Below are positions 1 to 64,000 of a stretch of DNA of 64,000 nucleotides, one piece after another (position 1 is the first letter of the stretch; the number at the start of each line of letters is the position of its first letter). The position numbers were made by a program, and so were the translations under genes. The stretch spans positions 1 to 64,000 of the forward strand of contig WHUZ01000015.1 in assembly GCA_015179045.1 (NCBI GenBank), read 5' to 3'. Origin of the DNA: Kalaharituber pfeilii. Its lineage: Eukaryota > Ascomycota > Pezizomycetes > Pezizales > Pezizaceae. The notes beneath the pieces were generated by a model. That model made no database searches, had not been told where the DNA came from, and was given only the letters and a program-made list of their open reading frames with translations.

Positions 1-55
1 ATACGACAGTCCGATCTAGAATTACTTCTTACACTACACTTTGCTACATCTACAG

Positions 56-1622
56 GCCCCATAATTCGGGTCGCACCTAATGAGCTCTCGTTCTCGTCAG
101 CTGCCGCATGGAAAGACATCCACGGCCACCGGCCTCGCGGTCCCCCCTTCGTTAAATCGGACTTTTATTTTACCGGTGATACTTATAACCGAGTAAATAT
201 AATCACTGAAAAAGACATCGTGAGGCACGCTGAAGTCCGGCGACTGCTGGCGCATGCATTCTCGGCGAAGGCACTTCAAGAACAAGAAGAGCTTATTCAT
301 AAGCACATCGACTTGTTTGTTCAGAGGCTCGGAAAGCGGTATGCAGATAAAGAAAAGGGGCCGGATGGAGAGCATTGTAACTTGGTCCACTGGTATAATT
401 TCACGACATTTGATGTCATTGGCGACTTGGCGTTCGGGGATACAGCCGCGTTTGGGTGTTTAGAGAATGGTATTTGCGGCCCATCTTGCCGCGATTTTAA
501 GGTTGGGGTGTCAAGCTAAATTTGTATTTACAGAGAAACCGCATCCTTTTGTCACCATGATTTTGAGCTCGCCCTATGTCCTCAGTCTTGCAAATATATT
601 CCGCCGATATCCGTTCATGCTTAAATTGGGCTACTTTTTCACCCCAAAGAACTTCTCGATGGTCGGATTCAAAATATTCAGTATAGTGAAGCACTTGTCA
701 AAGGGTATGTTCTATTAATCCTGATATCTGATACGGTCTCAGAATTAAACTATGATGCTAACCTTGCGGCAGACGGATGAGCATGGATACTAATAGAAAA
801 GATTTCATGGCATACATTTTGGACAAGAAGGACTCCTTTCCTCATATCGATATCCCATCAAATGCAGAGCTCTTGGTGTAAGTAATCTGGCTACCTAATA
901 ATGCATGAATCAAGACAGTGATATTCATGAATAATAAGCATTGCTGGTTCCGAAACGACCGCTACCCTCCTCTCTGGATTGACATACTATCTGTTCAAAA
1001 TGCCAGAGGCCTACCAACGGCTCACGGAAGAAATCCGCACTTCTTTTCAAAATTACTCTGACATTGACTCCATTTCCACCCAACATCTCCCGTATCTCAA
1101 TGCTGTAATCGAAGAGGGACTGCGAATCTACCCGCCTGTCCCAGTTGGTTTGCCACGAATTTCCCCGGGCGCAATGGTGGCGGGACACTTCATTCCTCCA
1201 GGCACCGAAGTTTCCGTTCATGCTTATTCGGCCTCACATAATCCTGACAATTTCGCCGAGCCGGACAGGTTTTTGCCCGAGAGATGGCTGCAGGAAGGGA
1301 AGTTCAATGATCGAAAAGAGGCTAGTCAGCCCTTTTTGCTTGGTACGAGAGGATGCCTTGGGAGAAAGTGAGTGACCGAGCATTATTGTGTTTATCGGTG
1401 TTATGTTGCTAATGGAATCATAGTTTGGCATACATGGAGCTTCGGCTGATCCTTGCAAAGATGCTCTACTGCTACGACCTCGAGTGGGTGAACACAGATC
1501 TCGACTGGGAGGAGAAATCAAGGGTTTGGATACTATGGATGAAGCCGGACTTGAAGGTGCATATCAAATCGAGGGAAGGAATGCGGTGGGACGAATTAGG
1601 GCTGCCCGATGATGCTGCTTGA
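56..1622 (+). CDS. Cytochrome P450 monooxygenase, 5'-partial, spliced
   Basis: This is a heme-thiolate monooxygenase missing its N-terminus because the window starts in an intron. Likely exons are 56-469, 534-704 (or 534-696), 773-877, 939-1367 and 1424-1622. Seen in translation: GPIIRVAPNELSF near the start, the I-helix AGSETT (939-1000), the K-helix EEGLR (ExxR), the PERW region, and the heme loop FLLGTRGCLGRNLA, whose Asn codon is made by joining exons 4 and 5. It stops at 1620-1622. The strong GTATGT donor at 705 puts exon 3 out of frame; the weaker GTCAAA donor at 697 restores it and gives VKHLRMSMDTNRKDF, a better fit to the family. So either an unusual donor is used or the gene carries an indel. 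P450s of this type oxidise lipophilic or secondary-metabolite substrates at the ER; the substrate cannot be told. Confidence 0.9.
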
Positions 1623-2030
1623 TAATGCAAGGCAGAATCATGAAGTGACAACCTTAGTTGAGAGGGATGCACTGGATTATGTTCGTTACACTATGGTGGC
1701 TGTGCAAGGAATTTTACATTTTGGACGATTATGGTTTAATTGATTTTTGAACGGAACACTGTCATGAGTAGTTAGTAACGTGCTAGAGAGGGGATGCAAT
1801 AAAATCGAGTTATCTTCGGCCTCTTGTGCAACGGGCCATTGAGAACACCTCCGGACAGGCGCCACTGGCATGGCCCTATGGCTTACCGGTTGCCGTGGAT
1901 AGCTAAAGATGCGCGTATTTAGAACAACATAGTGTACTGATATAGCAAGGCCATGCATACCGAGACAATAGCAATGATTACGCACGAAAGTGAGTAAAGT
2001 GTTCTTGAATGGCCTACAAATATCCCAACC
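1623..2030. other. Intergenic, nothing recognised
   Basis: P450 3' flank. No convincing coding, RNA or repeat signal was found before the first short retro-insertion. Confidence 0.5.
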
Positions 2031-2044
2031 AGGCCGGCCTATTA

Positions 2045-2130
2045 TGCTTGCCTCCGACCATTGCGGGCTTCGGCCCAGGGGGCCTACCATGGCGAACAGC
2101 TGCAAGCGGGGTTATGTGATATCAAAAAAA
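2045..2130 (+). mobile_element. Tail-B short retro-insertion, long form (86 bp)
   Basis: The insert begins TGCTTGCCTCCGACC, ends GGGGTTATGTGATATC plus A8, and is flanked by a perfect 14-bp duplication, AGGCCGGCCTATTA (2031-2044 and 2131-2144). The same 5' start is shared with the diverged copy at 57180-57270, so this looks like a discrete size class rather than random truncation. The 3' half matches the LINE-B terminus at 28200-28310. Confidence 0.85.
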
Positions 2131-2160
2131 AGGCCGGCCTATTACACCAAAAATGTACTT

Positions 2161-2215
2161 TTTTTTTTCTCTCTTTTTTTTTTATATATCATTAATCGCG
2201 TCCCGCCCTACGGGA
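2161..2215 (-). mobile_element. Tail-A short retro-insertion (55 bp)
   Basis: On the minus strand this is CCCGTAGGGCGGGACGCGAT followed by TAATGATATATA and an A-rich tail. Duplication AAAAATGTACTT flanks it (2149-2160 and 2216-2227). Truncation falls inside the LINE-A terminal hairpin. Confidence 0.85.
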
Positions 2216-2294
2216 AAAAATGTACTTGACGGGTAGACCAGAACGGCTAGACATACTGTAATCACACGCACATAAGTGAAAGTACGGAGCATTA

Positions 2295-2681
2295 GTGGTA
2301 TTCAGATTAGAAAAATCTAGCCGGATTTTGCAGATTTCAGAATTTTATCAAGTCCGGAAAATTCGGTCATCTCCATGCAAAAATTTATCTGGTTTTTTCA
2401 TGTTATAAACCAGTCAAACCAGTCAATTTCGTGTTTTTTCACGAAATAAATCCAGTAGGACTTTTGCGACAACTGCATATATATGATGCATCTTGCGGGC
2501 CTTGATGCAGTATTCAGGACCTGGCATGCATAAATTCTGGTAGATTTTTGGACCCAAAACTGGTTTCCGAATTGACAAAAAATCCGATTTTCACAAGAAG
2601 GTACTCAGACTACAGACCGGATAAACTGGTTTGTCCGCCGGATTCCATTTTTATATGGGGACAGTCTAATCTGAATACCTC
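2295..2681. mobile_element. MITE with TA target duplication (Tc1/mariner-type)
   Basis: Terminal inverted repeats GTGGTATTCAGATTAG (2295-2310) and CTAATCTGAATACCTC (2666-2681) match with one mismatch and are flanked by TA on both sides (2293-2294, 2682-2683). The element is 387 bp and has no ORF. TA duplication points to the IS630/Tc1/mariner superfamily, but no transposase is present to confirm this. Confidence 0.65.
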
Positions 2682-3133
2682 TATTGTAGAAGAATCACGG
2701 TTGTGACGTACCACATACTGATATGACCTATCTGCATGCTGTCCACGTCCGAATTGCAATCACAATCCGGTCCAGGAGATCCTGCGTATGCTGCAAAATC
2801 TGATTATCAACGCCAGTACTGCTGCACCAGATGCTGATGGAACTATCTGATCCTACACACCGTTGGGCTAGATCGCAATGCGCCGCGTGGATAGTTGGAT
2901 TTTGCCGTGCCTACCGTATGGAGAGCTCAATTATCTCCCCACAGAGACTCACTGCTACCAGTATAAGTGGTCTGAATCTGAAAGCAATTGTTTGACGCAT
3001 TATTCATTTAATTACAAAAATGCCTTAAGTAAGCGGTAGCTCTGTTGTTAGCGTAATTCGTTGTTGCACTTTAGCACGCGCAGGCTCAGATTGTACCAGT
3101 ACAGCACGTAGCGTGAATGTATTCCAGGGAATC

Positions 3134-3523
3134 GGTATCAGATTCTCTGACGCACCTCAGAGTGGGGATTGAAGGGAAAGGGGAATATGGGAAACTTGTT
3201 AGCCACGTGGGAAAGGTTTTAAGCGTACTGTAGGAACACAACTGCATTTGGCCGACGACCTGATTAAGGGACTAGTCGGCGTGCGAGCGAGGACTTACCA
3301 AGTGAGTGCGAGGATCTGATAGAGTGCATACTAGGTGGTACACACATGACTTGTATCAGATCCTAGAGCCACAATTTGTCAGGAATTCTGAAGCGGTTAC
3401 ATCAGAACACATAATCAGATCTCTGTATCTGCCAGAGTGCACCTGAAACCCCACCCTCCCACTCATCCTGTTTTGATTGTATTGTCCGAAGTGCAGAGGT
3501 GGTAAACAGGAGAATCTGATACC
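3134..3523. mobile_element. Inverted-repeat element, possible MITE (~390 bp)
   Basis: GGTATCAGATTCTC (3134-3147) and GAGAATCTGATACC (3510-3523) are perfect 14-bp inverted repeats 390 bp apart. The size resembles the element at 2295-2681 and the ends share a GGTATyAGATT core, so it may be related. No clean target duplication is visible. Confidence 0.45.
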
Positions 3524-3611
3524 CGTTACAGTATGTTGCACATCAGTTATCCTAGTTGGCTATTGAAGCACGCAACCCTTATCAGAATGATACCATTGCG
3601 TCAACGTTTTC

Positions 3612-3672
3612 TTCTTTTTTTTTTTTTCGTGTCACATAACCCCGCATACAGGCTACGAGCCTATGGCAGGGA
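3612..3672 (-). mobile_element. Tail-B short retro-insertion, B2 variant
   Basis: On the minus strand it reads CCCTGCCATAGGCTCGTAGC, continues CTGTATGCGGGGTTATGTGA, then poly(A). Flanking duplication GTCAACGTTyTC lies at 3600-3611 and 3673-3684 with one mismatch. B2 contains a perfect AGGCT...AGCCT hairpin, absent in that exact form from the common B1 core; the copy at 50688-50741 is the same variant. Confidence 0.75.
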
Positions 3673-3981
3673 GTCAACGTTCTCAATCACAGAAGACATT
3701 GCTTTGAAGCCCTTATCACATCTAAATGCATCCACGACAATTCCCATACTATAGGAGGCCTGGAGGTGTGGTAAGGACCTGTAAGCCGGCGGGAGTGACT
3801 CTTATGCAGAATCTGACTACCAGCATTATTTATGGGATCTGGTTCCTAGATCCGTCAAGGTTAATCCGATCCCAGTCATAATCTACAACCCATGAAAACT
3901 GGCCCGCCTTTAGTCTCGTAGCCCCATTCAGGTTTGTGATATTGGCAAAGGGACGTTAGAAACCCGAAGCACAGGTAGGAT

Positions 3982-4094
3982 AACAAACGGTGTCCCCGGA
4001 GATCAGATATGTTAGGTGAAAGTGCGTTTTATTTAGACACAGATAGATTATCTGATTCTGTGCTCAAACCTTTGGGTTGCTGACACCGTTTGTT
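3982..4094. repeat. Short inverted-repeat element (113 bp)
   Basis: AACAAACGGTGTC (3982-3994) and GACACCGTTTGTT (4082-4094) are perfect 13-bp inverted repeats enclosing 87 bp. No ORF. This could be a tiny MITE or a folded structural repeat; no clear target duplication. Confidence 0.4.
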
Positions 4095-4173
4095 CCTCGG
4101 TGGTTTGTGCTGGATAAACTTTTGCTTTTTTGCCTTTTATAATGTTACTCGTGTGCCGCTTACGGGCTACGAG

Positions 4174-4205
<32 letters not shown>

Positions 4206-4449
4206 CATTACTCGCATGCCGCCTGAAAGGCTATGGCGAGGTTTAAGTAAGTACATATAGGTGAGAAAATAGGAAATATTAAAGTAACATTGGCATGATA
4301 ACTCCGCTAGTCCTGCCCCGCCCATGTCAAGATTTCCGTCAAAAGGTCCCCTTCCTCCCCCTCTTCCTTCCCCTTTGTCTTCGGCGGTGTTTTCAGGTCC
4401 TCTAATCCTCCAGGTATTCTCTTCTTCCATGCCGAGCAGGCCGTCGTGA
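4174..4449 (-). mobile_element. LINE-A 3' fragment inserted into an older tail-A
   Basis: Poly(T) at 4174-4200 leads into the tail-A sequence and 3' UTR. The minus strand then encodes the LINE-A C-terminus WKKRIPGG...LLTEILTWAGQD*. The duplication GGGCTACGAG (4164-4173 and 4450-4459) is itself part of an older degenerate tail-A (4144-4173), so a LINE-A tail was the landing site of another LINE-A copy. Confidence 0.8.
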
Positions 4450-4459
4450 GGGCTACGAG

Positions 4460-4977
4460 GTGCTGGATATAGCTGCAGTGACACATCACCTTGTCTTAAG
4501 GGAATGCATGCCCACGACCAGCATATTAGTAAGCCGCTATGTGTTTATTGTGCTTAGCAGCTGTCAGCCAATTGGGATGGGTACGGCGATAACCTATTTG
4601 TGCCAACGTACGTACGCATTCAATCAGGGGTGCCAATGGTTGCCTTGATCAATTTGTTCTGTGTGGTTGTGCCTTCGCCCCTGATTTGTGGGGAAGCTGA
4701 AAGAATTGGTATTGCACCAGAATAGGTCAAGCCTTGTGATACCGGGTTGTCACTCTGGTAAAGGATGGATCTTTCTATGGCTTCTATGATCATTTGGACT
4801 TCTTTCATTATTGGAATTCTTGTGATATAGAATATTTCTTTACTTTGTGATTCGAGTTATTACTTTCTTTGCTTCCTTTGTTAATATGTAGATTAAAGTA
4901 GCATGTTTGTTCTGTAATTACAGTAGGACAATCTTTTCCGCACTCTTGCAATACTACATTTCGCATCCACGGTTTTA
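4460..4977. other. Intergenic, nothing recognised
   Basis: No credible ORF, RNA gene or repeat was recognised here. Confidence 0.4.
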
Positions 4978-5034
4978 TTTTTTTTTATTTTTTTATTTTT
5001 AATCATTAATCGCATGCCGCCCTGAGCGCCATGG
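4978..5034 (-). mobile_element. Tail-A short retro-insertion, diverged
   Basis: An interrupted poly(T) (TTTTTTTTATTTTTTTATTTTT) is followed by AATCATTAATCGCATGCCGCCCTGAGCGCCATGG in two blocks matching the tail-A hairpin on the minus strand. Flanks TTCGCATCC and TTCGCATTC may be a decayed target duplication. Confidence 0.6.
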
Positions 5035-5084
5035 TTCGCATTCGCTATTCAACATGTGAATACAAGCCTTGTGTGTATTCCGCC

Positions 5085-5245
5085 AGTTCTCAACCTTCCG
5101 GTCACTCTGAGGATAGTAGACACTATCGCTCCCCTCTTACAAAAGACAAATTGGCGGAGATATTGGAATGGGCAAGTCAAGAGTAGGAACAGGCTTTTGA
5201 TTACTTAGTTCACATGTATATAAAGGAACCTCGCCATAGCCTACC
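5085..5245 (+). mobile_element. LINE-A 3'-end fragment
   Basis: The plus strand encodes KLAEILEWASQE* (stop near 5185), the typical LINE-A C-terminus, then a ~50-nt UTR and ACCTCGCCATAGCCTACC. The tail is cut off before poly(A), close to the copia LTR at 5267. Confidence 0.7.
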
Positions 5246-5266
5246 AGTACCGTATGGGTAACGATG

Positions 5267-5530
5267 TGTTGGAGAAACGTTAATCTAGCCCCTCGCCCAT
5301 GCATGAGCCTTATGCGGGTCGGAGGAATTGTTGTGCCGTCGGATGGTTTGTGAGTGCGACGGAGGGATGGTTGGACCGGTAGGGAGGACTGTAGGGAGGA
5401 GGCTTCAGCCAGTGTGCGGGTATATGTATGGGTTGACTTCTCATTCTGTTTTTTATCATCAGTATGTCGAACACGGATAGTTGCTATTGAATGCAGTATT
5501 ATTCCTGTCATAGCAGCGTGAACTTTACAT
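5267..5530 (+). repeat. Copia 5' LTR (264 bp)
   Basis: It begins TGTTGGAGAAACG and ends GTGAACTTTACA, and is followed at once by TGGTAGCAAC, a plausible initiator-Met tRNA primer site. A full antisense copy stands alone at 20324-20598 between GCGTC duplications, which independently fixes both LTR ends. Confidence 0.85.
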
Positions 5531-5623
5531 GGTAGCAACACCGAGAAAAAAGAAATCTAAGATCTGCCACCGACGCCACCAGACCAGGATTTCAGGATAT
5601 ACCAAGGAAGCAAACCAAGCATC

Positions 5624-6988
5624 ATGGCGAAAGAAGGCACGAGCGCACCCCAGCAAGCCGGATCTGCAGACCTGGCCACCATATTGAAAATCACACCGCG
5701 CATATCGGAAAAACTAAGGGACGAAAATGACTACCCAGCCTGGGTAGTGGAAGCTCAAAGGCAACTTCGCTGCCAGAAACTATTGGAGATAGTAGACGGG
5801 ACTACACCCAGGCCATCGTCTGGAGCAACAGATTGGGACGATAAGTCAGATAAAGCTCTAGATTACTTAATGGACAGCTGTGAGAAGGAGGCACAGCTGA
5901 AAATCAGGGCAGCTCCAAATGCGGCCGAGGCATGGAAAATTTTGAAGGACAATTATGATGGACAAACCAGAATTCACCTGTTCTCACTTCTCATGAATGT
6001 AACCCACTTAAGGTTCGATGACAGAAAAGACTCCCTTTCCGACCATATCACGGAATTCGAACGCCGATGGCTCAAACTTGCGCAATCCGCCAGCACAGGA
6101 TCCACAGTCACATTATCACTTGCGGCAGGAATTCATCCTTTTTGTCAAAGTGATGGTTGGAAAGCGACAATGCTGCTAGCCTCGTTACCACGCATGCAAT
6201 CTTATTAGAATATCATTGATAATATCACCTCAAAAGAAGACAAGCGCACCTACGCCAGTGTGGTAATGAGGTTAAAGGAAGTAACACCCCGGAAAAGATC
6301 ATCCAAAGACGAAATAACAATAGACCCTCAGGCAGCCCTCACTATCACTCAGGAATCTAAAAAGAAAGTACGATGCTGGCACTGTAAACGAGCCGGGTAT
6401 CTAGGAACAAACCATGACGAAAAGGACTGCAGATATAAGAACAAGCAAACTAAAGAGGCTCTTGTAATGGAAGAAAGAAAAGAAGAGGAGGAAAAAGAGG
6501 AGAAGTTCTTATTCATGTTATCTCAATCCACCAGCAGATCCTCTGCGTGGAACGTGGATTGTGCGGCGACTACCCATGTTATATACGATGTAAACGACCT
6601 CATTGATCCTCAGGAATGGCGTGAGGAAATAAAAGGAGCATCAGGCACGGCACTGTCCACACATAAAGGAACGGTAAAAGTCGGCAACCTCGTCCTGCCC
6701 AACGTCCTCGCCATTCCAACCTGCTCAAGAAAGTTAATCAGCTGGGGAGCATTAGAGGACGCCGGTGCAGACATAAGAATGCAGAATGGAGAGGGAACCA
6801 TCACACAGGATGGGAAAGTGACTCGCATCGTTAAGCAGGGAAAGTTCAGAATCATTCAACTTGAAAAGAATGAGGCGATGTCACTAGAACAAGAATGGCA
6901 TGAAAGTGTAAAGAATGGGTCAGGGTCGGGGTCGAGATACAGGGTAGGCAGCGGGTGCCAGGGAGGCAGCGGAGTTCACGGCGGGTAG
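5624..6988 (+). pseudogene. copia gag, zinc knuckle and protease-like region
   Basis: The reading frame from 5624 (194 aa) matches the UBN2-type copia Gag: DYPAWVVEAQRQL, then LKDNYDG and LSDHITEFERRW. It ends at a TAG at 6206-6208. Coding continues with a Lys-rich segment and a zinc-knuckle-like run CWHCKRAGYLGTNHDEKDC, whose C-C-to-His spacing (X9) is longer than the canonical X4. A protease-like active site follows, NVDCAATTHV, in place of the usual D-S/T-G. It ends at 6988 in a Gly/Ser/Arg-rich low-complexity run. Confidence 0.75.
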
Positions 6989-7285
6989 AGACAGTCGGCG
7001 CTATATGATGTAGAGAGAGATGTATGCAGAGTTACGTACAGCCTGAGGGTGGATACAAGTTGTTAGGTGAGGAGCAGAGAGGGACGTGGGGGATGAGCCT
7101 CCTTTATGGAGAGCCCAGGAATCTTGGCAGAAGAACATTCTAGATACAGGAGAATCAAACGAGCCCAGAAACTTGGCAGAAGAACAAACTAGCGCGCGGG
7201 AGAAACTTCGAGCTAATGCAGGAGAACATTCCGGACGAATCATGAATGCAAGAGAATATGCAGGAACATACGGGCAGCGACCGGG

Positions 7286-8749
7286 ATGCAAGCGGCTGCT
7301 GTGCGTAAGGACTCAGGGCTGGCGGCGAGGGTCGGAGCTTTCAGGCAATGCCGCTACGCGGCGGCTCGGCAGGAGTTCGGGCTGTGGCAGAGTCTCGGGG
7401 CCTCGGGCATCACGTGCAGGAGGAGTATTTCGGCCGGTGGAGGTTGGTTCGTTACAGAAAGGTATGGACATTTTCCCCTTTCCTCCTTCAAACTCATCCC
7501 AGAAGCACCCCCTTCTCTGTTACGTCGACCGCGCGAGGAATGTGATGCCTGCATGAGAGGAAGCATGAGCAAACCAGTAGCTGCATCTCAACTCAATAAG
7601 ATTCGGACAAAAGAAGTAGGAGAACTCGTGCATTCCGACATCTGTGGGCCCTACCCAACAGAGGGCGTTGGACGAAAAAGATACTTTATCACCCAGATAG
7701 ATGATCACTCCAGGATTACCCTAGCGCGAGCCACAGGAACGAAATCCGAGGCTGGGAAGGTGTTCAGAGAGATGGTCGAGCAGTTTGAGCGAGCATTTAG
7801 ACGCTCCGTCAAAGAAATAAGGACAGACTTCGGAGGGGAGTACTATTCGAATGAGACTAAAGAATGGGCGTTGAAGATAGGAACTACAATACGGCCAACT
7901 GTAGCACACCACAGTCAGACCAATGCCGTACCAGGGCGAACCAACTGTACCATTGCTTCTATGATCCGCAACAATCTGTTCGGGAGCAGTCTTCTGAAAA
8001 AATTCTGGCCCTATGCAATGGAATACATTGTATTCGTGAAGAATAGGCTCCCTCACATTTCGTTGGAAGGAAAATCTCCACTGGAGGTGGCTCGCCCTGG
8101 AACCAATATTCAAGAGGAGCGTTCAGCCTTGCGAGCATTCGGAGAACCTGTATATGCGCACACATACAATGACGGAAAACTATCCGAGCGAGCCATACCC
8201 GCCAGAATATTGACTCCATCTTTCACTCATGGTATCTACCGAGTGCTTCTAGCAAACAACAGGATTACCACTGCAAAGAACCCTCGGAGAAGGGATCCCA
8301 AAAAGAGCGCAATAGAAATCACTATCGATAGGGTCAGTAATGAAGAACCAATACACCAAGAAGAACGGCAGGAAGAGCAATCCATACCAGGTGCTTTTCC
8401 AAGCCTTGAAGTCCCCCAACGTTCACAGGTGGAATCCAGAACAACTACACCCAAGTCACAAGCAGAACCGAAGGTCAAAAGTACCAATCCGAGTCCACCA
8501 TCATTCCTGGAAGGAGGATGGACAAGCTACGGAAGCACATTCTCGGAAGCCATAGCGGCACGAGCTGCTGAAAGGCAGTTGTTTCAGGAGGCGGCGGAGC
8601 CAAGCCAAGACCAACCACAGCTGCAGCGATCTACAAGATTAAACAAAGGAACTGGTTCCAGGGTGAGACTAGACGAAGACCCAGGGTATGTGCATGAGGC
8701 ACATATCACTGTAACCGAAGCACTGGAGAGTCCGGAGGCGTTGAAATAG
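7286..8749 (+). pseudogene. copia integrase, catalytically damaged
   Basis: The first ~85 codons look like frame noise. From about 7540 the protein carries CDAC (end of the HHCC finger), VHSDICGP (first catalytic Asp), the core with IRTDFGGEYY (second Asp), and PGRTNCTIASMIRN where active elements have ERxNRT. The catalytic Glu is therefore replaced by Gly. A Pro/Ser/Glu-rich linker follows, and the frame stops just before the RT. Enzymatic function is very unlikely. Confidence 0.8.
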
Positions 8750-9340
8750 GAACTGGTGATAAACAGGGAGCTCGAACAGCTGAAGAAGCTTGAAGTATTT
8801 GATTGGGTAGATGATGTACCAGCTGGAAAGAAGGCAGTAGATATGAAATGGGTACTGAAGTAGAAGGAAGAGAAAGCCCCAGACGACCCCAAGAGGTATA
8901 AAGCTCGGTTAACCGCTCACAGCTTTACCCAACGGCTAGGAATCGATTTTACAGAGACATACGCGCCGGTCTGCCGGGAGGAGTCATGGAGGCTGGTGAT
9001 CTATGAAGCTCTGCGAAGAGAGATGGTAGTGGAACAGTTTGACGTGGAGTCTGCATTCCTTAATGGGCCATTGGATGAAGAAATATATATATGAAGGACC
9101 AGCATGCTACAGGGGAGAGAGCATGGAGGCTGAAAAAGGCACTGTACGGACTCAAGCAGGCAGCCTACAATTGAAATCAACTCATCCATCGGATCCTCAC
9201 AGAACTTGGATTTCACAGGTGCCTGGACGACCCAGGCCTGTATCTCACGGCCTCAGGGATGATCTGTATCCATGTGGATGATCTGCTGGTGGCATTCACA
9301 ACAAGACTCCTGCTTAACGAGTGGTATGAAAAAGTGACAT
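8750..9340 (+). pseudogene. copia reverse transcriptase remains
   Basis: Frames read MKWVLK*KEEKAPDDPKRYK, LTAHSFTQRLGIDFTETYAP, VEQFDVESAFLNGPLDEEIY and, after shifts, LKKALYGLKQAAYN and ICIHVDDLLVAF (the YxDD-type box as HVDD). Stops and shifts break it several times. Sequence recognisable as RT ends near 9340. Confidence 0.75.
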
Positions 9341-9379
9341 AACAGGTTGTACTGGAGCGAAGAGGCGAACCCCGGAAAT

Positions 9380-9439
9380 CCCTCGCCATAGCCTACAAGG
9401 CGGCACGCGAGTACTGAAATAAAAAAATAAAAAAAAAAA
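9380..9439 (+). mobile_element. Tail-A short retro-insertion (60 bp)
   Basis: The insert is CCCTCGCCATAGCCTACAAG, GCGGCACGCGAGTACTGAAAT and an A-rich tail. A perfect 13-bp duplication GAACCCCGGAAAT lies at 9367-9379 and 9440-9452. The inner stem is CCT/AGG here, against CCC/GGG in most copies. Confidence 0.9.
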
Positions 9440-9718
9440 GAACCCCGGAAATTTCTTGGTAAAATACTAGAAAGTGCCATATGGAAGGCTCCTTAGGTGT
9501 AGTTGAGCTTGAGGATATGCAAGCTACGCAGGATGTTATTCTTGTTGCATCAAGGTCCCATGTATCTTCCACTGCACCTATTTAGTTGTTCAGGTATTGT
9601 ACTCGAGTACATAATATCTTAGCCTAGGTACCTCTGAATCGTAATCCTTGAAAACCCTGCATATTACCGCACGCCACTGGCGATCCGCTTACCGTACAAG
9701 GAACTACCTGTCCCTGAG

Positions 9719-9743
9719 CGGACAGGTAAAAAGTACCTGTCCG
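9719..9743. repeat. Perfect hairpin, 10-bp stem
   Basis: CGGACAGGTA and TACCTGTCCG flank a 5-nt AAAAG loop. ACCTGTCC also occurs just upstream (9706-9713). The role is unknown. Confidence 0.6.
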
Positions 9744-10480
9744 GAGTCATCCCGAGGTTAGGGCGAATACATCGATGGAGTCCCTTTTGAGCCAATTTCT
9801 GCGAGGGAGAGGACGCATGCCGCCCTGCTGGACTATGAGGGGCACGGCTAAACGCGCATGAGTACGAACTACATACATAAGTGCACAATCCTGACGCAGT
9901 GACGCCGCTGCCTCTCATCTGCCTTCCCCTCGAGCTGCGCTTCCCTGCGCCCTCTGTGCGCCCTCCCCTCCAGAGGAACAAACGAAGGAACAAGGGAAGG
10001 TGAAATGGGGGCCGCTTTCACAAAGAAGGAAATAGTTACGGAAATGGCACGGCCGGTGTTGGAACTGTTGGCCAGCGTGGAGAAAGACATGAGTTGATAC
10101 AGTAAACTCGTGAACGCCTGTAACGGTCTCGCATACGCTGGAATATGGCAATGGATAGAATAGATTTAGCTATGGAAACAATAGACATGGTGGGAAAGAG
10201 GTCAGACGGGCAACAATCGGACCAGGTAAATGTGGGGGAAGGGGGGGGGGGGGGTGGAGGAGAGTCAATGCAAGCCCGGAGGCTCGAGAACCTAGACTTG
10301 GCTTCCCAAGGTAGGGCTGGGCACCTTCCCTCCTTGGCAGGGGAACTGTAACGGGATGTTGTATAGCGAGCCGGGTAAATAGCTTCACGCTAAAAGGTGA
10401 CCTCTTACAAGCATTTCGGGATGTCGGTACAATACATACGGGTAAAAAGGATGCGACCTGAGTGCGTATTGCAGTCTCAA
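9744..10480. other. Low-information region
   Basis: A G-rich tract (10238-10260) and GC-rich, ORF-poor sequence; the reading frames do not look coding. It may be TE-derived 5' sequence, but no family was recognised. Confidence 0.35.
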
Positions 10481-10798
10481 AAGTGTATATAAGTGGTGTT
10501 CATGGCTGTGTGTTCCCCGTTCCTTTTCTCTTTACGCAACCTCTTGTATTTAGTTTCTACTAAGTAGAGTGGTTACCTGCTGTGCCGACCCGCTGAACTG
10601 CTGTACTGCTGTGAACCGCCTTACCGCTGCGAACTGTTGAACCGCCGCCTGCCGCCTCCTGCCTGCGCTCCGTAGATCGCCGTCATCCACGGGCACTAGA
10701 CCACGACTGCCGTTACAGAAACCCACAACGTCTCCAGCGCAGCAACCAAGCCTAAGGCACTCGCAACCCCAAGAAAACCCGCCGCCACCACTCCGAGG

Positions 10799-11167
10799 AT
10801 GGCAGACAGCCAGATACAGTGCCCGTTACCTGTTTCAGGAAAGCAGCCTCACAAGAGAGTCAATACTGACAGGGCCTGGGCTGAGGGACAGAGCACAGCC
10901 ATAACAGCGGCATTCACGGGGGTAGTATCAGCAACAGGGAGAAGGGCACCAGTCAGGGCTCCGGAAGGGGTTCCGAGGACCTAGGACCCAATTGCAGAAA
11001 TATGTTAAGGTGGCAGCACCGGCACCAGCTGCAGATATACAAACTCCAGCAGCGGCAATAAAAGTAACACCAGCGGCGCCCGCTTGGTCCAGCTCAGTCG
11101 GAAGAGAGGAGGAACCAAAGCCAGTGGAAGGTTGGCGAAGGCAAGGACTCTTAATGCCGGAATATTA
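10799..11167 (+). pseudogene. Ala/Pro-rich ORF with TATA-like upstream, possible LINE ORF1 start
   Basis: ATG at 10799 opens 61 codons (MADSQIQCPLPVSGKQ...). A +1 shift near 10980 continues as QLQKYVKVAAPAPAADIQ and ends at MPEY* (11167). Upstream are GTGTATATAAGTGG (about 10478) and a C/G-rich repetitive leader (10560-10680). This architecture would fit the 5' UTR and gag-like ORF1 start of a retroelement, but there is no diagnostic domain, so the call is a guess. Confidence 0.3.
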
Positions 11168-11614
11168 ACCGGCTGCCCTTTCGAGGGGTTGCTTGCTAAA
11201 ATTATCAAGCAGTTTAAAACGGTTATTTTATTATTTGAATATAATAAATAAATTATTTTATACTGCTAGCCTGGTAGGATTTCAACCATCTAGCGGGAGG
11301 TTCTAAAATTTCGAAATAATACGGTAATGTGTAAGGGAAAAAACCAATGGTCGGCTCGTGACTGAAACGGGAGTGTTGTAACAAATTACTAGCCAGAAAG
11401 GAGGGCGAATCTAGGACCTTAAACAGCATCACTTTCATGATCCACTGGCGGATTGAATTTCGATGTGAATATGCCCACTGGATGGGAGACGAGCAAAATT
11501 ATTAGGCAACTTGCAGACACCATAATGACCTGGCTTCGTTGTTTGTCATACCTGAATTACTTTGGCAGCTTTGGCAAAGCACAAATTAATGTTAAATATT
11601 GCCGGTTTTAGTTT

Positions 11615-11862
11615 GACACTGGAAGGGAAGACTTCCGAGGGGGGAGGAGGAGTTGAGACGACCGGCGAAAGCGGAGAAGGACGGGGGGGGCTAAGCTAGT
11701 GGAGATTCTGGAGTGGGCGGCGGGGTGAAACTTACCGTTTAGTATTTCTTATTATTTCCTCTTTTATATATGTTACGACATTACCTCATTTCATGTACTT
11801 AACCTCGCCATAGCCCGCAGGGCGGCATGCGAGTAATGAAATAAAAAAACAAAAAAACAAAA
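11615..11862 (+). mobile_element. LINE-A 3'-end fragment
   Basis: WKGRLPRG and VEILEWAAG* are encoded in shifted frames. A ~75-nt UTR ending ATGTACTTAAC follows, then the complete tail-A CTCGCC...GCGAGTAATGAAAT and an A-rich tail interrupted by C (to about 11862). No certain target duplication was found. Confidence 0.75.
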
Positions 11863-12179
11863 TGGGGTATCGGCCCGGGAAAAAGCAGCTCAGCTGACAG
11901 GCAGGAAAGATACATTAGAGTGGTCTATTCCACAAAAGTGCTACCCAGTCTGCGTGGTGAGAGTCATATGCAGAGATATAGTGCCGACTGCCCATGCCAG
12001 TCCGCCTCTTTCATTTCCTTGCTATCTACGTTTGCATACTCGCATGGCTCACCTCACAATGTGCAAATCAATGGGCAGCCTTGTCTTCCCGACGCAGCAA
12101 TGCAGGGAGGCTACTCGGATAAATCTTTGCACCTGCTGCTAGGTGCTCCATCCATAGAGACTAAGCTAGAGCTGATGTG

Positions 12180-12900
12180 ATGGTACGATGGGCAGAAAGG
12201 TTGCTGGAGGGGTCTCAGGGTGGCCACTGGAAGGTCTGTAGGGGGTGCTACTCGAGTGGCTGCTGGAGTGGATGCCGGAGTGGGGGCACGAGATGTTGCT
12301 GCAGCTGCCGGATAGTCGGTGTGACTGAGAGGCGGAGGCGGTGGGAGGGTGCGATATATTGTCAAGGCCTTTGCAAGTGAGGGGCGGGGAGGCGAAGAAT
12401 GCGTGCAAGTACTACGGCAGCGGCTGTATCGGGGTGGAATCGAGACCTGTTCGAGGGGTATATTTTAGAGGCGTATTGGAGGTGCAGCTGTCAGGCGGTG
12501 GAGGAGCGGGTTTGAGAACGTGCTGTTGAACGTAAGATGGAGCGTGCCATTGAAAGAGTGGTGTGAGGGGGTTGGAGCTAAATGCTGAGCGGCAGCCGGA
12601 CCGTTGGGGGGATTGTTTGAGGGGTTGTAGGAGGGGTCGGCGAGGGGTGGTGTGGTAGTGGAGCGGATGAGAGGGCGCGATGGGACAGAGCGAAGCGACT
12701 GGAGGGAAGGCGCGGTGCGACGCTGGTGTGAGACGGTGAGGTGGGATCAGGCCGCGGCATAGGGTGCAGAGACAGGCCGTTGAGGGGCCGCTGAAGGGGC
12801 CACCCGAGGGCCGCCTGAGGGACTGCTGACTCAGCTGCCTCCCCCTGCCCCTTAATCTCCACAGCGCAGAGAGTACTTCGTACTTGAGCTCCTCACACGC
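12180..12900 (-). repeat. Repeat family C, Pro/Ser-rich copy
   Basis: On the minus strand the 12230-12360 part matches 20640-20760 (AATCGCACC..., CAGCAGCTGCAGCAACATCTC), with variable-length cytosine- and proline-coding runs. The translated run is Pro/Ser/His-rich (about 200 codons, 12412-13020), which reflects composition more than a conserved protein. Other copies: 19600-20980, 53165-53620 and 60000-60450. Confidence 0.5.
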
Positions 12901-13834
12901 CAGGGGCCTCGGCCCATGGATTTCGGCCGCCAGCCTTCTGCTTCTGACAGTTATGGTATCGCCTGCCTCTGCTCTGCCATTCAATGAGAAACCCTTAGGG
13001 TTTCTCCAGCAAAAACGCACAGACTCCTGTTCAATGCCATCAACTCAATCGGCCTCCGTCGCAGTGTAGAGCCCTGTGCCCCTCTTGCGCCAGCTTCTCA
13101 AGTAACCGCCTGCCGCATTTCCTCCGGCGCCATCTCACTATTCCCAAACTCGCGTCTAGACATCCTTATAAGCTGTTCCTTGCGTGCCCCGGCCCTAAGT
13201 GGTTGATATCCTCCACCCATGATCCGCATGGTGCTTATGTATTTCCTCGTCCCTTAGCAATCCTGCTATCGACTCAAACACCTCCCTCTTATTTCCGAAT
13301 ATAACGTCTTAGATCTTCCTGGCAACATGTTATTGGAACCTCCCCCCGGCGTGTCCGACTCTCTGATCGCCTGATGAGTACACCACCACGCCTGGAGCCG
13401 CGCCGGCACCAGGGCCCAGCTGCCTGACCTTCGAGAAATAGGGACAAGGCAACGAGGCATTGACCTGCCTAAGCCTCCTGCTTCCCACTACCCCAAACCT
13501 TCAACCGATTCCCCACAAGGGCCTGGCATTAACAAGACTCCCCTCTCCAGTGAACTTTATATGCGGTTGTGCTCCATATCCAACACCTTTATATTAGGTG
13601 CTCTCCCCCACCCTGCGATCAGGTGCTAAGTCTTTCTTATCTCCACTTACCTCGAAATCCGCCTGCCTTCGATCACCTCTCCGCGGCTACCCCATACGTC
13701 ATACAGTACTCCTCCTAATTTGCGTCTCATCATGTAGGTGAAGTCATCGATATATGATCTCACATTCCCTCCGCCGGTTGCCTTCTCTAAATTGCCGCTA
13801 CCGCTGGTTCCACTACAATCAGCAGCAACCCCGC
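12901..13834. other. No recognised gene
   Basis: C/T-rich sequence with no coding or repeat identity recognised; it is the target region of the LINE-A insertion that starts at 13848. Confidence 0.35.
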
Positions 13835-13847
13835 ACCGCGCTCACTG

Positions 13848-15205
13848 AAAAGACTCAGACTGGGCAAAGCGGCATGGGCGACAGCAGCAAGACTCACAAA
13901 GTTACACCCAGCGAAACAGCGCCAGCTATACACAAGCATCGCCAGGAATATCGCGACGTGGGGGGCGTGGGCCTGGAGCGACTACGCTCACGGAGCTCCA
14001 AAAGAACGAAAGCTAAGGGACCTGGAGAAGTGGCAATATACTGTCACACGAGGCATAATTCGGGCGCCATGGGGGACAAGAAGAGAGGTGGTTGAAGGCC
14101 TGGCGAACTTGGAGTCGATAGAGACCTTCGTGAGAGCTGAGGCTGAGCGGGTAGAAGCAAGGGCACTCCGGTTCGAAGAGGAGGAGATACGAAGAAAAGA
14201 CTCGGAGAGCACGTACTTAAGAGGGAACTTCCAACACGGGGGGGAATTGCCTTTAGTGATCCTACCGACCTTGACCAGAGACGCGGAGGTGGCAGAGTGG
14301 AGAAGACACATAGATGACACAGTGGAAGAAGGATGGATTACAGCATACACAGACGGTAGCATGATCGGAGAGAAGGCCGGAGCAGGTATATCAATCGGAG
14401 GAGAGACGGATTCGATATATCTGGGAGCCCAGGCTACTGTCAACGATGCGGAGATATATGCAATCAGCGAGGCTGCAGAAAGGATGGAAGGAGAGCTACT
14501 CATCATCACAGATTCCAAGTTCGCGATATCCAGGATGTCAGCAATAGCAAAGGGACTGTCAACACCAGACGGGGCGACGAGGAGACTCAGGGAAGCCTGG
14601 AAAAGGCGACTGGATAGGGGGGACCTAGACATGGCTGTGATGTGGGTGAAAGGTCACAAAAGTATACCAGGAAATGAAGCAGCAGATGAGGCAGCGAGAA
14701 TAGGGACAGCGCTACAGTGCGCGGCAGAGGTGGTGACGGAAGCGGGGATAAGACAGGAGGCAAAGCGAGAGAGAGCACGAGAAAGAAATAGACTGGGTCT
14801 GACATACCGACCTCTGGAGAGACTCGGCGCGCGAGTATCGAGACTAGCGGGACTGTTGGGGGCGAAGGGACTACGCGCATGGAGACATCACATAGGGAGG
14901 CGACAGACCCAGGGTGTAGGTGGTGCGGGGAGGCGGAGGAGACCACCGTACATTTACTGGAGGGGTGTAGAGTGTGGCAGAAGAAATGGCCCGGGGGCAT
15001 GGCAGCAATAAGAAAACCCCCAAAGTGCAGGGAAGGAGAAGGTGACCCACTACAGGGGCTGATGGAGATGATGGAAGAGGACGGAGGGTGACTTCAGTTA
15101 CATTTCAGTGTGCCAGTATTTTATTTTCTCTATCTCTTTTAGTTCCTGTTGATCACATGTACCTAACACATCGCCATAGCCCACAGGGCGGTAAGCGATA
15201 AATGA

Positions 15206-15240
<35 letters not shown>
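13848..15240 (+). mobile_element. LINE-A, 1.39-kb 5'-truncated copy
   Basis: A perfect 13-bp target duplication ACCGCGCTCACTG (13835-13847 and 15241-15253) gives exact boundaries. The copy starts in the RT-to-RNase H linker (LGKAAWATAARL), runs through RNase H and the zinc finger, and ends in the AT-type hairpin tail (ATCGCCATAG...GCGATAAATGATAT) plus a ~30-nt poly(A). Confidence 0.95.
14088..15091 (+). pseudogene. LINE-A ORF2 C-terminal region: RNase H and CCHC finger
   Basis: The frame from 14088 encodes the linker (VVEGLANLESIETFV), then RNase H with catalytic positions in AYTDGSM (Asp), NDAEIYAISEA (Glu), IITDSK (Asp) and GNEAADEAA (Asp). Near 14900 a frameshift moves the finger CRWCGEAEETTVHLLEGC into the frame 14879-15091, so the protein is broken. 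Upstream (13848-14090) the linker is in a third frame. RNase H would remove the RNA template during retrotransposition. Confidence 0.85.
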
Positions 15241-15243
<3 letters not shown>

Positions 15244-15253
15244 GCGCTCACTG

Positions 15254-16235
15254 GTGACTTGGGGCACTCCACCCCACATCACTAGCTCCCTCTCCCTCAT
15301 TTCCCCATCTTATCGTCCTCGATTTTGGAACTGCTACACTCAAAAGCTTCCCCAGGAAAGCTCCTGCATCCCAATAGGCCTGATAGCCCCACTCCTGATG
15401 TGAAATAGTGGATACAGGCGTAATAGAGTGTCCGAGGGGCAATTGAACCTTTACAGACTTAACTGAGGTACGCAGACCTTTTTTTGAATTGGGCCTGTAC
15501 CTTATTCCATTTTGCAGTTTCCCCTCACTCGGGCTAAACTGGGTTGCCGACTGGCCCGGGCCACCCATTATTACATGGAGGTCCTGAGAGGGCTAATATA
15601 CGTATACATACTTTCTAAATCCGCATCGAAGTTCTGATATATGAGAGCCTGCGTATTGATACTAGTTACCTTCTTAGGTTGCGGTTATACCAGTAACACG
15701 CTTCCAGGTACTACTGTATATCATCCCTACAGGTTACGTTTGTTTGTATTGATTACTATTATCTAGTGATATAAGTTCAACTTCGCATAGTTTGATATCT
15801 AGCTAGACTGGTCGTTTAGCAGGTGGAGTATCCTGCCATAGCGACTAGCGGTAGAGAGGGGGAAGCAGAGATACGTAGGTGGGCGTCAAATAAATCGCAG
15901 CTATCTTCTACAAAGGATATTTAAAAAAGTAAGTTCTAAATGTTCCGGGCCGCTCAGTTCAGGTCACTCGATACCGTTTTATACAATGAAAAAAGGGTCA
16001 CGTACCCAGTGACGCTCTACAAATCAACACTGAGAGGGGCGTAAAATGCGCCACTGATAAATCCTGTTGATCAGGGAAATTTTCATTGCCGAATGCGGAT
16101 GAAAAGTGCCCTTATGTTGAGGATATGTAGCGAATATGCATGTCTCAAGTGGCCCCGGGTCTACAGAGTCGTCCCCGCTAGCCCGTGTCATGAGTGTGAT
16201 GGAACATAAATAGTTAAACTGCACGAAGCTATATC
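15254..16235. other. Intergenic, nothing recognised
   Basis: No credible genes or repeats were recognised between the LINE-A copy and the MULE. Confidence 0.4.
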
Positions 16236-16244
16236 TGCCAGTCC

Positions 16245-17782
16245 CGGGATGTCTCCGGACAGTCCTTTTGGACTGTCCTGACTGTCCTGACTGTCCCGAA
16301 GGTTGCATAACTGACTGTCCCGTCTTGCATATGGTGCGGCTGAGCTCACTGTCTTGGTGTGGCAGACTGTCTTGGTGCGGCAGATATTTTCGGTGCAGGG
16401 TAATCAGTGCGCCTAACTCTCCGAACTGGGAAATTTTTCTTTGATAATTCCCACTGTAGCTACTGGTTTTGAGATTTTCATTTTGCAAGACTCCAACACA
16501 ATTACAAAGGCTTCACGCACTTTACATCCCAGATATTTTCCAGCCGATACATATATTCATATAGTACTCGCGAGTCCTTATTTAAATTTTTCTGCCCTAT
16601 ACTTGCTTTGCGCTCACTAAAATGTCACTCTCCACTGCAACCAGTACCTTGAGTGCGAAATAGACCTGGACTCCACACCCGAGCCTTCCAAAGGCGCTTG
16701 TTTCGGTAGTAATAAAGGTTGTAGAAGAGATGCCTGAATTACATTGTGAAGACCCTATGGATGGCGAGCAATATGCATGGCCAAATATGGCTTTAGATAG
16801 ACTCCAGGACTATGCATTTACCAAAGGCTTCGCTGTGGTGACTTTGAGTGGGTCTGAAAAGAAAGGTCGTATACGCTATGGATGTGTACATCATGGCAAG
16901 CCCGGAGATACTAGAAAACTAGATGCAGAGAATTCTGAAGGTATGTCAATATATTTTAATTAAGACTTATGTACTAATATATATATAGTACAGCGCAGAC
17001 ACCAGACCAACACACAAGCCAAAGAATGTCTATGGGCAATATCTATCAATTTGCGAGTAGATAGAGATAGTGGAATAGATACTTGGGTGCTTGCGACATC
17101 AGATAAAATCCATACTCACCCTTTGGCACCAAATCCATTAATATATATCCAGCATAAACGTCGCAATACTGATTATCAGCAGGCAGTAGGAGATGCTATA
17201 CAGCATAGGCGAGCAGGATTGAGTTACAACATGTCCTTACACCTTCGTACAGAAGAAGGAATGCAGTTGAATCCTAAAGCATACTATAACAGCCGTCTAG
17301 GCAGTAAAATTCCTATTACTGTTGAGGAAAGAATCAATCGGATATTAAGAGAACTAACAACAGCTGGTTGTCATATCACTGATCATTTCACAGTACCAAC
17401 AGTACCTCATCACTTTGCACCAGTCGTATCTTCCAGCATATTGCCCCAAAGTAAAAATAAAGAAAAAGTAGCTGGTCGTACCTTGACAGGAGCTGAAATG
17501 GCAGAAAGGCAGCAAAAGTGGGCTCGGACAGAGAGTGTGGAGCGTAATAAGACTCAAGATTGTATCACTATATCTTCTACTGCATCAGTATGATGTATCA
17601 TTCTGTATTTCGTACAATCATGTATTTAGGTACTTCGCTTTTTTAATGAATTCTCGCTAGTGGCCAAGTTTGAGACAGGCAGCTCAGCCGCACCATATGC
17701 AAGATGGGACAGTCAGTTATGCAACCTTCGGGACAGTCAGGACAGTCAGGACAGTCCAAAAGGACTGTCCGGAGACATCCCG
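16245..17782. mobile_element. MULE-type DNA transposon, 1,538 bp, non-autonomous
   Basis: Terminal inverted repeats of about 105 bp (16245-16350 and 17677-17782) begin CGGGATGTCTCCGGACAGTC. They are flanked by a perfect 9-bp duplication TGCCAGTCC (16236-16244 and 17783-17791), the hallmark of Mutator-like elements. The TIRs contain tandem GACTGTCCT units and a GGACAGTCC/GGACTGTCC hairpin. The single internal gene (16730-17593) has a DNA-binding domain but no MULE catalytic domain. Confidence 0.9.
16730..17593 (+). CDS. FAR1/WRKY-GCM1-type DNA-binding protein of a MULE
   Basis: Exons 16730-16940 and 16989-17593 give 271 aa. The 48-bp intron has donor GTATGT, branch TACTAAT and acceptor TATAG. 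The N-terminal ~130 aa follow the FAR1/MULE N-terminal zinc fold: LDRLQDYAFTKGFAVV, GCVHH, KECLWAISINLRV, TWVLATSDKIHTHPLAP, i.e. Cys...Cys...HxH. The rest (QHKRRNTDYQQAVGDAIQ..., then Lys/Gln/Thr-rich) lacks the DDE catalytic core that normally follows. No frame damage is seen. It could be a deletion derivative that still binds the TIRs, or a repressor or domesticated protein. Confidence 0.75.
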
Positions 17783-17799
17783 TGCCAGTCCATACACTG

Positions 17800-18390
17800 T
17801 GAAGTGGCAGAAGTACAGCATAAGTGAACAGAACACAATCTCAAGAGTGCTAAATCGAGCTGGCTAACCTGAGCACAAAAATCAAAGAAACTATTTCAAA
17901 CAAGGCAGTGAAAGGAAGTAAGAGCGATGAGGAATGTCGACATAACCATTCCTGGTTTGCGGCAGAATTCCCAGTATCTGCCTATTCGTTAGGCTTATGC
18001 GTCTGATATGCTTCTACCAGGAATTCTGCTCTTTGCTGATCTGTTTGCGGCGGCATTGGCGATTGGGCATACGGTCCGCTGTATTGGGTTCCAATCGAAT
18101 GTCTAGGCCCCATGGGGGTAGCTTATCGAAGTCATGGTTTGAACGGCAAGTTTTATGGGCCACTAGAGCATTATTCGCCAGCAGGGCTTTCATAAGTAGT
18201 TTCGGTAGCGGCTTGGTGTTCCAAGGCGGCTTCGTTTAGGGCTAGGGATTGCCACGTATGAGTTCCAGTTGCTTACGCAAGGGCTATGTGCCCTATTTTA
18301 CTGCATCTGTTGACCTGTGCTCCTGCTGCCAAAAGCTGACTTTACAACCTCCCCATATCCTTTTCGAGCTATGCAAGTAGCTACGCAACT
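17800..18390 (-). pseudogene. Ankyrin-gene relic, paralogue of 47600-48800
   Basis: On the minus strand this aligns with the 3' half of the ankyrin gene at 47784: shared blocks include GTTTGCGGCAGAATTCCCAGT (plus sense, about 17957), CATGGGGGTAGCTTATCGAA and CATTATTCGCCA. Frameshifts and stops are frequent and the ANK repeats (18300-18380) are barely readable. The homology also covers the 3' flank (17806-17870 against 47610-47680). Confidence 0.75.
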
Positions 18391-18419
18391 TAAGGCCTCG
18401 GAAAGGATTTGAGGGGATT

Positions 18420-18476
18420 TTTTTTTTTATATCAGTACTCGCGTGCCGCCCTACGGGCTATGGCGAGGCTTTATTA
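18420..18476 (-). mobile_element. Tail-A retro-insertion
   Basis: Poly(T) then ATATCAGTACTCGCGTGCCG and CCCTACGGGCTATGGCGAGG, the GCGAG/CTCGC hairpin type on the minus strand. UTR-like sequence may continue to about 18510. No clear target duplication. Confidence 0.7.
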
Positions 18477-18577
18477 AAAGAAAGGAAAAACCCAACTAGG
18501 TTTAAGTACATGATGCACGCGGTTCACTCTGTATTGTGGGGGGAGCGGCCAGCAGTCTAACTCATCTCCGTCCTCTT

Positions 18578-19120
18578 TCAGCCTCGTACTGGCTCGCCTT
18601 GAGCCATCTTCCTCCAAGTCGCACCCGCCAGCTGTGGGGATAAACCCCGCTGCCTAGGATATATGTTGACCATTGCCACGTGTCCAGCCTTAGCAGCCTC
18701 TGTCACTAATGAACTCCAGCTCCCTAGAGCTTCCCCCGGCACGAGTCTCTCAAAGATCAATCGCTGCACGTGTAGAATGTAGTGCTTTGCGCAGATATTC
18801 TGGATTGTGATCAAGCTCCGCCCCAGCTTGTAATAGATATTCACAGGTCGTAGGTGGCCCCTCTCTAGAGCGGCCATGAGAGTTGTGAGAGATTCACAAT
18901 CTAACTGTGAGCCTTGGTTGAGATAGAACAGGACCAGGTAAGGAAATCCGAGCGTAGTTGAGGCTAGGAGAGGCTTCTCAGAAACCTTGCGTTCATACTT
19001 TGTACCCGCAGAAGCTCGCACAAGGAAACCCTGCACGTACTGAGCGGGGAGAATGTCATGTGAGGCTACCTCTTGGACTATCAGTTGAATTAGAACATCA
19101 TGCGAACTCTGAACCTCCAA
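18578..19120 (-). CDS. Ankyrin-like hypothetical protein, possibly a remnant
   Basis: A 180-aa open frame. Two segments resemble degenerate ankyrin units: TTLMAALERGHLRPVNIYYK and SSLVTEAAKAGHVAMVNIYP, each with the A..GH...V pattern. It lies just upstream, on the same strand, of the ankyrin relic at 17800-18390, so it may be another piece of the same decayed locus cut by the tail-A insertion. No start or splice evidence. Confidence 0.4.
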   Translation of the reverse strand: MEVQSSHDVLIQLIVQEVASHDILPAQYVQGFLVRASAGTKYERKVSEKPLLASTTLGFPYLVLFYLNQGSQLDCESLTTLMAALERGHLRPVNIYYKLGRSLITIQNICAKHYILHVQRLIFERLVPGEALGSWSSLVTEAAKAGHVAMVNIYPRQRGLSPQLAGATWRKMAQGEPVRG

Positions 19121-19600
19121 TTTAAAATGCTCATAATAAATTTTGGTTATAAATATTGCGATTTTTAATTTTTTCCCTTATTTGGATGGCAATCTGATTC
19201 AGCAATAGCAGATTGGTATGATGCTATGCATTTGCTATAGTTGTGATATATCCACAAGAAGTAGTAGAGCGAGAAAAGCGTGACCAGGGGTACCAAGAAA
19301 TAGCAGATCGTAACCACATCAGGCATATTAAAGGGCACAACAGAATAAAAGGAAGAGGAGCAGATGTGGAAGTAGTCAAACTTGCCATACCAGGAAGAGA
19401 CAGTTCCCGAAATCGGGAATAATGATGGCAGCGAAAAGACACAGTTCGCCTACGCCCCGCGAGGGATTGCGGTTCGAGGCTGCCAGATTGCACCCAGTCG
19501 CATCCTGTGCTGGTGCAGCTGCAGTGGCATCTTCGCTGCAATATTAAATGAGGGATATAAAGCGAAATATTAAAAACGAGTCGCCCCCAGTTCCAGCTCC
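19121..19600. other. Nothing firmly recognised
   Basis: Scattered coding-like codons near 19290-19410 do not form a continuous protein. Confidence 0.3.
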
Positions 19601-20985
19601 CAATTGATCATTGCTAGAATGCCGAACTCCTAAGAGACCACTGCTGGGACCGGAGCATCTCTCAGGAAGATGCTGGACAACCCCCTTGCCCAGCTCAGAC
19701 TCCAACCGGGGCTCGGAATTCGATACCTCTCTATGGCGCTCGTTGTTACCTCCATCACCTGTTCAGGAGACTACTCCATCACTAGAGATAACAGCATTCC
19801 ACTTCGACCAAGGCATAGGCCAGTTAAACCGAACAAAAACATGAGCCTCTTGACCGGGTAATCACACCATACCACCCACCAACCTTTTCACCCCGCCTCA
19901 CCACTTCTCAAACGTACCTCTTGGTTCGGCAGCTGCAGCCTCTCCCGCAGTCTCTCCGACGCCTCCTCCGGCGGTCCCCTTCATGGGCCCTCGTCCCACC
20001 ACTCGTCCCAGCGCACCGTCCCATCATAGTCTTCTTGGCACGGCCCCCGACCGAAGTCCCATCGCACCACCCGATCGCACCGTGCCACCAGCGCCACCGC
20101 CGCCCCGCCCCCCTCCGACCGCCCCAACATGATTTCGCACTCCTTTCTCACATCACTCCAACCACACGCTCGACTGCACGTTCAACAGCACGTTCTGGCA
20201 CCCCGTTAGCCTACCGCCAGTCAACAGCACCCCTCACACCGCCTCTAAATCCCAATCTGCCACAGCTCGCTAGCAGTACTTTGCAACCCCCCCCACCCCC
20301 CCCCCCCCGGTCTCCACCGCGTCTGTAAAGTTCACGCTGCTATGACAGGAATAATACTGCATTCAATAGCAACTATCCGTGTTCGACATAATGATGACAA
20401 AAAACAGAATGAGAAGTCAACCCATACATATACCCGCACACTGGCTGAAGGCCCCTCCCCACAGTCCTCCCTACAGTTCTCCCTATCGGTCCAACCATCC
20501 CTCCGTCGCACTTATAAACTATCCGACGGCACAACAATTCCTCCGACCCGCATAAGCCTCATGCATGGGCGAGGGGCTAGATTAACGTTTCTCCAACAGC
20601 GTCTCAATCCCATCCCCCCTACAGCAGCCGTACTAATAAATCGCACCTCTCCCGACTTCTCAATCGCCCCCCATCCAGCAGCTGCAGCAACATCTCACAC
20701 TCTTGCTCCAGCAACCGGTCAAGCAACCATTCCCCCAGTAGCTCCTCTCATTGCTGCTTTTCCCGGATAGCGCAAACTAATCCTTTGTATAACGAATATT
20801 CCCATGTGCTTTTGTTAATTCCTTGTTTATATAAGCGTTTATCAAATTCGTTATACCCATTGAAATGTTCTGTATAGCAATTGCAGCATTCTCATAATCA
20901 ATTGGGGAGTACGCTGGGGCTGTAGAGAGCGGACCACGTCTATAGGGCAGTCGATGCCGGAATTCCTCATGATCACTAAATAGAG
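19600..20985 (+). repeat. Repeat family C, longest copy (interrupted by solo LTR)
   Basis: The shared left part AGATGCTGGACAACCCCCTT (19666) recurs at 53173 and, inverted, at about 60410. The shared right part includes TTTCCCGGATAGCGCAAA (20759; 53428 has TTTCCGGATAATGCAAA) and CGGACCACGTCTATA (20931; 53609). The middle is C-rich and Pro/Ser-coding. The solo copia LTR at 20324-20598 sits in the C-run region. Nature unknown: possibly a non-autonomous element with a low-complexity core. Confidence 0.55.
20324..20598 (-). mobile_element. Solo copia LTR (275 bp)
   Basis: This is the antisense match to the LTR at 5267-5530, starting TGTAAAGTTCACG and ending TTTCTCCAACA. It is flanked by a 5-bp duplication GCGTC (20319-20323 and 20599-20603). 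It presumably arose by LTR-LTR recombination. Confidence 0.9.
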
Positions 20986-21203
20986 TGATTTATTTCAAAG
21001 AAAGGGGTTGCATTAACACCCGGGGCGCACTTGTTGGTAACGCTCTGCCAAATTTCTGAGAGGATATGAGCCTTGTAGGTACACAGGGCTGTGGAAATAT
21101 GAGGGCTTCAGATCTCAACTTTGGTGCCGGAGGAAGCTTGGCTGAGCTTGGCGTAAATTCCAAAGCAAAAAGCTTGTGGGTACATCTATACGACTGGCGG
21201 AGG

Positions 21204-21997
21204 CCATGCGCAGAGAGGGGGAGCTGTTAATCGTAACGGACTCCAGGACCACGGTGACAAGGATGAAGGGGATAGCCAGGGAGGACCTAACCCCAGGAGG
21301 AGCAGAGGAGTGGGTACGGAGAAGGTGGGATGAAAGGATGTCGAGGGGGGATCGAGACCTGGCGATTCTGTGGGTAAAAGCACACACACCGAGGCGGACA
21401 CGGCGGCCAAAATAGCCACGGCGCTACAATACCAGGACGAGACGGTGACAGAAGCGGGCATCCGACAAGAGGCGAAGGCTAGTAGAGGGGTGGAGAGAAA
21501 GAGACTACAGCTGACGTACAGGCCACTCGAATACCTGGGGACCAGAAGGGGGGTAGCCACACTCGCAGGCATCATGGGGGACAAAGGATTGAGACAATGG
21601 AGACACCAGATAGGGAAGGAGGATTCACCGGAGTGCAGGTGGTGTGGAAAGGCCCTCGAGAATTACAGACATATATCGAGAGAGTGCGAGGCATGGAAGA
21701 AGAGACTACCGGGAGGAGAGACGGGGCTGAAGATGCCAATAGGAGTGGAGAAAGGGAAGGGGAAGGGGAAGGAAGAGGGGGAGAAGAAGGGGATGAAAGA
21801 GGGGGAGAAGAAGGGGATGACACTGGCCGAGGTGCTGGACTGGGCAGCGAGTTAGCTGTTTTTTATTCGACCATTATTTTTCCTTTACGCTCTTTTCTTA
21901 TCTATCATCTGCGAATCACACATTCTGTACTTAACACCTCGCCGTAGCCTGATAGGCGGTATGCGAGTAATGAAATAAATAAAAAAAAAAAAAAAAA
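21204..21997 (+). mobile_element. LINE-A, 0.8-kb 5'-truncated copy
   Basis: The 12-bp duplication GACTGGCGGAGG (21192-21203 and 21998-22009) bounds it. The copy encodes the second half of RNase H (GELLIVTDSR, DLAILWVKAHT), then after a frameshift near 21400 the finger CRWCGKALENYRHISREC and a C-terminus with a Gly/Lys/Glu-rich expansion (GKGKGKEEGEKKGMKEGEKK) before LAEVLDWAAS*. The hairpin uses CCT/AGG. Flanks at 21120-21175 and 22000-22060 resemble each other beyond the duplication (TAAATTCCAA...), an older local repeat. Confidence 0.9.
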
Positions 21998-22009
21998 GAC
22001 TGGCGGAGG

Positions 22010-22270
22010 AGGCCTGACTGAGTTGGGCGCTAAATTCCAACGCGAGGGTCGACCTCTTTTATAAAGGATCGGTCTCTTGCCTCCAGCATGCTCAAGCTGT
22101 GCTAGACGGGGAATTGGTCCTCACATGGGGAATGCTGGTACGCAAAATTATCCACTCAGCTCAACTCGATCGGGACTGACGTATATAGGAAAGTTAGGTA
22201 GCCACCGAACAGAAAGGCACGGCCGGAGGGATCATCCATGTTCTTATACTTTTGTGCATAACTTGTGTCA
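22010..22270. other. Nothing recognised
   Basis: Sequence between retro-insertions without recognisable genes. Confidence 0.35.
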
Positions 22271-22283
22271 TACGCAAAATCTT

Positions 22284-22341
22284 TTTTTTTTTTTTTTAAT
22301 ATCACATGACCCCGCTTGCAGCTGTTAGCCATGGCAGGGCG
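22284..22341 (-). mobile_element. Tail-B short retro-insertion, B1 core
   Basis: The minus strand reads GCCCTGCCATGGCTAACAGC, TGCAAGCGGGGTCATGTGATATT, poly(A). Flanks CGCAAAATCTT (22273-22283) and CGCAAACTCTT (22342-22352) are a duplication with one mismatch. Confidence 0.8.
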
Positions 22342-22489
22342 CGCAAACTCTTGTGAGGGCTTGTAAAGGATGTATACGCGTAGTTGAAAAGAGTAGATGT
22401 ATGAAAGGATGTAAGTGGTTTTTTTTTTTTTTTATACTAGAGCTGGCGGAACGAAGCCTCAAGGGCGGCCTCAATGATCAAATGTCAAG

Positions 22490-22770
22490 GAAAGGGTCTT
22501 CAATTGTCTTGTCTGTGCGTGTCCATATCTGTCCATGTCTGTATATCTCCGTATATGTCTGTTGCTGCTTGCTTGCTTGCTTCCACAGTCCTATCTACAT
22601 ACAATTTATAGACCACCATCGCCTTCCAACTGAGCCTATACATCCACATCTCGCTTCTTAAATGTAATTCGCTTCCTGATCCTATGCATGTGGCCCTACC
22701 GATGAGTACCGCTCCGGTCCGCGTTTGGCCTTATTCTTTCCATCGGTACCGTGGTTACCACCACATACAT
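22490..22770 (+). repeat. Repeat family D, copy 1
   Basis: TTATAGACCACCATCGCCTTCCAAC and ACATCCACATCTCGCTTCTTAAA (22603-22662) match 46570-46626, and the GGCCCTACCGA...CGCGTTnnGCC...GGTnACCACCAC part matches 47470-47550. The two parts are contiguous here but split by LINE-A at 46675-47451 in the other copy, so this copy gives the empty-site structure. No ORF. Confidence 0.6.
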
Positions 22771-22806
22771 TACTCGCGTGCCGCCCTAAGGGCTATGGCG
22801 AGGTAT
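22771..22806 (-). mobile_element. Tail-A relic without poly(T)
   Basis: CATTACTCGCGTGCCGCCCT then AAGGGCTATGGCGAGG is a well-preserved tail-A hairpin, but the poly(T) expected at its left is absent. Confidence 0.6.
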
Positions 22807-23555
22807 GTTAACTACAGATGTAAGTGGAGGGTGTAGGGATGCAGGTTAGTAGACGCATGGAAAGATGCAGGCATACGAACTAGGAGTTGCCCAGGTGCGG
22901 TAATTGATGGCTCGTGTAAGCGGAGGAGAATCTGGCTTCGAAGTACATCAAGAGATTGAGCCTGAGCTTGTATTAGAACTATCAACATTCACCTCGATAT
23001 AGCTTTCACGCTTTCCTCTTAGGAAGTAAGTATACAATAGGAAGTAACGAAAGGAATGCGGTTGGATGAAAGGCTGATGGTTAAGAAGGTCTCGCTCTGG
23101 CTTTTCGTTTCTTTTCTCAAGAGTTCGTGTAGCTGAAATAAAATTGGGCCATACAATTTCACTTTTGTCCTCCCGTGAGCGGCGCTGTCCTCACAGGGCG
23201 TTGGATGCAAATGTTAAAACCGTAATAGTATATACATCGTTTTAATTACTTTTAGAATCGTACTAGGGATACTCTCTTTTTAATATTTTTTTTTATATTT
23301 TTTCTTATATACTGCCCTGGGAGCCATGGCAAGACTACTAGCCATATAGCAACATATTGATGGAAGATAGATGGAAATGATTTGGGCAGGAGGGAAAATG
23401 CCCAATTATTTCCCAGGCTGCGAGATATTTTCTACAGTATCTAATTGATTAGATATAAATACTCATTTCCATTACTAACTCCAAACATATATATAGGAAT
23501 GTGAACGCCGAACAAGAACAGAAATCAAATAATAACTTTTTCCACACTTCAGTAT

Positions 23556-23577
23556 TTTTTTTTTTTTTTATTTTTAT
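23556..23577. mobile_element. Poly(A)-only retro-insertion with 32-bp duplication
   Basis: About 22 nt of T/A only lie between two copies of a 32-bp sequence ending CACACTTCAGTAT (23524-23555 and 23578-23609, one mismatch). The paralogous block at about 38610-38640 has a single copy and no T-run. This looks like a LINE-mediated insertion in which almost only the poly(A) was copied. Confidence 0.7.
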
Positions 23578-23867
23578 ATCAAATAATCACTTTTTCCACA
23601 CTTCAGTATGACAACAAGTAATAACGTTAAAATAAAAAATTTTAAAAAAATTTTAAAAAAAAAAAAAAAATCTTAATGGACGAGCCTTACTCAACGACTG
23701 AAGAATCCAAATCTAAACTCTACAATGGTAACTTCTGCATTAACAACTTCTAGTCCATGGAGAATCGTTTCTCTAGCAACCCTATACCATTTTCAGGCCG
23801 TGGAATGAGAGATGTAGGTGTCAATTGCCTGTAACAATGTGCCATCCAAAACGTGGCCACCTAATAT

Positions 23868-24133
23868 TAGTGAGCGGCTCGAGCCGAGCTCGTCAAATAG
23901 AAGGTGGGCTCGGGCTAGCTCGAGCCAGCGAGCCTTGATTACATGATATTGATAACTACAGCTTCATCCTCCCCGCCACTCTCCGCTAAATTCAGTATTT
24001 CTTCTACATTTACTCCTGCTGCAAGTTTATGAAACCCTGCGCTGGCTGAGCATTTTAGCGAGCTGTCAAGAGAAACACGAGCGTGATCTTGGCTGTCTTA
24101 AGCTCGAGCTGGCTCGGCTCGTGCCGCTCACTA
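23868..24133. mobile_element. hAT-type MITE, copy 1
   Basis: Ends are TAGTGAGCGGCTCGAGCCGA and CTCGGCTCGTGCCGCTCACTA. It interrupts the duplicated block exactly where the partner copy reads CCACCTATGAATG. The right flank is CCACCTAT and the left CCACCTAATAT, consistent with an 8-bp duplication plus a 3-nt change. A longer relative with a perfect 8-bp duplication is at 32061-32416. Confidence 0.8.
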
Positions 24134-24137
24134 CCAC

Positions 24138-24760
24138 CTATGGATGTCGAGAATTGGTTAAGAGGAGGGCGAGAGTTTCATTGTTTACGATGTCCTGGAG
24201 TTCTAAAGGTCTCCTCGTTTGCATGCTAGAAGCATTCAACAACCTCATTGTTGATGTTAATGATATCATGCTATACTGACCTGTTACCTGTGTTTGTAAC
24301 AGTTCGTTTAGCTGGTTCTGAATTTGATGCACTGCAAGACAAGTTGCAATATTTAAACTCATATTGAGAGTTCCTGAGTGACGTGCAAGCGCTGAACACA
24401 GCCTCTTAACCATCGCATCCATCGAAAGCGAGTAAGAACCCTGGCAATTTTATTGCCATTGTGAGGAATGAAGATCTTAAGGAGCATGGCTTTGATCTCG
24501 TTGATGATGATCATGCAACGAGAAAGGGTGGGGACTAGTTCTGCGGACAGAGTATGTGGGAGCAAGGTATGTGGAGTTGTAATATAGCTTAAAAGACGCA
24601 GGAGGATTAAGTTGAGGGAGAAGAGCTCAGAGGTTATGGAGTTAAGCTCAGCTGCAGAATTCAGGTAATCAGTTAAGAGCTCGCCGAGGAAGCTGTAGAG
24701 TTTGGCGCCAGCTGTATAGAGCCGAACAATGATGCTGGCTAGGCTCAATGGTTCTGCCAT
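24138..24760 (-). pseudogene. PigL_N-like helical protein gene, frameshifted copy
   Basis: The start MAEPLSLASIIVRLYTAGAK is intact, but lack of 10 bp relative to the partner (near 24411) shifts the frame after RFRWMR. The remaining C-terminal part (LCSALARHSGTLNMSLN...NSRHP*) is in another frame. For family and function see 38892-39524. Confidence 0.85.
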
Positions 24761-24799
24761 GTCGAGGGAACTGGTTGTAAGACCTTTTTTTTTTTTTTT

Positions 24800-25445
24800 T
24801 TTTTTTGATCTTCTTTTGGCCTGGCCTGAACAATCAAGCCAGCCCAACCAGGCCGATCCAGGCCAACCAGGCCATTTACGTAAATTCAAGCGATTTTAGA
24901 ATTTAACCCAGGTGAATTAGATTTCAATAGTCCTGGATATTTCCACTATCAGTAATTGACAGTTGCGCATTAGATATCATCATCGAAGAATTGAGTCCTG
25001 TCTGTTGTATTATCTGGAAGGTCCATCATTTCTGAAATATTTTAGTATATATACTTGAATATAAAGTGTGATACATCCTGGACAAAAGTCGTATACCACT
25101 GCTGTTTACAATTCTAGATATACGGGAGATTCTACTCATTTAAATACTCAAACGATGTGGTAAACGCTGGCCTCAATTCACCTGGATAGCTGTGGAGTGA
25201 TTCGTTTAATTGGCTTGAACCTGCCTGGTTGGCCTGGACGGGCCTGGTTGGCCTGGACCGGCCTGATGGTCTGGACCGGCCTGGTTGGCCTGGACTGGCC
25301 TGGTTGGCCTGATTCATGTGGATCAGGCGCCCTGCCATGGTGAAGAGCTGCACGCGGGGTCATGTGATAAAAAAAAAAAAAAATGTGGATCAGGCCGGTC
25401 CAGGCCGGTCCAGGCCACTGAGCATCCCGGCCTGGTATCTGCTTT
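24800..25445. mobile_element. GGCCTGG-rich terminal-repeat element, copy 1
   Basis: Both ends are made of GGCCTGGACC / GGCCTGATT units (24820-24870 inverted; 25215-25440). Between them is a ~330-bp unique core (24885-25205) that is conserved, inverted, at 31715-32035. A poly(T) run (24785-24806) borders the left side. The core has no ORF. It may be a foldback-like element whose terminal arrays vary in copy number. Confidence 0.65.
25329..25382 (+). mobile_element. Tail-B short retro-insertion, B1 core (54 bp)
   Basis: GCCCTGCCATGGTGAAGAGC begins the insert; GCGGGGTCATGTGAT and A14 end it. Perfect 13-bp duplication ATGTGGATCAGGC at 25316-25328 and 25383-25395, inside the right terminal array of the GGCCTGG element, so it is younger than that element. 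Confidence 0.9.
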
Positions 25446-25923
25446 TCTAACAATTCTAATCCAATTATTCTCACCAATTATCTGAAATCTCTTTTGATCA
25501 GCCAGCTAATTCCATGAAACTAAATATCTTTTATTCTAGGTAGGTAAATCGATGCTGCAACCAAGGGGTGCCCCGCTTCAAAATTAACTTCAGTAAGAAG
25601 CTCAGGACCCCCTGAGCAAAAGTCTCAGCCTTTTCTATGGAATTGAGCCACAGCGATTGGCAAAGGAGGGAGAATGCAAAAGGTCATCGCGCTCGAATTT
25701 CTCCCTCTTTTTCGGGCCAAGAGTTTTAAAGCGGCAGCAAGAATGCTGCTACAACCAATCAAATCACGCTGCCTGCAGTAGCGCACTAAGCGAGTCGACT
25801 CCAGGCTCCAAACCATACGCGGCTCTAACAATCACGAGGACACCAGTCGCGGGAGTTTCAGTGGTAAGGATCGTGTGGGGACGGGAATAGGAAAGGAAAT
25901 CGTGAACATAGTGATACTCAGGC
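25446..25923. other. Nothing recognised
   Basis: No supported gene. Frames read only short random peptides. Confidence 0.35.
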
Positions 25924-26004
25924 ATGAATTATGAAGGGAATGTGGGGCTATTCTGCCCTATGAAAGAATGGGACAAGAAGTTCTTGGTGATCTCTGGTGG
26001 GAGG

Positions 26005-26037
<33 letters not shown>

Positions 26038-27168
26038 TCACGTGACCCCGCTTGTAACTGTTCGCCATGGCAGGGCGGGAGGCAGGTTACGGTGGAGGGT
26101 GCGATGGAGTGGAGTCAATTCACAGGGTACCAAACCGTAGGAATGGACGGCGCTTTCTTGCAGGCTGCGAAGAATGCAGAGGACCTCATGCGCGCAAGGG
26201 GAGTGGTAGGTTTGCATGAGGTATGGAGCTGCGCAGAGGCTGCCGACCATGAGTTCCAACCTGAGGAGATACTAAACCCAGAGCCAGACGCAACATACCT
26301 GAGAGGAGACCTAAGGCACCGGGACCCACTTCCGCTACACACATTCCCCACACACCCAAGCGACCTAAGCAAGGAAGCGTGGGAAGCCATCATACAGAGA
26401 GAAACAGACGAAGGGTGGGAGGGAGTCTACACGGACGGAAGCAGGATAGAAGGCTTAACGGGAGCCGGGGTATACATCCACACCACACAATCCCACGCCG
26501 CACAATCCCACTACCTAGGAAGAAGAAGCACGGTAAACGACGGCGAGCTTATAGCCATCAGCAAGGCCCTACAACTATCAGGGGAGACCATGATAGTTAC
26601 GGACTCACAAACGGCGATCGCAAGACTCCAGAAGATAGCCAGAGGGGAACCCACCGCCGACGGAGCCTCCAGCGAAGCAAGAAGACAGTGGGAAGAGAGG
26701 GTGGAAAGGGGAGACCTGGACCTCGCGATCATCTGGGTGAAAAGCCACAAAGGGGTAAAAGGCAACACAGAGGCGGACAGAGCGGCCAAAATCGGCACCG
26801 CCCTACAATGCCAAAACGAAATCATCACGGAAGCAGGCATAAGACAGGAATACAAAGCCTCCCGAGCCGCGGAGAGAAACCAAGCTGACCTGAACTACCG
26901 TCCACTCAAGAGACTAGACCACCGCCGGACTCTGGCCACCCTGGCAGGGATACTAGGGAACAAGGGATTGAAGGAGTGGAGATTCAAGATAGGAAAGGCC
27001 ACCTCTCCGGAATGCAGGTGGTGTGGCAAGGCGCCGGAGAACTGGGAGCACATAAGAAACGACTGCCAAATATGGCAAAGAAAGACCACGAAGGGGGCGG
27101 AGGGAATAAGACAGGCTGACAAAGAAACGAACTTGATGGAGATTTTGGAATGGGCGGGGAAGGAATAG
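25924..27168 (+). CDS. LINE-A ORF2 C-terminal part: RNase H and CCHC finger, uninterrupted
   Basis: A 414-aa open frame. RNase H residues: GVYTDGSRIEG (Asp), NDGELIAISKA (Glu), IVTDSQ (Asp), GNTEADRAAKIG (Asp). Finger: CRWCGKAPENWEHIRNDC. C-terminus MEILEWAGKE*. It is the only LINE-A copy here whose RNase H-to-stop segment has no visible frame damage; its subfamily differs from the Gly/Arg-rich copies (e.g. 34846-35490). The first ~55 residues include the translated tail-B insertion (poly-Phe), so the true protein start is elsewhere. No RT is attached. Confidence 0.8.
26011..26076 (-). mobile_element. Tail-B short retro-insertion inside LINE-A coding sequence
   Basis: Poly(T)26 is followed by the B1 core (minus strand GCCCTGCCATGGCGAACAGT...). 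Perfect 12-bp duplication GGGAGGCAGGTT at 25999-26010 and 26077-26088. The net gain of 78 bp keeps the surrounding reading frame open. Confidence 0.9.
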
Positions 27169-27283
27169 GGGACGAGCAGTTTAGTTATTTCCTTATATTA
27201 TAACAGTTACATGTATCTAAACATCGCCTTAGCCCATAGGGCGGCATGCGATAAATGAAAAAAAAAAAAAAAAAAAAAAAAGA
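26089..27283 (+). mobile_element. LINE-A copy with open RNase H frame
   Basis: The 5' limit is unclear (at or before 25999, because the tail-B insert lies in the same frame). The 3' end is the AT-type hairpin CATCGCCTTAGCCCATAGGG...GCGATAAATGA plus poly(A) to 27283. No target duplication was found. Confidence 0.8.
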
Positions 27284-27292
27284 GTCCCAACC

Positions 27293-28197
27293 ATGGTGAG
27301 GAGGGTCTTCAGGGAGGATGACATTGAGGATGTAATTTACGTGGGTGGCAAAGCGACACAAACTTCCCTGACCCTACGCCGCAGGAAGGACTCCGCCACT
27401 AGGCCAGTAGCTATACCTGCAGAGCCAAGGTGTGACTCTCTGACCTCAGCAAGAGGCCAGGGCACAATCGATCAGGTGCTAGCAGCAATCACTGATTCTG
27501 GGAGCCAGTTGGCCGAGGAAATGGAGGTTGACTGCGGAACATATGTAGCAGCTGAAGGGGCTGCTACAAGAAAATACAAGCGCGACGATACGGCACAGGA
27601 TCAGCTAGCTAGAGGGTTTTTTTTTTTTTTATATCATTACTCGCGTGCCGCCCTATGGGCTATGGCGAGATTAGTTACATATAATCAAAGGAAAAGGAAA
27701 CAACTACTCTCCATCACCCATGATGAAGTGTGTATAGTTCGTAGCTAGCTAGAGAGGCACTCGAGCAGAACAATGGAGTTGAGGAGGAGATGGAGAGGGC
27801 ACTTACGGGAGCAACTGCATTTCAGATGCTGAGTCTACTAGGTGACTTAAGGGTACTAAAGGAAGCCTGGGAAAGGCGTAGCAGGACAGGCAAGAGCATG
27901 GCGTGTATCGATAAGGCTGTAGTCTACCAGGGCAACATCGTTGAGAAGAGAAAAGCAGCTGATAGAAAGGGATGCAGGGAAATCGAGGATACCCTACGAG
28001 CCAAAGGGGTCCAGGATAAGGTCTACGCCTTACGGAAGCTTGAGAGTTGGTGGAAGCAGGAAAAGGAACGTCACCGATAAGTGCAACTAACCAGAGACTG
28101 AAAAGGATCGAGGAGAACCTTGTAAGTGTAGTGGTCAAAATAGAAGTTGCTACGGTAGCAGAAAAGGATGCAGCGAAAAGAAAGGAGGGGGAGGTTA
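27293..28197 (+). pseudogene. Uncharacterised ORF with coiled-coil end, interrupted by tail-A
   Basis: MVRRVFREDDIEDVIYVGGK starts at 27293. Removing the tail-A insert (27615-27742 plus one duplication) joins DQLAREALEQNNGVEEEMER in frame and runs to 28080; a shift near 28050 continues as RLKRIEENLVSVVVKIEV and ends at the LINE-B poly(T). Charged, helix-rich, no known domain recognised. It may be a retroelement ORF1/gag, but that is inference only. Confidence 0.4.
27615..27742 (-). mobile_element. LINE-A 3' UTR/tail insertion (128 bp)
   Basis: Poly(T), ATATCATTACTCGCGTGCCG, CCCTATGGGCTATGGCGAG and ~75 nt of UTR. Perfect 12-bp duplication AGCTAGCTAGAG (27603-27614 and 27743-27754). Confidence 0.9.
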
Positions 28198-28199
28198 AG

Positions 28200-28234
<35 letters not shown>

Positions 28235-28315
28235 TCACGTAACCCCGCTTGCAGCGCTAGGCCATGGCAGGGTCCCTGGGCTCCTCGAAGCCCGGAGACA
28301 GGCTTAACAAAGAAA
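28200..28315 (-). repeat. LINE-B 3' terminus (tail-B source sequence)
   Basis: On the minus strand: GTTAAGCCTGTCTCCGGGCT, TCGAGGAGCCCAGGGACC, CTGCCATGGCCTAGCGCTGC, AAGCGGGGTTACGTGATATA and poly(A). The same extended form occurs as an independent insertion at 34527-34635. The last ~40 nt are the tail-B core. Confidence 0.8.
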
Positions 28316-28484
28316 GTTCTACATACACTCTCCGTTCCACCCCCCCCCCCCCCCCCCTCTCCCCTTCTAAAATCTGATTTCAGAAAAGAAAACCTTCTGG
28401 GCGGTTCTTCTGGTTTCTGCATCGGCCTTCACAGCCCGGAAAAAAATTCTCGTTACATGACGTCATCCCCCTCCCCCCCTCATG

Positions 28485-28508
28485 AATTCCCGACCTGGGT
28501 CGGGAATT
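28485..28508. repeat. Perfect hairpin in LINE-B 3' region
   Basis: AATTCCCGAC - CTGG - GTCGGGAATT: a 10-bp stem with 4-nt loop, just after the minus-strand coding end of LINE-B. Possible RNA structure; function unknown. Confidence 0.5.
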
Positions 28509-28975
28509 TGCTTCTAAAACCTGATCCTGGAAAAGAACCTTTCCAATTCATCCCACTCCTCCCCATTCTCCGCCGTCCTTTTCCAGTTCTTCTCCATATC
28601 CACCCATTCTCTAAAGCCTTCTAGACAAAACCTCTGCTGACTGCACTGGAAGGCTAGGTGCTACCCCATCTGGACCTCCCCGCAGCTGCACTTCTCTGAT
28701 TCTGCCACTCCTATCCTCTTCAACCATGCCCTGCACCTTCCTCTTTCCAGGTGCATAGCCATGAAGTTGGACACTGCTGCCCTGTTCCATAACATGGCCT
28801 TCCCTCCCCTATACCCCCTCACTTCCCTCTTCTCCTTTCTTCATGCCTTCACTCTCTGGCGCACCCCGCTCCCGGTGGCCAGCTCCCTCCTCTTCTGCGC
28901 TATCCCCTTCTTTGCCATCTCATCTGCCTTCTTGTCAATGCTTCTTGTTGTCTGCAATTCCAATGTGAGGGGGCA

Positions 28976-28976
<1 letters not shown>

Positions 28977-29006
<30 letters not shown>

Positions 29007-30143
29007 TCATTAATCGCTGGCCGCCCTATGGGCTATGGCGATGTGCTATGGATTTATAGAGAAAATAGTAACTAGAATCAGTCCCCCCCCTCCCCGGAAC
29101 GACCATAAACGTAGCTAAAAGAAAAAATAACGTCACTCTCCGAGCATCTCCATCAGCCTCATCAGCGGGTCTTCTCCCCCCTCCCCTTCGACCCTCGGTG
29201 GTCTCCTCACGTGATCCTCCCCCCCCGGCCACCTCCGCCGCCACACTCTGCACTGTCCTAGCAGATGTCTCGTTGTCTCCTCCTCCCCGCACTACCTGCA
29301 CTCTGGTCCGTCCCCTTCCCCAATTTGGCACCTCCAAGCACGTAGACCCTTACCCCCCAACAGTCCCGCCAACCTCCCTGTCAGGTACCCCAACCTCTCT
29401 AGTGGTCTATATGATAATTCCAACCGGTTTCTCTCCCCCGCCCTCTCCCTCCTTCCTCTTTGTCTCATACCGGCTTCCGTAACAACCTCTGGGGCGCGCT
29501 GCAATGCAGTACCCACTCTCGCCGCCTCATCCGCCGCCTCGTTCCCAGCAATGCCTCTATGAGCCTTGACCCATAGAACTGCCAGGTCCAGCTCCCCTCG
29601 CTCGACCCTCTTCTCCCACGCCTCCCTGAGCCGGTTCGTCGCTCCGTCATGGGTGAGATCCCCCTCGCCACGTCGGTCATTCTTTTGATCGCATGCCTTG
29701 AGTCTGTTATTATAAGTAGCTCCCCTTCCACCCTGCCCATCGCCTCGCTAATCGCCATCAACTCCGCGTCATTCACCGTGGCATTCTCTCCTACGTATAC
29801 CGACTTCGACACCCCCTCCCTGACCCACCCCGCCCCCGCTGTACCCCCCATCATGCTCCCGTCGGTGTAAACTGGTATCCACCCTTCGTCCTTGACGTCG
29901 TCGATGTGTCTCTCCCACTCCTCCCGCTCCGCGTCCCTTTGTAGCGTCGATATGACAGCCAACGGTAATTCCTCGCCATGCTTCAATGAACCCCTCAAGT
30001 ATACCGTTCCCCCTTCCTTCTCCCTCAATCTCTCCCCTCCATATCTCAGCGCCCTCGCCTCCACCCGGGTGGAATCCCACCTCACAAACGTCTCTACAGA
30101 CTCCAAATTGGCCAGCCCCTCCACCACATCTCGCCTTGTTCCC
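28977..30143 (-). mobile_element. LINE-A copy nested inside another LINE-A
   Basis: Perfect 12-bp duplication GTGAGGGGGCAT (28965-28976 and 30144-30155). Minus-strand content: VEGLANLESVETFVRWDST, RNase H (VYTDGSMMGG, NDAELMAISEA, IITDSRH), the finger region, then the AT-type tail (minus strand CATCGCC...CGATTAATGATAT) and poly(T) on the plus strand. Confidence 0.95.
29292..30127 (-). pseudogene. LINE-A RNase H region, frameshifted
   Basis: The main frame runs 30127 to 29465 from MVEGLANLESVETFVRW through RNase H; it shifts in the middle of the domain and again near the LIEALLGTRRRMRRREWVL segment, where the GNEAADEA-type motif is scrambled. Frame 29516-29292 continues with TALQRAPEVVTEAGMRQR and EGDGPECR of the finger. 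Confidence 0.8.
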
Positions 30144-30546
30144 GTGAGGGGGCATGCAAGACTTGGTCACTCCTCCGAAGAGCAAGGACACAGACCCACT
30201 AAGAGACATCTTAGAGTGGGCAGTGGCATAGGAGACACACAGGATCTTTTCTTATTCCTTTTCTTCTACCTTCATATTTATCTAATCTCATGTAACTAAT
30301 CTCGCCATAGCCCCCAGGGCGGCATGCGAGTAATGATATATAAAAAAAAAAAAAAAAAATTCCAATGTGAGCTTTTACCCACACCCGTTTCACCTCTTCT
30401 CCTCTTCCCTTTCTCCTAGCTATTCTATTCACCACCTCTCTCAGGTCCTCCATCTTCCCTTACCCTTTGTGCCCTCTTTCTGGATCGCCATGACAGCTGC
30501 TTCAAAGTCCAGGCATACTAGGAGTGGGACCTCTTCCTTCATGCTC

Positions 30547-30659
30547 ACCACATGTATTTAGTGACTGTTATTCGTTTCTTCCTTTAATAAAGACCTCGCC
30601 ATAGCCCATAGGGCGGCACGCGAGTAATGATATAAAAAAAAAAAAAAAAAAAAAAAAAA
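30547..30659 (+). mobile_element. LINE-A 3' UTR/tail insertion (113 bp)
   Basis: Starts ACCACATGTATTTAGTGAC, contains the full tail-A hairpin and poly(A). Perfect 13-bp duplication TTCCTTCATGCTC (30534-30546 and 30660-30672) in the LINE-B RNase H coding sequence. Confidence 0.9.
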
Positions 30660-31143
30660 TTCCTTCATGCTCTCTAGCGGCCTTCTCATCCCCTTACCTC
30701 CCTATCAGATACCATTGCTGTTCTCTCTACCACTTTCACCACTGCTGCTGACCTTCCCCATACCCCCACCCGCATCTTGCTGTTCTCGATCTTGCTACTG
30801 TCTGAGAAGAGAATTGCCCTCTCTCTTTTCACCTCCTCCACCAAGATCTCGCACTCTTCTCTCCCTCCCCCCTTTCTATCTAGCCTCTCTATACACTTCA
30901 CTTTCATCTTCTTACACTCTCCTTCCTATGAGATCTCCTCACCGTCCTCTGAGAACCTCAACCACTGCCCCTGCCAGCAGTCTAAAACGTTCTCGTACCC
31001 GTCCCCTCTCCCAGGGCCTACTGCACTTACTCCCCAGTCCTTCTAGTTCCTTGTCCCCCTTCTTCTTCTTCTCATTCCCCCTCCTAAAATCTTCTGTACA
31101 TAGTCTGCAAGCTTCAATAGTGCCTGTACCTTCTGAACCATTG

Positions 31144-31363
31144 TGTCACGGCTTGGCGTGCCATGGCGGCAGAGGGAAGCTGATTACTAGTACGTGTGGA
31201 CGTCTAAGGGAGCCAAGATCCTTGACCACGTGCGCAAACGTAAGCGAGTCGCTGACTGGCCTGTACGGATACTCCTATATATACCGACCGCACTACCGGG
31301 TGGTACCGGTAGTTCTACCTTTTGGTGCAACGGTTTGCAAACGGTCGGTTGCAACCCGTAACA
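31144..31363. mobile_element. Solo LTR, second family (220 bp)
   Basis: Begins TGTCACGGCTTGGC and ends GCAACCCGTAACA, so the termini form TGTcACGG/CCGTaACA. A TATATATACCG box lies at about 31290. A perfect 5-bp duplication CATTG (31139-31143 and 31364-31368) flanks it. TGTCACG ends are common in fungal gypsy LTRs, but family assignment needs an internal region, which is absent. It sits inside the LINE-B relic. Confidence 0.85.
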
Positions 31364-31549
31364 CATTGCCCTTGCCTATATTCCGTCTAGGATCACCTCC
31401 ACCCCCTCTACTCCATACACTGCATTCACCCTCTCTACTCCTGTACCTCTCTCCCATCCAGCTGCATTCTTCAATACTTACAACTGCACTCTCTCCATCT
31501 CTCTCTTCCACTCCTTCTGCCCTCTCCAACCTGTTTCACTGCCCCACAT

Positions 31550-32745
31550 CAATGAATCCAACAGGCCAGGCCGTGATCTGCATTGGACTGAAACCGCCTG
31601 GACCGGCCTGATCTACATGAACCAGGCCAACCAGGCCAGTCCAGGCCAATCAGGCCGGTCCAGGCCATTCAGGCCGGTTCAGGCCATTCAGGCCGGTTCA
31701 GGCCAATCAAACGAATCACTCCACAGCTATCCAAGGTGAATTGAGGCCAGCATTTACCAGATTGTTTGAGAATTTAAATGAGTAGAATCTCCCATATGTC
31801 TAGATTTTTAAACAGCAGCGGTCTACGACTCTTGTCAAGTATGTATCACACTTTGTATTCAAGTATATATACTAAGAAATATTTTAGAAATGATGGACCT
31901 TCCAGATAATACAACAGACTGGACTCAATTCTTCGATGATACCTGATGCGCAACTGTCAATTACTGATAGTGGAAATATCCAGGACTATTAAAATCTAAT
32001 TCACCTGGGTTAAATTCCAAAATCGCTTGAATTTACGTAAATGGCCTGGTCGGCCTGGTCTAGTGAGCGGCACGAGCTAGCTCGAGCCGAGCTGGAGGGT
32101 GAGCTCGAGCCAGCTCGTGAGTAAGTGAGCTCGGCTCGAGCTGGCTCGAGCTGGCGTGGCATGAGCTCGAGCCTGGATTGATTATATATATAATATTGAC
32201 AAACTAAACTAAACTAAGCTAAATTTTCATCTTTCTCACTACTATCAGCTGAATTGTGCATTTCGAAGTTGTTGGTAGGTCAGAATGAGCTCCAAGTCTC
32301 TAATTATTACTATATTAGGTATTTACAGTTTATGAAACCTTGCACTGGCTAAGCATTTTAGCGAGATGTCAAGAAAAACTCAAGCATGATCTTGGCTCGG
32401 CTCGTGCCGCTCACTAGCCTGGTCGGCCTGGACTGGCCTGGTCGGCCTGGACTGGCCTGGTCGGCCTGGACTGGCCTGAATGGCCTGGACCGGCCTGGTT
32501 GGCCTGGACCGGCCTGATTGGCCTGGACCGGCCTGATTGGCCTGGACCGGCCTGATTGGCCTGGACCGGCCTGATTGGCCTGGACCGGCCTGATTGGCCT
32601 GATTGTTTCAGGCCGCCTGGGCCGGTCCAGGCGGCCCTCACGGCCTGGCCTGATTGTTCAGGCCAGGCCAGGCCCAGAATTTCACAGTCCAGGCCAGTCC
32701 AGGCCTCCGGTTGGCCTGGCCTGGCCTGGCCTGTTGGATTCATTG
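31550..32745. mobile_element. GGCCTGG-rich terminal-repeat element, copy 2
   Basis: Outer inverted repeats of 23 bp start CAATGAATCCAACAGGCCAG (31550-31572; complement at 32723-32745). Inside are arrays of CCAGGCCGGT-type and GGCCTGGACC-type units and a unique core (31715-32035) matching copy 1 inverted. A hAT-type MITE (32061-32416) has landed in the right array. It splits the LINE-B coding region. No target duplication is evident outside the 23-bp repeats. Confidence 0.7.
32061..32416. mobile_element. hAT-type MITE, copy 2 (356 bp)
   Basis: Termini TAGTGAGCGGCACGAGC and GCTCGTGCCGCTCACTA are perfect inverted repeats. A perfect 8-bp duplication GCCTGGTC (32053-32060 and 32417-32424) supports hAT. 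Subterminal CTCGAGC / GAGCTCG words repeat many times, typical of transposase binding clusters. The core matches copy 1 (TTTATGAAACC, GGCTnAGCATTTTAGCGAG). Confidence 0.9.
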
Positions 32746-33124
32746 CTTGAATTTGCCACCGAGGGCTCTCCTGCTCCCTCCACTCTCCGTTTAGCCTCTC
32801 TACCTCCTTCTCTATTCCATCCCAATCAATACATACACTCTCCTCTTCCTCTCCCTCTCTTCTCTCCTCGAACTCTACAACTAGCACTGAATGATCCGAG
32901 CCTAGATCTAAGTACTCTAGCTCTACCCCCTCTACCCCCTAGTACCATACTAGATCGATTCTCGACTCTTTCAATCTTCCTTCCACCTCCCTCCTCCATG
33001 TCTCTACTCTCTTCTCAGCCAGGCCCAATCGCACTGCCTCCATTCTTTCTCTCAGGATTCTTCCTCTACTATCCTCCCCTGTCCCCTCTAAGCTCCACAT
33101 CTCACTATTACATTCTAGCCAACA

Positions 33125-34235
33125 ACTCCTGTAACCTGAGCTTAACTTAACAAGTATGACAGGTCTCCCTCACCGGTGTGAGACATAGCAACATGAGCTG
33201 AATTTGATAGACATGCCACGTCGGGTCCAATGGCGTGAGATGAGGCAGGATGAGTTAAATTTGGTAGATATGGCAGGTCCGGCCCCACGGCGTTAGGTGA
33301 GGCAGAATGAGCTTAATTTGAGAGGTATAGCAGGCTCTACTTACTGCCACGAGATGAGAACGAATGAGCTAAATTTGACAGATATTGCAGTCCTGACCTG
33401 ATGGAGTAGAATGAGCAGAATTGACAGGTATGACAGGTCCGGCAGATTCTACCCACTGGCGTACGTTGTAGCAGAACGAGCTGAGGTAGAATGAGTTGAA
33501 TTTGAAAGGTAGCATGTACGGCCCGACGGCGACAGATGAGGTGAATTTGACGTCTGGCCGTCTCGATCCGACGGCACGGAATGATGCAGGATGAGCTGAA
33601 TTTGACAGGTTTGGCAGGCCCTATTCAACGGCGCGACAACAGTCAGAATGATCTAAACCTGGCAGGCATGGTGGGCGCAACCTGTCGGCACGAGATGATG
33701 TAGAATGAGCTGAATTTGACAGGTTTGGCAGGCTCGATCTGGCAGCAGGAGATGAGGTAGAATGAGCTGAATTTGACGGGTATAGCAGGTACAGCTCGAC
33801 AGCGTGAGATGAGGGAAATTTGACACATATGGCCGGTGCGATCTGACGGCACGAGATGATGCAGAATGTGCTTAATTTGACAGGTATTGCAGGCCGACCT
33901 GATGGCATAGAATGAGCAGAATTTGACAAGTATGGCAGGTCTGGCCTGATGGCGTGAGATGAGGTAGAATGAGCTCAATTTCACAGACATGGCCAGCCCA
34001 ACCTAACCAAGCGAAATGAAGTAGAATGAGCTTAATTGGGCATGTATGGCAGACCTGACGCAAGGCACCAGATGATTCAGAATGAGCTGAATTTGACATG
34101 GATGGCAGGCCTGACCCGCCGGCGTGAGATGAGGTAGAATGAGATGAATTTGACAGGTATAGCAGGTACGGCCCGCCAGCATGAGATGAGGTGAAGTTGA
34201 CAGGTATGGCCGGCCCGACCCGAGGCACTCAGTAG
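33125..34235. repeat. Minisatellite array, ~60-70-bp unit
   Basis: Imperfect units contain GAATGAGCTnAATTTGACAG, a GGTATnGCAGGTCCGnCCCG segment and a nCGGCGTGAGATGAGGnA segment, repeated roughly 16 times with indels. A shorter array in reverse orientation at 44300-44640 shares the same terminal unit and flank (CCTGnAACCTGAGC). Long minus-strand frames across it are composition artefacts. Confidence 0.8.
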
Positions 34236-34680
34236 CCATTTCAACAGCAATCTCAGCAGCAATTTCAGTAGCCATTGAAGTAGCCATTTCAACGGCCATT
34301 CCAGCTATCATTTCATCAGCCATGTGGGTAGCCGTTTCAGTAGCCCTTTCAGTAGCCATTTCAACGGCCGTTTCATCAGCCATTTCAGTAGCCATTTCGG
34401 TAGCCATTTCATCATCTATTTCAGTAGCCATTTTGGCAGCCATTTGAGTGGCCTTTTGAGCAGCCCTTTCACCATTTCACCAGCCATTTCGGCAGCTATT
34501 TCGGTAACCGTTTTGGCAGCCATTTCTTTTCTTTTTTTTTTTTTTTTTTTTAAATCACATAACCCCGCTTGTAGCACTTGGCCATGGCAGGGTCCCTGGG
34601 CAAGCCCTCATAGCCCGGAGACAGGCTAAACTAACTTGGCAGCCATTTCGATAGCCATTTCGGTAGCCGACAGTAGGTCT
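34236..34680. repeat. Minisatellite, 15-bp-type unit (AGCCATTTCAGT variants)
   Basis: Runs of AGCCATTTCAGT(A/C) units in variable spacing, read on the minus strand as MATEMATEIA-type repeats. It is interrupted by the tail-B insertion at 34527-34635. Confidence 0.8.
34527..34635 (-). mobile_element. Tail-B retro-insertion, extended form (109 bp)
   Basis: Poly(T), then the complement of AGCCTGTCTCCGGGCTATGA...CCCAGGGACCCTGCCATGGC...GGGGTTATGTGATTT. Perfect 14-bp duplication TTGGCAGCCATTTC (34513-34526 and 34636-34649). It matches the LINE-B 3' end over ~85 nt. Confidence 0.9.
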
Positions 34681-34718
34681 GAGCCGACGGCGGGTCTTGG
34701 CATTTGTCCGAATTGAGA

Positions 34719-37700
34719 TTTTTTTTTTTTTTTTTTTTTTTATATCATTTAATCGCTTGCCGCCCTATGGGCTATGGCGATGTTGTGCTAGTTACATAAA
34801 AAGTGATTAGACTTTTCCCTTTCGTCGCTCCCCTGCTCACCCTCCTCACTCCTCCAACATTTGAAGAATTATGTCTAACTTGTCTCTCTCCCCTTCCCCC
34901 TTCTTCGGGGGATTCTTCACGTGCTCTTCCCCCCCTGGCCACCTCCTCTTCCAGACCCTGCACTCCCCCAGTAAATGGGCTTTCGTCTCCTCGGCTTCTC
35001 CGCACCATCTGCATTCCGGCCCATCCCCTTCACCGATCCTCCACCTCCACGCCCTCAGCCCCTTCCCTCCCAGGAGCCCCGCTATACGACTGACTCCCCT
35101 TCCTAATCTTTCTAGCGGTCTGTACGTCAGTTCTAACCTGTTCCTCTCTCCCGCTCTCTCTCTTCTGAGCCTCTGTCTCTGACCCGCCTCTGTGACCACC
35201 TCCGCTTTATATTGCAACGCTGTCCCCCAACCCGCCACCCTGTCTGCCTCTTCATTCCCTTCTATGCCTGCATGAGCCTTCACCCACATCACCGCTACAT
35301 CCACATCACCCCTCCTCACCCTCCTCTCCCAGGCTTCTCTCAACTTGTTCGTCGCCCCGTCGTGTGTTGGGTCTCCTCTCGATATCGCTCTCATTCTCCC
35401 AATCGCGTGTCTCGAGTCTGTCAGTATCAGCAACTCCCCCTCCACCCTCTCCATCACCTCGCTTATCGCTACCATCTCCGCGTCATTCACTGTAGCCTCT
35501 TCCCCCAGGTACTACGGGATCTTCTCTTGCCCCCAGCATGCTCCGGCTCCCGCTTTCCCCCCCCTCAGGCTCCCATCCGTGTAAACCGGGGTCCAACCCT
35601 CCTCCGTACTTTGACTTATATGTCTCTCCCACTCCCCTCTCTCCGCCCCCCTATGTAAGGAAGGGAGCACCGCCAACGGCATCCCCTCCCCATACGATAG
35701 GGAGCCCCTCAGGTACTCTTTCTCCTTGTCCTCTCTCCCCATCCTCTCCCCTCAAACCTCAACGCCCTAGCCTCCACCCTCGTCGACTCCCATCTCACAA
35801 ACGTCTCCACCGACTCTAAATTTGACAATCCCTCCACGACGTCGCGTCTCGTCCCCCATGGTGCCCCGATTATGCTTCTTGCCACCGTATACTGCCATCT
35901 CTCCATATCCCTCAGCTTCTTCTCCCTCGGGGCCCCGTGTGCATATTCGTACCACGCCCAAGCCCCCCACATCGCCACTGTTCTTGCCACCCCGGTGTAG
36001 ATCTGTCTCCTCTTATTCGGTTCCAGTCGCGGCAGTCTCGCTGCGGTGGCCCAGAGCGCCTTCCCCAGATTCAGTCTGTTTCTGTGATGTTCGTCGAATT
36101 TCATTTCCCAATCCACCCTCAAGCCCACCAGTCTATATGTCTTTCCCTTCACCCCGACCACCAGAGTCTCCTCCTTTTCCTCGTCCATTTCGAAACCCTC
36201 CTCTCCCGCGTCTCTCCGTAATGCTCGCCTGTGCTCTCTTATCTTCCTCTTCAGCGCCACCAAGCTCTTGTCCGCGATCACACTGTGGAAGTCGTCCACA
36301 TACGTTCTCGTGAACTCCCTCCTCCCCGTCTTCTCAGCAACCGGGGCCACCCCTACCAGGAACAACACCGGCGATATCGGAGATCCTTGAGGGGCGCCGT
36401 CTGTCATGGTGAACTCCGCCCGCCTCTCCCCATCCCACGATATCCCACATCTGGTCGGCCTCAAAAAGTTGTCCACAAACGCTGCCAGGTTCCTGTCCAC
36501 CTCCTCGATCCGTCTCACGACTCTCTCCCTCCTCACGTGATTGAACGCCGACTTTATATCATCCCCCACCAGCGCCACCCACTTCCCCTCCCCCAACTTC
36601 CCTTCCACCTCCTTCAAAACCTGTCTCTGCAAATCCTCCGCCCCTCTTCTGGGTCTCCCCCCCAACTGGGAGTCGCAAAATAACACATCGTGTCTCTGTA
36701 ATCTGTCCGCCACCACCTTCTGTCCTAATTTCGCCACCGTGTTGAGCAGAGTGATCGGTCTCCAACTCGACGGGAGGTCCCTCGGCTTCCCCTTCTTCCT
36801 CGTCATAACCACCTCGAACCCCTTCCCTAACTCGTAGTCCCCGTTTATGTAGTCCACTATCCTCTCCCTCACCGCCGCGAATAACTTCGTCCCTCTCAAC
36901 ATCTTCAAAAGCCCGTACTGAATTCCGTCCGGGCCTGGAGCCGACCTCGATTTCGTCTTGGATAGCGCTCTGTCTATCGCTGCTCTCGCCTCCTCCCTCT
37001 CCATCAGTCTACCCTCTGGCTTCCTCGGCTCCTCCTGCTCCTGCTCCCTCAACCCGGTAACGAAGTGTCTCTCTATCAACTTCTCCGCAACCTCCTGATC
37101 CGAGCCTTCGATTCCCATCAGCTCCCTGACCCTGAATGGATCTCTGGCTAGCCTGAATATGTCCCAAGGAGACGTGACCCTCTCCTCCTCCACCCAGTCT
37201 TCCCAGAACTTCTTTTTCTTCTCCCTTATCAACTCCCTGAACGCTCTCCTAGCCTCCGATCTGGTCTTCGCGTCAAATCCGTTCCCCTTCCTCAACATGT
37301 ACCTCACCATTCGCCTCTTCTCCTTCACCTCTCTATCGAACCACCTCTTTGACCTCTCTGATATCCGAGCCTCTTTCGTGAACATCTCGCTTAACTTCCT
37401 CAATACTACATAGGCGTCTGTCCCCTCTCTGAGCTCCTTATCCCCCCATCTCTCCACAAACTCGTCCCACTTCTCCCAGTCTGTCACCCTAATAGTCCTC
37501 TCTGCTGGTACTTGTCCTGTCGACCATGTGCCCACCAGCATCGCGTGGTCCGAGCCCGCTATCCATGTCACCCCCTCGAGGCTCCACTCCCCTTCTCTCG
37601 CAAATACTAAGTCCAGTAGTGCCGCCCGTCTCACTCCCTCCACCACCCTTGACCAGGTCTGAACTGTTCTGCCGATTCTCTGTCTCAATCCCCAAACCTC

Positions 37701-37858
37701 CATCCTACTCTTGAGCCTCTCCCCTCGCGTCTCCTGCTTGTCTGACCACTCCTCGTCATGGCTGTTACAGTCTCCTATCAGCAGGTCCGATCCCCCTATC
37801 AAATCTAGCTCCTCTTCTACGTCTGTCTCCCTGTTCCAATATACTCCCGTCACCCTCC
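34719..37858 (-). mobile_element. LINE-A, longest copy (3.14 kb, 5' truncated)
   Basis: Perfect 13-bp duplication GTCCGAATTGAGA (34706-34718 and 37859-37871). On the minus strand it starts inside the endonuclease domain and runs to the AT-type tail and poly(A). It defines the family: Tad1-like order EN-RT-RNase H-CCHC finger. Confidence 0.95.
34846..37853 (-). pseudogene. LINE-A ORF2: endonuclease, reverse transcriptase, RNase H, finger
   Basis: The largest frame (37853-35709, 714 aa) carries endonuclease motifs GDCNSHDEEW and AGSDHAMLVG, then RT: SSWRPITLLNTVAKL, DDIKSAFNHV, GAPQGSPISPVLF and the catalytic RTYVDDFHSVIADK, followed by the thumb/linker to VVEGLSNLESVETFVRW. A frameshift near 35720 moves coding to 35742-35512 (YLRGSLSYGE..., VYTDGSLRGG), and another near 35500 to 35490-34846 (NDAEMVAISEV, ILTDSRH, GNEEADRVAG, finger CRWCGEAEETKAHLLGEC, end ILQMLEE*). 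Two shifts outside the RT make it inactive; the RT itself looks intact. It performs target-primed reverse transcription in active relatives. Confidence 0.9.
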
Positions 37859-38104
37859 GTCCGAATTGAGACGAAAAACCCTGGGCAGCTTGTAATCAAC
37901 CCATCCACTCCTCAGCAAAGCTGAGTTCTCTCTGGGCACTGCCCTGGGAGCCATGACAAGACTACTAACTATATAGCAGCATATTGATGGAAGATAGACG
38001 GAAATGATTTGGGCAGGCGGGAAAATGCCCAATTATTTCCCAGGCTGCGAGATATTTTCTACAGTATCTAATTGATATCAATACTCATTTCCATTGCTAA
38101 CTCC

Positions 38105-38560
38105 AGGAGGCGAACCGGGAGAGAGCGAGAGAGAGAGATAGGCTAAAACTAGCGTATCGGCCCCTACAAAGGCTCGGACACCAGGTTACAAGACTGGCAG
38201 GCCTATTGGGGGGGAAAGGGCTGCGAGCGTGGAGACACCGGATAGGGGAGGAGCCCGACCCGAATTGCCGCTGGTGCGGAGAGGCGGAAGAAACGACGAA
38301 ACACTTAATTGAAGAGTGCAGAGTATGGCGCCGGAGATGGCCCGGAGGCATGGAGGACATCAGACGCCCTTCGGGGGGGGGAAGAGGACCCGCTACAGAA
38401 ATGGATGAGGATGTTAGGAGAGGACTGAACGAGGACCTGATTTCATTCCAAATTTTCTAGTCTCATCTTTCTTTATACTACGTTTGCATGTAACTAAAAC
38501 CTCGCCATAGCCCCTAGGGCGGCCTGCGAGTAATGATATTAAAAAAAAAAAAAAAAAAAA
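38105..38560 (+). mobile_element. LINE-A 3' fragment (456 bp) inside the duplicated block
   Basis: Perfect 11-bp duplication TTGCTAACTCC (38094-38104 and 38561-38571). It encodes EANRERARERDRLKLAYRPL and the finger CRWCGEAEETTKHLIEEC, ending in tail-A and poly(A). The partner block gives the empty site. Confidence 0.95.
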
Positions 38561-38891
38561 TTGCTAACTCCGAACATATATATAGGAATGTGAACGCTGA
38601 AAAAGAACAGAAATCAAATAATAAGTGTTTTCACACATGAGTCTGACAACAAGTAATAACAAAAAAAAAAAAAAAAAAAAAAAAAAAACTGCAAACAATA
38701 CTTAACGGACGAGCCTTGCTCAACGACTAAAGAATCCAAATCTAAACTCTACAATGGGTAATTTCTGCATTAACCACTTCCAGTCCATGGAGAATCGTTT
38801 CTTTCGCAACTCTATCCCCGATTTCAGGCAATGGAATGAGAGATGTAGGTGTCAATTGCCTCTAAAAATGTGCCATCCAAAACGTGGCCAC

Positions 38892-39524
38892 CTATGAATG
38901 TCGAGAATTGGTTAAGGGGAGGGCGAGAGTTTCATTGCTTACGATGTCCTGGAGTTCTAAAGGTCTCCTCATTTCCATGCTCGAAGTGTTCAACAACCTC
39001 ATTGTTGATGTTAATGATATCATGCTATACTGACCTGTTACCTGTGTTTGTAACAGTTCGTTTAGCTGGTTCTGAATTTGATGCACTGCAAGACAAGTTG
39101 CAATATTTAAGCTCATATTGAGAGTTCCTGAGTGACGCGCAAGGGCTGAACACAGCCTCTTAACATCATCTGACCGTCGCATCCATCGAAAGCGAGTAAG
39201 AACCCTGGCAATTTTATTGCCATTGTGAGGAATGTAGATCTTAAGCAGCATGGCTTTGATCTCGTTGATGATAGTCATGCAACGGGAAAGGGTGGGGACT
39301 AGTTCTGTGGACAGAGTATGTGGGAGCAAGGGACGTGGAGTTGTAATATAGCTTAAAAGACGCAGGAGGATTAAGTTGAGGGAGAAGAGCTCAGAGGTTA
39401 TGGAGTTAAGCTCGGCTGCAGAATTCAGGTAGTCAGTTAAGAGCTCGCCGAGGAAGCTGTAGAGTTTGGCGCCAGCTGTGTAGAGCCCAACAATGATGCT
39501 GGCTAGGCCCAATGGTTCTGCCAT
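38892..39524 (-). CDS. PigL_N-like (PF17111-type) helical protein, 210 aa
   Basis: Intact frame from MAEPLGLASIIVGLYTAGAK to LTNSRHS*. The N-terminus (MAxPLxxAxxIVGLxTAGxKxxxxL) matches the fungal N-terminal domain found alone or ahead of ankyrin/NACHT domains in STAND-like proteins. The remainder is predicted helical: ELNSITSELFSLNLILLRLL, IINEIKAMLLK, then SLNIATCLAVHQIQNQLNELL. No effector or ankyrin part follows. It may be a small incompatibility-type regulator or a truncated receptor. A frameshifted twin lies at 24138-24760. No intron is needed. Confidence 0.7.
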   Translation of the reverse strand: MAEPLGLASIIVGLYTAGAKLYSFLGELLTDYLNSAAELNSITSELFSLNLILLRLLSYITTPRPLLPHTLSTELVPTLSRCMTIINEIKAMLLKIYIPHNGNKIARVLTRFRWMRRSDDVKRLCSALARHSGTLNMSLNIATCLAVHQIQNQLNELLQTQVTGQYSMISLTSTMRLLNTSSMEMRRPLELQDIVSNETLALPLTNSRHS

Positions 39525-39546
39525 GTCGAGGGAACTCGTTGTAAGA

Positions 39547-40053
39547 TATTTTTTTTTTCCTTTTTTTGTTTTTTTATCTTTTTTTTCCTTTCTTCGCTTA
39601 ACCGGTTATCGAGTAAAATTGCTGATAGTGTTCGGATGTTGCGCCGGTTGTTGCTTTTTTTTGTGATATCTATAAAACAGAACAATGGAATGAAGAGCAT
39701 AAGCACACCAAAAAAACAAAAGAAACAAAAAAAAAGAAACAAGATAATGCAAACAGTAAGCAAAGACTGAGTAGAACGTGCACGGTCGAATATTACAGAA
39801 CATTCATAAAATACAACGAAGATATTCATCCCTCGCAAACTTATTATGGGGCGGATGCTAGAAATGATCATATGTGAAAGCAAAAAAAACAAAATAAATA
39901 TGAAATACAATACTACTCCTGTAAACTTAAAACAGCGGGAAACCAAAAAAGGGCCTCGGCCCTTCTTTTTCTTTTGTTAAGCCATGGCTCGTGTCGCTCT
40001 CTCTTGAAAACGTAACGAGGAGCGACGTGGTGGAGGGATTCGTAGTCTTGATA
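39547..40053. other. A/T-rich region, nothing recognised
   Basis: Poly(T)- and poly(A)-interrupted sequence. The minus-strand frame 39503-39946 is Phe-rich from poly(A) and not convincing as a gene. Confidence 0.4.
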
Positions 40054-40422
40054 TCAATACACATATTCATACAGCGCAAGGAAAATTCTCCCTAATCGAC
40101 ATGGCGAAGGGGGTGACCACAGAGAGGCTGGGAGAGGGGAAACGGAGGAAGTATTGGAGCGTTGCTTGTTGAGAAGGAACTGAGAGCCTGGAGGTGGAAG
40201 GTCAACGACAACGTTGCTGGGGGCAACCAGAGTCCGGGCAGTGCGGACAGGAAGAGATGTCTGGACATATTTTGCGGCGGTACAGGGCAGGAAGGGCGTG
40301 GTTAATCCAGGAGGACGAGAGGTCCTGCTGTACCCCTCAGGGGGTTGACAGGAAGCAGTAAGAGCTACAAACGTTAACGGATGGCTAGGAGCTGGCGGGT
40401 TCAGGTCGAGAGAGCGAGTCAT
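40054..40422 (-). CDS. Hypothetical protein, 122 aa, unsupported by homology
   Basis: Complete open frame MTRSLDLNPPAPSHPLTF...LALYEYVY*, Pro/Ser/Thr-rich. No domain recognised, no membrane segment or signal peptide. It could be chance. Confidence 0.2.
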   Translation of the reverse strand: MTRSLDLNPPAPSHPLTFVALTASCQPPEGYSRTSRPPGLTTPFLPCTAAKYVQTSLPVRTARTLVAPSNVVVDLPPPGSQFLLNKQRSNTSSVSPLPASLWSPPSPCRLGRIFLALYEYVY

Positions 40423-40906
40423 TTTGAAAGTCTAGGTTATTCCTGCTTGATACGTATTTCCTTCGTTAGCGCATGCGCGTATTCAATTTTGTTTTTGTTT
40501 TTTTCAAAAAAAAAAAAAAAAAAAGAGAGAGAGCAAGAGTCTACAGACTTAGGATAGGATAGTTGCAGATCTGCTGTTTGCGTAAAGGAAAATTGGATGG
40601 CGATGCTTTGTGACTGGAATGGTTCGGTAGCTCCTGTATTTGTGCACAGTCCTAGCGGCATTAGAGGACAATGGAATTCCAGAGTCTGACAATGCTGGAG
40701 CCAGAGGTTGACGGTTCGAGAGGTGATAATGAAGGGTGCTCAATTGCAAGTTGAGGAGACTTGATGGTTATATATCTAATTTCCAGTGGTTCAAGGTCCC
40801 ACACAACATCAGTTAATTGTAAAAGAAGTATTCGTGACTGCTTCGCCTCTCTCTGCTGGTACAGGGAATAAGGTTGCATTTCCCCTCGGCTCCACGTCCC
40901 CAGTGT

Positions 40907-40966
40907 GCCCTGCCTTGGCGAATAGCTGCACGCGGGGTCACGTGAAAAAAAAAAAAAAAAAAAAAA
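40907..40966 (+). mobile_element. Tail-B short retro-insertion, B1 core (60 bp)
   Basis: Starts GCCCTGCCTTGGCGAATAGC, ends GGGGTCACGTGA and A23. Perfect 13-bp duplication ACGTCCCCAGTGT (40894-40906 and 40967-40979). Confidence 0.95.
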
Positions 40967-40984
40967 ACGTCCCCAGTGTATTGA

Positions 40985-41760
40985 CAGGATGTAACTTTGT
41001 CCATGTGTATGCACCTCCATTATGAATGCACTAAGCACTAAGGAAGCAGCCATGCGTTTTACACATCTCTGGTCTCGTAAACCAGCATGCAAGTAATGAT
41101 ATGAGAAGACAAAAAAAAAAACACATCTCCTAGAGCTGCGCATAACTGGCAGTACTACTTGTTGAGCTGTAATCTATAATAGCACAGACATTAACCACTC
41201 GGTAGGCCGTGTAAATAGCGTGTCATAACTCCGCCTCCGCGCTTGTCAATGTTGTGAGGCGGAGCAAAACCCGCTTGGCTTTTCTAGTGTTACCACATCA
41301 AATGCGGGGTACAAGGATTAGGGAGCCTAATTCTTGCATCCGTACGTACTTGTATGTACCTCTATGGTGAATGCACTGAGCAGGCAGTCACACATTTTAC
41401 ACAGCCTGTCCCTAAGGCAGTGTATGATATATGGAAAGGCAAATCTCCTCCTAAAGTTGCGGCAATCAATAACCGATAGTAGTACTTGCTGAGCTGTAAT
41501 CTATGGCACAGACATTAATCACTTGGCAGGCTGTGTCAATAGTGTCGTAACTCCGCATTCATCTTCTCCCGGCTTGTCATAATTGTCAGGTGGAGAAAAA
41601 ATTCGATTGGCTTCTCTAATGTTATGCTAGCACAAGGTACAATAACATGGAAGCCTAATTCTGGGATCTGTACATATGTACCTCTAGCATGAATGCACCC
41701 GGCAGGTACACATACTGTATGCATTAAAACGGCTGGCAGAGCTGTTATCTGTGTTGTCGC
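40985..41760 (+). repeat. Tandem repeat, ~345-bp unit, 2-3 copies
   Basis: Markers recur at similar spacing: ATGAATGCACTAAG / GTGAATGCACTGAG / ATGAATGCACCCGG (41020, 41362, 41693), GAGCTGTAATCTAT (41156, 41501), and GGCTTnTCTAnTGTTA (41278, 41609). The third unit is partial. Tail-A (41070-41120) interrupts the first unit and tail-B (41774-41830) follows the last. No ORF. Confidence 0.7.
41070..41120 (+). mobile_element. Tail-A variant short retro-insertion (51 bp)
   Basis: TGGTCTCGTAAACCAGCATG then CAAGTAATGATATGAGAAGAC and A11. Perfect 9-bp duplication ACACATCTC (41061-41069 and 41121-41129). The hairpin is heavily diverged but a TGGT...ACCA stem remains; the tandem sister unit lacks it. 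Confidence 0.75.
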
Positions 41761-41773
41761 AGATATTAATGAC

Positions 41774-41830
41774 GCCCTGCCATGGCGAACAGCTACAAGC
41801 GGGGTCACGTGAAAAAAAAAAAAAAAAAAA
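41774..41830 (+). mobile_element. Tail-B short retro-insertion, B1 core (57 bp)
   Basis: Starts GCCCTGCCATGGCGAACAGC and ends GGGGTCACGTGA plus poly(A). Perfect 13-bp duplication AGATATTAATGAC (41761-41773 and 41831-41843). Confidence 0.95.
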
Positions 41831-42135
41831 AGATATTAATGACTCCACCAGTTGGCAGCCACACCTAATCCCTGGTACAGGTGACCCTGGCTATACTGAA
41901 CCCCTTTTTGTTAGAACCTGTGAAGAGACGAGCGACAGGTAAAGAAAGTGCCCTCGCTACATTGAAAACTGTTTATAGTAACAAAAATCAGTCTGATTCT
42001 TGCCCTTCATTATAGGTAGTGTCACCTGTAGGAGGATATATCAGCCTTATTCGGGGATCTATCTCTTGGCCGTGTGGGAAGTCAATTCCTTAGGACGACA
42101 GGCTGGAGCGGACTCGGCTTCTACTCTACTAATAT

Positions 42136-42170
42136 ATCGCCATGATCAATGATATTAAAAAAAGAAAAAT
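42136..42170 (+). mobile_element. Tail-A variant with internal deletion (35 bp)
   Basis: ATCGCCATGATCAATGATAT then TAAAAAAAGAAAAAT: the hairpin loop region is missing but both ends of tail-A are present. Flanks CTACTAATAT (42126-42135) and CTACTTAATAT (42171-42181) are a near-duplication. Confidence 0.6.
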
Positions 42171-42436
42171 CTACTTAATATGCCCAGATCTGCGCGTGAG
42201 TATCATGAACAATAGCATTGTTTCAGCTGAACGGACTAGAAATGAGACATGCACTCCAGCGCCCCCTCCTGATAATTCCCAACCAAAAGTTGCAGAATTC
42301 GGTTTCGATCAAGGATTCTGATTATTCAATGAACTTCGGCATCTATGACAAGGTACTTGATTAGGCACCGCGGGGCAGCATGTCTCACACGACCAAGCAC
42401 ATGATAATGTTCGCCTACATGGAGCCACATCATAAG

Positions 42437-42480
42437 TTTTTTTTTTTTTTTTTTCAATACTCGCATACCGCCCTATGGAG
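42437..42480 (-). mobile_element. Tail-A short retro-insertion
   Basis: Poly(T) then CAATACTCGCATACCGCCCT and ATGGAG; the minus strand starts CTCCATAGGGCGG, i.e. truncated inside the hairpin. No clear duplication. Confidence 0.65.
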
Positions 42481-42503
42481 GTCGAGAAATGCGACAATTT
42501 TTT

Positions 42504-43024
42504 TTTTTTTTTTTTTTTAATTTCAGTACTCGCATGCCGCCCTGTGGGCTATGGCGAGGTGTATATTTGAGAAGAAAAAACAAAAACTAACTGATGCCTA
42601 AATACATGTGGGGCCCGCGGATCTCGTGTGTGATGCGGGGGTCAATACGGCCTACTTCCTCTGCCTGTCCGGCTCGTATTGAGTGGTCCTCAACAGCCTC
42701 CCTCCCAACCTGACTCTGTCTATCTCTTTCTCCTCCTCCAAGTACACCACGACCGAGCTTGTCTTCTTGCCCTCGGCTAACAGCTCAGTCTTGCGTCTCA
42801 ACCACCTTATCCCCACGGTCTTGCCCAGTGTCTTATTCCCAGCCTCCAGCCACTTCCTCACCTTTCCCAAGTCCTTCCTTAAGGAGATTCCGTGTACGAC
42901 GACGCCGGCTTTCGAAGTGGTGATGGCGTCGGTTTTGGGAGTTGGATCGGAGGGCTTGCTGTTCTTTTGTCTTTTCCCTGTGGGCTTCGGCTTCGGTGCC
43001 GGTGCTGTCTCTGCGGGGGTCGGG

Positions 43025-43062
<38 letters not shown>

Positions 43063-43334
43063 GGGTTCGGCTGTCGGTGTGGTGGTGGCGACTGCCGTCG
43101 CCGGAGTCCCGATCGGAGGCGAGTTGGCTATCTTTTTCGCCTCTTTTTGGTCCAGCCGCCTTTTAATCTCGTATGGCGTTTTCTCTGACGGCTGCTTCCC
43201 CTTCCTTTTCCTGGTCGGGGGTGTCTTCTCCGAGTTCGTCGTTTCCGCCGGTGGGGTGTCTAAGCGCGAGATGGGGCTGAGCCCCAGGATTGTCTGCTGA
43301 GGCGTAGGCGACAAGCCATATTTCCTTTGCACCC
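42504..43334 (-). mobile_element. LINE-A-tailed element carrying only an ORF1 fragment
   Basis: On the minus strand an ORF1-like coding region (43338 to 42652) is followed after ~60 nt by a standard LINE-A UTR (TGTATTTAGGC...) and tail-A plus poly(A). ORF2 is absent. Flanks ACAATTTTT at both ends (42495-42503 and 43335-43343) suggest one integrated unit. This is an internally deleted, non-autonomous derivative. Confidence 0.7.
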
Positions 43335-43338
43335 ACAA
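42652..43338 (-). pseudogene. LINE ORF1 (gag-like) fragment
   Basis: Basic, Pro/Thr-rich N-terminal half with a (PT)n run (TPTPTPTPTPTPPTP), then a globular part AGVVVHGISLRKDLGKVRKW, VGIRWLRRKTELLAEGKKTS, SSVVVYLEEEKEIDRVRLGG, typical of fungal Tad1-like gag ORFs that bind RNA. It ends at DRQRK* where CCHC knuckles normally follow, so the nucleic-acid-binding knuckles are missing. Confidence 0.7.
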
Positions 43339-43469
43339 TTTTTGTAGTGCGAGATAACAAGAATTACCCTTTGTCTAATAGCTACACAGTGCATTAACAA
43401 ATGCTGTTGTGGTTCTTGAGATATTGATTGCGCAAGTTGCAGAGTTTTTGTGGTAAATGTGTCCGGGAT

Positions 43470-44100
43470 TTTTTTTTTTTTTTTTTAGTATCATTATTCA
43501 CATGCCGCCCTTGTGGACTATGGCGAGATTAAGTACATATGAAATAATTAACGAAAATAGAAAAGGAGAAATAGAGATTCTGCTAACTGAGTCCCCCCGA
43601 TAAAGAATATATAACGGAATACATAATCGATCTGAGAATTGCGCTACCTGAGTCCTCCCCGGCAAAGAGAAATACATAAATGGCTAACCAGCGTCATGTC
43701 CCTGCCCATGTCAGAAGGTCTACGAGTGAGTCCCCCCCTCGCCTTCTTTCTGTCTTGGTGTTCTCGCCTCTGCCTGTCCTCCCGGCCATTTCCGTCTCCA
43801 TAACCTGCATCTCTCCCACACGTGCGTTGCTGTCTCTTCTCCCTCGCCGCACATTCGGCACTCTGGACTCTCCGCTCTTTTATCTTGAACCTCCAGGAGT
43901 TGAGGCCCTTTCCGCCCAGTAGGCCCCCCAGAGTACCCGCCAATTTTCCCAGGCGCTGGAGTGATCTGTAGCTTAGCCCTAGCCTATTTATTTCTTCGGC
44001 TCGTCGGGCCCTGACTTCCATGCCTAATTCGGCTTCTGTTATCGTTTCTGTCTGGTACTGGCGTAGGGCGCCTATCTTTGCTGCTCGGTCGGCTTTTCCA
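43470..44100 (-). mobile_element. LINE-A 3' fragment (0.63 kb)
   Basis: Duplication TAAATGTGTCCGGGAT (43454-43469) and TAAATGTGTCCAGGAT (44101-44116), 15 of 16. The minus strand encodes KADRAAKIGALRQYQTETIT, RRAEEINRLGLSYRSLQRLG and a frameshifted finger (ERRVQSAECAAREKRQQRT), then UTR and tail-A. Confidence 0.9.
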
Positions 44101-44299
44101 TAAATGTGTCCAGGATGCCGGTGTCCGGGAAAGTGGTGAACTACAGTAGCCTTGTTATTAAAGGGCCTTCCCTAGCTGTATATTGATTCACTTGATTTTA
44201 TTCAGTCTATTTTGCCCAGGAGCGAACTCAGCTTGCTAAGGAGCGGTGGGTTAATTACAAGCCGCCCAAGACCTTCTTTCCCAATTAGGAAAGAATAGC

Positions 44300-44640
44300 A
44301 AGACCCGAGGATAGCATATCTAGCAAGTTCAGCTCATTCTACTTCATCTCGTGCCATCGGGCCCGACCTGCTATATCTGTGATAGTCAGCTCATTCTACC
44401 TCATCTCAGGCTAGCAAGTCAGGGCACGTCTCAAATTCAGCTCATTCTACCTCATCTCGCGGCAGTGGATCGAGCCTGCTATATTTGTCAAATTGAGCTC
44501 ATTCTGCCTCATCTGACGTCGTGGGGCCGGACCTGCCATATCTATCAAATTCAGCTCATGTTGCCATGTCTCGCGCCGGCGAGGGAGACCTGTCATACTT
44601 GTTAAGTTGGGCTCAGGTTGCAGGACTAGTTGTCACTTTG
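44300..44640. repeat. Minisatellite array, inverted partner of 33125-34235
   Basis: Units of TTCAGCTCATTCTACCTCAT type (complement of GAATGAGCTGAA). The right edge AAGTTGGGCTCAGGTTGCAG is the complement of the left edge of the larger array, so this is a dispersed element rather than a local expansion. Confidence 0.75.
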
Positions 44641-44989
44641 GCCCTTTAGCTTAGGCCCAATCTATATCAAATGCGACTGGGTTCAATCCGGTGCGAGGAG
44701 TAACTAACTATGCTGACGATGAGTGGCCACGATTCCTGTGCTGATATATATTTCAGGTGCTCTTCCGATACTATTCCTATGCAATAAGTATTTTCTATGA
44801 GAGTTTTTTTTTTTTTTTTTTTTTATCTCATTACTCGCATGCCGCCCCTGTGGGCTATGGCGAGATTGCTATGTAACAAATAGTAAATGAGATAATGAAA
44901 TAGTGAGATTGTGAAAATGGATGTCACCCCCTATACCCCTCTGATGAAAATTCACGATCTCACCCAGTTCAGCATATTCACTGAGTGGT

Positions 44990-45830
44990 CCTCGCCTTCT
45001 CTCTCTCGATGTCTTCGTCTCCGCCTCTTCCCTCGGCCATTTCCTCTTCCATACCCTGCACCTTTCCAGATGTGTGTCGTCGTCTCTTCTTCTTCGCCGC
45101 ACCAACGACACTCCGGGCTCTCCGTTTTTTGGATCCGGAATTTCCAGGAATTGAGGCCTTTCCCGCCTATCAGTCCCGCTAGGGTCTCGGTTAGCACCCC
45201 TAGTCACTGAAGAGGTTTGTATTTGAGGCCTAATCTGTCTCTTTCTTCGGCTCTCCGGGTCCCGACTTCCATGCGGATTCCGGCTTCCGTTACCGACTCC
45301 GTCTGGTATTGGATTAGGGCGTCTATTTTGGCACCTCGGTCGGCTTTGTCGTTGCCTTGTATGGCCTTGAGCCACATTATCGCGACGTCCAGTCCTCCTC
45401 GTTCGATTCTTGCTTCCCAAGCTCTCCTTACCCGGTGCTCCGCCCTTCCCGGGGTGGGTCTTCCTTCGGCTATGTGCTTGATCCTTGATATTGCCGCTTG
45501 GGAGTCCGTCAGGATTAGCAGTTCTTCGTCCCCGTCTTCCAGGGCTTTCGCTACTGCCAGGAGTTCTGTGTCGTTCACAGTGGCTCTATTCCCCAGATAG
45601 TGTGATGTCGGTTCCGAACTCCACAGGCCTATCCCTGTCTGTCCCTCGATCCGGCTGCCGTCGGTGTAGACTGTCTTCCATCCCTGGTCGACTTCCTCTT
45701 CGATGCGTCTTTCCCATTCCGGGCTCTCCGCATTCGCGTCAGGGGTTGGCAATACCGCCAGCATGAGTTCTTCTTTCCACTCCAGTGACCCTCGTAGGTG
45801 TTCCGTCTCCTCTTCCTCTTGTCTCAACTC
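44990..45830 (-). pseudogene. LINE-A RNase H and finger, frameshifted
   Basis: Frame 45827-45204: TVYTDGSRIEGQTGIGLW (Asp), NDTELLAVAKALED (Glu), ILTDSQAAISR (Asp), MWLKAIQGNDKADRGAKI, where the conserved HxG before GN is lost (KAIQGNDKAD). A stop interrupts at LKYKPLQ*; frame 45197-44952 continues with LAGLIGGKGLNSWKFRI and CRWCGEEEETTTHIWKG. Confidence 0.85.
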
Positions 45831-45951
45831 TCTTCAGTGAACCGGAGGGTTCTGGCTTTTACGCGCTTTGCTTCTCCCCATGCGAAGGTGTGTGCTGACT
45901 CTAGGTTGGCTAGCACTCGACGATGTCCCGCCATGGGGACTTGGTGATGTT

Positions 45952-46048
45952 TTCTTTCCTTGACTTTCCCTTTTATCCTGTACGTATTTAATCTCGCCAT
46001 AGCCCCTAGGGCGGCACGCGAGTAATGATATAAAAAAAAAAAAAAAAA
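45952..46048 (+). mobile_element. Nested LINE-A 3' UTR/tail insertion (97 bp)
   Basis: UTR, ATCTCGCCATAGCCCCTAGG, GCGGCACGCGAGTAATGATAT and poly(A), with duplication TGGTGATGTT (45942-45951 and 46049-46058). It lies inside the older LINE-A at 44805-46124. Confidence 0.9.
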
Positions 46049-46138
46049 TGGTGATGTTCTGAGCTACTCGGCATTGCCACCTCTCGAGTTTTGCTAGCTT
46101 TTGATCGGGGGTGCCGCTCTTGCGTTTTCTATGAGAGT

Positions 46139-46480
46139 GAAAATATTTAGAATGACTCAAGGTACCCAAAGAAGTGTTTAAATATTTTTATTAAATTAAT
46201 TGCAGGTGCAGAGGGTAGATTTCCATATCTGCAATTTCACTGCAAAATCTATGCCAAGACTTATGCGAAACTGTGCAGAGATACAATTAATTCAGAACTA
46301 CGTTTTCTTAAAAGTAGAGGTGCAGGATCTGAAGAAGGATGCTTGCTTTAAGCCTCGTAAAAGGCGCGTAGAAAAGTAGGATCTGTGCGTGCGGATATAC
46401 AGACTCCCATTTGCTCAGTTTTGGTGGGAGAAGTGCCTCGAATTGTGGTGTGCGTCGAGATGTGGTGAAACACAGTATGT
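46139..46480. other. Short coding-like stretch, not assigned
   Basis: After TTGCAG (46200-46205) an open stretch reads AEGRFPYLQFHCKIYAKTYA...LKSRGAGSEEGCLL* (to about 46350). It could be an exon, but no partner exon or family was recognised. Confidence 0.2.
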
Positions 46481-47115
46481 GGTCCATATCCTCGTCTGCA
46501 ATGTCTGGTCTGTCTGAGGTCTGTCTGATGTGCCCAAGATGCCTCTACAGTCTCCAACTACATATATTTTACAGACCACCTCCGCCTTCCAACAGAACCT
46601 GCACATCCACATCTCGCTTCTTAAACATGAGCTCGCTTCTTGGCCATGAGCTCCCTTCTTCAATATATATGCGCACGTCGCCATAATGTGGGCAAAAGGA
46701 CACATCGGACTACCCGGCAACTCAGAAGCAGACAGACAAGCAAAGATTGGCACATGCCTACAATACCAAGACGAAACAGTAACGGAATCCGGATACACCA
46801 GAAAGCCAAGTCAAATAGATCGGAGGAGAGGAACCGCCTGGGGCTAAGCTACAGACCCCTGCAGAGACTGGGACACTGGGTAAGCACGCTCGCCGGACTC
46901 CTAGGCGGCAAGGGCTTGCGGGCCTGGAGGTTCAGCATAGGCAAAGCCGACGGTCCGGACTGCCGATGGTGTGGGGAACGAAAGAGACAACGGCGCACCT
47001 CCTTGGCGAGTGCCGAACGTGGAAAAGAATATGGCCGGGGGGAAGGGAAGACATAGCCAACCCCCCCGAAGGAAGCGAGGGGGACCCATTGTTATCATTA
47101 CTAGGACTGATGAAG

Positions 47116-47178
47116 GCCCTGCCACGGCGAACAGCTGCATGCGGGGTCACGTGACAAAAAAAAAAAAAAAAAAAAAAG
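47116..47178 (+). mobile_element. Tail-B short retro-insertion in LINE-A 3' coding end
   Basis: Starts GCCCTGCCACGGCGAACAGC. Flanks GACTGATGAAG (47105-47115) and GACGGATGGAG (47179-47189) match 9 of 11. Confidence 0.85.
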
Positions 47179-47296
47179 GACGGATGGAGGACGCACCATA
47201 ACTCCCTGTTGTACTTGGGTCGGAATATTTAATTTTTCCCTTTCATCTCTCATTTTGATTACTTCCATTTTTGATTCAGGATCGTCTATTAGGGTT

Positions 47297-47336
47297 ACGC
47301 CGCGAGTAATGAAAAAAAAAAAAAAAAAAAAAAAAA
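47297..47336 (+). mobile_element. Micro tail-A insertion (~16 nt plus poly(A))
   Basis: ACGCCGCGAGTAATG followed by about 25 A, between TAGGGTT (47290-47296) and TAGGGTT (47337-47343). Only the last half of the tail-A hairpin was copied. Confidence 0.65.
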
Positions 47337-47433
47337 TAGGGTTGCCGGACGGAGACAGGAGGTTACATAAGATTTCATCATGTACCTAACCTTGCGATAA
47401 CCCTCAGGGCGGCATGCGAGTACTGGTATTAAA

Positions 47434-47464
<31 letters not shown>

Positions 47465-47783
47465 CATCACCATATGCCCTACCGACAAGGGCCGCTCTGG
47501 GCCGCGTTCAGCCTTTCCCCTACGTGCCTTGGTCACCACCACCCCGGTATTTAGAACAGTAAGTTGTAAATAGATGTACTAAACTACGTGCGACAGTATA
47601 TACACCATGAAGCACTGGAAGTACAGCGTAAGCAAACAGAAAACAATTTCAAGAGTTGATAAAGCGGGCTGACTGGTCTGAGCACAACATAGAAGATAAC
47701 ATTCTTCCAAAAAGAGTTCTGAAAGTAAAGAGGAATGCTTGAAAGTGTCGACGTGAGCACTGGGGTGCGTAGTACGTATCGTA

Positions 47784-49683
47784 TCATTCTTGGTTTGCGG
47801 TAGAATTCCCAGTGTCCACTGGTGCCTTAGGCTCATTAACTTGCTTCAGATACGCTTCAACTAGTAGCATTGCCACTTCGTAATTACTTCTTCGTACGGA
47901 CGCGGCAATTGAACATATGTTCTCTGCATAGGTTCCCAGTTCAATTGCCGAGGTTCCATGGGGTAGCTCATCGAAGCCATGGTTTGAATTGCAAAGTTCA
48001 TGGCCTACTACGGCATTATTCGCCAACAAGAGTTTCATAGTTTCGAGATAGTCTTGCTTTCGATTTTCAAGTTCCCCCGTAGAAATTGAGGCTGCGCGTA
48101 CAAGGGGCGTCTGCCCTTTATTATCGGATCTGTTGACCTCCGCTCCTGCTTTTAGGAGCTGCTCTACAACCTCGACATAGCCTCCTTTTGCAGCATAATG
48201 CAAGGCTGTACTCATGCTGAAGCCGCCGCTGTTGACTTCCGCTCCTGCTTTTAGGAGTTGCTTTACAGCCTCGACATGTCCTCCTTCTGCAGCGCGGTGC
48301 AATGGTGTACTCATGCAGAAACGGCCTCCGTTGACCTCCGTTCCTGCTTTTAGGAGCTGCTCTATAACCTCGACATGGCCTCTGGCTGCAGCGTAGTGCA
48401 AGGGTGCCCACCCACCTAAATCGCTGCTATTGACCTCCGCTCCTGCTTTTAAGAGCTGCTCTACAACCTCGACATGGCCTTCTCCTGCGGCGTAGTGCAA
48501 GGATGTGTGCGTAGAGAAGTCGCTACTGTTGACCTGTGCTCCTTCTTCTAGGAGCTGCTTTACAGCCTCGACATGTCCTCCTTCTGCAGCACAGTGCAAG
48601 GGTTTCTTTCTATCTTTATCGCCCCTGTTAACCTTGACTTGGCCTCTCTCTGCAGCGTGGTGTTTGACTGTCTTCCTATCTGATCCTTCAACACTATTGA
48701 GCTCTGCTCCTGTTGTTGGGAGGTGCTTCTTCCGTTGCTGCAACTGGTCTTCTTTAGTCCCTAGAGTACACAAGTGAGAATGTTGAGCTTTCTCCAAAAC
48801 CTACATGTGTACAGGAAAGATATCTCTATGATCCGCTTACCTTTTGCACTTGCCTGTAGGCTCTGCCTCCATTGTCTGTTGCGAATTCTTTCCTGCAATT
48901 CTCCTTCTCTGTGCGTTTCCCGATTGCTGTTTAAAAGCATCTGCCGCCGCATAGCTTTTTTAGCTGAAGCCTCCCTTGCAAGCTCAACGTGGTATTCCAC
49001 AATCTTCTGCTGCAAGAGGAGTTTCATTTCCACATCCTGCAGTCCATTATTCACCGGTCGCACGGGTGCTCTCAATATCCTTGAAGTACCTGACCTGCGT
49101 AAAAACTTAAGAGCATCTGTACAGAACATAACCGTCTGGGCGAAATACTCAAAGACTGCGTCTTGAAGACCCTCATGGTGTGGCCATAAAGCTTGGAATT
49201 CCTTGTATATGGGGCATATGGTTCCTAACTTTCCAAGAAAATCGGCGAGATAACTGAAGTATTGAATGTAGTTTTGAGCTGTCTGTTACAGAATATCAGT
49301 ACCTGAGAATGAAGCTTGATAATCGGCACAAATAGGCACAGTAAATCAACATTTAGGTCCTCCGGTGCACTACATACCATTAACAAAATCTTGATACTTC
49401 CCCAAACCAAGGCAGAAATAAATGGATTGTGCTGAATCATGGTATCAATGATACTAGAGAATTGCTGGACCGACTGCAAAAATGCTTCACAGTTTTTGAT
49501 ATTCTTCTCTGAGACTTTTGCTTGTTTCAGGGCTGTTAAAATATCACCTGGGGTTTCAGTTTGGCTTAAAGCATTTCTCTCGGCAGGTGATAGCAAGTTG
49601 CTGAATGTATCAACAATATTGATTAGATTCTCTCGGCCACTAGAAGGGATAATGGTTAGATCCAAATAATATGGCAACGGCAC
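47784..49683 (-). CDS. Ankyrin-repeat protein with DUF7708-like N-terminus
   Basis: Reading right to left: MPLPYYLDLTIIPSSGRENL at 49683, with ISALVWGSIKILLMVCSAPE, the signature of the fungal DUF7708/STAND N-terminal domain. Coding continues from about 49250 (YLADFLGKLGTICPIYKEF) to 48842, then a clear intron (donor AAAAG|GTAAGC, acceptor CATGTAG, about 48841-48802), then ankyrin repeats (48797-47784). Six repeats of about 33 aa of the form PLHYAAxxGHVEVVEQLLKAGAEVN are nearly identical. The join near 49300-49250 needs a 20-nt intron or carries a 1-nt frameshift. Such proteins are thought to act in nonself recognition; no nucleotide-binding domain is seen. Confidence 0.75.
48120..48640 (-). 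repeat. Ankyrin-coding tandem repeat, 99-bp unit
   Basis: Within the gene, units sharing CTTTTAGGAGCTGCTCTACAACCTCGACATGGCC (plus sense, in shorter pieces) recur at 48150, 48249, 48348, 48447 and 48546, exactly 99 bp apart. The high nucleotide identity between units suggests recent expansion or concerted change. Confidence 0.85.
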
Positions 49684-49890
49684 TCTAGTGAACTTGACTC
49701 GGATACTTACGTTGGATTTTGAGCCCGGAGGGTAGACTGGGGAGCCATTGAGAGAGCTAGGGGGGGTTGCGTTTATAAGCTTGGCTACTCTGTTATGCTT
49801 TCGGAGCGCGATTCGATAAGTATGTGCGTATATATGCTGAAGTTAACGGGTATAAATACTATAGCTAGTTCAAAACCAAGCACTTCAAGA

Positions 49891-50019
49891 CTTAAATCGC
49901 CATAGCCCTTAGGGCGGCACGCGATTACTGAATTAAAAAAAAAAAAAGCCATCCACAACGAACGAGGTTGGCGTCTATGTCATAATACTTTTCCATGGCG
50001 GTGAAATGTCTAAAAAAAA
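49891..50019 (+). mobile_element. Tail-A insertion with 3'-transduced segment (129 bp)
   Basis: CTTAAATCGCCATAGCCCTT...GCGATTACTGAATT and A12 are followed by ~70 nt of unrelated sequence (GCCATCCACAACG...GAAATGTCT) and a second A9. One perfect 12-bp duplication AGCACTTCAAGA (49879-49890 and 50020-50031) encloses both. It reads as a read-through transcript of a tail-A copy that carried downstream genomic DNA. Confidence 0.8.
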
Positions 50020-50031
50020 AGCACTTCAAGA

Positions 50032-50402
50032 TACAGACATCATCCGCAGACATTAGAGTGGGTGTGTACCACCTTATGCTGCCCAGTGCAACCAGACTAC
50101 TGCCTAAGTTGCGATGAGGCTCAATCAGTATTTGGCCAACTCAACCCCTAGTGCCCCTGTCTCTCCCAGCGTCCAGTTACCAGTCCCGTAAGGCTACAGG
50201 AACGATGGATCATATGTGTAACGCTGCGGACATTGGCACCCTCCAAGACATCAAGTTTCCTGTTTTAGAGTCAATAACTCGCAGAATATATCTTTAAAAT
50301 GAGCGGTGAATCAATTATAGCGTACATTGACTACGCTGGTCACGAATCTGAAGCGGAAAAACAGAGAAGGCTACATCTACAGCATCCACAATTCTATTCA
50401 CC
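50032..50402. other. Nothing recognised
   Basis: No supported gene or repeat. Confidence 0.35.
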
Positions 50403-50413
50403 TTACTACCCTG

Positions 50414-50466
50414 TATCGCCATAGCCCATAGGGCGGCACGCGATTAATGATATAAAAAAAAAAAAA
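50414..50466 (+). mobile_element. Tail-A short retro-insertion, AT-type (53 bp)
   Basis: TATCGCCATAGCCCATAGGG, CGGCACGCGATTAATGATAT, A13. Perfect 11-bp duplication TTACTACCCTG (50403-50413 and 50467-50477). Confidence 0.95.
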
Positions 50467-50687
50467 TTACTACCCTGCGGAATAATCTCTTCCGACTCCA
50501 AAGAGCTCATACACACGCATCACACAGATTTAGACACTATACTATGATGAGATCAGGAGAAGGTCGAGATATGCAGTACAGCACTGTGGCACTGTACGCG
50601 CCCTCATACTATTTCTTTTACTATATTGGCTGCGTCAACCTCATCAACCCCCAACTCCAACTCTGGCAATTCCAATTCCGACCAAGC

Positions 50688-50741
50688 CATAGGCTGGCAG
50701 CCTGTATGCGGGGTTACGTGAAGTAAAAAAAAAAAAAAAAA
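50688..50741 (+). mobile_element. Tail-B insertion, B2 variant
   Basis: GCCATAGGCTGGCAGCCTGT then ATGCGGGGTTACGTGAAGT and poly(A). The AGGCT...AGCCT hairpin is shared with the copy at 3612-3672. The 5' limit and duplication are unclear. Confidence 0.65.
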
Positions 50742-51131
50742 AAAGAAAGGTGGCTCCGCTTGAGTTTATAGGTGTAGGAGATTTTGTGGTGGCCACCCAC
50801 TGACTTTCCAGACACTCCCAGCAGCTCCAGCTATAGAATTCGGCTGTAGTCTCTGCAGCAACCCCCTCTAACCCGCATCCTACGCCAACCACAACAGTTC
50901 CTCGCCCTCCATGCCCTTGACCATGCCTTCGCTTGTTGCAACCATGCTACAGAGGCTCAGGAATAGGTCAAGCTACTCACCGTCCATCTACAACCGATTG
51001 ATGGTTACGGCTATTGTGATACGAACCCCAGTAATTGCCCCGCAACACCTACCGATAGTGCTTGTCTTTGTCCGTATTACGGACGGAATATCGCCGCCTA
51101 GCTATAGGCTTGCCTGCTAGCCGAACCTTTA

Positions 51132-51190
51132 TTTTTTTTTTTTTTTTTAATTTCATTACTCGCGTGCCGCCCTATGGGCTATGGCGAGGG
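51132..51190 (-). mobile_element. Tail-A short retro-insertion
   Basis: Poly(T), AATTTCATTACTCGCGTGCC, GCCCTATGGGCTATGGCGAG. Flanks CCTTTATTT and GGTTTATTT may be the duplication. Confidence 0.75.
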
Positions 51191-51655
51191 TTTATTTAAG
51201 GAAAAATTAACGCGCCTAACTACTATAACCGCGCAGGCGCTGGAAGTTGCAGGGCGCGAGGGCTGTTCAGTAAGTGAATTCTGGGAATGAGGGCAAGGCT
51301 GGAAGGAAGTGAGATTAGATATGGGTATTTGGTCAGCCAGCAAGATGATGATTCTGTACAGCTCTTTCCTACACATCCAGTTCTTCTATTCAATGTTCGG
51401 TTCTTTATTCCTGTCTTCAGCTCTCCTTTACCTTTGCCTATTCTCCATATAGCTCGCCTTTATGTTCTTACTAATCACCTCCTACCATATTTAATACATA
51501 CAGACATCAGATGTTCTCGCCTTACTTGTACATTCACACTTACACTCAGCATGATGTTGCACAGTAGAACTCGAAGTATCCCTTTGAGGCGAATGGTCCA
51601 GTGACCTCCCAGCAGAGGACCCACGGCTGGTGAGCAATGGTCGGCCGTACCCCCT
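51191..51655. other. Nothing recognised
   Basis: Open frames here are short and unsupported. Confidence 0.35.
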
Positions 51656-51669
51656 GACCCGCTCATACG

Positions 51670-51730
51670 CCCTGCCATGGCGAACAGCTGCAAGCGGGGT
51701 CACGTGAAAAAAAAAAAAAAAAAAAAAAAA
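51670..51730 (+). mobile_element. Tail-B short retro-insertion, B1 core (61 bp)
   Basis: GCCCTGCCATGGCGAACAGC at 5', GGGGTCACGTGA and poly(A) at 3'. Perfect 14-bp duplication GACCCGCTCATACG (51656-51669 and 51731-51744). Confidence 0.95.
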
Positions 51731-51855
51731 GACCCGCTCATACGCATAATTAATGGACTCCAAGATAGATCCAGTAGATACATAGTTCTTTTCTCCTCCT
51801 CTGTCGTTCTGCCTATATAGACCTGCCCGATATCTTGTCCCTCAATTCTTAACTT

Positions 51856-51916
51856 TTGTTTTTTTTTTTTTTTTTTTTCACGTGACCCCGCTTGTAGCTG
51901 TTCGCCATGGCAGGGC
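51856..51916 (-). mobile_element. Tail-B short retro-insertion, B1 core (61 bp)
   Basis: Antisense B1 core, 125 bp from the sense copy at 51670. Perfect 12-bp duplication AATTCTTAACTT (51844-51855 and 51917-51928). Confidence 0.95.
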
Positions 51917-51928
51917 AATTCTTAACTT

Positions 51929-53063
51929 AATCATTGTTCGAAGTGTTAAGAATTCTTCGTGCCCATGCTCATACCAGCTCTTGTCCCACCAGATTGACGG
52001 GCTCTAGTCCCAGGCTTATGGGTATACCGAGCAATCGCCACCGCCCCCACCATCTAATGTGTTCCTATCATATACCCATGTTGGCACAAGTCTCGAATCC
52101 ACCACATGCATATTGTATCCCTTGGCGGGATTCCACCTTCGTGCCCGAACAGGGTACCATTACAGACCCTGCAGATCTCGAGCTGTAACTAAATTCCGCA
52201 GCAATAGAGCTATCGGAGACTCGGATATCTGGAGAGATTGTGACCTCCATGCATGTTCACCTATTCAGTGGATAATTCCGAACTGGCATTCTCAACTTTT
52301 GTCCCAGGCGGGAGCTGGGTAAGATCGAGATTAACAATCGGATGAATAAGGAGTTTCGGGTGTATATATTACAAATTTTGAGCTTCTGCTAACATATAAT
52401 TCAGTACTAGCTGCACCATTGCCAGCAATGCACAAGCAGGTGGTATGTCGCAGGATGGATATAAGCTCATGAGACCCAGAAGGGGTTATTCTACCAGCCA
52501 TAGGGTGCACACAGTGTTAGGTGCTGTAGACCGTCGTTTTTGACTGGCAAATTTGGAAGGAGCGCACTGATTAGCGCATACCCAATGCACCGCATATGTG
52601 TAGGTACTATCCTGTGGAATACTATTGACTTGCATTCGGTGGTGTGTGAGGGTGCCAAGTTGCCCACTAGTTATAAGCCATCGTTAACTGGTAGCGCCAT
52701 AACTAAAAATAAGTGAGAAAAGCCATCAATAAAAATGCAGAGAATTCCCTCGGAAATTCATGCAACCTACGGGTAACTAAGTAATCAACCCTCAGTGTTC
52801 CGTATCGTAGACGATCTCAAATTTTTATTCAGAATAGATTTTCACGCAGTTGTGTTAAATTGCTCACATCCTGGTAGAGGAAGTCATGGCCACCTGGGTG
52901 TTCTGGCAGGTATGCCAATGCGTATGGGAGCGATTGAACCAATTGGCCTATCCAGCAATATGACGAATTGCCACTAAGCAGACTATGGCACAATAGACAG
53001 AATAAACTGCCAAGTCCATTGTAAAGTTTGTTTAACCCAATACAAAAACAGGTTGCTCTAAAG
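51929..53063. other. No gene recognised over 1.1 kb
   Basis: Several short open frames exist, none with a recognisable domain or splice pattern. Confidence 0.35.
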
Positions 53064-53074
53064 TAGAATTTAAT

Positions 53075-53131
53075 ATCGCCATAGCCCACAGGGCGGCACG
53101 CGATCACTGATATTAAAAAAAAAAAAAAAAA
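53075..53131 (+). mobile_element. Tail-A short retro-insertion, AT-type (57 bp)
   Basis: ATCGCCATAGCCCACAGGGC, GGCACGCGATCACTGATATT, poly(A). Perfect 11-bp duplication TAGAATTTAAT (53064-53074 and 53132-53142). Confidence 0.95.
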
Positions 53132-53164
53132 TAGAATTTAATCATATGGAACCGGAGTATTATA

Positions 53165-53620
53165 GTCCATCTTAGAAAGATGCTGGATAACCCTCTTACC
53201 CAGCTCAGATTCGAGCCGAAGCCCTCAATTCTATTAGCAATATTCCTTTCCTTGGCCTCTTGCTGTAACCTCCATCCCCAGAGACAACCGACAAACGGTC
53301 AGTCCGAAAAGTTAACAATTGTACCACCTCTTGAACTCCCCTCCCCACTGCCTCTCAATCGCAACCCGTTCTCCCACACTCCGTTCAACAGCACGTTAAA
53401 CAGTCCCTCGCATAGGTATCTTTTTCCGGATAATGCAAATTTCTCCTTGATAGGTTGGCTACTCTTCATAGATTTTCTTTTTTTAAATTGTTTCCATCAT
53501 TTTCGTTTTATCCGATGCTGTAGCTTACTAGTTTTCCATTCCCGATGTCCGCATCTTCATTCTGAGTAGCAAGGGGGCTTGTGAGTGGGTACATGGGGGC
53601 TCCAATCGGACCACGTCTAT
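53165..53620 (+). repeat. Repeat family C, short copy
   Basis: Contains AGATGCTGGATAACCCTCTT (53173), CCCAGCTCAGATTCGAGCC, a reduced Pro/Ser-coding middle, TTTCCGGATAATGCAAA (53428) and CGGACCACGTCTATA (53609). The core is far shorter than at 19600-20985. Confidence 0.6.
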
Positions 53621-53639
53621 AATATGCCCAGCGGAGAAA

Positions 53640-56600
53640 TCCCACTCAGTTGAGCTATAACTTCCAAAGGAAGAGGTGGTGTCTCCTCTGGTGCCCGGGG
53701 TTCTGAGTGCGCGGCGGTCCGGTGCGGTGCGGAGAACTTCTGCTCAAGCTGGTAATTTTTATTTTTATTTTTCATTTTTCATTTTTTTTTTCTCCTTCCG
53801 TCTATCATTTAATTCGTATGCAGTTATTGTGTTTTTTTTCGATGTCGAGCCATGCATGCTGACGTGTTTATGAGTTTCGACTGCATGAAATCTACAAGTA
53901 TCACTGGATCAGTACTATGCATAAGCGGGGTATATCAGCTCCTAGATGATGTCAAAGATTAGTGGATTGCCTGCGCCAACGCTCCGGCAATGTAAGTAAT
54001 TGGCGGGTTTGTCGCCTGAAACGATACAGCAACCGCTAGCTGTGGATATCCCTAATTTAGAAACAATCACAAGAATTAAAGGCAGACCAATCGCAAGTAT
54101 ATCTAGTTTTGGAGATCAAGCCAACACACTACTTATTATTTTCTCGATTGTGTTGCTTAACACCTACACAGTTTCCATGATTTCTGGAACAGCCGCGATG
54201 GTTTCCCCTCCACTAAGCAGCAGCACTAGCAAAATACAGTCTACTTTCCAACCGGACACACTGGTATGCAGAGCTAGTTGGTAGAGATCTAAGTTTAGCT
54301 ATGGAGTCCATCTAGTAGCACTCTTGAGAAAATCATTGTTAAAGCGAGAAAGCATGTATTGATCAACGCCATCTACCTTCTATGATATATGATCAGGGGC
54401 GAATTCATCTTGCTCAGAAGCGGTGGGGAAAGGGCAATGACGCAAATGTTTTGTCCAAATCCGGTAAATGGCACTAATTCTCCAATGAAACTTGGTAGTC
54501 TGGCTTGACTAGATAAGCAGAGAATTGCCTACCTAAAAAAAGCAACATGCCATACTGCAATATGCAATCAATCCCCATTTATCCGTAACGAAGCCGAGTG
54601 ACAACCACTTTGAGTACTTGGAAGCAGCTCCAGAGCTGCAACGGCCCCGCCTGCGAAACTTGCATAGATCGAACGCGCTCAATGCTCGAGCTCTCCCGCT
54701 CCTAGGGACAGACATTCGGGATTTATTCAAGAAGTAAAGACAGTACCATTGTGGATACAGTAATGGCAGAATGGGCCCATTGGAATTTCCAGCAAAGGAG
54801 CGGAATGTAAAGGATAAGCTTATAATTACACCAGCAGCAGCTCTTGCACCTGTGGGCTCGATCATGGTCATACACTCACTGCCGAATGTTTCCTCGTTGC
54901 TTCTTTTTCATTTTATTTTTCATATTTTATTTCTCATATACTAGGCATAGGTTGAGGCCAACTTAACGAGTATGCCGTCAATAGAGTATTCTATATCTAT
55001 CATAGGAATACTACCGAAATCTCACATCTCCCCCCTCTGAGACACATCCGACCTCTCAAGGGACATTCGCTCTCTCTTTGCCAATATCTCACATTGCTAC
55101 GTTACTTCCCTCATTGCCGTAGTCTTTCGCCTCTTCCTCATTCATTCTCTATTTCTTCTTCAATTTCTCTTTTTTTATGTTTTATTTAATCTCTTTTTTC
55201 AATTCGGGGAGGCGTTAATAGGGATTTGGGGCTGGCAATGGGAATAGGTATTTATGGGGCTCAGATATCTACACATACCGTATGGGAAAGCATTGCCCTC
55301 ACAAAAGACATATATTTAATCAAATATCCTGATCATATTTGATCAGACATGGGCAGACACAAAATGTGTTCACAGATCTTTGATTGGACAAAAATGCATA
55401 GAGTCGTCCTCTCGAGTAATTTCTTGTATGAGCAACATCCTAATATGTTTTTACATCGTCAATTGAGGTGTTCCATTGTTTGTATGAGTGAAAACCTATG
55501 CATCAGATTTCTGGTGGAGCAAAATGGGCAAGGGTGATAAATAATGTATCAGATTGAAGTCAATGGGGGGATGTTTGTTGCGGAACTAGATTCCGCGATT
55601 TCCGTTGCCTCTTCACTGTCCAACCGCCGCTTCCTTGAGAGTTCTTGTCGCTTTTCTGACGCCTGTGATGTATTTACGGAGTGCGGGGAGGGGGCGCACT
55701 CGGCGATTGTATTTGCGTGATGCCTCAGAGATTCGTTACATTAAGCCAACAATTTTCCTTTGCTAATAGTATCGAATAGATCCTGTATTATTCTTCGTGT
55801 TGCCTGTACAAAATACTTTGGTAGATCAAATCGATTTTACTGCCCTCTCAGGGTACTCCAATGGCTTTCATATAATAAAGGCTGTAGTATTCGAAGTACC
55901 ATACCCTCAATCCGACGTTTATTATCTCAAAACAGTAGCGACCGAATTTCTTCATTCGGCAAAATTGTTCTGGTAGGAGCAATAAGGGTCTCTGTAAAAT
56001 AGTTGAAGCTGGCAATTAATAATCATCATCTAGACGAATTTTAAAGAGCAGTCTCTGGAGGTAACTTAACTACAATGTTTTGTTGACAAAAGGTGAGGTA
56101 CAGTATGGTTAGATACCAATCGACATCTTGCTGACGTTATTTCCATTCGAGTGTTTTGTTCTCAGAATGTTATAGCAGGACGTGTATAACATGCCGGGGA
56201 ACAGAGTATATGTTTGAAGCGTTATAGTAAATGAATCATATAACTATTGGTCGCTTTTTGGCAAGTTGCACAACTGGAGACATATGTATACTGGGGTTCG
56301 TTACTCGCATCGTCCAAATCGGGGATTCAACTCGGGAATCAACTCCACAGATTTGAACCTAGAAAGCAGCGGCCATGGGGCGAATACATCGTGCCAGACG
56401 CAAGAATCATTGTTCCATTCTTCATAGGGGATTATACAAAACGGTAATCAGAATTATGCGATTCTCTCAAACCTCCCCTCTCTATCTCCACTCTGCCAAC
56501 AAATGCAAGTACCAGAGGGTCTGTTCGAAGCACCTACTCTGCCAAGCTCAGTCCTTCGCTATGTCGCAGCCAAATTTGGTTGATGCGTCCACAGAGGTCG
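53640..56600. other. Nearly 3 kb without recognised genes
   Basis: AT-rich sequence. A frame at 54000-54284 (SPETIQQPLAVDIPNLETIT..., with LLIIFSIVLLNTY as one hydrophobic stretch) and one on the minus strand (54533-54871) are open but show no known domain. Confidence 0.3.
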
Positions 56601-57179
56601 AAATTGTGTTCCATCTGAGTCGGCAACGCGGAAAATGGTGACTGCTCCTCCATCCTCATCGTAAATTATACTACCGCAGCAGGCTCGGCGTCTCCACAGC
56701 TGTTGTAGATTCAGATAATCGTCACCTGCCAAAGCATTGGTCCTGGGTCATCCCCTGGTACGCATAGCTTCCCCACAATGGTTATTGTCCCATCGCAGGG
56801 TCCCGTGAATGCGTTGTTCATGTGAACAAGGTCTTCGGAGGAATTGTGGTGACCGTACGCTGGTGATGCTAAGGGAAGCTGATGATTCCGAAGAGAAAGT
56901 AGAATTTGTATATTTGATTCCTTCTCTCAGCATACACATTGAAATATCCTTTTCTCCCAAAATAGCAACGACTCCCCGTATTACATGCCCCCTGGTATTA
57001 GGATGCCAAACCATTTCTTCACCAACCTGGAATCCATGAGCTGCCACAATTACATATGTGGCGCTCTTGGGGTGCCGGGGCTCCGGACCTGCAGACCTTA
57101 AAGCCGGATATGGTAAGGAGTTTATTGTTTGCTTGGCAGCCACAACTGACCGTAACTCCCGGGCGCAAGTTCGGTAGAT

Positions 57180-57270
57180 ACGCTTGCCTCCGAGCATTGA
57201 GGGTTTTGACCCAGGGGTCTTACCATATGCATAACGAATAGAGTTAAACGGGGTTGCGTGATATGAAAAA
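57180..57270 (+). mobile_element. Tail-B long-form insertion, diverged (91 bp)
   Basis: Starts ACGCTTGCCTCCGAGCATTG, continues CCCAGGGGTCTTACCAT and ends GGGGTTGCGTGATATG plus A7. Aligns end to end with 2045-2130. Flanks AAGTTCGGTAGAT (57167-57179) and AAGTTGGGTAGAT (57271-57283) differ at one base. Confidence 0.8.
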
Positions 57271-57329
57271 AAGTTGGGTAGATGGGGCTGTTATCCGGTA
57301 CACCATGCTGAGGAGTTGTCACCCGTCGG

Positions 57330-57745
57330 AGTATTTGGGGAGCAGGAGGAGGGTATCCACTCTCGCAGGAATTCTGGGAAATACGGGACTACGACAGTGG
57401 AGATATCAAATAGGGAAGGAGACTTCTCCCGAATGCAGATGGTGCGGAAGAGACTTCGAAAATTTTGAGCACATCATGAGTAGGTGTGAAGTGTGGAAGA
57501 AAAGACTACCGAGAGGAGAGGCGGGGTTAAGGGAGCTGTCAAGAGATAAGGAGGGGGGAGACATAACGTTGGCGGAGGTGGTGGACTGGGCGGCGGAGTA
57601 ACCGGATATAGTCTCATTTTTTTCCTTTCACTTTATGGTTTTATATGCTATTTATTTTTCCATTTATTATTCTGCATGTATCTACACCCTCGCCGTAGCC
57701 TACAAGGCGGTATGCGAGTAATGAAATAAAAAATAAAAATAAAAA
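57330..57745 (+). mobile_element. LINE-A 3' fragment (416 bp)
   Basis: Perfect 13-bp duplication TGTCACCCGTCGG (57317-57329 and 57746-57758). Uninterrupted coding EYLGSRRRVSTLAGILGNTG, finger CRWCGRDFENFEHIMSRC, end LAEVVDWAAE* (57601), then UTR and tail-A with CCT/AGG inner stem and an A/T-mixed tail. Confidence 0.95.
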
Positions 57746-58811
57746 TGTCACCCGTCGGGCATGAAAAGCTGATGTTGCTGCCTCGAGTTTCTCGTTCTGG
57801 TATGTCGTCACCAACCTGCCAATGAGTGCAGGAAGGTGAACTTTTGTGCGGTCTGTTCCGGGTTGAAGGTGATAAGAAACCATGTTCTGCCCCATTGTAA
57901 CCACTACATTATCTGCCCATATTGTGCTTCAAAAGCATCTATAACTGTGGCGAACTCTTCCTCAGATGGAGCTTTCAAATGCGTAAGGTTCAGCTCCGCC
58001 TGCAATCTCCCGTTTCCCTAACCATACTCGTGGTAACAGGCCATCTTAAACAGGGGATCCGATAATGTCAAGCGTACTGGTGCACCAGCGATTAAGAGTG
58101 GCCAAGGAGGAGGGGGTAGGAACTTGGAGCTGGATAAGAATGAAGGGCGCATGCATACCGATGTATGTTGCGTTGGGAAGATGCGCATTATTATGTCACA
58201 CTCCTCATCCGTCGGCATTCGGAGCACCCCGTAATTGTGAGTGACAAGGTCGGGAAAACGATGTGTCGCTCCAACTTTGCTGGGATATTTTCCATCGAGA
58301 ATTGCTGCTGAGGGAGTTTTGAACTTAACGGTGCTATTGGCCCATCAGTCAACCCAGAAAGATATACAACTGTAGGAGACTTTGGTTTGTGTTGGTTCTC
58401 TGGATATAATGGCCCAAAGATGACGCCATTTCAGAGTTTTCTATCACATTGTCAGCCTATGCTTTGCCTGAGCCGCCAACTCACAAGCTCTCTTCGGCAT
58501 TTCGCCCCTCAACCGGGTATCCAATGAAGGAACACTTTTTTTTTTTAAAAAAAATATCATTACGTCAGAGGGATCAGCTTTTGCAGAGAATGATATCAAA
58601 CTCACCCTCTACTTCTTCTGAGTCTGTAACCCGAGCTGGCAAGCGTCCACCTCTCCGAGTGATTCTGTTAATACTAAGTAAATGAACGGAAGAAAACCTA
58701 GGCTATAGCGAAGTGAACCCTGCTGTGAGTTTCTTCGGAAAGTTGGGAGGTTAAGGATTTGGAAGAAGAGTGCGACCACAGGCGGTGTATATCTAGAGCT
58801 TGGCATCCATT

Positions 58812-58878
58812 ACCCCGCCATAGCCTATAAGGCGGCATGCGAGTAATGAAATTAAAAAAAAAAAAAAAAAAAAAAAAA
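58812..58878 (+). mobile_element. Tail-A short retro-insertion (67 bp)
   Basis: ACCCCGCCATAGCCTATAAG, GCGGCATGCGAGTAATGAAATT, poly(A). Perfect 12-bp duplication TTGGCATCCATT (58800-58811 and 58879-58890). Confidence 0.95.
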
Positions 58879-58890
58879 TTGGCATCCATT

Positions 58891-59520
58891 TCCGCCTTCT
58901 TACCCGACAATTACTTCATTTTGCGATCGCCAGCATAGAGTAGTGAAAAATATGTAGTAGCGATAGAGAAGATTAAATTCCACCAAACTGGGCCTCACTC
59001 TTGAAAGCTTTCCCCATGATATATACATCGGTATCTTATTGTTGGTACACAACGGGTCGTTCAGGCAGTGGCGGTTTTGGGGGATGGAATGACCATTTTG
59101 AATGACAAGGATGGTTAATGATATGGGTCGTCTGTTTGTAGGTGAGCATAGAATCAGTCGGACAAAGCTGATGAGGTATACTCTCTGTTGATAAAAGATG
59201 CTAAAGAATGAAGTTTTGAGCTAGCAGACAGCCGGGAGGAAGAGAGGTGAATCGAGTCAAAGTGTGTTTTGTGTTTACTGGGAAGAGGGATGGGCGAGAC
59301 ACCAATTGTGCGCTAAGTCTAGTCTCGTAACCAGGGTTAAGTCATGACTCAGCACGCAAATTCTTTTAAGTTAAGTGGCCCGATTCCATGGCGACTACCC
59401 CAGTCAGTTCAGTCACAAGTCCAATTTTTTTTCTTTCCATTGCATAACAGGAGTGTATAACACTGATCTGGAGCTGCAGCAAGCGTTCTCGAACTCCGAC
59501 TATCATTGGAGGGCATGATT
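58891..59520. other. Nothing recognised
   Basis: No supported gene or repeat. Confidence 0.35.
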
Positions 59521-59529
59521 TTTTGTCAC

Positions 59530-59605
59530 ACTGACTGAAACTCACATTCCCAAGCTACTAGCACAATACTCTGTCGATTGAGCCACGCACGCGACCAGGA
59601 TCCCC
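59530..59605 (-). tRNA. tRNA-like sequence (relic or SINE head), very uncertain
   Basis: On the minus strand TGGCTCAATCGACAGAGT resembles an A box/D arm and, ~36 nt on, GTGAGTTTCAGTC resembles a B box/T arm. No convincing anticodon stem forms and the acceptor ends do not pair well, so it is not a functional tRNA by eye. Confidence 0.2.
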
Positions 59606-59999
59606 TAATTGAAACCTCTTACCCTGAAAGTATGATACACTATAGGGTATTGAGATATCTGTCGACAGCGCACATGTTCGAAATATAAGACTCAAGTACG
59701 TACAATAATCATTCAAGTAAAAATTTGAGCAAGTCCTGTTTAGCACAAAAATGCTACTAAGTATCCTCCAACGGAGCCACAACTTTTCGATACACTTTTG
59801 TCTGAAATTGGCCTAATGAATATGTGGAAGATAATTCACTACGTTATGTCATGAACTTGCTTCATTTTGAGCCCACTTGAGGGCTATTTGGACCCACATG
59901 AATTTTTTTTTGTGGCATCCGGAAAACGCACAATATCCCGGTTATGCGCAATATCTCGGTAGAATACGTTATATAACAAAAGCACATGGTCGTCGGCCT

Positions 60000-60450
60000 A
60001 CCAAGGAGTAATTTGTGTTCTCCGGGGAACCGTTAAAGTGGCCGTTGGAGTGGCTGCTGCAGCAGCTGCTGAATGGGTAGTTGGAAAGGGTGGTGAGGGT
60101 CTCGTGAGACGCGGTGGTGGGTTGTCAGGGGTCGGAGCTGCTGACAGGGCCGTGGTGAACGCTATGGCTATGGGAGGGCCCGGGGCCGCTAAAGAGGGAC
60201 ATGCAATTGAGAGGTGGTGGAGCAGGAGGGGAAGGATGACATGCTGTTGCGGCTGCTGGAGGGGAGTGCGATTGAGACATGGCATGGCGGTGTTGGAGGG
60301 GTGGGGGTGCGATTGAGAGGTGGTGGGAGGTTTCAAGAGGTGAAGTTGCCAGCTTTTCGAAGGCAACAACAAGCGCCACAGAAAGGTATAGAACTGGAAG
60401 AGGGTTGTCTGGCATTTTAAAAGATAAACAAGATGGACTGTAGTTCTCCG
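60000..60450 (-). repeat. Repeat family C, antisense copy
   Basis: On the minus strand AAAATGCCAGACAACCCTCT and CTATACCTTTCTGTGGCGCT match the 19666-19750 start of family C, followed by Pro/Ser/Ala-rich low complexity (60000-60300). The long frame (60525-59998) is composition-driven. Confidence 0.5.
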
Positions 60451-60539
60451 GTTCCAGCAATAAATCATTTGCGAGTTAGGTTTCCAGCGAGGATGCAATT
60501 GGGAGTCAAAACCAGTGCAAGGCATTTTACATTTTCGAT

Positions 60540-61640
60540 TCTATTTTTTCATGTGTATTTTTTTTCGGTACGATGGCCTGGCCAGTACGTAACTAGTCGC
60601 TCCGGATTCTGTACCTCTATAATACGCCATTTCAAGTCGTATGCTGAATGATCACAGGCCAGAGGGGGCAGGGTGGACATTAGTCATGTGGTAACATGTA
60701 CCTCTGTGACGACCCAATCCAACTTGCGCGCTGTGTAGATTACTCTCAAAAGCCTCTCCACCGCTGAAGTCACCTCCGGGGGTGTCTATATTACGTCACT
60801 ACGTGTACGCTTTTCAACTAACACACTGTGCAATTTACCCTTAACTACCTTCATGCACCGAATTGGCTATGTGATTATGTACTTCCAACAAGCGCCAACA
60901 AGCGCTGACTACGATAACATAACTAGTGGCCTCACGTGGCTCCGAGAGCTTAACGTTATAGAGGATTCCTGCCTTTGACATCTCATTGCTAGTATACTTA
61001 GGTGATCCCGACAGGTGGGTGGTACATCAAGATACTTAAATTTTTTTCCCCCCCATTATTTTTTTTTTATACCTCATGAATCTAGAAAGCCTCTATAGTG
61101 CTATAAAATACCTCCGTGAATATTTTCAGTTGCCTTGCGAGCGCAGATACATGATCGAAATGCAGTCTCGAACGATGGAAATGCAGGTGCGGAGTTTAGC
61201 GTCCTATGTATTTCATGTCCTTGTGTGCACTTTGAGCCCGTTTACATGTTAAACGGGAATGTGTCAACCCATATACACCGGAACAGGTTGGTACACCGCC
61301 GTTCGATAATTCACAGTACGAACTCCCTGTGATCACATGGAGGGGTTTAAGAAATGCAATGAAGAGGGGATTATGCCTACTCGGAGCTTTATATAATCTC
61401 TAAATCGAAGGTGGATTATACATTGCTTAAGGAGCTACCTGCATGAGCAGCAAGCAACAAGAATAAAACACATTGAGGAATGTATAGGAGAGTTCTGATA
61501 ATTGATCTTTTTGTTTTTCCTTTGTCTCCGCAACTCTACCCCAAATTAATCATTTGTGTTTCAATACTATCTACCCCATACCCCCGTTACCTCCGCTTCT
61601 TGTAACCTACGTTCCCCCAGCTTCCACTCGTTACCTATAT
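60540..61640. other. Intergenic, nothing recognised
   Basis: No supported feature; may include the 3' flank of the minus-strand gene at 61671-63822. Confidence 0.4.
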
Positions 61641-61670
61641 CAGTAACGTGCTGAACGCCTCTTCTTCTAT

Positions 61671-63822
61671 TTGCTTTCACTCTTGTTTCTCTTCCTCCTT
61701 CGCTTTTTCTTTCCTACCATTTGTTTCCATATTGCTTCCTCGTCTCTCATTCGTTTCAACACCTCTTCCCACTCTTTCCTTCGTCTCTCTGCGTCTACTT
61801 CCTTCCGTTTTCTCTCTTGTTCTTCTTCCCTACACATTCTCTCCGCTTCCTCTTCCTCCTTCTGTTTTCTCTCTTCCTCCCTTCGCTTCCTCTCCACTTC
61901 CTCTTCCTTCATCCGTTTTCTCGCCGCTTCCTCTTCCTCTCGCTTCCTCGTCGCTTCCTCCTCCTCCCCACCACCTCTTCCTTCATTCGTTTCCTCTCTG
62001 CTTCCTCTTCCTCCTCTCGTTTTCTCTCTTCCTCCCTTCGCTTCCTCTCCGCTTCCTCTTCCTTCATCTGTTTTCTCTCTGCTTCCTCTTCTTCCTTTCG
62101 TGTTCTTCGTGCTTCCTCTTCCTCTCTTCGCTTCCTCCCTGCTTCCTCTTCCTTCTTTCGTTTCCACTCTGTATGCATCCTGTTCTTAGTTTCTTCGTCC
62201 TGCACGTTTTGCATCTCTTCTAGGGCTTGCATACCCTTTCGTTCTTCCTCCTCATTCTCCCTTCCGGTGTGTCTCTCCTTAGCAATTCTCTCTAGGTTCT
62301 CTTTTAATCTTTCCTTCAGTGTGGCTTGGCTAATTGAAGACATCCCTTCTAACCTGTGATCATCCTCTGCGCCAAATCTCGGAGGGGAGACTGCGAGGGC
62401 TAGTTGAGGGGGTCCAACCGCATCAGGAACGGGTTGCTCGGTGGAGGAAGCACGGGCCAAACCCGCCGTGGATGAAGCGGAGGAGGGTAGTTGAGTGAGA
62501 ATTTCTTGGAGGGAATCGGGGGTGATCGAGGGAGGGCGTGTGCCACACAATGTAGGCGTTGTACCAACTTGCTGGAAACTGTGATCGATCTCGGAGAGGT
62601 AGTGTTGCAGTAGGGGAGACCTCCATGAGGCAATGTAATTTCCGCACTCCGATTGTTCATTCGAACTCCTAAGTGGGCATGTTGAGGAAGGTAGTATGCT
62701 GTTTGCACTGAAAGGACGCCGTGTGGGTGCTGGTGGCCTTGGAAGCAATCCAGGCGTGGACAACGTAAGGGTACGTATAGTACTTTCGAATTCTTCACTG
62801 ATCTTGTGGAATCTTGGGTCATTGGGATTCTCTTCCCTTAGGTGTGTCGCATAAAGTGTGCGGGCTATATCCAGTGGACTATGTTGCGCTGTCGTGGGTG
62901 GTAGGCATGGAACATAGGTAATGGTTGGCGACGACAACATCAGTATAAGGCTCTCATAATCATAACCCAAACTTGTTTCGGCAAAAGTTGGGTCATCACG
63001 ATCCACATGCCTCAAGTGGCCCGCATATCCTTCGCGAGTCCTTTCCAGCGCACTTTGTGGTCTACGATGAGAAAGGCTGGAGGGGTGAGGCGCGGCAGTG
63101 GCTAGTGGCGGTAGTGGTGCGCTTAAACGGGTGGCTGCGATCACACCCCACGGCTCGACTGCAATAGGGTCCGCCTTCGCATGTCTTTGTAAGTGCGAAG
63201 AGACTACTGAGACTGCGATGGGTATTTGGCCCAAGTCATCCTGATAGACTGGAAACTCATTTCCTTTTAGATGTGCACAATATGAATTTAAGGCCGGAGG
63301 TGAGCAGACGCTTCCTCTGCCAGGAGCTGGAACAGGAACTGGGTGCCGGACGAGATTTGTAGCTGCGCTAGCCTGCAGAGATTCATGCGCAATAGTACTC
63401 GACAAAGATCTCTGGACTTCAGCAAATGTGGATATAGTATGACTTGACTTCGGGTCGTACGCTGCATACCGATCCATGTATATCCTCATACAAGCCGTCT
63501 GGTCACGGAGGGTTGCCAACGCCTCTTCAAGTGTGTTTACTGTCGACCGGCCGCGAGTTGGTTCCAATGTTGTGATTTCCGTCGGTGCTGGTTCATTCTG
63601 TTTTCCATTCCCCTGCGATTGCGCATGTACGGGAATCTTTGGTTGCGGAGGAAGATCTTCATATCTTGAGGGTGAAAGCGCGACTGTGGGAGATTGTTGT
63701 GGAGGATTCCGGCTATCGAAATAAGAAGCAGGGGCAGTCATCTTTGTGATCTCGTGTGGGGAGGTAGTAGTGCGCGACGGCGTGGCAGTTGTAGTCCCGT
63801 AACTAGAGGTAAGTGAGCACAA
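61671..63822 (-). CDS. Low-complexity protein with ~38-aa modules and an Arg/Glu coiled-coil tail
   Basis: The 637-aa frame starts at 63822 (MCSLTSSYGTTTATPSRT). It has at least three diverged modules of about 38 aa: YCAHLKGNEFPVYQDDLGQI, YAGHLRHVDRDDPTFAETSL and YATHLREENPNDPRFHKISE, with a weaker one (YMDRYAAYDPKSSHTISTFA), separated by Pro/Ser linkers. Then comes a long Glu/Arg/Lys helix built from EEEEAERKRxKEE-like repeats, a possible single alpha-helix or coiled coil. The annotated frame stops at 61909 after RRRKRRGSERKRKRRENG. The repeats continue in another frame to SESK* (61667), so an indel in the array near 61970 probably changed the C-terminus. No known family recognised. Confidence 0.6.
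61750..62180. repeat. Coding minisatellite, 30/45-bp units
   Basis: Plus-strand units of the type CGCTTCCTCTTCCT(T/C)CnT(C/T)CGTTTTC recur about 14 times with indels; on the minus strand they encode EEEEAERKRxKEE. Confidence 0.8.
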
Positions 63823-64000
63823 ATAGCTTGTGATACGTCAGTCTTGCCGCTTATGCTACCCTTTCTTTTCCCACCGTAAATACGTATGAGAAACTGTATT
63901 AAAACAACAATGGCAAAATTTACGAAAAGGCTTGTTTTGGAACCTGCGTTCTCGAATGCCTTTATTTTGGGTATCTCCTTGATTTTGTTGCTTTCTGTTC

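Follow-up and report, generated by a model that had tools for sequence, protein, structure and literature searches.

Hairpin-sized retrocopies of LINE 3′ ends with fixed 5′ ends in the genome of Kalaharituber pfeilii

Tiny copies of the last ~40 letters of LINEs occur well over a thousand times in the genome of the ascomycete Kalaharituber pfeilii. They display fixed 5′ ends, target site duplications (TSDs) and poly(A), stem from several LINE tails and show a family-specific target preference. We regard these sites as target-primed retrocopies of the 3′-terminal hairpin plus poly(A) from several LINE families, their most likely template being, with a confidence that we would call balanced, a LINE transcript trimmed or cleaved to its structured 3′ end. 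The start of a LINE copy is usually ascribed to random fall-off of the reverse transcriptase. Here the start is set at predicted stem bases in several tail families, and to a base in B; the near-identical start letter suggests that the inserted RNA is a hairpin already trimmed, not a copy shortened at random. More than 1000 natural insertions display in this way a possible minimal LINE template, hairpin plus poly(A). Should the template be a trimmed RNA, they would also show how LINE decay products can turn directly into SINE-like elements, and constitute a natural library of active 3′ hairpins.

Tail-only copies in the window and in the genome

The window is the whole 64-kb stretch of DNA analysed (64,000 nucleotides). 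Scanning it gave 39 tail-A/B matches, among which 12 are tail-only (8 tail-B, 4 tail-A), and one more tail-only copy belongs to tail C (minus strand, about 3609-3672). The initial annotation had counted at least 15 such sites: the strict number is 13, and it exceeds 15 once two-hairpin and other short copies (at 2045, 27631, 30595, 34555 and 45993) are included. It was right in giving eight tail-B copies a common start, GCCCTGCC, and the eight sites that it gave as examples all carry the tail hairpin and poly(A) flanked by TSDs (match scores 11 to 15).

All four tail-A minis lie on the plus strand, at 9369..9451 (match 9382; both TSDs GAACCCCGGAAAT, two extra bases ahead of the hairpin), 50403..50476 (match 50415; a variant with an A-T outer pair, TSDs TTACTACCCTG), 53064..53142 (match 53075; TSDs TAGAATTTAAT) and 58800..58890 (match 58814; TSDs TTGGCATCCATT). 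Tail-B minis on the same strand are found at 40895..40979 (match 40907; TSDs CGTCCCCAGTGT), 41762..41843 (match 41774; TSDs GATATTAATGAC) and 51657..51745 (match 51669; TSDs GACCCGCTCATAC(GC)), the last forming an inverted pair with the minus-strand mini at 51842..51928 (match 51878; TSDs GTTAAGAATT(G)). An Rfam MIR8562 match at 51667-51918 (67.7 and 64.4 bits, far under the gathering score of 211) covers these two inverted minis and was taken as chance. The tail scan also recovered a tail-B hairpin plus tail at 25329..25383 (plus strand) and a mini at 26009..26076 (minus strand, match 26038). TSDs are weak (score 8) around the tail-B mini at 22282..22340 (minus strand, match 22302) and diverged, GGACTGATGAAG / GGACGGATGGAG by eye, around that at 47116..47177 (plus strand). 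For the tail-C mini (3609..3672, minus strand) the TSD, GTCAACGTT on the plus strand, was likewise assigned by eye. A mid-size two-hairpin copy of a B-type tail (2045..2131, plus strand, TSD GGCCGGCCTATTA) begins where the upstream hairpin has its base. One B1 short copy (34555..34634, minus strand) breaks the stem-base rule: at offset -42, its start precedes hairpin I by a few bases.

The window also contains LINE reading frames. Two RNase H frames on the plus strand, 25915..27261 and 13791..15208, are followed by tail A, within 55 bases in the former case, and mark 3′ ends of LINE-A copies. A minus-strand frame with endonuclease-like and reverse-transcriptase domains (35709..37895) is probably linked to the tail A located 0.9 kb downstream (34742-34781). 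A protein search with the LINE frame returned three distant proteins among 7994 candidates scored.

In the whole genome, 1247/1405 exact tail-B2 starts lack the preceding LINE bases AGGG, which are present in 158/1405, so that copies without LINE context outnumber those with it by about eight to one. For tail B1 the corresponding numbers are 172/342 and 170/342. Tail C, the third family of its kind, also yields tail-only copies, 3 among 17 strict copies. The TSD-based reading covered about 0.36 Mb of the 78 Mb genome, at loci placed at set positions (L005-L024), around exact B2 cores (L001-L004, L025-L044, L065-L084) or A-pattern matches (L045-L064, L085-L104, L125-L144), picked for the presence (L105-L124) or absence (L145-L158) of AGGG upstream, or for the C pattern (L159-L174) and C without ATGGG (L175-L180). 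Because this sampling is non-uniform, all fractions save those for A and C rest on counts over the whole genome. L072 and L073 have a common flank and could both stem from a single duplicated insertion.

5′ ends, target site duplications and family origin

TSDs were detected in 69/151 A and 62/102 B matches and 3′ poly(A) is present, as in LINE-derived target-primed retrocopies. When 3′ flanks were swapped between copies as a control, some TSD appeared in 63/1111 pairs, with a score of at least 10 in 8, of which 2 were at -10..+8. Three groups are left out of the 5′-end tables: copies in which poly(A) went undetected (A 7, B 6), copies close to the end of a locus (A 6, B 3) and copies with no TSD detected (A 69, B 31), several of the last being, by eye, minis with diverged TSDs.

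Among 52 strong-TSD B2 copies (a label that includes here every B copy neither of B1 nor of TTAG type), 36 start at -2..+5 and 10 at -39..-35, where a second hairpin, ~37 nt upstream, has its base, while none starts at -34..-3 or +6..+20. The six starts outside both clusters include three nesting artefacts. B1 starts fall at 0..+4 in 12/15 cases. For A, a peak of 29/57 starts within 9 nt (-5..+3) rises over scattered truncation (28/57), where local density predicts 0.81 (about 36-fold, Poisson P about 1e-34); the clustering of tail-A micro-copies near the hairpin base, noted initially, is thereby confirmed. A smooth 5′-end distribution had been set beforehand as the refuting result and was not seen in these TSD-anchored spectra. 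The scattered ends of ordinary 5′-truncated LINEs are replaced by two clusters only in B, and by a peak with scattered background in A, and a common defined 5′ end like that of SINEs is present. In stretches unselected for tails (the window and L005-L024), hairpin-base starts account for 9/20 A and 9/12 B strong-TSD copies.

Among 27 minis from loci picked irrespective of first base, 25 have the G of the LINE as first base, and the G that precedes it in the LINE is found in only 2; the start is therefore base-exact. All 14 B1 copies fetched without AGGG are tail-only at one base, 11 as placed by script (0..+4) and 3 as judged by eye, the fetching pattern itself fixing the first base. A starts, mostly 0-2 nt 5′ of the stem and often with 1-2 extra bases, are less exact than the single nucleotide of B.

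The minis come from several LINE tails, A, B1, B2 and C. Their sequence is identical to the LINE 3′ end and they follow the target preference of their own LINE family, as retrocopies do: T is the first TSD base in 23/57 A copies vs 3/60 B copies (p 3.5e-6), and A minis resemble other A copies in this respect (p 0.79). A minis and long copies also display the same hairpin variants, with a nearest-neighbour agreement of 77.4 vs 71.7 permuted (p 0.10; 32 minis, 87 long), 'long' having been given to 53/67 no-TSD A copies by an upstream similarity of at least 0.6, a level that 4/32 minis also reach. Judged from their sequences, the A minis appear not to be a separate lineage, and the sharing of long-copy variants suggests that the process recurs.

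Template of the copies and alternative readings

The reading that we prefer supposes that LINE transcripts are degraded or cleaved down to their structured 3′ end, the 5′ end of the remnant being fixed near a stem base, that of the terminal hairpin or, less often, that of the hairpin ~37 nt upstream. The ~40-nt (or ~76-nt) polyadenylated RNA would retain the hairpin, the probable recognition element of the LINE reverse transcriptase. Copying would run through to its last 5′ nucleotide, at a target nicked by the endonuclease of the same LINE family. We infer here an RNA template ending at this point, an agent that trims or cleaves it and recognition of the hairpin by the LINE protein. That several LINE families recurrently return to the genome such ~40-nt hairpin RNAs, obtained by cutting or trimming of LINE transcripts and with a 5′ end defined almost to the base, has in our view about an even chance of being correct. 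The start sequences expected for a trimmed RNA with oligo(A) are GCCCTGCC / ACCCTGCC / TCCCTGCC, plus AAGCCTGCC.

Predicted folds give a mixed picture. Both B start points open a predicted stem, and variation that keeps base pairing is consistent with retained structure, in a comparison made without phylogenetic control. In the predicted LINE-context fold, base -1 is also paired (0.98 in B2, 0.86 in B1), so that minis would start one base inside the stem, an unexpected stopping point for an exonuclease halted by the stem. When more upstream sequence is included, hairpin I of B2 disappears from the minimum-energy fold, as does the A hairpin in those A contexts that were folded; single hairpins exceed shuffled sequences only modestly in stability (z -1.1 to -2.4), and the first base of tail C is unpaired in its predicted fold. 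The paired base -1, the lost hairpins, the modest stability and the unpaired first base of C, together with the inexact A starts, count against a trimmed RNA, as does the B1 copy at offset -42.

A serious rival, possible and clearly less probable in our estimation, keeps the full-length LINE RNA as template and lets reverse transcription end once the terminal hairpin is copied, for instance because the new cDNA forms its own hairpin and peels off, or because the enzyme is held by the bound structure. It accounts for ends at the 5′ sides of stems and for the second cluster at the other stem base, it requires no extra RNA species, and the LINE RNase H domain could free the cDNA. However, starts are base-exact (25/27 with the LINE first base, and 14/14 in B1, as fetched by the base-fixing pattern). 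Nor does the mini share track predicted hairpin stability: the most stable hairpin, that of C (-18.6 kcal/mol, 3/17 tail-only), lacks the largest tail-only share compared with B2 (-14.3, 89%) and B1 (-13.6, 50%), a comparison confounded by age and activity. This termination on a completed hairpin is the modified form of the initial suggestion that the RNA fold stops reverse transcriptase. In its simple form, where the fold blocks the advancing enzyme, the suggestion is improbable even though 5′ ends coincide with predicted structure. Moving 3′ to 5′, the enzyme would meet the 3′ side of the stem first; halted there, it would fail to copy the hairpin, or it would end at the 3′ foot of the following one (about -4 in B). 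Instead the copies contain the hairpin in full, ends lie on its 5′ side, and 0/52 B2 copies end at -34..-3.

A true mini-SINE, with master copies of its own and a ~40-nt gene dedicated to its independent transcription, would show the base-exact 5′ end and the very high number of B2 copies without LINE context (1247/1405). We consider it unlikely, because minis stem from A, B1, B2 and C and A minis appear to form no separate lineage. The tails also carry no complete Pol III promoter: a B-box was found in none of seven tail sequences and an A-box-like match in the three A variants only. A processed or transcribed ~40-nt RNA mobilised in trans as a mini-SINE had been proposed initially; the processed half fits best, for a putative RNA species, and the single gene is disfavoured. 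Ordinary random 5′ truncation, combined with chance or detection bias, has scarcely any probability left. Scattered-end A copies do exist (28/57) and very short copies would escape the search, but the A peak stands about 36-fold over local density and only 6/52 B2 copies fall outside the two clusters. As to detection, a scan with the 3′ arm alone finds the 5′ arm in 93/100 B and 102/107 A matches that have poly(A) and extend far enough upstream; the 12 matches without 5′ arm include several nested copies, members of family C or indel variants. A deletion that shortened longer copies after insertion was rejected, because TSDs adjoin the hairpin directly. A known self-cleaving ribozyme setting the 5′ end was also rejected, no Rfam family reaching its gathering score in the window and ten loci.

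Relation to known LINE-derived elements

SINEs mobilised by a LINE through a common 3′ tail have a fixed 5′ end, are non-coding, carry poly(A) and TSDs and use the LINE machinery. The minis share all these features and differ in being only ~40 nt long, with no body and no complete Pol III promoter, and in arising recurrently from several LINE tails. On the preferred reading they would be, to our knowledge, the smallest SINE-like retroposons, with nothing beyond the hairpin as body and no complete promoter. Among the open-licence PMC papers listed, judged by title and opening of the abstract, none dealt with fixed hairpin-base starts, several sets of search terms being poor.

Three further systems are comparable in some respects. 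In Yarrowia lipolytica, 104 fragments of Ylli, 30 bp to 1 kb long, are LINE 3′ ends with poly(A) as here; in the consulted part of that report no TSDs were identified and a common 5′ end is not described, whereas the minis have clear TSDs and a fixed 5′ end (PMC5014426). MINE chimeras of Magnaporthe are likewise fungal LINE 3′ ends inserted within direct repeats, of 10-20 bp, but they are described, in the excerpt consulted, as fusions produced by template switching, while here the TSD abuts the hairpin (PMC2104539). LINE enzymes of the stringent type need a 3′-terminal stem-loop, which is also present in the tails studied here and probably recognised; the corresponding section of that source concerns recognition and not a fixed 5′ boundary (PMC5135761).

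Tail-only copies in the window and genome-wide

The window is rich in LINE 3′ ends, a scan with five tail cores giving 39 matches to tails A and B, the terminal hairpins of two LINE families. Twelve of them (8 tail-B, 4 tail-A) are hairpin and poly(A) alone, here called minis, and all eight tail-B minis share the start GCCCTGCC, one with a weak target-site duplication (TSD) and one with a TSD recognized by eye as diverged. A 13th tail-only site, a tail-C mini with a TSD seen by eye, lies at ~3609-3672 on the minus strand. The initial annotation described eight example sites as tail, poly(A) and TSD, all correctly (TSD scores 11 to 15), while its count of at least 15 sites is slightly high for strictly tail-only copies. 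Two mini-B copies form a ~250-nt inverted repeat at 51667-51918, with a weak match to Rfam MIR8562 (67.7 bits against a cut-off of 211). A decayed retrotransposon at 5640-9480, Copia-like as judged from its frames, carries the inserted tail-A copy at 9382 in its 3′ portion.

Exact searches of the whole assembly (78,031,657 bases, 360 contigs) found the core of subtype B2, GCCCTGCCATGGCGAACAGC, 1405 times, preceded by the LINE bases AGGG in 158 cases (11.2%), and that of B1, ACCCTGCCATGGCCAAGTGC, 342 times, with AGGG in 170 (49.7%); reversed-pattern controls gave 0 matches. At this scale, on which the initial annotation had proposed plotting 5′ ends, the LINE bases adjoining the hairpin are indeed absent from most B2 copies (88.8%) and half of B1 copies (50.3%). 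As the class without AGGG might include mutated longer copies, 14 such B1 copies were fetched: all prove to be tail-only with an identical first base. The script placed 11 of them at 0 to +4 (0 being the first hairpin base, negative offsets lying upstream), and three were placed by eye, their TSD being A-rich or locally repeated. Because the B1 search pattern fixes the first base, exactness was judged on 44 exact-core B2 copies picked irrespective of first bases. TSDs identify 27 of these as minis and 3 as two-hairpin copies; among the 14 with no usable TSD, read by eye, LINE context is absent in 8 and present in 4, and 2 are nested insertions. In the 27 minis position 0 is G in 25 (A and T once each), and position −1, G in the LINE, is T in 15, C in 8, A in 2 and G in 2.

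The tail-A pattern has 3663 genome matches, not countable by upstream bases because the upstream sequence is too varied; among 133 scorable sample copies, 32 are tail-only, 87 are classed long and 14 are unclassified. The third family, C (TCCCTGCCATAGGCT..AGCCTGTATGCGGGGTTA), comes with a LINE context of its own and includes some copies that are tail-only. Its strict pattern CCCTGCCATAGGCT... has 238 genome-wide matches; LINE context with ATGGG at its end is present in 14 of the 16 copies fetched, and the other two look tail-only (one by script, one by eye), a share of 3/17 with the window copy. The loose pattern TCCCTGCCATAGGCT has 579 matches, 255 with ATGGG upstream, and six fetched copies without it comprise three mini-like (imperfect TSDs, by eye), one longer, one tailless and one unclassed variant.

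Start points read from target-site duplications

5′ ends were read by seeking the post-poly(A) sequence between a point 600 bases upstream and one 30 bases inside the tail. In the base sample (145 records, 355,711 bases, 253 tail matches) 69/151 A matches and 62/102 B matches had a detected TSD; with exchanged flanks one of any score appeared in 63 of 1111, of score at least 10 in 8, two of these within −10 to +8. In this sample plus the B1 loci, at scores of at least 10, B2 starts (n = 52, every B copy not of B1 or TTAG type) number 36 at −2 to +5, 10 at −39 to −35 and 6 elsewhere, with 0 at −34 to −3 or +6 to +20. The six strays are −168, −92 and −52, together with −77, −69 and +30, the last three being cases of nested insertion. 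B1 starts (n = 15) lie at 0 to +4 in 12 cases; the others are at −31, by eye the hairpin I base of its subfamily, at −42, a few bases upstream of such a base, and at −60 (L151), judged by eye to be a mini in which a longer repeat occurs by chance. Of 57 A starts, 29 fall at −5 to +3, where a local density of 9 per 100 nt would give 0.81 over these 9 nt, and 28 are spread from −31 to −573.

In stretches not picked for any tail, strong copies start at the hairpin base in 9/20 cases for A (−5 to 0) and 9/12 for B (0 to +3), the remaining B starts being −31, −36 and −42. When only the 3′ arm was searched for, matches that had poly(A) and sufficient sequence upstream also had the 5′ arm in 93/100 cases for B and 102/107 for A; several of the 12 exceptions can be put down to nesting, to family C or to indels.

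Strong TSDs place the starts of three A copies (L011, L062 and window 30595) at −48 to −51, near ACATGTA(G/T)TTAG, where one A subfamily may have a second favoured start. A T run (~15-25) directly precedes one B mid start (L124, inside the TSDs) and one B mini start (L077), and might stem from untemplated addition of A at the end of the cDNA or from a T run already present at the target. Minis are also nested, each with its own TSD: mini-B in mini-B (L082) and mini-A in mini-B (L078).

Structure at the start point and origin of the template

The predicted mini-B fold, of 7 bp, begins at the first base. Mid copies, 76 nt long (AAGCCTGCC...), are predicted to form hairpin I starting at their first base, followed by a weaker hairpin II and the terminal hairpin; none of the B2 copies begins at hairpin II. 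Against a simple stem-base rule, base −1 is also paired in the predicted LINE-context fold (0.98 in B2, 0.86 in B1), so that minis begin one base inside the stem, and the first base of tail C is predicted to be unpaired. When more upstream sequence is included, hairpin I of B2 disappears from the minimum-energy fold, as does the A hairpin in the A contexts examined. Compared with shuffles, single hairpins have z of −1.1 to −2.4, and the two B tails with several hairpins have −0.5 and −0.3. A minis (TSD score at least 9) start at −2 to +3 in 28/32 cases, often with 1-2 extra bases. Paired positions vary in step, kinship of copies uncorrected, in tail A (133 cores: outer pair C-G 91, A-T 35; inner pair C-G 113, T-A 17) and in hairpin I (38 copies: AAGCC/GGCTT 24, TAGCC/GGCTA 6, ATGCT/AGCAT 1, five other combinations 7).

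Ordinary 5′ truncation is defined by scattered ends, which the minis do not have, and we give it almost no credence. A reverse transcriptase travels from the RNA 3′ end and reaches a stem by its 3′ side; the earlier proposal that the fold simply blocks it would thus give hairpin-less copies or ends at the next hairpin's 3′ foot (~−4 in B), neither seen for B2, and is very improbable. We put at about even the chance that the template is a trimmed or cleaved LINE-tail RNA. 5′-3′ decay halted by the structured, protein-bound 3′ end, or a cut, would leave an RNA beginning at the stem's 5′ side, which would then be copied through to its end; ends at the 5′ side of stems would be expected because the RNA itself would begin there.

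A release of the enzyme on completing the hairpin, the cDNA folding on itself, is a possible but clearly less probable course. The mini share does not follow predicted hairpin stability (C −18.6 kcal/mol, 3/17, loose upper bound 324/579; B2 −14.3, 89%; B1 −13.6, 50%; A −11.5 to −13.5, 32/133), which leans towards RNA supply, a comparison confounded by age and activity. Supply of the mini RNA by a dedicated gene appears unlikely: A minis seem to share the long A copies' spread of hairpin variants (agreement 77.4 vs 71.7 by permutation, p = 0.10), and so give no sign of a single mini gene breeding true in A.

Insertion machinery, source LINEs and known systems

In every group the TSD match has a median of 12-13.5 bp and the tail one of 21-27 nt. 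TSDs open with T in 11/29 A minis, 12/28 other A copies, 3/48 B minis and 0/12 B mids (p = 3.5e-6 for A versus B, 0.0014 for the same contrast among minis only, and 0.79 for A minis versus other A). As this preference follows the family, each mini looks to be made by its own LINE family's endonuclease.

Minis are SINE-like in their fixed 5′ end, non-coding nature and use of LINE machinery, but differ in lacking, by consensus, an internal promoter and, for A minis, apparently also a separate lineage. Most SINEs exceed about 80 nt in length. Recognition of a 3′ stem-loop is known in other LINEs, as described in PMC5135761. The portions consulted of two further reports describe 104 fragments of Yarrowia Ylli, of 30 bp to 1 kb, with no TSDs identified (PMC5014426), and Magnaporthe MINEs as template-switch fusions (PMC2104539). 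Among the best-ranked matches in open-licence PMC text, none on fixed hairpin-base starts was found.

RNase H frames at 25915-27168 and 13791-15011 are each followed by tail A. The minus-strand frame 35709-37895 contains a reverse-transcriptase and an endonuclease-like domain (the latter below the Pfam cut-off) and would form one element with the tail A 0.9 kb downstream. A tail-B1 copy outside the window (L012) has separate frames for endonuclease, reverse transcriptase (divided between two of them) and RNase H; the RNase H part ends at 9637 and the tail is at 9759. The reverse transcriptase of this copy and that of the minus-strand frame share 32% over 236 aa. Other B-type tails (L106, L107, L108, L110, L116) differ in their hairpin I and II sequences, hairpin II having a TTCG loop (GGACTTCGGTCC) in some of them, and suggest further LINE-B subfamilies.
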